The notes under the pieces: model-generated
Seen by the model: only the letters and a program-made list of their open reading frames with translations
Database searches by the model: none
Told to the model about the DNA's origin: nothing
NCBI GenBank assembly: GCA_028065135.1
Contig: JAPTWR010000072.1
Location: 1,963-33,605, forward strand
Source of the DNA: Acidithiobacillus sp.
Lineage (GTDB): Bacteria > Pseudomonadota > Gammaproteobacteria > Acidithiobacillales > Acidithiobacillaceae
Direction of reading: 5' to 3'
Length of the DNA stretch: 31,643 bases
Shown: piece by piece, positions 1 to 31,643 of the stretch
Position numbering within the stretch: the stretch's first letter is position 1
Layout: each line of letters starts with the position of its first letter
Translations under genes and position numbers: made by a program

Positions 1-1
1 G

Positions 2-124
2 TATTTATGGCCGGTGGAGGTACCGCAACCCGCTACGAGTGCGGTGTTTATCAACGGTGGTTGGTACGGCGGACCCTGGGGACCGTGGGGGCCTTGGGGG
101 CCGTGGGGCCCATGGGGTTGGTGA
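2..124 (+). CDS. C-terminal end of a Gly/Trp/Pro-rich envelope protein (partial, Slp-like?)
   Basis: Only the last 40 codons are inside the window, ending in TGA at 122-124. The reading frame gives YLWPVEVPQP and then a tail of repeated Gly-Pro-Trp steps (GGPWGPWGPWGPW) ending in GW. The YLWPV stretch followed by an aromatic, glycine-rich tail resembles the C-terminus of Slp-family outer-membrane lipoproteins, but the diagnostic N-terminal lipobox lies outside the window. It is the chromosomal gene flanking the tRNA and integrase. The identification is tentative; that the frame is a real 3' end is more secure. Confidence 0.45.
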   Translation, partial: YLWPVEVPQPATSAVFINGGWYGGPWGPWGPWGPWGPWGW

Positions 125-175
125 GGCGCAGCACGGCGTCTCGGTTTTCCGCCTACCGGGTGAGTCCGATGCGTC

Positions 176-204
176 TTGCCTGGGGCGGCCAGACGATTTA
201 TTAT
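176..204 (+). promoter_or_regulatory. sigma-70 promoter of the tRNA-Leu gene
   Basis: TTGCCT at 176-181 and TATTAT at 199-204 are separated by exactly 17 bp. Transcription would start about 7-9 bp later, just before the mature tRNA 5' end at 220. The match is seen in the sequence; activity is inferred. Confidence 0.6.
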
Positions 205-219
205 ACGGCTTGGTATTTT

Positions 220-306
220 GCCGGGATGGCGGAACTGGTAGACGCGCCGGACTCAAAATCCGGTGGTGGTGACATCGTGTCGGTTCGAGTCCGACTCTCG
301 GTACCA
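220..306 (+). tRNA. tRNA-Leu (anticodon CAA)
   Basis: An 87-nt tRNA with a long variable arm, as expected for leucine. The acceptor stem GCCGGGA pairs with TCTCGGT and is followed by an encoded ACCA end. The anticodon stem CCGGA/TCCGG encloses the loop CTCAAAA, giving anticodon CAA (reads UUG). The T arm contains GGTTCGAGTCC. An integrase gene follows immediately, so its 3' half is the probable attachment site of the element to the right. Confidence 0.95.
262..306 (+). other. probable attachment site (att) at the tRNA-Leu 3' end
   Basis: P4-type integrases usually recombine within the 3' part of tRNA genes, and the integrase here starts 160 bp downstream of an intact tRNA. The exact core cannot be set because I found no second copy of the tRNA 3' sequence in the window. 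The other end of the element probably lies further right or has been lost. Confidence 0.4.
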
Positions 307-319
307 TTATTTAGTTCGT

Positions 320-355
320 AGGCGTTCGTGGAAGTTCACGAACGCCTTTTCTTTT
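320..355 (+). terminator. rho-independent terminator after tRNA-Leu
   Basis: An 11-bp perfect inverted repeat, AGGCGTTCGTG at 320-330 and CACGAACGCCT at 337-347, is separated by a 6-nt loop and followed by TTTCTTTT. This is a strong intrinsic terminator just past the tRNA. Confidence 0.85.
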
Positions 356-417
356 AATGACTTGGCGGGTTTTCCGTTCGTCGCGGTTCGCTCCGGTTCG
401 TGTGCATCCGGGTACAG

Positions 418-439
418 TTGTGGGTATGATTGTGGGTAT
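418..439 (+). repeat. two direct copies of TTGTGGGTAT upstream of the integrase
   Basis: TTGTGGGTAT occurs at 418-427 and again at 430-439, a 12-bp period, in the gap between the tRNA and the integrase start. Closely spaced direct repeats in this position are often arm-type integrase or excisionase binding sites. That role is inferred. Confidence 0.4.
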
Positions 440-466
440 TTTCCGCATGGAGCCAACCATACCATC

Positions 467-1678
467 ATGTCCCTATCCGATACCCGTGTCCGCAGCGCCA
501 AGCCCAAAGACAAACCCTACAAGCTTGCTGACGAAAAGGGGCTCTTTCTCTATGTGACGCCTAGCTCCAAACTTTGGCGCATGGCCTATCGATATGCAGG
601 GAAACAAAAATTACTGTCGTTCGGGTCTTATCCAGAAATCTCTCTGAGCGCCGCAAGAGAGAAAAGGGAGGGCGCCCGCAAACTGCTTCGCGAAGGGATG
701 GATCCTGGGGCAATAAGGAAAGAGGAAAAGGTGAAGGCTCTCCTCAACCAGCAAGGGGCAGTACCAAGCAATACCTTTCAGTCGATCAGCATGGAATGGC
801 TGAAAAAGCAAAAAGAGGTTTTAACACCAGCAACGGCGGTTCGTCTGGAATCGCGTCTGGTGCGTTTCGCCTATCCGGCACTGGGTCACATAGACATCAG
901 CAAGATTCGTCCAGCGGATGTTCTGGCGCTATTGATGCCCATAGAGGCCAGTGGGCGTAAGGAGACGGCACACCGTCTCGCGTCTATCATCAGTCGCATA
1001 TCCCGTTATGCCGTGGCAACGCTCCGGGCGGAATCTGATCCTACCGTGCCACTGCGCGGTGCGCTCATGCCCTATCGGGACAAGCACCGCGCGGCACTCT
1101 TGAAGGCGGAAGATATAGGGGATTTTTTGCGGCGGGCAAAACAATATCGTGGAGGGCCCGTAGTGTCCGCCGCCCTATTACTACAGGCACTCTGGTTTGT
1201 ACGCCCAGGCGAATTGAGAAAGGCGGAGTGGAACGAATTTGACTTGAAAAATCAGGCTTGGAACATCCCAAAGGAAAAGATGAAGATGCGGGAACCACAT
1301 TTGGTTCCGCTGTCCACACAAGCCATTGCTATACTGGAAAAATTACGTGCCATCACAGGGCAAACTGCCTTTGTGTTTCCTGGTGGCCGGTCAACAGAAA
1401 AACCGCTCTCGGAAAATGCAGTTCTTATGGCTTTACGAATCATGGGATATGCCAAAGACCAAGTGACAGGTCATGGCTTTCGCGCTACTGCACGCACTTT
1501 CCTGGATGAAGAACTGGGCTTTCGTCCCGAAGTAATCGAAATGCAATTGGCGCATACTGTCAAGGACCACCTGGGCCGCGCCTACAATCGCACGCACTAC
1601 TTACAAGAGCGCCAACGCATGATGCAGGTATGGTCAGACTGGCTCACTGACCTTGCTGGCGAGCCACTTGTTGATTGA
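467..1678 (+). CDS. int: tyrosine recombinase / integrase (P4 type, DUF4102 N-terminus)
   Basis: The 403-aa protein catalyses site-specific integration and excision of the element at tRNA-Leu. The N-terminus (MSLSDTRVRSAKPKDKPYKL, then DEKGLFLYV) is the DUF4102 arm-binding domain typical of P4-like integrases. The catalytic residues are visible: Arg246 (VRPGELR), His336 and Arg339 (HGFR), His363 (LAHT) and the nucleophile Tyr373 (AYNRTHYL). Length is normal for the family. The ATG at 467 is chosen because the family motif starts there; an upstream GTG in frame would add unrelated sequence overlapping the tRNA. Its 3' end overlaps the convergent alpA-like gene by 35 bp. All key residues are intact, so it is probably active. 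Confidence 0.95.
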   Translation: MSLSDTRVRSAKPKDKPYKLADEKGLFLYVTPSSKLWRMAYRYAGKQKLLSFGSYPEISLSAAREKREGARKLLREGMDPGAIRKEEKVKALLNQQGAVPSNTFQSISMEWLKKQKEVLTPATAVRLESRLVRFAYPALGHIDISKIRPADVLALLMPIEASGRKETAHRLASIISRISRYAVATLRAESDPTVPLRGALMPYRDKHRAALLKAEDIGDFLRRAKQYRGGPVVSAALLLQALWFVRPGELRKAEWNEFDLKNQAWNIPKEKMKMREPHLVPLSTQAIAILEKLRAITGQTAFVFPGGRSTEKPLSENAVLMALRIMGYAKDQVTGHGFRATARTFLDEELGFRPEVIEMQLAHTVKDHLGRAYNRTHYLQERQRMMQVWSDWLTDLAGEPLVD

Positions 1679-1847
1679 TCCAGTCCTCAATATCGCGTTG
1701 TATCCAGCCACTGGCGCTTCCCAGCTTGATTGGCGCAGGGAAGTTATTCTCTTTGATGCGCTGATAGACAGCCGTTTTGCGCAAGCCTACCATTTCCATT
1801 ACTTGAGGTAATCGCAATATTCTCTGTTCCATCCGTTGGTTCATCAT
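1644..1847 (-). CDS. alpA: AlpA-family helix-turn-helix regulator / excisionase-like protein
   Basis: A 67-aa protein with the AlpA pattern: ILRLPQVMEMVGLRKTAVYQ is the helix-turn-helix, followed by FPAPIKLG and then WIQRDIEDWI. AlpA-type proteins activate integrase genes or act as excisionases in P4-like elements. It starts 10 bp after the dam-like gene stop with a GAGGG ribosome site, so it is probably the last gene of the leftward operon. Its 3' end overlaps the integrase 3' end on the other strand, so convergent transcription could cause interference between the two. The family call is firm; its exact role in excision is inferred from position. Confidence 0.85.
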   Translation of the reverse strand: MMNQRMEQRILRLPQVMEMVGLRKTAVYQRIKENNFPAPIKLGSASGWIQRDIEDWINQQVARQQGQ

Positions 1848-1857
1848 GGTATGACCC

Positions 1858-2856
1858 TCAAAAGAGCGTGACTTGCTGGCATTTCTGCCAATGTTTCGCC
1901 AGCCGGGGATTGATCCAGACCCGCTCCTCGCGTTGGGACTGGTCGGTATCGCGGTGCAGCGAACTCATCGCCTTGCGGGGAAAGGACAGGGTTTCCCACC
2001 CAAAGGACAGCAGCGCGTCGTCATAGTCGTCATGGGCGTACCCGCACAAGGCGGCGAACCCCTTCAACCGCCGGCACATAGCCAGCAGTTCCAGATGCTG
2101 CACGGCGTCCATTTCACCCCCTGAGTAAGTCCCCCGGCTGCGCTCGTGATGAATGTGGCGGGTATCGGGATAGTAGGGCGGGTCCAGAAAAAACAGGGTA
2201 TCGGGACTGTCGTACTGGTCCAGCAGGTCAATGGCATCGCGGTTTTCAATCACCACGTCCTTCAGGCGTTGCGCCAGGGCGGGCAGTCCCTCGATGTGAT
2301 AGTTCATGCGCCGCCCCTGGGAGCGTTGGGTACTGGTCGCAAAGCGTTTTTCGGTAAGTCCGCTTTGCCCCCCGCCACTGAAGGCGGCATTGGACACCAC
2401 AAAAAAGGCCCAGGCGCGGGTCACGGAATCGCCTTCAGGAGCATTCAGAAGATCCAGGGCGCGAACATATTCTTCTCTGGCATAGGGCGTCCACTGCAGG
2501 CGTTCCAGCAGGGCCGTGCGCAGGTGGTGCTCCTGCATGACCCGATAGAAACCGACCAGGTCGCGGTTGCGGTCATTCAGGACCTCGACGGGAGATGGCG
2601 GCAGGGCCAACAACATGGCTGCGGCTCCGGCGAATGGCTCCACATAGCAGGTGTTGTTGCGCGGCAATCGATGCGCGATTTTCTGCACCAACCACCCTTT
2701 ACCCCCCAACCACGGAAATGCCGGTCTTACAGACGGTAGTCCTGCGCACGGCGGTGCTGCGCACGGCAACGGTCCTGCACCCGGCAGTCTTACAGACGGT
2801 AGTCTTGCGGACGATGGTTCCGTGCTGAAATCCTGTATGGAAAGTGCTGTGTTCAT
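1858..2856 (-). CDS. Dam-like DNA adenine N6-methyltransferase (D12 class)
   Basis: A 332-aa protein expected to methylate adenine in DNA using S-adenosylmethionine. The order of motifs is that of the alpha-type Dam family: PWLGGKG (about 48-54, motif X), FAGAAAM (75-81, SAM binding, a variant of FxGxG), NDRN (94-97) and the catalytic DPPY at 225-228. Residues 17-46 (RLPSVRLPGAGPLP and following) are a low-complexity block encoded by the palindromic repeats at 2723-2813, placed before the catalytic domain. An ATG at 2856 with GGAG upstream is a good start. It lies between the sigma-factor gene and alpA. It may protect element DNA from restriction or control its expression; no partner restriction enzyme is seen. 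Confidence 0.9.
   Translation of the reverse strand: MNTALSIQDFSTEPSSARLPSVRLPGAGPLPCAAPPCAGLPSVRPAFPWLGGKGWLVQKIAHRLPRNNTCYVEPFAGAAAMLLALPPSPVEVLNDRNRDLVGFYRVMQEHHLRTALLERLQWTPYAREEYVRALDLLNAPEGDSVTRAWAFFVVSNAAFSGGGQSGLTEKRFATSTQRSQGRRMNYHIEGLPALAQRLKDVVIENRDAIDLLDQYDSPDTLFFLDPPYYPDTRHIHHERSRGTYSGGEMDAVQHLELLAMCRRLKGFAALCGYAHDDYDDALLSFGWETLSFPRKAMSSLHRDTDQSQREERVWINPRLAKHWQKCQQVTLF
2723..2813 (-). repeat. palindromic 15-bp repeat block 1 (in dam-like gene)
   Basis: About six units such as GTCTTACAGAC, GTCCTGCGCAC and GTCTTGCGGAC are separated by 4-bp spacers (GGTA, GGCG, GGCA). Most units have 15-bp periodicity. The block is in frame and encodes the N-terminal low-complexity segment of the methyltransferase. 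Confidence 0.75.
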
Positions 2857-2915
2857 GACGAATTCTCCATATTCTTCTATGCATCATCCTTTTGCAGCGG
2901 ATGTTCCTGCGTCGT

Positions 2916-3833
2916 CTACATGGATTCCGACAGGCGGTTCCAGTCGCGTGTGTAGTCGGCTTCGCTTTTCCCGATGGTGTAATATTCGATGGGCATGGAG
3001 CGCAGCATGTCCATGATCCGGGTCCGCAAGGTGACCATGTGGTTTTCGTCTTCGGCCAGCATCAGGGCCAGATCGGAATCCTGGTGTTTCTGGGAGAGCA
3101 TCAGCAGATCACGCCAGCGCCGGGGCAGGCATTGCAGCTTGCGATTCAGAATTTCCAGGTCCATTTTGTCGATGACGTCGGTCTCCATGCTATGGTCTCC
3201 TTCCGTGTTGAGGGTGCTCCAGCCTTCTTCGATGGCGTCCGGATAGCTCAGATCCTGCGCTTGCAGGCGGGCGTTGAAGGTTTCCTGTGTGATTTTGTGC
3301 CAGGGGGCGCGCTGTTGACGGGTATCGTGGGGAATGGGGATGACCCGGTCGTGCGCAGCAAACTGGCGAAAGCGGGTGTGCAGGGACAGGCGCAGATAGG
3401 TCCAGAAGGCTCCCCGGCTACGGCCATCGTAGCGTTCCACGGCCTGCGCGAAGGCGATCCAGGCTTCCTGTTGCAGATCATCCTTTCGGACATGACGATG
3501 GTGGCGCAGGGTAATATCGACCATGCCCCAGACCAGGGGGGCCATGCGTTCCCATAAGAGGCTCATGGCCGATGCGCTACTTCGCGCGGCCAGCACTTCG
3601 GCATCCTGGACGTAAATGCCGAGGCCGCTTTCCCCTTTTTCCCCTGGGATGATTTTTTCTGCCTGCGGCAATCCATCGCTTGCCGACTGCGAGTCTGCCG
3701 CCTGCATGGCCAACGCCTGGGCGAACAGTTGATCCCACAGATCAAGGGGCTGCGCCCCTGCAAGGGGCTGCACCCCCGCAGGGGATTTCACCCCTGAAAG
3801 GGGTTGTGTGGTTTTTCGTGCGAGATCAGCCAT
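2916..3833 (-). CDS. RNA polymerase sigma-70 family factor carried by the element
   Basis: A 305-aa protein. Residues 100-170 match sigma region 2: KDDLQQEAWIAFAQAVERYD, then GRSRGAFWTYLRL and VIPIPHD, the RG.FWTY pattern and IP end being characteristic. Residues about 226-280 (LNRKLQCLPRRWRDLLMLSQ and following) fit region 4, the -35 binding helix-turn-helix. Residues 12-30 are low-complexity sequence from the repeat block at 3745-3813. The gene overlaps the dotG-like 3' end by 8 bp, so it is cotranscribed with the secretion genes. It probably directs polymerase to element promoters. Region 2.4 is somewhat divergent, so promoter choice cannot be predicted. Confidence 0.8.
   Translation of the reverse strand: MADLARKTTQPLSGVKSPAGVQPLAGAQPLDLWDQLFAQALAMQAADSQSASDGLPQAEKIIPGEKGESGLGIYVQDAEVLAARSSASAMSLLWERMAPLVWGMVDITLRHHRHVRKDDLQQEAWIAFAQAVERYDGRSRGAFWTYLRLSLHTRFRQFAAHDRVIPIPHDTRQQRAPWHKITQETFNARLQAQDLSYPDAIEEGWSTLNTEGDHSMETDVIDKMDLEILNRKLQCLPRRWRDLLMLSQKHQDSDLALMLAEDENHMVTLRTRIMDMLRSMPIEYYTIGKSEADYTRDWNRLSESM
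3745..3813 (-). repeat. palindromic 18-bp repeat block 2 (in sigma-factor gene)
   Basis: The palindromes CCCCTGCAAGGGG, CCCCCGCAGGGG and CCCCTGAAAGGGG recur every 18 bp, joined by CTGCA- or TTTCA-like spacers. The block encodes the N-terminal SGVKSPAGVQPLAGAQPL of the sigma factor. Confidence 0.75.
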
Positions 3834-5034
3834 GAGTGTTCTCCTTCACCGGGGACATGAACAGGATGCCCATACCCGTACCGGCGGGAACCCGGACGGT
3901 GGGCGGCGTGTTGAAGCGGTTTTCCGCGATGGGGACCATGACGTTACCGACATTGCCTGCGGTCTGCTCGAGGATTTGCCCGTTATTGAGCTGGTTGGTC
4001 ATCACGGCGAATCCGTTGCCGACCGTTACCGCCTGATTGGACTCCTGCAGGGCCTGATCGAGGCCTTGCAGGAACGCGCCGGCGAAAAGCCAGCCGTAGC
4101 GGTACAGCACATGATTATTGACGCTGGTCGCCATGCCCACATGCGCATTTTTCGTGCTGATCGCATAGGCGTTGATGGGATAGGATTGCCCGTCAAAAGT
4201 CATGATGTGGAATTGCAGCACGACCACCTGATGTTCTCGCTTGAAGCTGCCCAGTAGCCGCGCGCCATGAAAACGTCCCCCTTCGATGGTGGCCTCGATG
4301 GGGGTTGGCTCGTTGGAGTTCACTCCGATATCCAGCATGGCGAAGGAAATATGTCCCGCCAGTGCCAGCACATGGGAGGATCCTTGCAGTTCCTGATTCG
4401 CCGCGGCGGCATTGGTTTCCCCCGTGATCGGAGAGATTTTGCTGATCTGTGTCACGGTTACGTCCCCATAGGGTTTATCGTGGATGAACCGCTTCAGCTC
4501 GCTCATCATCGCCTGCTGCAACGGACTCGAGGACGTGGGAGACGTGGAGTTGGCGGCGGGCGTATAGGGATTCTGCACGAGAGCGGTAGACTGCGCCGGG
4601 GCGGTCGCTGCCGGAGCGGACGCCGCTGGAGCGGTCACGGATTTCGTCGGGGCTATGGGATGCAGGGCGGTTGGCGTAGGCAGATAGGTCTTCCCGGTCT
4701 GGGCCGCCTGCTGGCCCAGCAGGTGATTCGCCTGATTGAGTTGCGTGTTGTAGGCCGGGTTGCCTTTGCTGCCCCCGGGTGCGCCGTGCAGGTGCGCGGA
4801 CTGGATCTGGTTATGGAGTTTGGGTGGCGCGGAAGGGCCGCTCACTAGCCGGTAAGCGCCGAAGCCCAGGGCAACCACGGCGACGCCGGTGGTGATGAGG
4901 GCCATCTTGCGGGTCGCGGGATTCGTATAGAACGCACCCACCGCCTTGGTGTAAGACATTTTTTTCGTCGCTTCCACGGCATCGGATGCATCCGATGATG
5001 TAGTTACGGGCTGGTTTTCTTTTTCCTGGTCCAT
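3826..5034 (-). CDS. dotG: type IVB secretion core protein DotG/IcmE-like (VirB10-type)
   Basis: A 402-aa protein with a cytoplasmic N-terminus, one membrane helix at about 43-62 (ALITTGVAVVALGFGAYRLV), an Ala/Pro/Thr-rich periplasmic linker to about 170, and a C-terminal VirB10/DotG-like domain ending in RVPAGTGMGILFMSPVK, which is typical of the family. In Dot/Icm and IncI conjugation systems this protein spans both membranes and lines the channel core. The start ATG at 5034 overlaps the dotH stop by one base (TAATG), which implies translational coupling. It is shorter than Legionella DotG because the long pentapeptide-like repeat region is absent, as in conjugative homologues (TraO). Order dotI-dotH-dotG supports the call. 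Confidence 0.85.
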   Translation of the reverse strand: MDQEKENQPVTTSSDASDAVEATKKMSYTKAVGAFYTNPATRKMALITTGVAVVALGFGAYRLVSGPSAPPKLHNQIQSAHLHGAPGGSKGNPAYNTQLNQANHLLGQQAAQTGKTYLPTPTALHPIAPTKSVTAPAASAPAATAPAQSTALVQNPYTPAANSTSPTSSSPLQQAMMSELKRFIHDKPYGDVTVTQISKISPITGETNAAAANQELQGSSHVLALAGHISFAMLDIGVNSNEPTPIEATIEGGRFHGARLLGSFKREHQVVVLQFHIMTFDGQSYPINAYAISTKNAHVGMATSVNNHVLYRYGWLFAGAFLQGLDQALQESNQAVTVGNGFAVMTNQLNNGQILEQTAGNVGNVMVPIAENRFNTPPTVRVPAGTGMGILFMSPVKENTHG

Positions 5035-6092
5035 TAGCGCACCTCCAGGGTCTGATTAGTGCCGTCGAAGCGCATCAGCACGGCATGAGTTTTGGGCAGG
5101 ACATAGGCGTGGACCCCGTTGGCGGAGGCTTCGGTGGCGATCCAGGCGGGAGCCAGCAGGCGGGCATGGCTGCGAATCCAGAGGTCGCCGTTCAACATCC
5201 ATGCGCGGGTGTAGCTGTAGGCAGGGGCGTTTTTCACCCGCAGGGTCTTGGCATCGCTGGGCATGGTGCCATAGAGGGTCTGCAGCAATGCGACGGTCGT
5301 ACCGTGGTTGGGGCTGGGCGAGAAGGAAGCGGGCAAACTGCCGGGAACCATGCCGCGCACTCGGAGGATGACCCGATAGGCTACGGTTTCCTTGCCGTTC
5401 TGGAGGGGCCCGCCGCTGACCATTTGCACGGGGATGGGCGTATTCAGTCCCTGCAGGTTCAGCAACAGATTGCTCTCCGCGTGCGGCAGAAGGTCGGAAA
5501 CGATGACGGTAGGTTCCAGCGCATTTTTAGCGATGGGCTGCACGGAAAACCGTTTGCCGCTACCGATGGCGGCGGAGACGATGGGCCAGGGCTGCCCGGC
5601 GCCGTCCACCACGGTCAGCGAGCAGGCGTACCCCGCCGCCATGTGGATCGTCGGCGTGATTCCCGCGTTCGGGTCGACGGTGATGACCTGGGTAATGCCA
5701 TTCTTGGGGATAACGGGCTCGTTGGCGCTGTCCTGGGTTTTTCGTACTTGCCCCCGGAACTGGTGAATCTGCTTCCCCGACAACGGTAGCAAGGCTTTTT
5801 CGATGCTCTTGAAGGGCGGCAGACCAGGAAGCCCCTGCGGGGTGCGCCCTTGCAGGGTGCCAGCCCCCTGCGGGGAGCCAATCCCCTGCGGGGAGCCAAC
5901 CCCCTGCGGAGCAGTGCTCGGCTGCGGGCTTGCGGGCTGCAAGCCTGTGGGCTGGAGGATAGTGGTGGACGGTGAAGGTGTGCCGTTGAGCCGGTCCTGC
6001 AATTGCTGTGCGGCCGTAGTCTGCTGTGGTGACGCTCCGGACTGGATGATCTGCGTCGTGGCGACAGGCGGTTGGGTGATGATGATGCCCAT
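5034..6092 (-). CDS. dotH: type IVB secretion outer-membrane core protein DotH/IcmK-like
   Basis: A 352-aa protein. The C-terminal part has the DotH/IcmK signature: ITPTIHMAAGYACSLTVVDG, then GQPWPI, and a TVAYRVILRVRG-like strand. In the family it forms the outer-membrane ring with DotC and DotD. Residues about 46-90 are a Gln/Gly/Pro-rich stretch (QGVGSPQGIGSPQGAG) encoded by the palindromic repeats at 5830-5955. The start is well fixed by AAGGAG 7 bases before the ATG and 4 bp after the dotI stop, yet the N-terminus (MGIIITQPPVATTQ) shows no signal peptide, which is odd for an exported protein. It lies in an operon with dotI and dotG. Confidence 0.85.
   Translation of the reverse strand: MGIIITQPPVATTQIIQSGASPQQTTAAQQLQDRLNGTPSPSTTILQPTGLQPASPQPSTAPQGVGSPQGIGSPQGAGTLQGRTPQGLPGLPPFKSIEKALLPLSGKQIHQFRGQVRKTQDSANEPVIPKNGITQVITVDPNAGITPTIHMAAGYACSLTVVDGAGQPWPIVSAAIGSGKRFSVQPIAKNALEPTVIVSDLLPHAESNLLLNLQGLNTPIPVQMVSGGPLQNGKETVAYRVILRVRGMVPGSLPASFSPSPNHGTTVALLQTLYGTMPSDAKTLRVKNAPAYSYTRAWMLNGDLWIRSHARLLAPAWIATEASANGVHAYVLPKTHAVLMRFDGTNQTLEVR
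5830..5955 (-). repeat. palindromic repeat block 3 (in dotH-like gene)
   Basis: Repeated CCCCTGCGGGG cores (for example at 5832-5842 and 5883-5893) alternate with GTGC- or AGCCA-type spacers, followed by GGGCTTGCGGGCTGC units. The block encodes the Gln-Gly-Pro-rich linker of DotH. Confidence 0.7.
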
Positions 6093-6096
6093 GGGT

Positions 6097-6846
6097 TCAC
6101 TCCTTGATCAGGGAAATGGAGGCGATGGCGATGGCGCGCGGGTTCTTCCAGTTATCGACACGCTGGACGATCACGGTGGCCAGATACTTCTTGTCGGAAA
6201 GTCCGTTGGAGTTTTCGAGACGGAAATGAATGGGAATCTGCACCTGCCACGAGTAAACGCCCTGTGGATTCGGTCCCTGCCGGAGCATGACGGCGGTTCC
6301 GCTCTGTACGGCGGAGATCATGAGCTTGCGAGCCACCATGTCGGCGTACAGGCCGTTTTTCTTGAATTGGTGGAGGAACGTGACAAATCCCGCGTGCGTA
6401 AAATCTTTTTCCGCGGCGGCCATCCGTCTGCGGTAATCGAGCACGTCGAAGCTGAAAATCCCGGTTACGGCCTGTTCGGTCCAGGCGATGACGGCGGCGT
6501 TGGTGTCGAACGGCTTGTCGTTGGACACCAACGGCATGATGGTTCCGTTGGGTTCGGTGGCGAAATAATGGTTGGTCACCACCGTCCTGGGGAACACGAA
6601 ATAGAGCAGGGCGAACAGCACCGCAAAAATGCCCAGAAACCATTCGCGGGTATAGGCCATGCGCAGGGCTTTTCCGGCGTGATAGGTACCGATGAACTCC
6701 GCCTCCAGATCCCCGAACCGTGGTTCCCCTGCGGGGTGCATACCCCCTGCGGGGTGCAACCCTGCGGTGGGCATCTCCCCTGCAGGGTGCCGCCCTGCGG
6801 GCGGCAACTCGGTTTTGGCTTTTTTACTTCTACCGAATAAAGGCAT
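6097..6846 (-). CDS. dotI: type IVB secretion inner-membrane protein DotI/IcmL-like
   Basis: A 249-aa protein with one membrane helix at about 68-87 (REWFLGIFAVLFALLYFVFP) and a periplasmic domain of the DotI/IcmL/TraM family (NHYFATEPNGTIMPLV, then a WTEQAVTGIFSFD stretch that is characteristic). It is an inner-membrane part of the type IVB channel. Residues 15-42 (AGRHPAGEMPTAGLHPAGG) are repeat-encoded and lie in the cytoplasmic tail before the helix. The start at 6846 is preferred over an upstream in-frame start because AGGAG lies 8 bases before it. The gene overlaps the DsbC-like gene by 17 bp, and dotH follows 4 bp after its stop. Confidence 0.87.
   Translation of the reverse strand: MPLFGRSKKAKTELPPAGRHPAGEMPTAGLHPAGGMHPAGEPRFGDLEAEFIGTYHAGKALRMAYTREWFLGIFAVLFALLYFVFPRTVVTNHYFATEPNGTIMPLVSNDKPFDTNAAVIAWTEQAVTGIFSFDVLDYRRRMAAAEKDFTHAGFVTFLHQFKKNGLYADMVARKLMISAVQSGTAVMLRQGPNPQGVYSWQVQIPIHFRLENSNGLSDKKYLATVIVQRVDNWKNPRAIAIASISLIKE
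6721..6808 (-). repeat. palindromic repeat block 4 (in dotI-like gene)
   Basis: CCCCTGCGGGG, CCCTGCGGTGGG, CCCCTGCAGGG and CCCTGCGGGCGG cores lie at 15-18 bp spacing. They encode the PAGRHPAGE-like cytoplasmic tail of DotI. Confidence 0.7.
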
Positions 6847-7831
6847 GGGCCAGCTCCTGGTTATGATTTGCGCCCATCCAGGTCTGACCGGTCCGGTCAT
6901 CGATGAACGTGGGCGTGAAGGGATGGTGATCATCCACGGCATACAAAATGGCGGTGTTCACGGCGACGGTTTTTGCCACTGCCTTGTTTTTTCGGATTCC
7001 CTTTTTTATGCGAATCCCGCCGCTTTCGGTTTTTGTCCGGAATCCGTTTTCGTTCTGCAGCCAGAGGGAAAGCGGATTTTTCGCGCTCATGATCTCGATG
7101 GCGCGGGGTACGCTGGAGGGTTTCAGGGCCGCGACGGGGATAATGCGAAAACTGATGTTTCCGGCGTTCACGGCGGCTTTTTCGGTAGCGAACCATTGGT
7201 GGCAATAGAGGCAGTTGGGATCGACCAGGGCATCCAGGTTGGTATGGTCATCACGTCCCCAGATGAAGCCGCGGGCGAATGCGACATAGCGCAGAACCGC
7301 TTGCGCATGGGCCGGACTACCGTCTGTAAGACTGCCGTCTGCAGGACTGCCGTCTGCAAGACCGGTTCCGATGGCCTTTTGCGTCTTTTGCATCTTTTTC
7401 GCCTTTTGCGTCTTCTGCGGCAGGTCGGCGGGATTGGGGATGCTCATTAAGGCGTGTGTGGGGTGAATCACTATTCCTGGCCAGATCACGTTCCATGGAT
7501 TGCCCTGATCGGTATACACATGGGCGCCGACGACGATGCCCCGGATTTTTCCGTCATGCGTGAGGAAAAAGACCGTGTGCAGGGAGTGATCGGGATAGCG
7601 GACCTGGGCTGCGGGAATGCCGTTTACGGTGCGGTTCTGCACCATCCGGACCTTGCCGTGCCCGGCCTGCCGGATGACGGCCGCCATCTGCCGGGTGCTC
7701 ACGGAATGGGGTGCCGACCAGTAGACGATCAAGGCTAGACAGCCCAGGACCAGCAGGAAAAGCAACCCGACCAGCAAGACCCGAGGTCTATGCAGGTTCT
7801 GTCCTATCGTCCCGAATGCTGTTGACTTCAT
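6830..7831 (-). CDS. DsbC/DsbG-like thiol-disulfide protein of the secretion operon
   Basis: A 333-aa protein with an N-terminal membrane anchor or signal (about 17-38, RVLLVGLLFLLVLGCLALIV) and a thioredoxin-fold redox motif Cys207-Leu-Tyr-Cys210 in DPNCLYCHQWF. Later segments (FIDDRTGQTWMG) fit a DsbC/DsbG C-terminal thioredoxin domain. Such proteins help disulfide formation in conjugative channel subunits in the periplasm, and homologues sit in IncI and GI-type transfer operons. Residues about 157-173 (GLADGSPADGSLTDGS) come from the repeat block at 7320-7363, between the N- and C-terminal parts. The ATG at 7831 has GGAGAGG upstream; longer in-frame readings run into repeat DNA. The gene overlaps dotI by 17 bp. 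Confidence 0.75.
   Translation of the reverse strand: MKSTAFGTIGQNLHRPRVLLVGLLFLLVLGCLALIVYWSAPHSVSTRQMAAVIRQAGHGKVRMVQNRTVNGIPAAQVRYPDHSLHTVFFLTHDGKIRGIVVGAHVYTDQGNPWNVIWPGIVIHPTHALMSIPNPADLPQKTQKAKKMQKTQKAIGTGLADGSPADGSLTDGSPAHAQAVLRYVAFARGFIWGRDDHTNLDALVDPNCLYCHQWFATEKAAVNAGNISFRIIPVAALKPSSVPRAIEIMSAKNPLSLWLQNENGFRTKTESGGIRIKKGIRKNKAVAKTVAVNTAILYAVDDHHPFTPTFIDDRTGQTWMGANHNQELAHAFIR
7320..7363 (-). repeat. palindromic 15-bp repeat block 5 (in DsbC-like gene)
   Basis: Three clean units, GTCTGTAAGAC, GTCTGCAGGAC and GTCTGCAAGAC, are each separated by TGCC. This is one of the clearest arrays of the family. Confidence 0.8.
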
Positions 7832-7864
7832 GCGATCCTCTCCATTTCCAAAAATCTCACTGAC

Positions 7865-7966
7865 CTTGGTGCCGCAAACTTTTTTCAGGGGGTTTCGCCC
7901 CTGAAGGGGGTTCGCCCCCGCCGGGCGCAGCCCTGCAGGCGGCAAGCCCTCTGCGGGACGCAGCCC
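7865..7966 (-). repeat. intergenic leader with one 35-bp-type repeat and palindromic block 6
   Basis: The leader of the DsbC-like gene carries CTTGGTGCCGCAAA at 7865-7878 (sense as TTTGCGGCACCAAG toward the gene), followed by palindromes such as CCCCTGAAGGGGG and GCCCTGCAGGC up to the stop of the primase-helicase gene. This is the only sizeable palindromic block outside a gene. Confidence 0.65.
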
Positions 7967-10900
7967 TCAGCCGCTTCGCCATTGCTGGGCCATATCGCGA
8001 CGAAACCGGCTGGACGTGATCTGCAGGGGTTTGCTGAGATCGAGGCGCGGAATGCCGGGATGATCGCGCCAGTCGTCGAGCAGCGCCTGCAGGAGCGGGT
8101 CTTCCCGCAGTCTCGCGGCCAGTGTCCGTTCAGCCTCGTCGAGCGCGGGCAGGACCGAGAGAGATTCGGGATGCTGCAGGGTCAGGTAGCTGTCCACGAA
8201 GTGGGTCAGGATCGCCAGCGTCTCGATGACCGGGTGCTCCGGAACATTCAGCCAGCGCACCCATTCCTTGCGATAATCCAGGCCAATCCGCTGCTCGAAG
8301 GCGTGCGCGATTTCGGGCGAAATCGGGCCTGCGGCCTGCAAAGGGCTTGCAGCCTGCAAAGGGCTTGCAGACGGCTGTCTTGCAGCCGTCAGGCTTGCGG
8401 ACAACAGGGTTGCGGACAGCGTTCCTGCAGGGCTGCCGCCAGCAGGGCCGCCGCCTGCAAGGCTGCCGCCTGCAAGGCTGCGCCCGGCAGGGGGATGTGC
8501 CCCGCCTGCGCGGTACCACTGGCCCTCGCGTTGCAGGAGGCGATCCAGGAAATCTTTTTCCTCGAACGCGGGGAATACCCGCGATGGGTCGGGGTCGCCC
8601 GGCAGACTGCCCGGAGCGGGCTGCACGCCGACGAAGGCTTTTACCTGCGTCCCCTGGATTTGCAGGGTGATCACATCCCCGTTGCGCACCGTCTTCGGGA
8701 GACTCTTTGCGCAATCCTCGCCGCCCGCAGGATTGTTGCCGTCCGCAAGACAAGGGTCAGAATGGTGTTGGCCGGGGATATCTTTATTATACACCCCGCC
8801 AACAGTTGGGATGCCTGCATTTCCAATGACTTGCGAAGGGGTGTCCGGGCGGAACCGGATGTAGGTCCAGGGTTCCGGGTCGTCGTCTGCGATGCGCTCC
8901 TCGACGGAGAGGCCAGGGAACGCCTCCTGCAGACGTTGGAGGACGGCCTGCTGATCCACCCATCCGGGAGTGATGTGGTACTGCCGGGGTTCCAGGACGC
9001 GATAGAGTTCGCGAATATTGAACTGGATGTCATCGTCTCCCCCGGTTTCGCGTCGCTGCTGGATCAGTTGGCGCAGCAGGGTGAACACGCGGTCTTCCTG
9101 GGGTTGTTCCGGCGCGGGGATGGGCAGGTCGGTGCGCACGATGATCTCGGTGGCCTTGCCGGGCCGGATTTTGTAATCGATCACGTCGGGCCGCGATTCT
9201 TTGAGCAGTTCCAGCGCCTCGCGCAGGTTTTCGGACTGGAAGCCAGACAGACCGTGCTTTTTCACGGTTTTCTGCAGCTCGCGGACGCTCATGCGGATGG
9301 TTTTTGTCTGCACGGGCAGGATCTCCGTTTGCGTGTTAGCACCCTGCGAAGGGCTGCCGCCTGCAAGGCTGCCGCCTGCAGGGCTGCCGCCAGCATGGCT
9401 TGCGGATGGTAGTTCGGCGTCCGGCAGGGAAATCTGGTAACCGCTGATGATGTTGGCCAGCCGTTCGACCGCTTGTCGGTGCAGGATTTCGGGAGACAGG
9501 AATTCGGCGGGGATGACCTCATCGATATAGGTGCCGAACAGGCCGTCGATGGGGGCAATCTCCGAATACACATCGCAGAATTTTTTGCGAGATGCGCCTG
9601 CGGGATTGTTGACTCCGCGCAGCCGGCCCACGGCCTGGGTGATGATCTGCGACGCGCGCCACCGCACGAAATGGTTGAAATCCGGGTTGGCGAACACCCG
9701 CGCCAGTACCTCGTAGCCCAGGTGCGGGAACGGTAAATAGTCCATACCGCTGCTGTCCCAGGGGTTGGCGAATTCGTCCAGGTCCGCCCATTGAGTCAGG
9801 CCGAAGATGCGCCGGGTGGCGAGATAATCGCGGGCCATCACCTGGGCGGGCGGCAGATCGAGCGTCCAGATCACCAATCCGTCGCAATCCGCCCAATCGT
9901 TGTGGGCGACATGGTGCTTGCCGATCCAGCCGATGAGGTACTCGTAGCCTGGATGAGCTTTCCTGACCCATGCCTGCAAGGTGGGTGCCATGGCTTTGGA
10001 AACCAGTATGGCGACTTTCAGCCCTTGGTCCCAATACGCCTGCAGGATGCGCTGCGCGCCCTGGATCGCGTTTTCGGGGTTCATCAGGTGGGCGGTTTTG
10101 GTATGATTCAGCGGCCGCCAGACCAGATGCACATGATCTTCCGCGAAGTTTTCGATGACTTCCTTGCTCATCGCGATCAGCGCCATGTCCGGAGTGGCCG
10201 TGTAGATGCCGATACTTTTTTTGCTTTCGCCGCGATGGCTCGCACGAAGCTCCTCTCCGAAAGTCGTGGGGAAATGCAGGATGATGCGACGGCCCGAGAT
10301 CCCTTCCGCGCCCTCCTGGAAAAAGATGCTGCCGTGTTCGAGCGCCAAAGCTAACGACTTGATGAATACCGTGGGGGTGACTTTCCGTCGCGAATGGGGA
10401 GAAGGGGTATAGGGCTGCTCGTAGGGCGCCTCGTGCTGAATTTTCTGTGCGCGAATCGACTTCAGGAAAGGAAGGATGATCTTGCGCTGCACCTTTTTGG
10501 TCTTGATCCATGTGGCGATGCTTTTGGCATCCATCAGGGGTTCATCCGCCATCACATCCAGGAAATGCCGGTGGAGGAACCGAAGAAACAGCATGACTTT
10601 TTCGGTCGAGATAATGGATTGCTGCAGTTCCTTGCGGCGCTTCTGATTTGCGGGGGTGTCGGGAGTTTGCGCCAGAAGGAAACGCTGGTTGTCGATCCAG
10701 TGATCGATAGCGCCTCGCGATTCGTAGAACTCTTTCGTGCCGATGGCCTGTCCGTCCATGAGGGCGGGCATCTCATCCTGCTGGATGTGGGTGGCCTGTG
10801 CGAACAGCCGCCGGTCGTACTGCAGGAGTGCGGTGGTGGTACAGACGGCTTTTTCGCGATAGGACAGGCGGCGGTTGAGTTGTGCGGCGCAGGGCAGGAA

Positions 10901-13246
10901 TTGCCCCAGCGTGGCATGGGTAACGGCGATGTCTTGCCCGTACACTTGATAGGGGCCCAGGTTTTTGACCGGCGCGTCCAGTTCGTCGAGGATGGCTTCG
11001 GCTTCGTCCGGTTTTTGAATGGCGCGAATCAGGGTGTCCGCCACCATGCCGTGCGCGCAGGTGGCGCACTCGCGGGCGCACCCGTGATGCTGTTGAGTCA
11101 GGATCTGGGGATGCAATTCGCCGTTTTCCTGGCTGAGGGCCCCCAACAGATCCATCTGCACACCGCCCTGCAGTTGGTCGCGGTAGCAGGCGGGCAAGGT
11201 ACGATCCGTGATTTGCCGCTGGATGGTGTCGGCATCGGCCACGAAATTCGAGTCGCGGGTCCAGAGTGGTTTGCCCGCGTTGGCGTCGAGGCGGTCCATA
11301 ATCAGGTTGCCGACGGCGTCATCTTCGGTGATGGTGTTGGTCCGGCTGTTGCGCAGGTAATAGGTTCCGTCCGCCTTGCGGTTGGTATCAATGATGCGCT
11401 CGGCGTCACGACGCTGTGGCGTGGCGACGACCAGATGATCGCGGCTGCCTTCCGGCGTGGGGAGTTTGGCCAGCATGCTGGTTTTTCCCGCGCCGGTGAC
11501 ATCCACATAGGTGCGAACGCCCAACGCATCGGCATCCTCCATGTGCTTGCGGTTGTATTCCCGCATGTTCATGTCGATGCGTGCGTGGTCGATGTCCTGG
11601 AGCTGGGGGCGTGGGACGACCGGGATGGCACGCAGGATGTCGCCGACGGCAAACTCCGGAGGAGTCCGTAGCGGCGCGTGTCGCAGGTTTTCGGACGCGT
11701 TTTGTATGGCGGTCTGGAGCGCGCTGTCCATGCGGCCTTCGAGCAGTACATCGTTCCAGTCGCCGGTCCAAACCGGATCATCAGGGCTGCCGCCTGCAAG
11801 TCTGCACCCGGCAGGGCTGCTCCCCGCAGGGGGTTGCACCCCGGCAGGGCTGCCCTCCGCAGGAGGTGGAGGCAGGAGATAAAGAACGCGCCGACCGATG
11901 GCTTCGAGAGTTCGGCCCAGATAGGCGGCGGCTTTTTCACCTTCGCGGTTTTTATCGCGGTCCACGAGGAGGATATGGATCTCGTCGGGATCGGGGGGCG
12001 GCATGACTTCGGCGTCGAGATCGAGGATAGCCTCGCTCAGGTTGATGAAGCCGCTGGTGGACCAGAGGACGTTCAGGATGCCGCCGCTTTGTTGGGCTAC
12101 GGAGAGCCCGGACTCCAAGCCTTCGCTATAAAACAGGAGCTTTTTGTCTTTTCCGGCGTGGGCCATGAGTTGCAGGATGGTGGTATCGCTGGCTCCCCAT
12201 CCCCCTGCGGGGGTGCAACTCCTTGCAGGGGCGCAACCCCGGGGATCGGCGGGGACTTTGATGTGGGTCATGCCGGCGGTGCCCAGCATGGCGCGTCCGG
12301 TTTTGCGCACGGGGTGATAATCGTCCTCGCCGTGGGCCAGGAAGGTGCGCTGCATGCCGCACATGCGGTTCAGTTGGGGATTGACATTGGTACCGGGCAG
12401 GAAGTGGGCGAACGGCTTGTAAGGAATGGCGAAAACAAAATCTGCGCCCAGGTCCTGCTGCTGACGTTCCTGCGGGGTATCCTGCAGCGGTCGGGTACCG
12501 ATGATGTCAGCATGGCACCATGCCGTGGACAATCCCCGCGAATGGAAATAGTCGAGTACGGACGCCTGCTGCTTTGCGTAGATTTCTGGCGCTGGCGGGA
12601 TCACAGGGTCGAACCCGGCCGGGGGATTGCTTTCTGGCCAAGGGTTGCCGGCGGCCTTACAGGCGGTAGCCTTGCGGGCTGCGGCTTTACGGTCTGCGGC
12701 CCGGCGGGCAGCGGTCATGCTCAGTTTTGACCTGCGGTCGGCAGACCTGCGATCGGCAGTGCTGCCGTCTGCAGGATTGCCATCCGCAGGATCGCTGTCT
12801 GCAAGACTGCCGTCTGCAAGACCGGTCCATTGTAGTTGTGACCAACGCGATTCGGCCTGGATGGGGTTCAGTGACGAACGGGAGCGGGGTCGGTGGGCAT
12901 GGGCGCTGAGCGCCGCCCAGTCGGTGTCGGTAAGGTTGCTACCGCCCTGGCGGTCATCGGCGGACAGGCCGCGGACCTCGCGCAGGTGCTGGATCAGGTT
13001 GGTGGTTCCGCCGCGTTCGCCGCCGCGATGGTCGTACCAGAACCCGGTAGACCAGATGACGAGGGAGGGGGAGTTTTCGCCGAAATCGCAGCGGACGCTA
13101 TGGGTCTCCGGGATGATGCGCGCCCCGAAGCGTGTGGCGATCTCGCACGACATGTGGAACCATTCTTCGGGGCTGCGGGCAGGTGGACGGGACGAATGCA
13201 GGTCGGTCCTGATCTGGTCGATGCCGGACAAGCTGAGGATGGTCAC
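7967..13246 (-). CDS. giant primase-helicase fusion (replication protein of the element)
   Basis: About 1759 aa. The N-terminus (32-81, with FGARIIPETHSVRCDFGENS and then GFWYDHRGGERGGT) resembles the primase-type zinc/CHC2 region. Around 415-460 a TOPRIM-like segment appears (HILLVDRDKNREG). From about 575 comes a helicase: Walker A GAGKTS at 585-590, a Cys cluster (CARECATC, about 721-730, possible metal site) and motif VI QAVGRLRG at 1204-1211. The C-terminal 550 residues are unassigned. Repeat-encoded low-complexity segments sit at about 139-202, 335-350, 457-489, 1279-1304 and 1579-1641, mostly between domains. The start is a GTG at 13246, 2 bp after the previous stop; it is uncertain because the ribosome site is weak. 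It probably primes and unwinds element DNA. Confidence 0.75.
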   Translation of the reverse strand: MTILSLSGIDQIRTDLHSSRPPARSPEEWFHMSCEIATRFGARIIPETHSVRCDFGENSPSLVIWSTGFWYDHRGGERGGTTNLIQHLREVRGLSADDRQGGSNLTDTDWAALSAHAHRPRSRSSLNPIQAESRWSQLQWTGLADGSLADSDPADGNPADGSTADRRSADRRSKLSMTAARRAADRKAAARKATACKAAGNPWPESNPPAGFDPVIPPAPEIYAKQQASVLDYFHSRGLSTAWCHADIIGTRPLQDTPQERQQQDLGADFVFAIPYKPFAHFLPGTNVNPQLNRMCGMQRTFLAHGEDDYHPVRKTGRAMLGTAGMTHIKVPADPRGCAPARSCTPAGGWGASDTTILQLMAHAGKDKKLLFYSEGLESGLSVAQQSGGILNVLWSTSGFINLSEAILDLDAEVMPPPDPDEIHILLVDRDKNREGEKAAAYLGRTLEAIGRRVLYLLPPPPAEGSPAGVQPPAGSSPAGCRLAGGSPDDPVWTGDWNDVLLEGRMDSALQTAIQNASENLRHAPLRTPPEFAVGDILRAIPVVPRPQLQDIDHARIDMNMREYNRKHMEDADALGVRTYVDVTGAGKTSMLAKLPTPEGSRDHLVVATPQRRDAERIIDTNRKADGTYYLRNSRTNTITEDDAVGNLIMDRLDANAGKPLWTRDSNFVADADTIQRQITDRTLPACYRDQLQGGVQMDLLGALSQENGELHPQILTQQHHGCARECATCAHGMVADTLIRAIQKPDEAEAILDELDAPVKNLGPYQVYGQDIAVTHATLGQFLPCAAQLNRRLSYREKAVCTTTALLQYDRRLFAQATHIQQDEMPALMDGQAIGTKEFYESRGAIDHWIDNQRFLLAQTPDTPANQKRRKELQQSIISTEKVMLFLRFLHRHFLDVMADEPLMDAKSIATWIKTKKVQRKIILPFLKSIRAQKIQHEAPYEQPYTPSPHSRRKVTPTVFIKSLALALEHGSIFFQEGAEGISGRRIILHFPTTFGEELRASHRGESKKSIGIYTATPDMALIAMSKEVIENFAEDHVHLVWRPLNHTKTAHLMNPENAIQGAQRILQAYWDQGLKVAILVSKAMAPTLQAWVRKAHPGYEYLIGWIGKHHVAHNDWADCDGLVIWTLDLPPAQVMARDYLATRRIFGLTQWADLDEFANPWDSSGMDYLPFPHLGYEVLARVFANPDFNHFVRWRASQIITQAVGRLRGVNNPAGASRKKFCDVYSEIAPIDGLFGTYIDEVIPAEFLSPEILHRQAVERLANIISGYQISLPDAELPSASHAGGSPAGGSLAGGSPSQGANTQTEILPVQTKTIRMSVRELQKTVKKHGLSGFQSENLREALELLKESRPDVIDYKIRPGKATEIIVRTDLPIPAPEQPQEDRVFTLLRQLIQQRRETGGDDDIQFNIRELYRVLEPRQYHITPGWVDQQAVLQRLQEAFPGLSVEERIADDDPEPWTYIRFRPDTPSQVIGNAGIPTVGGVYNKDIPGQHHSDPCLADGNNPAGGEDCAKSLPKTVRNGDVITLQIQGTQVKAFVGVQPAPGSLPGDPDPSRVFPAFEEKDFLDRLLQREGQWYRAGGAHPPAGRSLAGGSLAGGGPAGGSPAGTLSATLLSASLTAARQPSASPLQAASPLQAAGPISPEIAHAFEQRIGLDYRKEWVRWLNVPEHPVIETLAILTHFVDSYLTLQHPESLSVLPALDEAERTLAARLREDPLLQALLDDWRDHPGIPRLDLSKPLQITSSRFRRDMAQQWRSG
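8325..8512 (-). repeat. palindromic repeat block 7 (primase-helicase, C-terminal part)
   Basis: A long block with GCCTGCAAGGC and GTCTTGCAG-type cores and TGCC spacers. On the plus strand AGGGCTTGCAGCCTGCAAAG and then GCCGCCTGCAAGGCT units repeat at 15 bp. It encodes a GGSLAGGSPAG-type linker. Confidence 0.75.
9340..9408 (-). repeat. palindromic repeat block 8 (primase-helicase, after the helicase part)
   Basis: Units CCCTGCGAAGGG, GCCTGCAAGGC and GCCTGCAGGGC are joined by TGCC at 15-bp spacing. They encode a SPAGGSLAGGSP linker about 70 residues after helicase motif VI. Confidence 0.75.
11781..11870 (-). repeat. palindromic repeat block 9 (primase-helicase, after TOPRIM)
   Basis: Mixed units (GCCTGCAAGTC, CCCGGCAGGGC, CCCCGCAGGGGG) encode SPAGVQPPAGSSPAG. 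They sit immediately after the TOPRIM-like segment. Confidence 0.7.
12194..12243 (-). repeat. palindromic repeat block 10 (primase-helicase)
   Basis: CCCCCTGCGGGGG and CCTTGCAGGGG cores lie 18 bp apart. They encode a short CAPARSCTPAGG insertion within the primase part. Confidence 0.65.
12645..12827 (-). repeat. palindromic repeat block 11 (primase-helicase, N-terminal linker)
   Basis: About twelve 15-bp units of the GTCTGCAAGAC and GCCTTGCGGGC types with TGCC/GGCA spacers. They encode an Ala/Asp/Arg-rich linker (ADGSLADSDPADGNPADG) between the zinc-type region and the primase core. Confidence 0.75.
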
Positions 13247-13248
13247 GA

Positions 13249-13620
13249 TCAGTGCCCCGCGATATGACCGGTGCGGGGGCCGCGCCGAAAAAACAGCCAC
13301 TGTTGCCGGGCATCCCGCGCAGAGATGAGGGTGTCGGTAACGGTTAGTACCTCGGCGGGCCAATCGCGGACGCCGTCTGTGAGGATGAGGATGTTGCCGG
13401 GGTCGATCTCATCGAGGACGCCCCAGAAAACCGGGTTGCCGTGGTCATCGGGACGGGCGACGACCCGGATGTGGGGGCTGCCGCCTGCAAGGTTACACCC
13501 GGCAGGGCGTCCGCCTGCAGGGCTGCACTCGGCAGGATTGCACCCCCGCAAGGGTTTGCACCCGGCAAGAGAAAGTGCTGAGTTGGTGGCAGGAATCATG
13601 CATTGTCGCTGCTGTGACAT
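13249..13620 (-). CDS. unknown small protein preceding the primase-helicase
   Basis: A 123-aa protein of no recognised family. It starts at ATG 13620 with a strong AAAGGAG site 6 bases upstream and ends 2 bp before the GTG of the primase-helicase, so the two are coupled. Residues about 17-48 are repeat-encoded (LRGCNPAECSPAGGRPAG). The C-terminal 75 residues (RVVARPDDHGNPVFWGVLDE and WPAEVLTVTDTL) are probably a small beta-rich domain. The N-terminus (MSQQRQCMI) resembles that of the next gene upstream (MQQQPCIIH), and their ribosome-site regions are also similar. Its leader contains the 35-bp tandem array. Confidence 0.6.
   Translation of the reverse strand: MSQQRQCMIPATNSALSLAGCKPLRGCNPAECSPAGGRPAGCNLAGGSPHIRVVARPDDHGNPVFWGVLDEIDPGNILILTDGVRDWPAEVLTVTDTLISARDARQQWLFFRRGPRTGHIAGH
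13475..13570 (-). repeat. palindromic repeat block 12 (unknown gene before primase-helicase)
   Basis: Units GCCTGCAAGGT, GCCTGCAGGGC, CTCGGCAGGAT and CCCCCGCAAGGG recur at about 15 bp. They account for a quarter of this 123-aa protein. Confidence 0.7.
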
Positions 13621-13650
13621 ATCGATCTCCTTTTTTGGGGTAACTTCCCC

Positions 13651-13784
13651 CTTGGTGCCGCAAATTTTTGGGGACTTCTCCCCCTTAGTGCCACAAACGG
13701 TTTCCGGGCTATTTCGGTCTTGGTGCCGCAGACCGTTTTTCGGTACTTGCTTCCTTGGTGCCGCAGAGTTTTTCGGGGCGCGGG
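13651..13784 (-). repeat. four-copy tandem repeat, about 35 bp, core CTTGGTGCCGCARA
   Basis: The core occurs at 13651-13664, 13684-13697 (one variant, CTTAGTGCCACAAA), 13719-13732 and 13754-13767, spaced 33, 35 and 35 bp. Between cores a T-run followed by CGG or GGG is shared. The array fills the 164-bp gap between two minus-strand genes. Toward the downstream gene it reads TTTGCGGCACCAAG. It could be replication iterons, operators or leader RNA elements; the sequence alone does not decide. Confidence 0.7.
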
Positions 13785-14111
13785 TCATGAGTGGTCCACT
13801 GTTGTCGTTGCCGATTCGCGATCGTGCTCCAGGAGGCTGATCAGGCTGCGGTCGTTGGGCTGCGCGAGTCGCTCGATGCCGGTCTGCAGAATGGCGGGCA
13901 GCAGGTTGCGGGGGATGATCTCGCGGATCAGGAGGGTGAGGCTGTCTGGATTGGTGGTTTGCAGGACACAGACCTCTTTTCCGAGCGGCTTTGCGTGATA
14001 GCTTCCGTCGGGTTCGATCGTCACCAGAAACCGGTTCTGCGGAGGGCGAGCCTTCGGCAGGGGTGGTAACCGGTCGATGACAGAATGGATGATGCATGGC
14101 TGCTGTTGCAT
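13785..14111 (-). CDS. unknown small protein
   Basis: A 108-aa protein of no recognised family. The ATG at 14111 follows AAAGAGATCGTC; longer in-frame readings run through the end of the previous gene. The sequence contains LVTIEPDGSYHAKPLGKEVC and a C-terminal helical part (LLIREIIPRNLLPAILQTGI). No membrane segment is seen. It lies between the Cro-like regulator (25 bp gap) and the 35-bp repeat array, so it is an early gene of the leftward operon. Confidence 0.55.
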   Translation of the reverse strand: MQQQPCIIHSVIDRLPPLPKARPPQNRFLVTIEPDGSYHAKPLGKEVCVLQTTNPDSLTLLIREIIPRNLLPAILQTGIERLAQPNDRSLISLLEHDRESATTTVDHS

Positions 14112-14136
14112 GACGATCTCTTTTTCGGGCGGCGTC

Positions 14137-14592
14137 TCAAACGGCTTTGGGGCTGTTGCGCTCTGGATGCCGCAACGCTGATTCGTCGTTTTCGGCATCG
14201 CTGTTTTTCCCGTTGGTACTGTCGGCGCGCCGTTGTCGGTCCATGGACGCTCCGGCGAGTGCCAAGGTCTTGATGGCCCTCCACTCGGCACGCCGGATCG
14301 TCACGGTTTCTCCCTGGATTTTCCGGCGGAACGTCCGGTGCAGTTCCGCGCGGCTGCGAGGATCATGCTGCAGTTGATATTGAGCGGCGGCCGCGATGGT
14401 GGTGCCTGCGGGGAAGAGGTCCGGGCGAATCTCTGCGGGCGGAATCTGTAGCGCCCTGGCCAGGATGACGACACGGCTGAGCGGGACGTGGCGCCACTGG
14501 CTGATGGCCGCTGGTGTCACGTTCAAAATGTCGGCGATGGTCCGGATACCAAATTTCCGGACGATCGGGGGAAGGTCTGCATGGACAGTCAT
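14137..14592 (-). CDS. Cro/YdaS-like helix-turn-helix regulator
   Basis: A 151-aa protein. Residues about 10-60 fit the YdaS/Cro antirepressor-type domain: GIRTIADILNVTPAAISQWR is the helix-turn-helix, then PLSRVVILARALQ and IRPDLFP, a typical YdaS ending. The remaining 90 residues are basic and probably disordered. The ATG at 14592 has GGAG 7 bases upstream. It is divergent from the S24 repressor across a 173-bp region, the same layout as cro/cI, and probably starts the leftward operon and controls the switch. Confidence 0.75.
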   Translation of the reverse strand: MTVHADLPPIVRKFGIRTIADILNVTPAAISQWRHVPLSRVVILARALQIPPAEIRPDLFPAGTTIAAAAQYQLQHDPRSRAELHRTFRRKIQGETVTIRRAEWRAIKTLALAGASMDRQRRADSTNGKNSDAENDESALRHPERNSPKAV

Positions 14593-14765
14593 CAATTTTC
14601 TCCGGATTCTAATTTTTTCGTGGCTCGATCGTGGTTCGCGTGGTCTCCACTCGCGTCAAAGTAAGGATAAGTATAGTACGCGGCGGGTGTCAACCGCGCG
14701 TGTAGATGTGGTGACCGTCCGGGGTACAATGGGAGCGGAAAGAGGGTGGACTGGATGGGGATGGC
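14593..14765. promoter_or_regulatory. divergent promoter/operator region (cro-like / S24 switch)
   Basis: On the minus strand TTGACA at 14693-14688 and TATCCT at 14669-14664 (18-bp spacing) form a likely promoter for the Cro-like gene. On the plus strand TACAAT at 14725-14730 is a possible -10 for the S24 gene, with no good -35. AAGTAAGGAT at 14659 begins a 21-bp element repeated upstream of the rightward operon at 15601. GTGGTCTCCAC (about 14640-14650) is a short palindrome and a possible operator. Confidence 0.55.
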
Positions 14766-15485
14766 ATGACGCAGATCGAGGCACGGAAAAATCGCAATAA
14801 ACCGCGAAACACGATGTGGCAGTTGATGAGGCAGTTACGGGAAGGGGTGGGGTTGCCGCAATCTGAAGTGGCGGAAAAGCTGGGGATTCGTCAGGAGGCG
14901 GTGGCGCAGTGGGAGCGATCGGAAGGCAATCCGCCGGGGAGGGCCCGGATGCCTGCGTTGGCCCGGCTTTATCAGGTGGATGTTTCTGTGCTGGAGACCG
15001 CGCGCGGAGACACGGAGCGAACCACGCGCGCGGTACGTCTGCCGGAACTGGATTTCGATCACGGTCAGCGTCCGAAGATCCACGGTTACCCGCTGCCTTG
15101 TCTGAATACGATACAACCCAATGATTTTGTGACTCAAATCCTGTTGGCGATCCGCAATCCGGAAGTTCAGTGGCGGGTGGTATCCACGCCGTGCGACACC
15201 CGTTCCTTTTTTTTCAAGATGGACAATGACAGCATGGAACCGCTGATTGCCAAAGGTGCATGGGTGGCATTCGATCCCATCATTATGCCCAAGGACCAGA
15301 ACATCGTTTTGATCCATCGCAAGGACGATCAAAAAATATCATGGTTGATTCGGATGTTGCGGATCGAGGGGGATCAGAAGATCCTGATGGGAGCCACCCG
15401 GTCGTCCTGGCCGCCCAGAAATATGGAGGACCAGGACACCATCGTTGCCGTGGCCATCGAAGCGCACTCGATCTTTCCTCGCTGA
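14766..15485 (+). CDS. LexA/CI-like repressor (HTH-XRE + S24 peptidase-like domain)
   Basis: A 239-aa protein. Residues 24-54 form an XRE-type helix-turn-helix (QSEVAEKLGIRQEAVAQWER). The C-terminal half is S24/LexA-like with the serine motif DNDSMEPLIAKG (Ser156). In LexA the second catalytic residue is a lysine in a TVKRL-type strand; here the matching stretch reads KISWLIRML, so the lysine may be displaced or absent. If so, it may not self-cleave. It is probably the master repressor keeping the element quiescent, opposing the divergent Cro-like protein. The start is uncertain since the ribosome site is weak. Confidence 0.8.
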   Translation: MTQIEARKNRNKPRNTMWQLMRQLREGVGLPQSEVAEKLGIRQEAVAQWERSEGNPPGRARMPALARLYQVDVSVLETARGDTERTTRAVRLPELDFDHGQRPKIHGYPLPCLNTIQPNDFVTQILLAIRNPEVQWRVVSTPCDTRSFFFKMDNDSMEPLIAKGAWVAFDPIIMPKDQNIVLIHRKDDQKISWLIRMLRIEGDQKILMGATRSSWPPRNMEDQDTIVAVAIEAHSIFPR

Positions 15486-15490
15486 CACGA

Positions 15491-15541
15491 CCAACCGTTT
15501 TTTCTTTTCTGCGAATCCCGCACCGTAAAAACGGTTTTCCC
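15491..15541 (+). terminator. possible terminator after the S24 repressor gene
   Basis: ACCGTTTTT and AAAAACGGT are complementary and are followed by TTCCCCTCTTTTT. The loop of about 24 nt is long for an intrinsic terminator, so this is only a candidate. Confidence 0.35.
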
Positions 15542-15587
15542 CTCTTTTTCCTCCCGTAGTCTCTGAAAAAACAGAACATCCGGACTG

Positions 15588-15621
15588 TTGACATAATGAT
15601 AAGTAAGGATTAGTGTAATAC
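15588..15621 (+). promoter_or_regulatory. promoter and operator of the rightward operon
   Basis: TTGACA at 15588-15593 with TAGTGT at 15611-15616 (17-bp spacing) forms a plausible promoter. The -10 lies inside an element at 15601-15621 that matches 14659-14679 at 18 of 21 positions. The shared element suggests one regulator controls both promoters. Confidence 0.55.
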
Positions 15622-15696
15622 ATGTACGGCGTGTTGAGCCATTCAGGTGGTTGCGGCACCAAGTGTCTGACAGTAACGACGGTAACGAGGATCGAA

Positions 15697-15960
15697 ATGA
15701 TGTGGGTGGTACGTGGTGAAAATCGCTATCAGGTGGTGATGGTGGACCGGGAGGCGGTAACCCTGGCCAACCGCTACGGTGCGGAATTCGCGGTGGATGT
15801 TGCCGCGCTGGTGGCGAACGGATATGTCCTGGAATGCGAACCGGAAGTGGATGTTCCGGTCTGGTGGTTGAATGCGCAAGGCGACGTCCACGGTAAACAG
15901 CGGCCGGAACTCCTGCGGCCTTCGCCGGTACAGGATGTCTTTTCGTTGTTTGATTTTTAG
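15697..15960 (+). CDS. unknown small protein, first gene of the rightward operon
   Basis: An 87-aa protein of no recognised family, beginning MMWVVRGENRYQVVMVDREA and ending in VQDVFSLFDF. The ATG at 15697 is chosen because GAGG lies about 9 bases upstream. An earlier in-frame ATG at 15622 sits at the expected transcription start and would read through the leader repeat. The leader contains TTGCGGCACCAAG at 15651-15663, matching the core of the 13.65 kb array in the same orientation relative to the gene. Confidence 0.6.
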   Translation: MMWVVRGENRYQVVMVDREAVTLANRYGAEFAVDVAALVANGYVLECEPEVDVPVWWLNAQGDVHGKQRPELLRPSPVQDVFSLFDF

Positions 15961-15974
15961 AAGGAGGAAGTGTC

Positions 15975-16298
15975 ATGACGGAACTGGAAAAGATTGAAGA
16001 GCAGATTCGCCGCCTGATGGCGAAGAAAGAGGCGCTGGCGGCGGGCATACCGGCCTCGAAAAGTGAATTGCGCCGGACGTTTTTGAAGGCTGTGCCTGGT
16101 GAGGAATATTTCGGGTTGAGCTTTGCGCAGATCCTGGGTGCGCTGGATGTGGTGCGCACGCGCGGCGTATCGCCGGAACAGGGTGCGGAGCTGGAGCGGA
16201 TGGGAATGAATATCTTGAAGCAATATGTGCAGCGACCGGAAAACACCGCTGAGGAAACGAAAACAGCGTCGAGAACGCCGTTGCAGCCGGTGGAATAA
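15975..16298 (+). CDS. unknown helical small protein
   Basis: A 107-aa protein with no family recognised. The first 25 residues (MTELEKIEEQIRRLMAKKEA) look like a coiled coil; the middle contains FGLSFAQILGALDVVRTRG. It has an AAGGAGG ribosome site and starts 14 bp after the previous stop, so it is in the rightward operon. Confidence 0.6.
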   Translation: MTELEKIEEQIRRLMAKKEALAAGIPASKSELRRTFLKAVPGEEYFGLSFAQILGALDVVRTRGVSPEQGAELERMGMNILKQYVQRPENTAEETKTASRTPLQPVE

Positions 16299-16325
16299 AT
16301 CATGTCCATGCGGAAGGAGTCCGTC

Positions 16326-16547
16326 ATGCACATGGAGATTGTGAGCGTGGATTTGCCGCTGGTGGAAGTGACGCGGATCGTGCGCAACATAGCCGACGAA
16401 TTGCGCTGGAAAGCGTATTGGGACGGCGAGAAGTTCCAGGTGCGTGATGAAAGAGGAGGAGATAGTCATGGTGATGATTATTCGGATTTCGACACTGTTT
16501 GCGGTCGTTGTGATCGCGGTCAAGGCGGGCATCTTCGTGGCGGATGA
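16326..16547 (+). CDS. unknown small protein overlapping the next gene
   Basis: A 73-aa reading frame starting MHMEIVSVDLPLVEVTRIVR with a GGAAGGAG site upstream. The first 40 residues look like a real protein. The last 25 are Gly/Asp/Arg-rich and overlap the next gene by 80 bp, so the C-terminus may be poorly constrained. An earlier ATG at 16302 is possible but lacks a good site. Confidence 0.45.
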   Translation: MHMEIVSVDLPLVEVTRIVRNIADELRWKAYWDGEKFQVRDERGGDSHGDDYSDFDTVCGRCDRGQGGHLRGG

Positions 16548-16932
16548 CGGTTCTCTCAAGACCGGCATTTCGGGTTCGGTCGAGAAGATCGAAAAGAAGG
16601 TTTCGCGCCTGATCGACGAGGCCATGCATCGTCGTGGCGAGATCGAGGAGGCTGCTGACGGCGTGGCGGACATGGCCCAGGCCATCGCGCATTCTGCTGT
16701 GAGCGCCATTGTCCGGGTCATTCGAGTTATTTGGGTGGCGGGTCGCGCCCGGAACCGGGCAGTGATTACTGCGGGCGGAGCCTCGGTGATTGCTTCCTGC
16801 TCCAGTGCTTTCCGATCAGTGCTTGCGCTGGCTGGAAAGCCGTATCGCATAAAATTGGGCGGAGTGGCTGACTTACTCACCCAGATATTGTCTGGTTTTC
16901 AGATTCAGAACAAGCTGCGCGTAGTTGACTGA
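16468..16932 (+). CDS. unknown membrane protein
   Basis: A 154-aa protein with an N-terminal hydrophobic segment (about 3-21, MIIRISTLFAVVVIAVKAGI) followed by a charged helical stretch (SVEKIEKKVSRLIDEAMHRR) and a second apolar region near 85-115. GAGGAGGAG lies 7 bases upstream of the ATG at 16468. Family unknown. The arrangement (anchor then coiled coil) suggests a membrane-tethered protein. Confidence 0.6.
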   Translation: MVMIIRISTLFAVVVIAVKAGIFVADDGSLKTGISGSVEKIEKKVSRLIDEAMHRRGEIEEAADGVADMAQAIAHSAVSAIVRVIRVIWVAGRARNRAVITAGGASVIASCSSAFRSVLALAGKPYRIKLGGVADLLTQILSGFQIQNKLRVVD

Positions 16933-17004
16933 ATATCTGATAGCCGAGAACAGACACGAATTTCTCAAACGTCTCGATAACGATCGAATATACGGAGGAG
17001 AACG

Positions 17005-17307
17005 ATGGATAGCGACGAAGAAGTGAGTGTGTACAAGAAGGCGGAATATGAAGCCCAAAAAGCCGAAAATGATGCCATCAACAAAGAGTGTAAGAGATTG
17101 GCGGTGCTATTTCAGGAGCCTCATGTTCTGAATGCGAGCGAGGTTACGGAGGCAGGATTATATAAATGGAGGGGAAACAATATGTTTCGCTGGGTGATGG
17201 TGCGCGAGTCCATTTGTGGCATGCGGATGGCACTAGTTGGAGACCACAGTGGAAACGAAATGGAATTACACGGCCAATTCATCGGCCCGCTGAAAGCGCT
17301 GGAGTAG
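17005..17307 (+). CDS. unknown protein
   Basis: A 100-aa protein, acidic N-terminus (MDSDEEVSVYKKAEYEAQKA), helical to about residue 35, then a compact C-terminal part with LYKWRGNNMFRWVMVRES. The GGAGGAG site fixes the start. No family recognised. Weak inverted repeats at 17349-17376, in the 184-bp gap that follows, may form a hairpin but lack a T-run. Confidence 0.55.
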   Translation: MDSDEEVSVYKKAEYEAQKAENDAINKECKRLAVLFQEPHVLNASEVTEAGLYKWRGNNMFRWVMVRESICGMRMALVGDHSGNEMELHGQFIGPLKALE

Positions 17308-17491
17308 TGATATGACATAACCATTCGCAAAGCCATACGAGCGCCATTGCTCACTGTGCGGTCAGTTGTACCGCAGTGATGCGCCGGGGCTCGGTATTTA
17401 AACAAGAACAGGAACCCCCGGTACGTCCACCCTGGATGTATGCGGAAGGATCGGCCGGGCAGAGGTTGGGTGCTTGCTGAAGGAGATCATC

Positions 17492-18394
17492 ATGAGTCTA
17501 CTCGATAGCAGCAATTCCGCACGTCCCGTGGGTGGATTAGGTATCGGTCCGCGGGAGGATTACCGGCCGCCCGTGACGTATCGCCGTGGCATGGAAACAT
17601 CTGCACCGGCAAACGTCCGCAGGGCTACCGTCAGTAAGACCGCCGCCTGCAAGGCTGCCGCCTGCAAGGCTGCATCCATATCAACGGAAGCCCGATCTTG
17701 CCCCAGGGAAGCCGACACGGTGCTGCCCGTCGGAAATCCTGCGACCCATCATACCGGCAAGGCTAGAAAGAAATCCCAGGCGGCTCGTGTCATGGATGCG
17801 GTCCGGTCCGGAGCGCGTAACACCACCGAGATCACGAGGTGTGCTGGACTGGTTCGTACCGATACCGTCAAGACGATATCCGCGCTGATCAAAAAGAAGA
17901 TGCTGCTGGACTTGCCGCACCCGCCCGGCACGGATCGTTGCGTGATGCTGGGCGTATCTGCCGGTTTTCCGGTGGAATCGCCGGTATCCGGGGCATCGCC
18001 GGATGCCCTGCCACAAACACCAATCGCACCGTGCGACATCCACGAAAAAGACGAAAAAGCCGAAAAAGGTGAAAAAGGTGAAAAAGGTGAAAAAGGTGAA
18101 AAAGCGGACGAGTGGAATCACTGGAGCGACCAGGACGCGCCGGGTTCCATAGAACCTGAAGAGGTAATGCCGTTGCCTTATGCATCAGTGGAGCAGGGCG
18201 AATCCGGGGAATCCTCCCTGCTGGAGGAAATGGACCGGATGATCACGCGGCACCAGAAGGATATGAACATCATGGCTGCGCTGGTAGGTCGATTGCGGCG
18301 AATCCACGAGGCGGACAGTGAGGAACAAGGTGAACAAGGTGCGATGGCGGAGCTGATCAGGGTGCGGAAAGCCCTGCGGGATTTGATCGCATAA
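17492..18394 (+). CDS. unknown protein with winged-helix-like segment and EKG repeats
   Basis: A 300-aa protein starting at ATG 17492 with AAGGAG upstream. Residues about 43-60 (KTAACKAAACKAA) come from palindromic repeats. Residues about 96-140 (AARVMDAVRSGARNTTEITR and following KTISALIKKKMLL) look like a winged helix-turn-helix DNA-binding segment. Residues 185-205 are seven Glu-Lys-x triplets encoded by 9-bp tandem repeats. The C-terminus is predicted helical (MDRMITRHQKDMNIM). It may be an element-encoded DNA-binding protein; function is not known. Confidence 0.6.
   Translation: MSLLDSSNSARPVGGLGIGPREDYRPPVTYRRGMETSAPANVRRATVSKTAACKAAACKAASISTEARSCPREADTVLPVGNPATHHTGKARKKSQAARVMDAVRSGARNTTEITRCAGLVRTDTVKTISALIKKKMLLDLPHPPGTDRCVMLGVSAGFPVESPVSGASPDALPQTPIAPCDIHEKDEKAEKGEKGEKGEKGEKADEWNHWSDQDAPGSIEPEEVMPLPYASVEQGESGESSLLEEMDRMITRHQKDMNIMAALVGRLRRIHEADSEEQGEQGAMAELIRVRKALRDLIA
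17615..17672 (+). repeat. palindromic repeat block 13 (in the EKG-repeat gene)
   Basis: GTCCGCAGGGC and two perfect GCCTGCAAGGC units joined by TGCC. Here the block is read in the frame giving Ala-Cys-Lys-Ala-Ala. Confidence 0.75.
18044..18106 (+). repeat. 9-bp tandem repeat (GAAAAAGGT, seven units)
   Basis: Seven consecutive 9-bp units: the middle four are exactly GAAAAAGGT, while the first two and last are single- or double-base variants. It encodes Glu-Lys-Gly triplets and is likely to vary in copy number between isolates. Confidence 0.85.
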
Positions 18395-18405
18395 AGGAGA
18401 TAAAA

Positions 18406-18999
18406 ATGCTGGCAAATATTGCGTTGGACGTGGATGGCATTCTGACGGATTTTGACGGTCACTGGCGGCAATGTGCCGAGCGGGTATTGGACAGGGCCGT
18501 TTCGCCGGTAAGCGGGCATCACCATTTGCGGGAACGCTATGCGCTGACCCGACCGGAATACGATCTGGTATGGGACGCTTTTCATGCCGACGAATGGCAC
18601 CGCCTGCCCTTGTACCTGCACGCTGCCGATCTGGTGCTTGCGCTGGAACATCTGGGATGTCGGGTGTGGGCCGTGACCAGTGTCGATCACGGCCATGCCG
18701 CAGCGCGGGCGGCATCCCTGGCCGGGCTGATCCCCGCAAAACGGGTGGTGTGCGTGGGACATGCCGCGTCGCCCGATGACAAGGCCGATGTGCTGTATGG
18801 CCTGGGTGCCATCGCTTTTCTGGACGATCATCCCGCCAACGTCAATGCCTCGTTGGGCATTGTCCTGGCGTCCGTATTGCTGGATCGCGGCTATGAAGGT
18901 CTGGAGGCTCCGGAACATGGGGCAACGGTCATTGATGATCCGATGGATTTCCCGGTACTGGTGGAACAGTTGCTGCAGCGGATGGGGAGGGCGGCATGA
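18406..18999 (+). CDS. HAD-superfamily phosphatase-like protein
   Basis: A 197-aa protein with all HAD motifs: motif I Asp8-Val-Asp10-Gly (LDVDGILTDFD), motif II near Thr/Ser about 90 (VWAVTS), motif III Lys126 (DDKADVLYGLGA) and motif IV Asp140-Asp141 (FLDDHPANV). The nucleophile and acid/base aspartates are intact, so hydrolysis of a phosphate ester, perhaps a nucleotide, is likely; the substrate is unknown. GGAG upstream supports the start. It overlaps the cytosine methyltransferase by the ATGA arrangement. Confidence 0.8.
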   Translation: MLANIALDVDGILTDFDGHWRQCAERVLDRAVSPVSGHHHLRERYALTRPEYDLVWDAFHADEWHRLPLYLHAADLVLALEHLGCRVWAVTSVDHGHAAARAASLAGLIPAKRVVCVGHAASPDDKADVLYGLGAIAFLDDHPANVNASLGIVLASVLLDRGYEGLEAPEHGATVIDDPMDFPVLVEQLLQRMGRAA

Positions 19000-20813
19000 A
19001 CAGTATAGGCGGAGCATATGGAGAAAGGGCAATAAATCACTACCGCGAAATTCGCCACTTTCACCTGTTCTGCGGTTTGGGCGGCGGCGCTGCGGGCTTC
19101 AACCGGGGTCAGGCTCGTGTCGGCTCCATGCAGGCCCGCTTCCGCTGCCTGGGCGGGATTGATTCCGATAAACGCGCCGTTGCCGATTTCTCGCATCTCG
19201 CCGGCGTGCCGGGTACAGTCCTCGATCTCTTCGACCGGGATCAGTATCGTGCCTTTCATGGTGAGGAGGCGCCTGCGGATTGGCGCGAGGCGACGCCGGC
19301 GGACATCTGCAAGGCTGCGGGCAATGAACGTCCACATATCGTCTTCACCAGCCCACCCTGCAAGGCATTCTCTGGACTACTTTCCGAGGGCAAGAGCAAA
19401 ACGGAAAAATACCAGGCGCTCAACCGGCTGACCGTGCGCGGGATCTGGCTCACCCTGGAAGCCTGGAAAGATGACTTGCCGGAGTTCGTGATCTTGGAGA
19501 ACGTCCCCCGGATACAGAACCGAGGTCGGCACCTGCTGGATCAGATCGGGGGGCTGCTGCGCCGGTATGGGTATGCCGTGGCGGAGACTACTCACGATTG
19601 CGGCGAGCTGGGCGGCCTTGCCGAATCGCGCAAGCGGTTCCTGCTTGTGGCCCGGCACATGGAGAAGGTGCCGCCCTTCCTCTATGAGCCGGAAAAGCGC
19701 CCCTTGCTGGCGGTGGGAGACATTCTGGGCCGGATGCCCATGCCTGGAGTTCCCACTGGCGGTGCCATGCACAGAGTCCCGTCTCTGCAATGGAAGACCT
19801 GGGTGCGTCTGGCCTTCGTGGAGGCCGGAGGCGACTGGCGATCACTCAACAAACTGGCGATCCAGGATGGAATCCTCAAGGATTATTTGATCCTGCCGGA
19901 ACGCCGTGCCCACTACCTGGGCGTTACCCGATGGACCGCGCCGAGCGGGACCATTTCTGGGCGGGGTGGTGTCACCAATGGGCGCTACGCCGTAGCCGAT
20001 CCGCGATTGGAAGAAATCCACCACGGTACTTTGGGCGTGTTGCCATGGGAGCAAGCCAGTGGTGCTGTGACAGCCAGCGGACGCCCCATGACGGGACGAT
20101 TCTCCGTAGCCGATCCGTGTTTCCACGGATCCGCTGAGTACGGCCAGTATGGTGTCCGCGAATGGGAAGACAGCATCGGTGCCATCAGCGGACAATCCGC
20201 ACCGGGCGGTGGTCGGTACGCGGTGGCCGATCCCCGCACTGGGCTAACCCGCACCAAAGGCGATCACTACCTTACGGCGGCCCATTACGGTGTCGTGCCG
20301 TGGGCGGATTCCTGTGGTGCGGCATCGGCAGCCGCCGGGCATGACAACGGAAAATGGAGCGTAGCTGACCCTCGCGTTGCACAGATCTCGGAAACGCCAG
20401 CCTGTCCGAAATGCGGCGGTCCTACCGGTTCTGATAAGAATAGTTTCTGGTGCGACCGCTGCGAAATGCTCTGGCCATGGGACAAGGACTGGACCGACTT
20501 GCCAGCGCCGGACGAAAAGCTGGTGACCATCATCCGCGCTCTGGACAACACCTGGCACCGGCCATTCACCACTCTGGAGCTGGCGGCTCTGCAAGGGCTG
20601 GTGGACCCCGAAGAACATCTGGAACTGGAAGGCCTCAGCGATTCGGCCTGGAGGGAGCGCATTGGAAACGCAGTTCCCCCGCCTGCGGCACAGGCCATCG
20701 CCGGGGTGATGGGTCAAACGCTCCTGCTGGCGTGGTCCGGAGAGACATTCGCACTCAACGCCATGCCCATCTGGGTGCAGCCGGTGGCCGTTGCGTTGAG
20801 TGTGGCGGGCTGA
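18996..20813 (+). CDS. cytosine-5 DNA methyltransferase with repeat-bearing recognition region
   Basis: A 605-aa protein that methylates cytosine C5 in DNA. Motif I FCGLGGGAAGF (25-35), motif IV SPPCKAFSG with nucleophile Cys122, motif VI ENV (168-170), motif VIII-like SRKRF (211-215) and motif X RIGNAVPP (555-562) are all present. Between motifs VIII and X, residues about 309-469 hold four copies of a roughly 40-aa unit ending in VADPR (NGRYAVADPR, GRFSVADPC, GRYAVADPR, GKWSVADPR), then a zinc-ribbon-like CPKCGG...CDRC (about 469-490). This is the target-recognition region, much longer than in most family members. It is translationally coupled to the HAD gene. No restriction partner is seen, so it probably protects the element. 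Confidence 0.9.
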   Translation: MNSIGGAYGERAINHYREIRHFHLFCGLGGGAAGFNRGQARVGSMQARFRCLGGIDSDKRAVADFSHLAGVPGTVLDLFDRDQYRAFHGEEAPADWREATPADICKAAGNERPHIVFTSPPCKAFSGLLSEGKSKTEKYQALNRLTVRGIWLTLEAWKDDLPEFVILENVPRIQNRGRHLLDQIGGLLRRYGYAVAETTHDCGELGGLAESRKRFLLVARHMEKVPPFLYEPEKRPLLAVGDILGRMPMPGVPTGGAMHRVPSLQWKTWVRLAFVEAGGDWRSLNKLAIQDGILKDYLILPERRAHYLGVTRWTAPSGTISGRGGVTNGRYAVADPRLEEIHHGTLGVLPWEQASGAVTASGRPMTGRFSVADPCFHGSAEYGQYGVREWEDSIGAISGQSAPGGGRYAVADPRTGLTRTKGDHYLTAAHYGVVPWADSCGAASAAAGHDNGKWSVADPRVAQISETPACPKCGGPTGSDKNSFWCDRCEMLWPWDKDWTDLPAPDEKLVTIIRALDNTWHRPFTTLELAALQGLVDPEEHLELEGLSDSAWRERIGNAVPPPAAQAIAGVMGQTLLLAWSGETFALNAMPIWVQPVAVALSVAG

Positions 20814-20868
20814 GGAAAAGGAAGAAAGATCGCAGTGTACAAAGTGAGCGAATGGGAGAAAAACTGAA

Positions 20869-21243
20869 ATGACCACCTATTCTTATAGTTTTGATGAAGA
20901 ACAGTATTACGGAGATTACCCATCGGTGGAAGATGCTATTGCCGACGCAGTGGACAACATGGACGAAGGGCAAAACATTTTCGTAGGGGAAAATAAAAGA
21001 TATACGGCGCACCATTTTGTTGACCCTTCCATCCTATTAGAGCAGGCAATGGATCGTGCTGATGATGAAGTTGGGGAATGGTCTGAGGGTTGGCTGGGCG
21101 GAATATTGCACGACTACACCAAAATGGCAGAGCTTAAAAAGCTGGTAGGCGACTGGATACAGGCCAACGATCCACCGCAATTTTATTCGGTGGTATACGT
21201 CCGTGAAATCACGCCAGCAGAGATCAAGGAGGCCAAGAAATGA
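20869..21243 (+). CDS. unknown acidic protein
   Basis: A 124-aa, strongly acidic protein (MTTYSYSFDEEQYYGDYPSV at the start). No family recognised and no membrane segment. The ATG has GGGAG upstream, and the stop overlaps the next start as ATGA, so the two are coupled. Confidence 0.6.
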   Translation: MTTYSYSFDEEQYYGDYPSVEDAIADAVDNMDEGQNIFVGENKRYTAHHFVDPSILLEQAMDRADDEVGEWSEGWLGGILHDYTKMAELKKLVGDWIQANDPPQFYSVVYVREITPAEIKEAKK

Positions 21244-21626
21244 AGCTGCAACGTTACAGCGTAGAGGATGGCGAGTGGCGCAGGGCCAATGAGCAAGGAC
21301 GGTTCTGCCTTGCGGAAGATGTGGAAGCCCTGGAAGCCGAAAATGTCGCATTACACGATGAATGCGACCGGCTGACGGCGATGATGTCATCGAACGAGGG
21401 GGGCATAGATAAAAAGGATATTTTCGCCGGTATCTGCGTTGCGCTCCAGGTTATCACGTCCATGGATTACGCCGCACTGTGGAGCGACCTTGTGCAGGCC
21501 GTAGGGCAAGATCGGCTGCTTCAGTATGCTGCATTTACTGCGCCAGATGAGTGGGAACTGGCTGGGTTCAAAAAGTACGCTTTGCGCCTGTTGGGCTGCA
21601 AGAAGCCTGCCAGTCGAACGGTTTGA
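21240..21626 (+). CDS. unknown protein
   Basis: A 128-aa protein of unknown family. Residues about 27-50 form a short coiled coil (LEAENVALHDECDRLTAMM). The remainder is helical with LLQYAAFTAPDEWE. AAGGAGG precedes the start, which overlaps the previous stop by four bases. Confidence 0.6.
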   Translation: MKLQRYSVEDGEWRRANEQGRFCLAEDVEALEAENVALHDECDRLTAMMSSNEGGIDKKDIFAGICVALQVITSMDYAALWSDLVQAVGQDRLLQYAAFTAPDEWELAGFKKYALRLLGCKKPASRTV

Positions 21627-21695
21627 TTTGCTCGATTTTTAACGGCGATATCAACAACGCTGGAGACGATCAGGAAAAAACAGCGAGGAGTATTT

Positions 21696-22295
21696 ATGAC
21701 GGGACTTTTACCAACCATACATCATCATTGGGTCGTCCCACATATCCTCGTCCTCGCTGGGGTTCTTCTTATCATAATCTTACTGATCTTCTTGAAGATT
21801 TATATGGATAACCGTGATGATGAGCCACTTTCTGAAAAAAAGTTAAAGCGCATGAGCGAAGAACGGAAGAATTTTGCGCGGGCATACTTTGAAAAACACA
21901 ACGAGCCGATCAGCAGGAAGATCATCAAACATTGGAAAAGCAGCGCCGTGCTTGCGCGGAGAAGCCGGAGGATGTGGCATGACGATGTTCAGGAATTGGT
22001 GGAAAACCTTACGGAATCAATTATTAGAGGGCCAGCACAAAAAACCACCTTTTATCAACTGGAAATTATGAATCCATCCATGAGCGCCGTAGTGTCCATA
22101 GATCGCAACATGGCGCAAAGGATTTTACGCTCGCTGGATGATGCCGATAGCCTCAGTGTTACGGTATCTAGCGGGGGAGCCAGCCTGACATTGCATCTGG
22201 AGAGTCACGCCGAGAAGGTACAGCAGGAAGTGAGAGACAAGATAGAGCGAAAACTGCTGTCTGAGATACCACTACCGGATGTTTTGCAAAGGTGA
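21696..22295 (+). CDS. unknown membrane-anchored protein
   Basis: A 199-aa protein with a single N-terminal membrane helix (about 14-36, PHILVLAGVLLIIILLIFLK) and a charged cytoplasmic part. The C-terminal 80 residues (SMSAVVSIDRNMAQRILRSL and following) may form a small alpha/beta domain. GAGGAG upstream. Not recognised. Confidence 0.6.
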   Translation: MTGLLPTIHHHWVVPHILVLAGVLLIIILLIFLKIYMDNRDDEPLSEKKLKRMSEERKNFARAYFEKHNEPISRKIIKHWKSSAVLARRSRRMWHDDVQELVENLTESIIRGPAQKTTFYQLEIMNPSMSAVVSIDRNMAQRILRSLDDADSLSVTVSSGGASLTLHLESHAEKVQQEVRDKIERKLLSEIPLPDVLQR

Positions 22296-22314
22296 AACAA
22301 AAAAGGGAGGCCAC

Positions 22315-23241
22315 ATGCGATTTCTGGAAAGTAACCCACCTGTATTCCGGCACGGTGCCAATACTGCCGGGCGCGATTTCATCGTGGGCGATCTGCACGG
22401 CTGCCGGGCCATGCTGGACGGTTTGCTGGAGCATGTGGTTTTCGATGTTCAGAAAGACCGGCTGTTCAGCACGGGCGATCTCGTGGATCGTGGCCCGGAT
22501 TCCGAGGGTTGTTTGGCACTCCTGGAACAGCCCTGGTTCTATCCGGTATTGGGCAACCACGATGCTATGCTGATGGCGTGGATCATCGGGGAAAGCAAAG
22601 ACCGGCGACAGAGGGACTATGAATATGCGTTTACGCATAATGACGGCTGGCAATGGGTGAACCGTTTTTACAAGGCGTCTCAATACCTGCCTTTACTCGA
22701 GCGAACCCCTTTTATACGGGTAATCGGAGAAGGCTTGCACCCGGCAAGGGGCTGCACCGCTACAGGGGGCTGCACCCCTGCAAGGGGGGAGACCCGTTTT
22801 CAGGTGGCCCACGCGGAACTGGTGGATGTCGCATCCAATGTATCTGTTTTGACAGACGCGATGCTGGATCATCTGTCTGCCCAAACCTGGGACAGGGAGC
22901 ATTATATTGTCGGCTATGATGATGTGGGCACATGGACGGATCATGTTTTATGGGGACGCAGCCTCATTCACGAGGTAAGAAGCCGTGCGCGGGCGGATCA
23001 GCATTTGCCCCTTGCTGTACAACGCGGCCTTTCGCGGACTTATGTGGGCCATAGCATTGTGGCTCCGGCGTTTGGTGGAAACGGCGCGTTACCATTGGAG
23101 GCTCGCAGTCATGTTTTTCTGGATAGCGGGGCTTTTTCAGCGGAAAAGAATGGTACAGGGCTGACGCTCTGGAATCACACGGAACATTGCGGGTTTTTTA
23201 TGGACGGTATTGGGCATATTCATTTTCTGAAAGGAGACTGA
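22315..23241 (+). CDS. PPP-family metallophosphatase (lambda phosphatase-like)
   Basis: A 308-aa protein with the metal-binding motifs of PPP phosphatases: GDLHG (25-29), GDLVDRG (54-60) and GNHD (80-83). It resembles phage lambda and bacterial PrpA/PrpE-type protein phosphatases, which dephosphorylate proteins or dinucleotides. Residues about 140-160 (PARGCTATGGCTPARG) are inserted by palindromic repeats, away from the metal site. The GGGAGG site supports the start at 22315 rather than an earlier in-frame codon. The motifs are intact, so it is probably active; the substrate is unknown. Confidence 0.85.
   Translation: MRFLESNPPVFRHGANTAGRDFIVGDLHGCRAMLDGLLEHVVFDVQKDRLFSTGDLVDRGPDSEGCLALLEQPWFYPVLGNHDAMLMAWIIGESKDRRQRDYEYAFTHNDGWQWVNRFYKASQYLPLLERTPFIRVIGEGLHPARGCTATGGCTPARGETRFQVAHAELVDVASNVSVLTDAMLDHLSAQTWDREHYIVGYDDVGTWTDHVLWGRSLIHEVRSRARADQHLPLAVQRGLSRTYVGHSIVAPAFGGNGALPLEARSHVFLDSGAFSAEKNGTGLTLWNHTEHCGFFMDGIGHIHFLKGD
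22733..22792 (+). repeat. palindromic repeat block 14 (in phosphatase gene)
   Basis: TTGCACCCGGCAAGGGGCTG then CCCCTGCAAGGGGG-type units at 18-bp spacing. It encodes the inserted Gly-Cys-Thr-rich loop of the phosphatase. Confidence 0.75.
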
Positions 23242-23244
23242 AAA

Positions 23245-23517
23245 ATGGGACGGAAAAAGGCGCATCTTGTTTGCGATGCCGGATCGACGGATGAAACGCC
23301 CGCGTCATTGGACGACTACAGTCGAGTTATAGCCGAACAAGGCGTCGAAGCCATAATCGACCGGTTTTTTGGTCCGGACGGCTGGTGTTACGACGAACGC
23401 GAACGACTATGGATCGTACCCCGTACCCAGGATGCCCGCAAAGGTCTGGTTTACTACTGCTTCAACGCTCAAGGGGAATGCTTCGTGGCACGACTACCTG
23501 CGGAGTCCCTGCAATGA
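23245..23517 (+). CDS. unknown small protein
   Basis: A 90-aa protein starting 3 bp after the phosphatase stop, with GGAG upstream. It contains VEAIIDRFFGPDGWCYDERE and an aromatic C-terminal part (LVYYCFNAQGECFVARLP). No family recognised. The operon position next to the phosphatase suggests a related or partner role, which is only inference. Confidence 0.6.
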   Translation: MGRKKAHLVCDAGSTDETPASLDDYSRVIAEQGVEAIIDRFFGPDGWCYDERERLWIVPRTQDARKGLVYYCFNAQGECFVARLPAESLQ

Positions 23518-23627
23518 TGTCGGACCCTGGGAAAAGCGGCAGCCATGTCTCTGTTTTCGTTCTTGTCGGCCGGAGTCGGTAAACCAAGGAAGCACCCCAT
23601 GCAAATCCTTTTTAAGGAGAAAATAGA

Positions 23628-24515
23628 ATGTCGTTATTCATCGAACCGCAAGCCGGAGTATCTCCTGTCTTGCAGGTGATTGATTCCGCGCGCCATGAAC
23701 TCAACGTGGGCGTGTATTACATGACCGACCGCCCGATTCTGAACGCCATCCGTGCCGCCAGGGCGCGGGGTGTGGATGTACGGGTCATTATCGAGGGCAA
23801 ACCCTACGGCATGCAAAGCTGGCAGGTGAAAAAGGAAGAACGCGAGATCGAGGCGACAGGGGCAACTTTGCACCTTGCCCCGTATCGCTTCACCAGTCAC
23901 GGCAGCCAGTGGTCTTTTTACCATGCCAAATATCTGGCGTCCGGTCACGAGGCTGAAATTGGCAATCCGAATTTCGCATGGAGCGATTTTCACCATTCCC
24001 GGAATTACCTCTACGTCACGAAAAACCCCACGGTAGTCCGTGCGGTCAACGCGGTGTTCAATGCCGACTGGAATAACCAGAAAGCGCCAGCATGGACGCA
24101 TTCAGTGCTGGTCCTGTCACCGGGAACCTCGGCGGCGCAGATCATCCAGGTCATCGACCAGCCCGGTCCCATCGACATAGAAGATGAGGAAATTGGGCCG
24201 TATGCGCCGACGCTCGATGCCATTGCCGCCAAGGGCAAGCTGGCGCGGGTCATCATGCCCGCCAACATCAACGCGCAGGATAAAAAAGACGCGGCTTTTC
24301 TGGAAGCGCATGGCGTCCAGGTGCGGCTGCTCCCCGTAAAACCGACCTACCTGCATGGCAAATTGGTGGTTGGAAATGCCCTGGCTTATATCGGTAGCGA
24401 AAACCTGACCCAGACCTCGCTGGAATCTAACCGGGAACTTGGGGTATTGCTGAACGGCGCGGATATTGGGCAGTTGCAGGTGCAATTTCAACAGGACTGG
24501 CGGGCGGCGCGATGA
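23628..24515 (+). CDS. phospholipase D-like (HKD) protein, probably a nuclease
   Basis: A 295-aa protein with two PLD-type half-sites. The first is HAK at 99-101 followed by IGNPNF; the second is HGK at 243-245 followed by IGSENLTQTS. The aspartate of the canonical HxKxxxxD motif is replaced in both halves (Gly and Asn), but the His/Lys pairs and the GS/GN turns are kept, as in some PLD-type nucleases (NgoFVII/BfiI-like) and Nuc proteins. No signal peptide, so it probably acts on DNA inside the cell. AAGGAG supports the start. It overlaps the following small frame as ATGA. Confidence 0.75.
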   Translation: MSLFIEPQAGVSPVLQVIDSARHELNVGVYYMTDRPILNAIRAARARGVDVRVIIEGKPYGMQSWQVKKEEREIEATGATLHLAPYRFTSHGSQWSFYHAKYLASGHEAEIGNPNFAWSDFHHSRNYLYVTKNPTVVRAVNAVFNADWNNQKAPAWTHSVLVLSPGTSAAQIIQVIDQPGPIDIEDEEIGPYAPTLDAIAAKGKLARVIMPANINAQDKKDAAFLEAHGVQVRLLPVKPTYLHGKLVVGNALAYIGSENLTQTSLESNRELGVLLNGADIGQLQVQFQQDWRAAR

Positions 24516-24639
24516 CCAGCGATTCCATCAAGACGTTTTTTATACTACGGTCGCGGTGTTGGGTGTCTTGACGCTATTGGCCACTTTAGCGGTGATCATC
24601 ACAAAGACGAGGATTTGTTCCCGAGAAGATATACTGTAA
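24512..24639 (+). pseudogene. small membrane protein frame broken by a -1 shift
   Basis: An ATG overlapping the PLD gene stop opens MTSDSIKTFF but then stops after 19 codons. In the -1 frame the downstream sequence reads TTVAVLGVLTLLATLAVIIT, a good membrane helix, then TKTRICSREDIL and TAA at 24637. The change falls at a TTTTTT run (24535-24540). It may be a broken gene, a programmed frameshift or an assembly error. Confidence 0.4.
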
Positions 24640-24773
24640 AAACAAAAAACGTGACGCTGCGCCATCATTATTATAGAATAAACACCAATGGAAAGGATGC
24701 GCATTTCTGGATATTGGAGTAGATATCCATGTGTCGCATGTTATATGGTTTTCTACACTGCCTGGAGGTTTTT

Positions 24774-24983
24774 ATGTACACCGAAAAAGATAAAGAACTG
24801 GTCAACAAAGCCGCCAATACTGCCGATCTGTTGAGCAGAGATTTGCAAGCCATGGTCTCCGCTGACGACCCTCTGTTGGGCGAGATCGCAGCGGGACTGC
24901 TGAATGACGCCAGGGTTCTCAACAACAAACTGACGCGATTTTCCTATCTGGTGACACAGTCCGCTGAAGGGAAGGATGCATGA
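24774..24983 (+). CDS. unknown small helical protein
   Basis: A 69-aa protein (MYTEKDKELVNKAANTADLL and a helical remainder ending YLVTQSAEGKDA). A strong GGAGG lies 5 bases upstream of the ATG at 24774; an earlier ATG-like start at 24729 lacks this. A palindrome GGATAT-8-ATATCC at 24709-24728 lies in front of it and may be an operator. Not recognised. Confidence 0.55.
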   Translation: MYTEKDKELVNKAANTADLLSRDLQAMVSADDPLLGEIAAGLLNDARVLNNKLTRFSYLVTQSAEGKDA

Positions 24984-25090
24984 TCACTCCTATCTACTTG
25001 GCGACGCTATCAGACGGATGGATGACGCGGTGTTGGCGCTTTGCCAAGGTTCAACCGGAGCGGTATAGCGCACGCTATGCCCTATTTTGA
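24980..25090 (+). CDS. 36-aa coupled small protein
   Basis: The frame begins at an ATG overlapping the previous stop (ATGA) and encodes MITPIYLATLSDGWMTRCWR and 16 more residues, with several Trp/Arg/Tyr. It is short and has no homologue I know, but the coupling argues for translation. Confidence 0.35.
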   Translation: MITPIYLATLSDGWMTRCWRFAKVQPERYSARYALF

Positions 25091-25110
25091 TCGACAAAAG
25101 GAGCAACATC

Positions 25111-25365
25111 ATGTTTGGATTCGGAGAAAAACCCCAGGAACAGCAAACCGCCACTTGCCCATGCTGCCAGACGCAAATGCAGGATATGGGTGCCCATGGT
25201 ATCCGCATGGGTGGACTCACCGGTCTGGGCGGTGCCGCCCTGGGCATGATCGGTGGCCAGATGGCCGATGATGGCGAGGAAGCCTTTGAGAAAAAGCTCA
25301 AGGTGCAGGTCTTTGTCTGCCCACAGTGCAGCGAGATTTCGTTCAAGTATCACGGTGGTTTGTAG
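25111..25365 (+). CDS. zinc-ribbon protein
   Basis: An 84-aa protein with two CxxC pairs, CPCC at about 16-19 and CPQC at about 70-73, separated by a Gly-rich stretch (GGLTGLGGAALGMIGG). This is a zinc-ribbon-like arrangement with a hydrophobic hinge. AAAGGAG precedes the ATG at 25111. The function is unknown; it sits directly before the recJ-like gene. Confidence 0.6.
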   Translation: MFGFGEKPQEQQTATCPCCQTQMQDMGAHGIRMGGLTGLGGAALGMIGGQMADDGEEAFEKKLKVQVFVCPQCSEISFKYHGGL

Positions 25366-25480
25366 TGGTGATCTCCATGACCCAACCGCACACGTTGCCA
25401 TAGGCGGAGCTTACAGAGAAGTACGCGAACTCCCATTGTGGCACCATGAGACCAGGGATTCTACAGAAGGACATCCATCC

Positions 25481-27382
25481 ATGACGATTCAGACCGCAAC
25501 CCCTGTTCCCGCCCCGCAGGCGGCAGCCCTGCCGGGAGCAGCCCTGCAGGCGGCCGCCCTGGTGCGTCGCCTGCTGTTGGCGCGGGGGGCCGATCCTGAA
25601 GACGCGCTGGAACTTTCGACGATCTCCCATCCGCTGGGCAGACAGGGCATGATGGGCATGAAAGAAGCCGTGGACTGGCTGACTTATGCCATTTCGCAGC
25701 AATGGCCGACCACCATCGTGGGCGATTATGACGTGGACGGCGCCTGTGCCACGGCCATTCTGCGCAAGGGATTGGAAGGATTGTTGCCCGTAACCAGCAT
25801 CGTGCCCAACCGTCTGACGGAAGGGTATGGACTGTCGGAAGCGGTGGCGGCACGGATTGCTCCGGAAACCCGGCTGGTGATCACGGTGGATAACGGAATT
25901 TCCGCCCATGCCGGTATCGCCGCGGTGAAAGCGCGCGGGATGGCGGTCATCGTCACCGATCATCACCTGCCCGGACCCGTCCGCCCGCCGGCGGATGTCA
26001 TTGTCGATCCCAATCAGCCCGGTTGTCCCTTTCCGTGGAAGTCCACCTGTGGCGCGGGGGTGGCGTGGTATCTGCTGCTGGCCCTGCATCTGACGCACCC
26101 GGAATGGGTGGGGCGCGAGAGGATGGAGGAAACCCTGGATCTCGTGGCGCTGGCGACGGTGGCGGATCTCGTACCGCTGGAGCGCAACAACCGGGTACTG
26201 GTGGCCAACGGCCTGCGCAGGATACGCTCGGGGAACATCAATCCCGGGCTGTCCGGTCTGGTGACCTTTGCAGGATTGGAACTGGAACATCTGCGGGAAC
26301 AGGATTTTGCTTTCCGGCTGGGCCCCAGGCTGAACGCGGCGGGCCGTCTGGCCGACATGCAGACCGGCATTCGCCTGTTGCTGAGCCGCGATGCGCAGGA
26401 CATTGAAAACTGGTCCCGGTTTCTGGAAACCGTCAATGCGCAACGCAAGGAAATCCAGGCCGACATCGAGCGGGAAGCCATCCAGATCACGGAAAGTCTG
26501 CGCGATACGGGTGATCCAGTGATCTGCGTGGGCGATGACGGCTGGCACAGCGGCGTGGTGGGCATCGTGGCGAGCAAGCTCAAGGAACGCTATCAGCGCC
26601 CGGCATTCGTGTTCACGTCCACGGGAGATTACGGGCAGACCGCACAAGGTTCGGGTCGTTCGATGGACGGCTGGCATCTGCGCGACGCGCTGGCTTTGGT
26701 GGAGAGCCGTACTCCGGGCCTGCTGAACCGCTTCGGGGGACATGCGATGGCGGCCGGACTGTCGCTGAGCAAGGCGCGTTTCGGGGAATTCCGGCGGAAC
26801 ATCAATGCGATATCGTTGGAGCAGGTGCCGGGTGGGCGATTTCAGAAAGCAGTATGGTGCGATGGTCCCCTGCAAGCGCCGGAACTGACCCTGGACATGG
26901 CGCGGGCCATCGAGCAGGCGGGACCGTGGGGTCAGGGTTTCCCGGAGCCCCTTTTTGAAAACGACTTTGTGGTGGTGTCGAGCCGGACGATCAGGAACGG
27001 CCACTGGAAGCTGCAACTGCGTCTGGATGATGCCCTACCGGGTGCAGCCCTGCAGGCGGCAGCTCCTTCGCAGGGCGCAGCCCTGTCCGTCGCTGGCGCG
27101 CCCGGCGCAGCCGTGCCCGGTGCAGCAGCGTCCGAATGTGGTGCGACCGATGCCGTACATTTCCTGAATGGCCGGGAGATGGCTCAGGAACCGCCGCCGG
27201 TGGGCGTTCGGGTGCGCGCCCAATATCGGCTGCAGGTGAACCGCTGGCAGGGAAGGGAGGGCCTGCAGATCCACCTGGAACAGGTGGTACCATCACCGGC
27301 TCCGGTGGTGATGCCTTCTGCGGTGGAGGTCCGGCGCGAGGAAGACCGGCAGCCTTCGTCCATTTCAGCCGGTCCGTCCTGA
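25481..27382 (+). CDS. recJ: RecJ-like single-stranded-DNA exonuclease
   Basis: A 633-aa protein of the DHH/DHHA1 family that degrades single-stranded DNA 5' to 3'. Motifs include GDYDVDG (81-87, catalytic Asp), ITVDNG (135-139 region), TDHH (159-162), LNAAGRLADM, GDDGWHSGVVGIVA (DHHA1), GSGRSMDGWHL (about 387-400) and GGHAMAAG (about 418-425). Two low-complexity stretches come from palindromic repeats: residues 13-27 (QAAALPGAALQAAAL) and about 519-550 in the C-terminal OB region. The ATG at 25481 follows AGAAGGA. Its leader contains TTGTGGCACCATGAG, similar to the 35-bp repeat core. The copy is probably an element-borne accessory, since hosts usually have their own recJ. Confidence 0.9.
   Translation: MTIQTATPVPAPQAAALPGAALQAAALVRRLLLARGADPEDALELSTISHPLGRQGMMGMKEAVDWLTYAISQQWPTTIVGDYDVDGACATAILRKGLEGLLPVTSIVPNRLTEGYGLSEAVAARIAPETRLVITVDNGISAHAGIAAVKARGMAVIVTDHHLPGPVRPPADVIVDPNQPGCPFPWKSTCGAGVAWYLLLALHLTHPEWVGRERMEETLDLVALATVADLVPLERNNRVLVANGLRRIRSGNINPGLSGLVTFAGLELEHLREQDFAFRLGPRLNAAGRLADMQTGIRLLLSRDAQDIENWSRFLETVNAQRKEIQADIEREAIQITESLRDTGDPVICVGDDGWHSGVVGIVASKLKERYQRPAFVFTSTGDYGQTAQGSGRSMDGWHLRDALALVESRTPGLLNRFGGHAMAAGLSLSKARFGEFRRNINAISLEQVPGGRFQKAVWCDGPLQAPELTLDMARAIEQAGPWGQGFPEPLFENDFVVVSSRTIRNGHWKLQLRLDDALPGAALQAAAPSQGAALSVAGAPGAAVPGAAASECGATDAVHFLNGREMAQEPPPVGVRVRAQYRLQVNRWQGREGLQIHLEQVVPSPAPVVMPSAVEVRREEDRQPSSISAGPS
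25511..25560 (+). repeat. palindromic repeat block 15 (start of recJ-like gene)
   Basis: CCCGCAGGCGG, CCCTGCCGGG and CCCTGCAGGCGG cores spaced 15-18 bp. They encode the Ala/Gln-rich N-terminus of the exonuclease. Confidence 0.65.
27036..27127 (+). repeat. palindromic repeat block 16 (C-terminal part of recJ-like gene)
   Basis: GCCCTGCAGGCGG and CCTTCGCAGGGCG units, then degenerate copies (CCCGGCGCAG, CCCGGTGCAG), encode an Ala/Pro-rich insertion between strands of the C-terminal OB domain. Confidence 0.65.
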
Positions 27383-27913
27383 GATCGAGGGCAGTTTGCT
27401 GGCGATGACGTGGTAGCGGGTTGCCCCCTGCAAGGGCCTGCCTGTCAAAAACCGGGAGCGTGTTTTTCCACGGATATCCTGGCGCCCGTGACTTCCCGCA
27501 TGATGGGCATGTTTCGCATGTGCCGATCGACGGCTTGGGCAATGATTTCTGGTGACGCCAATTCCCATCGCAGGTCTTGTTGACGGACAATAAAGTTTCA
27601 TCCTAGCGTTTCCACTGAATTACGGGGGGCTGGACCTGCTTGACAGACGCACCCGACTCTACCGCGAATAGTGCAGGCATGGTCAGGGGGTGGCGGTCCT
27701 CGGCGAGGCCTTGCTCACGGACGACTGGCTGCCGTAGTATTCTCTATGGTCTGATGACAGTTAAAGACTGAGAGCGGTCATTCAGGCTAGGCAATGTCAG
27801 CGCCCGGAGATCGTCCAATGCTGACGCTGGTGATCCCCCTGAAAAGTCTGCCGGTACCGCCCTACAGCAAGGTCAGCTATTTCTATCCAGCACAAACTTT
27901 ACTTTAAGAATCC
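27383..27913. other. 530-bp gap: last palindrome, gene remnant, change of composition
   Basis: The gap between convergent genes holds a lone CCCCTGCAAGGGCC (27424-27437), the last copy of the palindromic family. On the minus strand 27445-27597 is open without a convincing start and encodes LRWELASPEIIAQAVDRHM and then MREVTGARISVEKHAPGF before a stop; it looks like the end of a lost gene. From about 27750 GAGAGCGGTCATTCAGGC resembles common intergenic relic sequence. Base composition changes here, so this may be an old junction of the element. Confidence 0.4.
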
Positions 27914-28987
27914 TCAGTTATTTTTCTTACTATGAATATAGTCAAGTATTGAGTTTATTGGGTTCACGCCATCGTCAGAATTTGTATTCATTTCCTCTGG
28001 TGTGACTGAAACATCTGGAAAAACTCCATTAATCACCCAATTTTGGCAACATTGATCACGGATCACTGTAGCCAGACAGTCGAGCTCACCTTTTTCATTA
28101 CACTTTAGAAAATAGTTGATTGCTCCAGCACACAAGTCAGCAAGTTGAATTTGAGGATACTCCACAGAATTTCCTTGTTCTAATGAGGTGGCACGTAAGG
28201 GAAAATTAAACTTTCGACGATCATAACCAACCATCCCAGATGTTTCTCCATTGAGTGCCATCATACTTTCAAAAGCTTTTTGCGCGGCCAGAACTGGTTT
28301 GGAGGCATCGTGAACTATGCTGAAACGATCTTGTTTGCGCTTCCCCCATTCGTTGATGTGCTGGAAAAGTGCCGGAATCGCTGGCTCAAGCGCCATCGAA
28401 TTAATTCCATCAAACCAAACATTAAAAGTTTTTGGCTCAGTGAATGGCCGTAGGAGTTGCTTGAAGTCATCCATGTTAGAAGCGTCTATCATAGCCTTAC
28501 CTGCCATAAAAAATGCATCAGCGTGAGCGGTGGTCCGATTACGCAGAAGATCAATAAAGCTCTGAAGAAAATTCTCTGTTGGCTCATCCCCGCAGAATGT
28601 TGGCATGCAATAGTATAGCATATTTGACATGGCAATGTTTTGACCATGTTGATATAAATCAACACCAGATTCGTGCATTAATGTTTCGGCAATTAGGTCA
28701 ACCATTTTTGCGACAACCATAAATCGCTTGTGGTAAGTATCCACAACAATACGAGTCTCATTCAAGCGTGGGTAAACAAACAGTTTGGTTAACCTTTTAA
28801 CACCATCAGCAGTTCTTTTAAGTGTTTTAAATTTTGCCTCTCCCTGCTGATGTGAATGCAGGTGATTTAGCAAATTAAGAGCTTCTGATCGACTAAAATC
28901 GTTAGATGCAAGCACGAAAAAAGGCTGATCTTTGTCTAACAACTTTTCTCCAGAGTTGCCCGATTCATCGCAATATATAATTGACAT
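27914..28987 (-). CDS. DUF3800 protein
   Basis: A 357-aa protein with DUF3800 signatures: an N-terminal strand with Asp-Glu-Ser (SIIYCDESGN, residues 2-11) and a C-terminal QIQLADLCAGAINY. The family has a ribonuclease H-like fold with conserved acidic residues, and many members occur near defence genes; a nuclease role is likely but unproven. The ATG at 28987 starts the conserved strand. An upstream in-frame TTG (29023) is less likely. It is the last gene of a three-gene leftward operon, 47 bp after the RelA/SpoT gene. Composition is visibly more AT-rich than the element to the left. Confidence 0.8.
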   Translation of the reverse strand: MSIIYCDESGNSGEKLLDKDQPFFVLASNDFSRSEALNLLNHLHSHQQGEAKFKTLKRTADGVKRLTKLFVYPRLNETRIVVDTYHKRFMVVAKMVDLIAETLMHESGVDLYQHGQNIAMSNMLYYCMPTFCGDEPTENFLQSFIDLLRNRTTAHADAFFMAGKAMIDASNMDDFKQLLRPFTEPKTFNVWFDGINSMALEPAIPALFQHINEWGKRKQDRFSIVHDASKPVLAAQKAFESMMALNGETSGMVGYDRRKFNFPLRATSLEQGNSVEYPQIQLADLCAGAINYFLKCNEKGELDCLATVIRDQCCQNWVINGVFPDVSVTPEEMNTNSDDGVNPINSILDYIHSKKNN

Positions 28988-29034
28988 ATATTTAACCAGC
29001 CTTGTTCTGTGGAGCAACAGCAAGTTGCATGTTC

Positions 29035-30021
29035 CTAATTTTCGAAATTTTTTCCCAGATCACTGAACACTAGCGCCAAATCTGCCAAATCGAGTGGCCA
29101 GTTTTCCTTAGTCTGTTCAGGGATCGTGTTTGCGAAATAGTAAGCAAGTAGCACGATTGGCTGACGGAAAAAATGATTGCTTTCACGGCGGACGTTAACG
29201 CGGTCAAAGATGAAACCTTCGGTTTGGAGAAATTCTGAAATAGCCGCTTGCCAATTAGGAGGAAGTCGCTCCGCCAAGGCATCTATCACAAGTTGATTGG
29301 ATCGCTCAATGCCAGCTGGTGATCCAACTCTATCAACGTAAATATTTTCGAGCATTCGCAGTAGTTGATTTTGCGTGGCATTGACCGAGTTAAGGCTTTC
29401 CATTGCCTGTGCAAAAAATTCATCGGTAGCCTCTATCAGCGCCATGCTCTTTGCAACGGTTCGCTTAACCTCCGGCTTCGCTGTGGTCTTAGGCTTGTAA
29501 AGCGTATCGTGAGTTAGCTCGCTGTGTGCGTGCTGAAGCAGTGTGCGAACCTGAATTTCGCAAGGGGTACCCTCAGTGATAGTGATGCCATTATGGTCGA
29601 AGTTGGAGGCAGCCTTAACAATGTAGTGCATCGACTGATAAGAAAACTCCAGCGGTTTCTCAAGCCGCTCGGCCTCGTAGTCGCGATCCTTGGAGGATAG
29701 CCAATATGCATTGGGACTTTCGATTACCGAACAGACCTTGGCTATATCATTAGTGAGCAAGACCACGAAGCGCATGCCCACCTTGTCCGTGATATTTACA
29801 TAAGGGTTAGCATAACCCTTATTTCGATGGAATGCTTTATCGACCAAGGTGCTTTCCGCCTTCAAACGAGGTTTCACAGGAATCTTGATAAAATAATCTA
29901 GCGCTGTGGGCGCAATTTCTTCAGCTAATCGCTCGCTCATGCGCGCGAGCACAAAATCACCCCATGCCACATAAAGCGGCATTTCTGCGCGCCAGCGATC
30001 GAGGAATTCAGCTTCTGTCAT
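29035..30021 (-). CDS. RelA/SpoT synthetase-domain protein (small alarmone-synthetase-like)
   Basis: A 328-aa protein. Residues about 47-175 match the RelA/SpoT nucleotidyl-pyrophosphate transferase domain: PRLKAESTLVDKAF, TDKVGMRFVVL (Asp79, Arg84), FSYQSMHYIV (Tyr128, Ser130, His132) and CEIQVRTLLQHAHSE (Glu155, Gln157, Arg159). These are the synthesis residues. There is no HD hydrolase domain before it and no TGS/ACT after it; the last 150 residues are helical and unassigned. It could make (p)ppGpp or (p)ppApp, or modify tRNA like toxSAS toxins. The start overlaps the upstream gene as ATGA. In this operon it is the likely effector. Confidence 0.82.
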   Translation of the reverse strand: MTEAEFLDRWRAEMPLYVAWGDFVLARMSERLAEEIAPTALDYFIKIPVKPRLKAESTLVDKAFHRNKGYANPYVNITDKVGMRFVVLLTNDIAKVCSVIESPNAYWLSSKDRDYEAERLEKPLEFSYQSMHYIVKAASNFDHNGITITEGTPCEIQVRTLLQHAHSELTHDTLYKPKTTAKPEVKRTVAKSMALIEATDEFFAQAMESLNSVNATQNQLLRMLENIYVDRVGSPAGIERSNQLVIDALAERLPPNWQAAISEFLQTEGFIFDRVNVRRESNHFFRQPIVLLAYYFANTIPEQTKENWPLDLADLALVFSDLGKNFEN

Positions 30022-31118
30022 TCTTGGTCTCTGATCCAGTCATGAACAATGATTTCAGTCCACTTCGGTACAACACCATCATTCCCAGCATCACCATCAA
30101 TGGTACGCATCCTGACACGATCATGGAACTGTTCCGCCGGGCCGGTCAGCCGAATATTGTTGCTGAAAGTTACCTTGCGATCACGTAATGCCCCTTTTAA
30201 CTCGCTAATGTCCTTTGGGGTTGCAGCGGCAGGGAAATCTTTGCCTTGCATGTATGTGCTATAAGCATCGCGTAGCTCCGCAGTATTCATGTATGTTGTC
30301 GCAAACTGGTTCACTTGAATAGTGCCGCCCTGATCCACTTTCAGGTACGTCGTTAAAGCCCCTAATAGGTCGGATTTTATTTCTTCTGTGACGTTGGCGC
30401 TGCGAATGAAATCCTTGGTCAGCGTATGGAACTGCTTCGTCTTCCAAGCGCTGTTGCTTGGGAAAGCCAGCCCGAGGAACGTGTCATAAAAATAATTGGC
30501 AGCATTTTGTCTGTTCCCTGCGGTAATCAAATCATCGAAAATAAACCCGCGCCATCCACCGCTTGGGTTCTCGACTGTAGCTTCGTTGGCATCATTGCGC
30601 ATAAATGCACCGATTTTGTATAGCTTTGTCTTCGGGGTCAGGATCAAGTCTTTCAAGAATTCAAGCATCAGCTCACCGGAATTACCAACCTTGCGGGTGA
30701 ACCCCGCATGGGGTTCAGCCTTGATGATGCAAGTGAATGGGATACCGGGATGTCCGACCATCCCATAAACCACCACAACTATACTGCTGGGAATGATTCT
30801 ACTTGTCTGTGCGTCCGCGAGACTTGCCGCAATACTTTGAGATGCGGAAATAAAGGTCGCCACATTATCAGGAGCATCAACTATCTGTTTAACCTTAGCC
30901 CAAATGCTCTCGGCACCTGTCTTCCTGATGCTCATCTCCAAGCCGTGCGAAGCGTGCCCAAGAGCCGCAGTGATGCGCTGCTGTAGCGCATCTCGAGCGT
31001 CTGGCTCAAGATGAATTTCCTGTTCTCCATAGCTAGGCTCGACCGGAGTTGGTGCATCCGGTCGCTTGAATACTTCGTGGATGATGGTTCGCTGGATAAC
31101 TAGATTCTGAAAGGACAT
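30018..31118 (-). CDS. NdpA/YejK-like nucleoid-associated protein (NA37 family)
   Basis: A 366-aa protein that looks like the 37-kDa nucleoid-associated family (NdpA/YejK): N-terminus VIQRTIIHEVFKR, a middle with FIFDDLITAGNRQNAANYFY, where aaryFyd...lg is typical, and a central helix-rich region. These proteins bind DNA, but mechanism in defence contexts is unknown. It is the first gene of the leftward operon, coupled to the RelA/SpoT gene by ATGA. The ATG at 31118 is preceded by a purine-rich AAGGCGAAGCCGAG. The family call is made by eye and is moderately certain. Confidence 0.6.
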   Translation of the reverse strand: MSFQNLVIQRTIIHEVFKRPDAPTPVEPSYGEQEIHLEPDARDALQQRITAALGHASHGLEMSIRKTGAESIWAKVKQIVDAPDNVATFISASQSIAASLADAQTSRIIPSSIVVVVYGMVGHPGIPFTCIIKAEPHAGFTRKVGNSGELMLEFLKDLILTPKTKLYKIGAFMRNDANEATVENPSGGWRGFIFDDLITAGNRQNAANYFYDTFLGLAFPSNSAWKTKQFHTLTKDFIRSANVTEEIKSDLLGALTTYLKVDQGGTIQVNQFATTYMNTAELRDAYSTYMQGKDFPAAATPKDISELKGALRDRKVTFSNNIRLTGPAEQFHDRVRMRTIDGDAGNDGVVPKWTEIIVHDWIRDQE

Positions 31119-31383
31119 GACTCGGCTTCGCCTTTTAGTTTGAACGCGGAAAGACCGCTATTGGTGCTATTACCAACTAAATCTCTCCCCCACATTGAAT
31201 GGTATACGACAAGCAGACTCAAATGTCACAAGTTCTTCCCCTTTCGAAAAAAGAAGGATGCCCTCCGTTTATGCAAATGGCCGCCAACCAATGTGCAGTG
31301 TGCGATAATAACGGTTCTGAAAAAGTTGAAGGCGGACCTTCCAGCAGGCTGGTTCGACAAGCTTTTGCTAAAAAGGGCACTGT
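31119..31383. other. upstream region of the three-gene operon
   Basis: A 265-bp stretch with no gene I can support. It must hold the leftward operon promoter. GATTTAGTTGGTAATAG on the minus strand near 31160-31185 is AT-rich enough to contain it, but no clear -35/-10 pair was found. A plus-strand 62-codon frame at 31199 has no ribosome site. Confidence 0.3.
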
Positions 31384-31512
31384 TTAGTATGGCCGAATTC
31401 CGGTAGCACGTGGTGCCATGACCGAACGGCCCTCTTCTTGGTCCATATTACCCGTTCCCAATATGGATGTGAACGGCCGCTTCCGCTGCATCACCGCCCA
31501 TTCTCTTGCCAT
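31384..31512 (-). CDS. possible 42-aa protein after the dinB-like gene
   Basis: A frame with ATG at 31512, just after the dinB-like stop (GCGGTAAGAAC before it), encoding MAREWAVMQRKRPFTSILGT and 22 more residues. It is basic, short and unrecognised; it may be chance. Confidence 0.25.
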   Translation of the reverse strand: MAREWAVMQRKRPFTSILGTGNMDQEEGRSVMAPRATGIRPY

Positions 31513-31516
31513 GTTC

Positions 31517-31643
31517 TTACCGCAGATCGGGGATTCCGTCCAGCAAGTTCAGCTGGCGGGCGCCTCGGCTCGCCGCCTGGATTTGGACGAGGCCGCTCAC
31601 TGTGATTCCTAGCAGGCGCACGGACGCACCCTGGGGAACTGCC
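31517..31643 (-). CDS. dinB: DNA polymerase IV (DinB)-like C-terminal end (partial)
   Basis: Only the last 41 codons are present. ASVRLLGITVSGL followed by QLNLLDG near the stop is the usual end of Y-family polymerase IV proteins, where a VRLLGV step precedes a little-finger strand and a QL.LF tail. The 5' part lies outside the window. It is probably chromosomal or a second module and marks the right edge. Function by family: translesion DNA synthesis. Confidence 0.6.
   Translation of the reverse strand, partial: AVPQGASVRLLGITVSGLVQIQAASRGARQLNLLDGIPDLR

Follow-up and report, generated by a model that had tools for sequence, protein, structure and literature searches.

Short tandem palindromes with covarying arms in the conjugative elements of Acidithiobacillaceae

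The palindromic blocks described here probably (at roughly 0.58) constitute one lineage-specific family of tandem micro-palindromes, residing mainly in conjugative elements of acid-mine bacteria, the Acidithiobacillaceae, that spreads and is corrected at the DNA level and is tolerated in protein linkers; the mechanism is probably slippage plus intrastrand template switching. The window, by which we mean the whole stretch of 31,643 nucleotides that was analyzed, comprises the end of an Acidithiobacillus-type element with its tRNA-Leu and integrase, and Dot/Icm-like transfer genes are present (Table 1).

Results

The family unit is a tandem repeat of 15, 16 or 18 bp of the form X-TGC-X'-GGCA, in which the arms are free in sequence but matched and the constant part is the spacer, with TGC alternating with GCA or GGCA. 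An initial annotation of this DNA had described a GCA-type centre and a period of 15 or 18 bp; GCA is indeed present but alternates with TGC centres and is thus one half of the design, and both periods were found, together with a 16-bp period that occurs mainly in intergenic arrays of relatives. A chain detector run on the window returned 16 chains comprising 61 dyads, whereas 10 dinucleotide shuffles averaged 0.0, so that the dispersed blocks first noted by inspection are real. Arms of 4 bp flanking GCA, TGC, TGCA, TGCC or GGCA loops number 50 in the window as against 8.9 ± 2.4 in 20 shuffles, and Tandem Repeats Finder recovered the 15- and 18-bp arrays independently. A covariance model, whose training set consisted partly of window units, gave 48 matches at E ≤ 1, all between 2739 and 27436 and none elsewhere in the window; the last ends at 27436, in agreement with the earlier statement that the blocks cease at ∼27.4 kb. 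Two arrays without such cores were excluded from the family, a 9-bp GAAAAAGGT array at 18044-18104 and an Ala/Pro-type array at 4594-4636 in the DotG-like gene.

Table 1. Arrays and neighboring genes in the window
Position	Strand	Feature	Location	Remarks
220..1678	+	tRNA-Leu(CAA) and tyrosine integrase	left end of the element	zero covariance-model matches
2726..2812		dyad array, units GTCT-TAC-AGAC and GTGC-TGC-GCAC	N-terminal end, D12 adenine methylase ORF	read directly
3685..3807		two blocks	ORF 2916-3833	15-bp type 3685-3710; 18-bp CCCC/GGGG type 3743-3807, including core variant TTTCA...TGAAA
3826..6942	-	TrbI (DotG-like), DotH/IcmK and DotI/IcmL genes		DotH/IcmK and DotI/IcmL host arrays
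5832..5952		18-bp type array and GGCT/AGCC dyads	DotH/IcmK-like gene	
6725..6806		18-bp type array	close to N-terminus, DotI/IcmL-like gene	
7315..7363		15-bp type array (GTCT/AGAC)	ORF 6830-7945	
7886..7960		array flanked by ORF 6830-7945 and primase-like gene	intergenic	
7967..13363	-	primase/helicase-like ORF, 1798 aa		several in-gene arrays
8325..8500		18-bp then 15-bp arrays	1798-aa primase/helicase-like gene	
9346..9404		15-bp array (SHAGGSPAGGSLAGGSP)	1798-aa primase/helicase-like gene	
11776..11867		mixed 15/18-bp array	1798-aa primase/helicase-like gene	
12201..12240		18-bp type array	1798-aa primase/helicase-like gene	
12654..12823		15-bp arrays, arms GAC/GTC, GAT/ATC, GTC/GAC	inside 7967..13363 ORF	
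13475..13579		array	ORF 13249-14097	
17615..17671		15-bp array (ACKAACKAA frame)	ORF 17474-18394	
22731..22790		18-bp type array	metallophosphoesterase-like gene	
25510..25570		15-bp array (QAAALPGAALQAA frame)	RecJ-like gene, N-terminus	
27039..27128		15-bp array	RecJ-like gene, C-terminal part	
27416..27436		last dyad copy, CCCT-GCA-AGGG	outside RecJ ORF	model E 0.048

Of 112 steps from TGC to GCA, 97 have an offset of 8 bp, and the offset from GCA to TGC ranges from 7 to 11. The arms are less conserved than the cores; a process of mutation alone would not lead one to expect this, and it hints at recognition or at a filter imposed by coding. All 16 window chains are stop-free in six frames, as had been proposed for the unit, vs 23% of 5000 random window segments, and in a wider set the same holds for 60 of 63 chains within genes and 54 of 55 between genes. 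Different genes do use different frames, all six being in use among coding arrays. Most window copies are genic, as first described, but the array at 7886-7960 is intergenic (the likely start of ORF 6830-7945, read by eye, is near 7831) and the copy at 27416-27436 falls outside the RecJ ORF; arrays are found at the intergenic place equivalent to the former in the related loci L001, L002 and L003.

Covariation of the arms was quantified at 77 distinct sites picked by their cores alone, for which a mean of 2.49 of 4 arm pairs match compared with 1.63 ± 0.097 when partners are shuffled, and 1.97 is not exceeded in any of 5000 shuffles. The covariation score is 0.469 vs 0.171 ± 0.025, a value reached in none of 500 shuffles, and six of six slid registers score lower. 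Matching is consistent in other sets of sites: 52 with TGC in the middle, 18 belonging to the 16-bp type and, for the 18-bp type, 27 in one set and 28 in another. The proposal of matched arms holds in that covariation goes beyond shuffles, but the matching is imperfect, with a mean of only 2.5 of 4 pairs in the 77 unbiased sites. Serine codons are coupled in frame to the opposite arm, with 10 AGT-Asp and 21 AGC-Gly combinations matched and 7 and 2 crossed (p = 0.001); with the TGC core, 21 and 35 are matched vs 7 and 2 crossed (p = 3.5e-9). Synonymous serine choice (AGT or AGC) thus tends to track the opposite arm, arguing that protein repetition is not the cause, and a Ser-to-Pro difference between orthologues is produced by a matched arm change.

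Related elements differ by whole units of the 15-, 16- or 18-bp type at equivalent gene positions, the copy-number variation that the initial annotation had suggested looking for, and a gene copy may contain a unit for which its relatives have no counterpart, an example being one 15-bp unit of L002 without equivalent in L001 and L003. The coupling-protein orthologue (gene D) of L139 is without the N-terminal array present in five relatives. The arrays at 8325-8500 are missing in 10 of 11 aligned homologues of the primase/helicase-like protein, and homologues bear other repeats at the site of the array at 11776-11867. Blocks sit between conserved protein stretches in homologue alignments, and homologues without a block retain the flanking protein sequence. 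Comparison of orthologues together with covariation had been set in advance as the means of telling a DNA family from a protein repeat, and it favors the former: arms covary at a synonymous position and block-less homologues keep their flanks.

According to our own gene caller 63 of 119 chains lie within predicted genes and 55 outside, some of the latter being in fact coding since this caller misses real window genes. With the same caller 105 of 114 coding steps, vs 61 of 130 intergenic ones, are divisible by three, and 51 of the intergenic steps measure 16 bp; a first crude caller, since replaced, gave the same direction more weakly (158/209 vs 8/25).

The strict pattern occurs in 9 of 29 Acidithiobacillaceae genomes vs 3 of 397 other Pseudomonadota, and in those three only 0-2 of 4 arm pairs match, as judged by eye; a reversed control pattern gave one match (G682) in the Pseudomonadota scan. 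Arrays lie mostly within conjugative islands whose secretion systems are unrelated to each other. Islands of the family hold 40 chains in 320 kb (one 20-kb stretch overlaps others). By comparison, 93.6 kb of related IncP-type plasmids from three other hosts contain 2 irregular chains, and none occurs in two A. caldus megaplasmid stretches of 50 kb each, which are without transfer genes. The model search was limited to 150 scored candidates per genome, so the numbers of matches are minimum values: G018 has at least 28 matches, and among the 23 listed all fall within 92 kb, while 9 of at least 18 matches in G005 are identical, at 25.7 bits, and spread across the chromosome, and these, which we take to be an insertion sequence, were excluded from the array count. 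Some arrays lie beyond obvious mobile DNA, adjoining DUF444 and IS605 TnpB (L205), flanked by a chloride channel and a HAD gene (L217), or close to RecJ and a secretion ATPase (L206).

No lead came from the 18-bp pattern search of viral contigs, from viral scans with a DotI-like protein and with alignment A2, from plasmids queried with the window, the primase in it or L209, or from a phage search with L116; a phage protein sought in the family genomes was positive in 0 of 29, an outcome that carries no weight on its own. The plasmid search with L183 matched three A. caldus megaplasmids over short stretches only, and where these are annotated at all it is as transposases. Proteins homologous to TraC and to the DotH-like protein occur in other plasmids. 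Viral contigs G775 and G776 carry arrays with matched arms. Many viral control matches, which in our view resemble the pentapeptide-repeat class, are without matched arms.

Comparison with Known Systems

Rickettsia palindromic elements (RPEs) are palindromic DNA of 105-146 bp with terminal inverted repeats, found in frame in many unrelated genes and intergenically and tolerated by proteins, with counterparts in Wolbachia and Methanocaldococcus, according to the accessible portions of PMC2229807 and PMC2996958. The likeness noted initially is borne out as an analogy, including the qualification that the present units are shorter and tandem: insertion is in frame within genes and flanks are conserved in orthologues without the insert, but the arrays are of 15/16/18-bp tandem units with free covarying arms, use six frames and reside mostly in conjugative elements. 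The family works like RPEs but is no member of them. PARCELs, which the available text of PMC2996958 defines by a 25-residue (75-bp) amphipathic protein motif, likewise combine tandem in-gene repeats, dyad symmetry in DNA and, in some taxa, a link to mobile DNA; here, unlike PARCELs, nearly half of the chains are outside predicted genes, and the DUF285-type 25-residue repeat had zero Pfam matches among 29 scanned proteins (some without an array). The same 29 gave zero matches to pentapeptide repeats (PF00805). Proteins of that class carry an A[DN]LXX repeat in one frame.

Quasi-palindrome template-switch mutation homogenizes short inverted-repeat arms, in coding DNA as well (PMC8604942 and PMC7202029, in part); matched arms are shared with that single-site mutational process, whereas dispersal as a tandem family with fixed spacers is not. 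REPs, in the available part of PMC3733652, are palindromes of 20-40 bp, extragenic by name and most tagged at one end. They too are short and numerous, but the present arrays are tandem and often intragenic. REP palindromes are linked to RAYT transposases; a Y1 (RAYT-type) transposase was matched in 15 of 29 family genomes and had 0 matches in G005, G008, G009, G018 and G026, all of which bear arrays, and RAYT-driven REPs were rejected on this basis. Coding palindromes in Nematomorpha mitochondria, inverted repeats that reach 284 bp and have arms coding for conserved protein, similarly coexist with protein function, but short tandem units such as ours are not described in the accessible text of PMC6649704. 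Tandem units whose copy number differs between relatives are shared with minisatellites (VNTRs); dispersal and arm covariation go beyond these. Such arrays were not found described in the literature searched, most subscription papers lying outside its coverage, and are unmentioned in the portions of PMC3826726 and PMC6370655 that are accessible.

Discussion

In the mechanism that we propose units would multiply by slippage and the complementarity of arms would be restored by quasi-palindrome correction, a short template switch within one strand of single-stranded DNA, a state for which conjugative elements may offer extra chances, with purifying selection then retaining only in-frame copies in protein linkers. 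New sites, we guess, could be seeded by short-homology priming at TGC/GCA. Typical quasi-palindrome hotspots have arms longer than 4 bp, and the shortness of the arms here counts against our explanation, as do the arrays beyond obvious mobile DNA and the folding of single-stranded DNA, which for 4 of 6 window arrays is no better than that of shuffles, leaving a stable hairpin unsupported; the stretch 12725-12826 folds better than 200 of 200 shuffles. Neither a responsible enzyme nor a template switch in progress was encountered, which also counts against it. Thus, of the early idea of selection or spread as a hairpin, it is the DNA-level family that survives. A bolder version, which we advance only tentatively, is that of a selfish DNA whose identity lies in its architecture instead of its sequence, with fixed TGC/GCA spacers and arbitrary arms copied as complements. 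It would propagate via the single-stranded phase of conjugation and, since the unit can be read in all six frames, could colonize genes belonging to unrelated transfer systems.

Selection might instead maintain the dyads because they are bound by a dimeric protein, encoded by the element or the host, or by an enzyme reading DNA structure, with the rigid TGC-N5-GCA part as the contact. The constant cores, the nearly fixed TGC-to-GCA offset next to a variable GCA-to-TGC one, and the numerous copies dispersed in transfer regions speak for this, but arms that are free and yet matched are atypical of protein binding sites, and the array-less L139 orthologue and the empty megaplasmid stretches also speak against it; we regard it as unlikely. 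Less likely still is a mobile element proper, in which a RAYT-like transposase or some other enzyme would insert the hairpin units, the model put forward for REP sequences: the lone unit in L002 and the dispersal across unrelated transfer systems fit, but five array-bearing genomes are unmatched for the Y1-type enzyme, no target duplication was seen, and ends are not conserved beyond TGC/GCA. That penta- or hexapeptide low-complexity linkers are under amino-acid selection, with DNA palindromy a by-product, is very improbable, even though SPAGG, SPADG and ALQAA are common types with the look of flexible linkers between conserved stretches and two viral contigs encode similar PADGS/PAGGT-like repeats. 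One DNA design yields six frames and many peptides, the chains outside predicted genes share it, often with a 16-bp step, and both the synonymous serine codon and the Ser-to-Pro change follow the arms; repeats at the protein level alone were rejected on frames, synonymous coupling and intergenic copies. Selection of mRNA hairpins for effects on translation or stability would suit a window in which the majority of copies are genic, but we give it hardly any credence, for intergenic copies exist, folding is weak (with DNA parameters only) and, of 344 cells in the mRNA sense, 20 are G-U and 29 A-C mismatches, so that G-U is not favored and RNA-hairpin selection, being unsupported, was rejected.

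We know of no resolved account of how protein-coding palindromes spread. Such palindromes are already on record from Rickettsia, Wolbachia, an archaeon and PARCELs (accessible portions of PMC2229807 and PMC2996958); the present family has covarying arms, short units, a copy number that varies between close relatives and a coding step of 15/18 bp as against one of often 16 bp between genes, so that the rise, correction and loss of repeats inside genes can be measured. The family lends itself as a natural test of conjugation as a driver of palindrome growth, and its arms, in changing together, suggest a DNA repeat that multiplies inside genes while remaining in frame.

Structure of the Dyad Arrays

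The window contains 50 hairpins that combine 4-bp arms with a TGC/GCA-type loop, versus 8.9±2.4 in 20 shuffles, and a detector that requires TGC and GCA cores to alternate 6-11 bp apart, with flanking arms at least 3/4 complementary, found 16 chains there versus 0.0 in 10 shuffles. A covariance model trained on 30 units from the window and its relatives gave 48 hits at E≤1, all between 2739 and 27436, with none at this threshold at the integrase end or in the cargo past 27.9 kb, consistent with the initial annotation, which had the blocks stop at about 27.4 kb. When the window's chains are pooled with those of 21 related loci, 97 of 112 TGC-to-GCA steps measure 8 bp, whereas the 98 GCA-to-TGC offsets vary between 7 (50), 10 (17), 8 (15), 9 (12) and 11 bp (4), so that the periods differ mainly in one linker; both periods originally described, 15 and 18 bp, do occur, but a 16-bp period exists too. 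Perfect inner arms include GTC/GAC, GCC/GGC, GGC/GCC, CCC/GGG, GGG/CCC, CAC/GTG, GAT/ATC and CCG/CGG.

Arm Covariation

In order to avoid circularity, the claim that the arms vary in matched fashion was examined on sites chosen by their cores only, namely every TGC-N4-GGCA-N4-TGC in the window and its relatives (127 sites, 77 distinct), and it held: mean complementarity over the distinct sites is 2.49 of 4 versus 1.63±0.097 for shuffled partners (maximum of 5000 shuffles, 1.97). Applied to these 77 sites, a pair counter scores 68.5% of cells as paired versus 47.6±2.2, and covariation is 0.469 versus 0.171±0.025, with slid registers at 0.045-0.284. The same matching is seen in helices around TGC (52 sites) and in those of the 16-bp (18 sites) and 18-bp type (27 and 28 sites). 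Patterns with scrambled cores yield just 3, 4 and 3 sites with mean complementarity near 0.7; three of four control patterns show no excess, and the fourth, with too few sites (4) to be informative, gives 1.75 versus 1.05±0.41. As an outside control a doubled pattern was collected from viral contigs (80 loci from 87 matched stretches), where 63 of 94 distinct sites have 0-1 matched pairs and 4 are fully matched; among 26 distinct sites of this pattern from the window and the 29 Acidithiobacillaceae (family) genomes, 8 have four pairs, 12 three, 5 two and 1 none.

Evidence for a DNA-Level Origin

Our own codon-usage gene caller divides 119 chains into 63 coding, 55 intergenic and 1 edge. The coding chains use all six frames (17, 16, 15, 8, 4 and 3), as expected from the earlier proposal that genes read the unit differently, and 105 of their 114 steps are divisible by three; outside predicted genes this holds for 61 of 130 steps, and 51 steps are 16 bp. 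The unit had also been described as free of stops in six frames, and this applies to 60 of 63 coding and 54 of 55 intergenic chains (24 and 19 expected from composition); stop-freedom is thus a property of the unit rather than a product of coding.

Arm matching could in principle reflect selection on the protein. However, in-frame Asp/Gly-Gly-Ser codons occur as GAC GGC AGT (10) and GGC GGC AGC (21), with crosswise combinations at 7 and 2 (p=0.001). Including any frame with a TGC core the counts are 21 and 35 versus 7 and 2 (p=3.5e-9), and for distinct 16-mers 9 and 14 versus 5 and 2 (p=0.007), all of these p-values being optimistic because related copies are not independent. The choice of serine codon is silent and yet tends to follow the opposite arm; therefore DNA pairing is what is kept, which contradicts a protein effect as the cause and, of the two alternatives set out earlier, favors the DNA family over the protein repeat. 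At one ParB site the orthologues have GGGA-GCA-TCCC and GGGG-GCA-CCCC; here both arms have changed in step, and Ser is replaced by Pro.

Gain and Loss among Relatives

An alignment of 12 protein sequences places gaps in homologues at several window blocks, and at some block positions homologues hold other repeats in other frames. Three elements, two of them from the same genome and 87% identical in DNA, show length differences: one 15-bp unit and a further 33 bp within the primase-like gene, 15 bp in another gene, and 35 bp, a length not divisible by three, in the intergenic array behind the former gene. Whole 15- or 18-bp units between closely similar flanks also distinguish orthologues encoded in islands of six other genomes, namely those of ParB, TraB, the coupling protein TraG and a transglycosylase.

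Genes of the Element

Features of the window
Feature	Position	Remark
GGACCGTGG	71-117	9-bp tandem repeat, left of tRNA
tRNA-Leu(CAA)	220-306	
Tyrosine integrase		follows tRNA
D12 methylase, TrbI/DotG-like, DotH/IcmK, DotI/IcmL		after integrase
CTTGGTGCCGCAAA, 14 bp, 0-2 mismatches	7865, 13651, 13684, 13719, 13754 (+); 15650 (-)	separate motif
1798-aa ORF	7967-13363 (-)	no own Pfam match
C5 methylase, phosphoesterase, PLD protein		beyond 1798-aa ORF
GAAAAAGGT	18044-18104	nonamer, 6.8 copies, inside ORF 17474-18394; distinct from dyad arrays
RecJ-like exonuclease	25482-27382	after PLD protein, carried by the element itself; arrays close to both ends
DUF3800, NA37-like nucleoid protein	27914-31118	A+T-richer cargo, zero covariance-model hits

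We read the 1798-aa ORF as primase/helicase-like from a Walker-type motif and the toprim tag or name carried by three homologues, of which two are distant and one is close. Of six homologues named by organism, five are from Acidithiobacillus and one from a Gammaproteobacteria MAG; genome contigs coding for this ORF comprise two from A. ferrivorans DSM 22755 and one MAG. Gene content and these homologues together suggest that the window represents the left portion of a conjugative element integrated in the Acidithiobacillus lineage, its cargo perhaps a recent addition. At ≤3 mismatches CTTGGTGCCGCAAA has 10 matches in the window versus 4.4 expected (0 of 100 shuffles reach 10); a close variant adjoins the intergenic array in the three related elements L001, L002 and L003, and the motif is a possible operator.

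Distribution

The strict double pattern occurs in 9 of 29 family genomes (reversed control, 0 of 29) and in 3 of 397 other Pseudomonadota, there with 0-2 of 4 arm pairs matched as judged by eye (reversed control, 1 of 398). Among 369 genomes of the class, the starting genome was the only one to match a narrower pattern. The covariance model has matches, several of them weak, in 21 of the 29 family genomes at E≤0.1. In one 3.0-Mb genome (G018) the 23 listed of 28 hits lie within 92 kb, and in two others (G008, G017) hits fall at several places. Nine identical 31-nt hits of 25.7 bits, scattered over one contig (G005 C1), probably represent a single insertion sequence that matches by chance.

Arrays occupy different transfer systems within one host family, among them Dot/Icm-like clusters (the window, L143, L215 and L207, the contig of L003), TraG/TraB/CagX-type clusters, F-type TraC (L134) and TrbE/TrbL (L138), the exceptions being L205, L206 and L217, which are chromosomal in appearance. 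A related TraG system is carried by plasmids of Acidovorax, Sedimenticola and Pseudomonas, of which 93.6 kb contain 2 chains, both irregular and both from Acidovorax, and two 50-kb A. caldus megaplasmid stretches, both without transfer genes, hold no chain. Two related IMG/VR contigs (G775, loci L085/L116; G776, L095/L113) carry long matched-arm arrays of up to 12 dyads, with arms GGAC/GTCC and GGGG/CCCC that can encode PADGS or PAGGT repeats, and the model hits them 22 and 16 times; a search of the 29 family genomes with the one protein tested yielded no relative.

Possible Mechanism

A DNA-level origin of the arrays is well supported. The proposed likeness to Rickettsia palindromic elements stands insofar as the arrays work like these and like PARCELs, but they depart from both in size, motif or location. 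RNA pairing is not favored as the basis of arm matching, and Y1 transposases are not needed. We infer that units may be gained and lost by slippage and arms homogenized by template switching, a known process for the arms of inverted repeats (PMC8604942). Against this mechanism stand the short arms, cores that are kept better than the arms, and the weak folding of four of six arrays (z of 0.12, 0.70, -0.15 and 0.79; -4.49 and -2.99 in the other two). The single-stranded phase of conjugative elements would provide a setting for such switching and fits the location of the arrays there.
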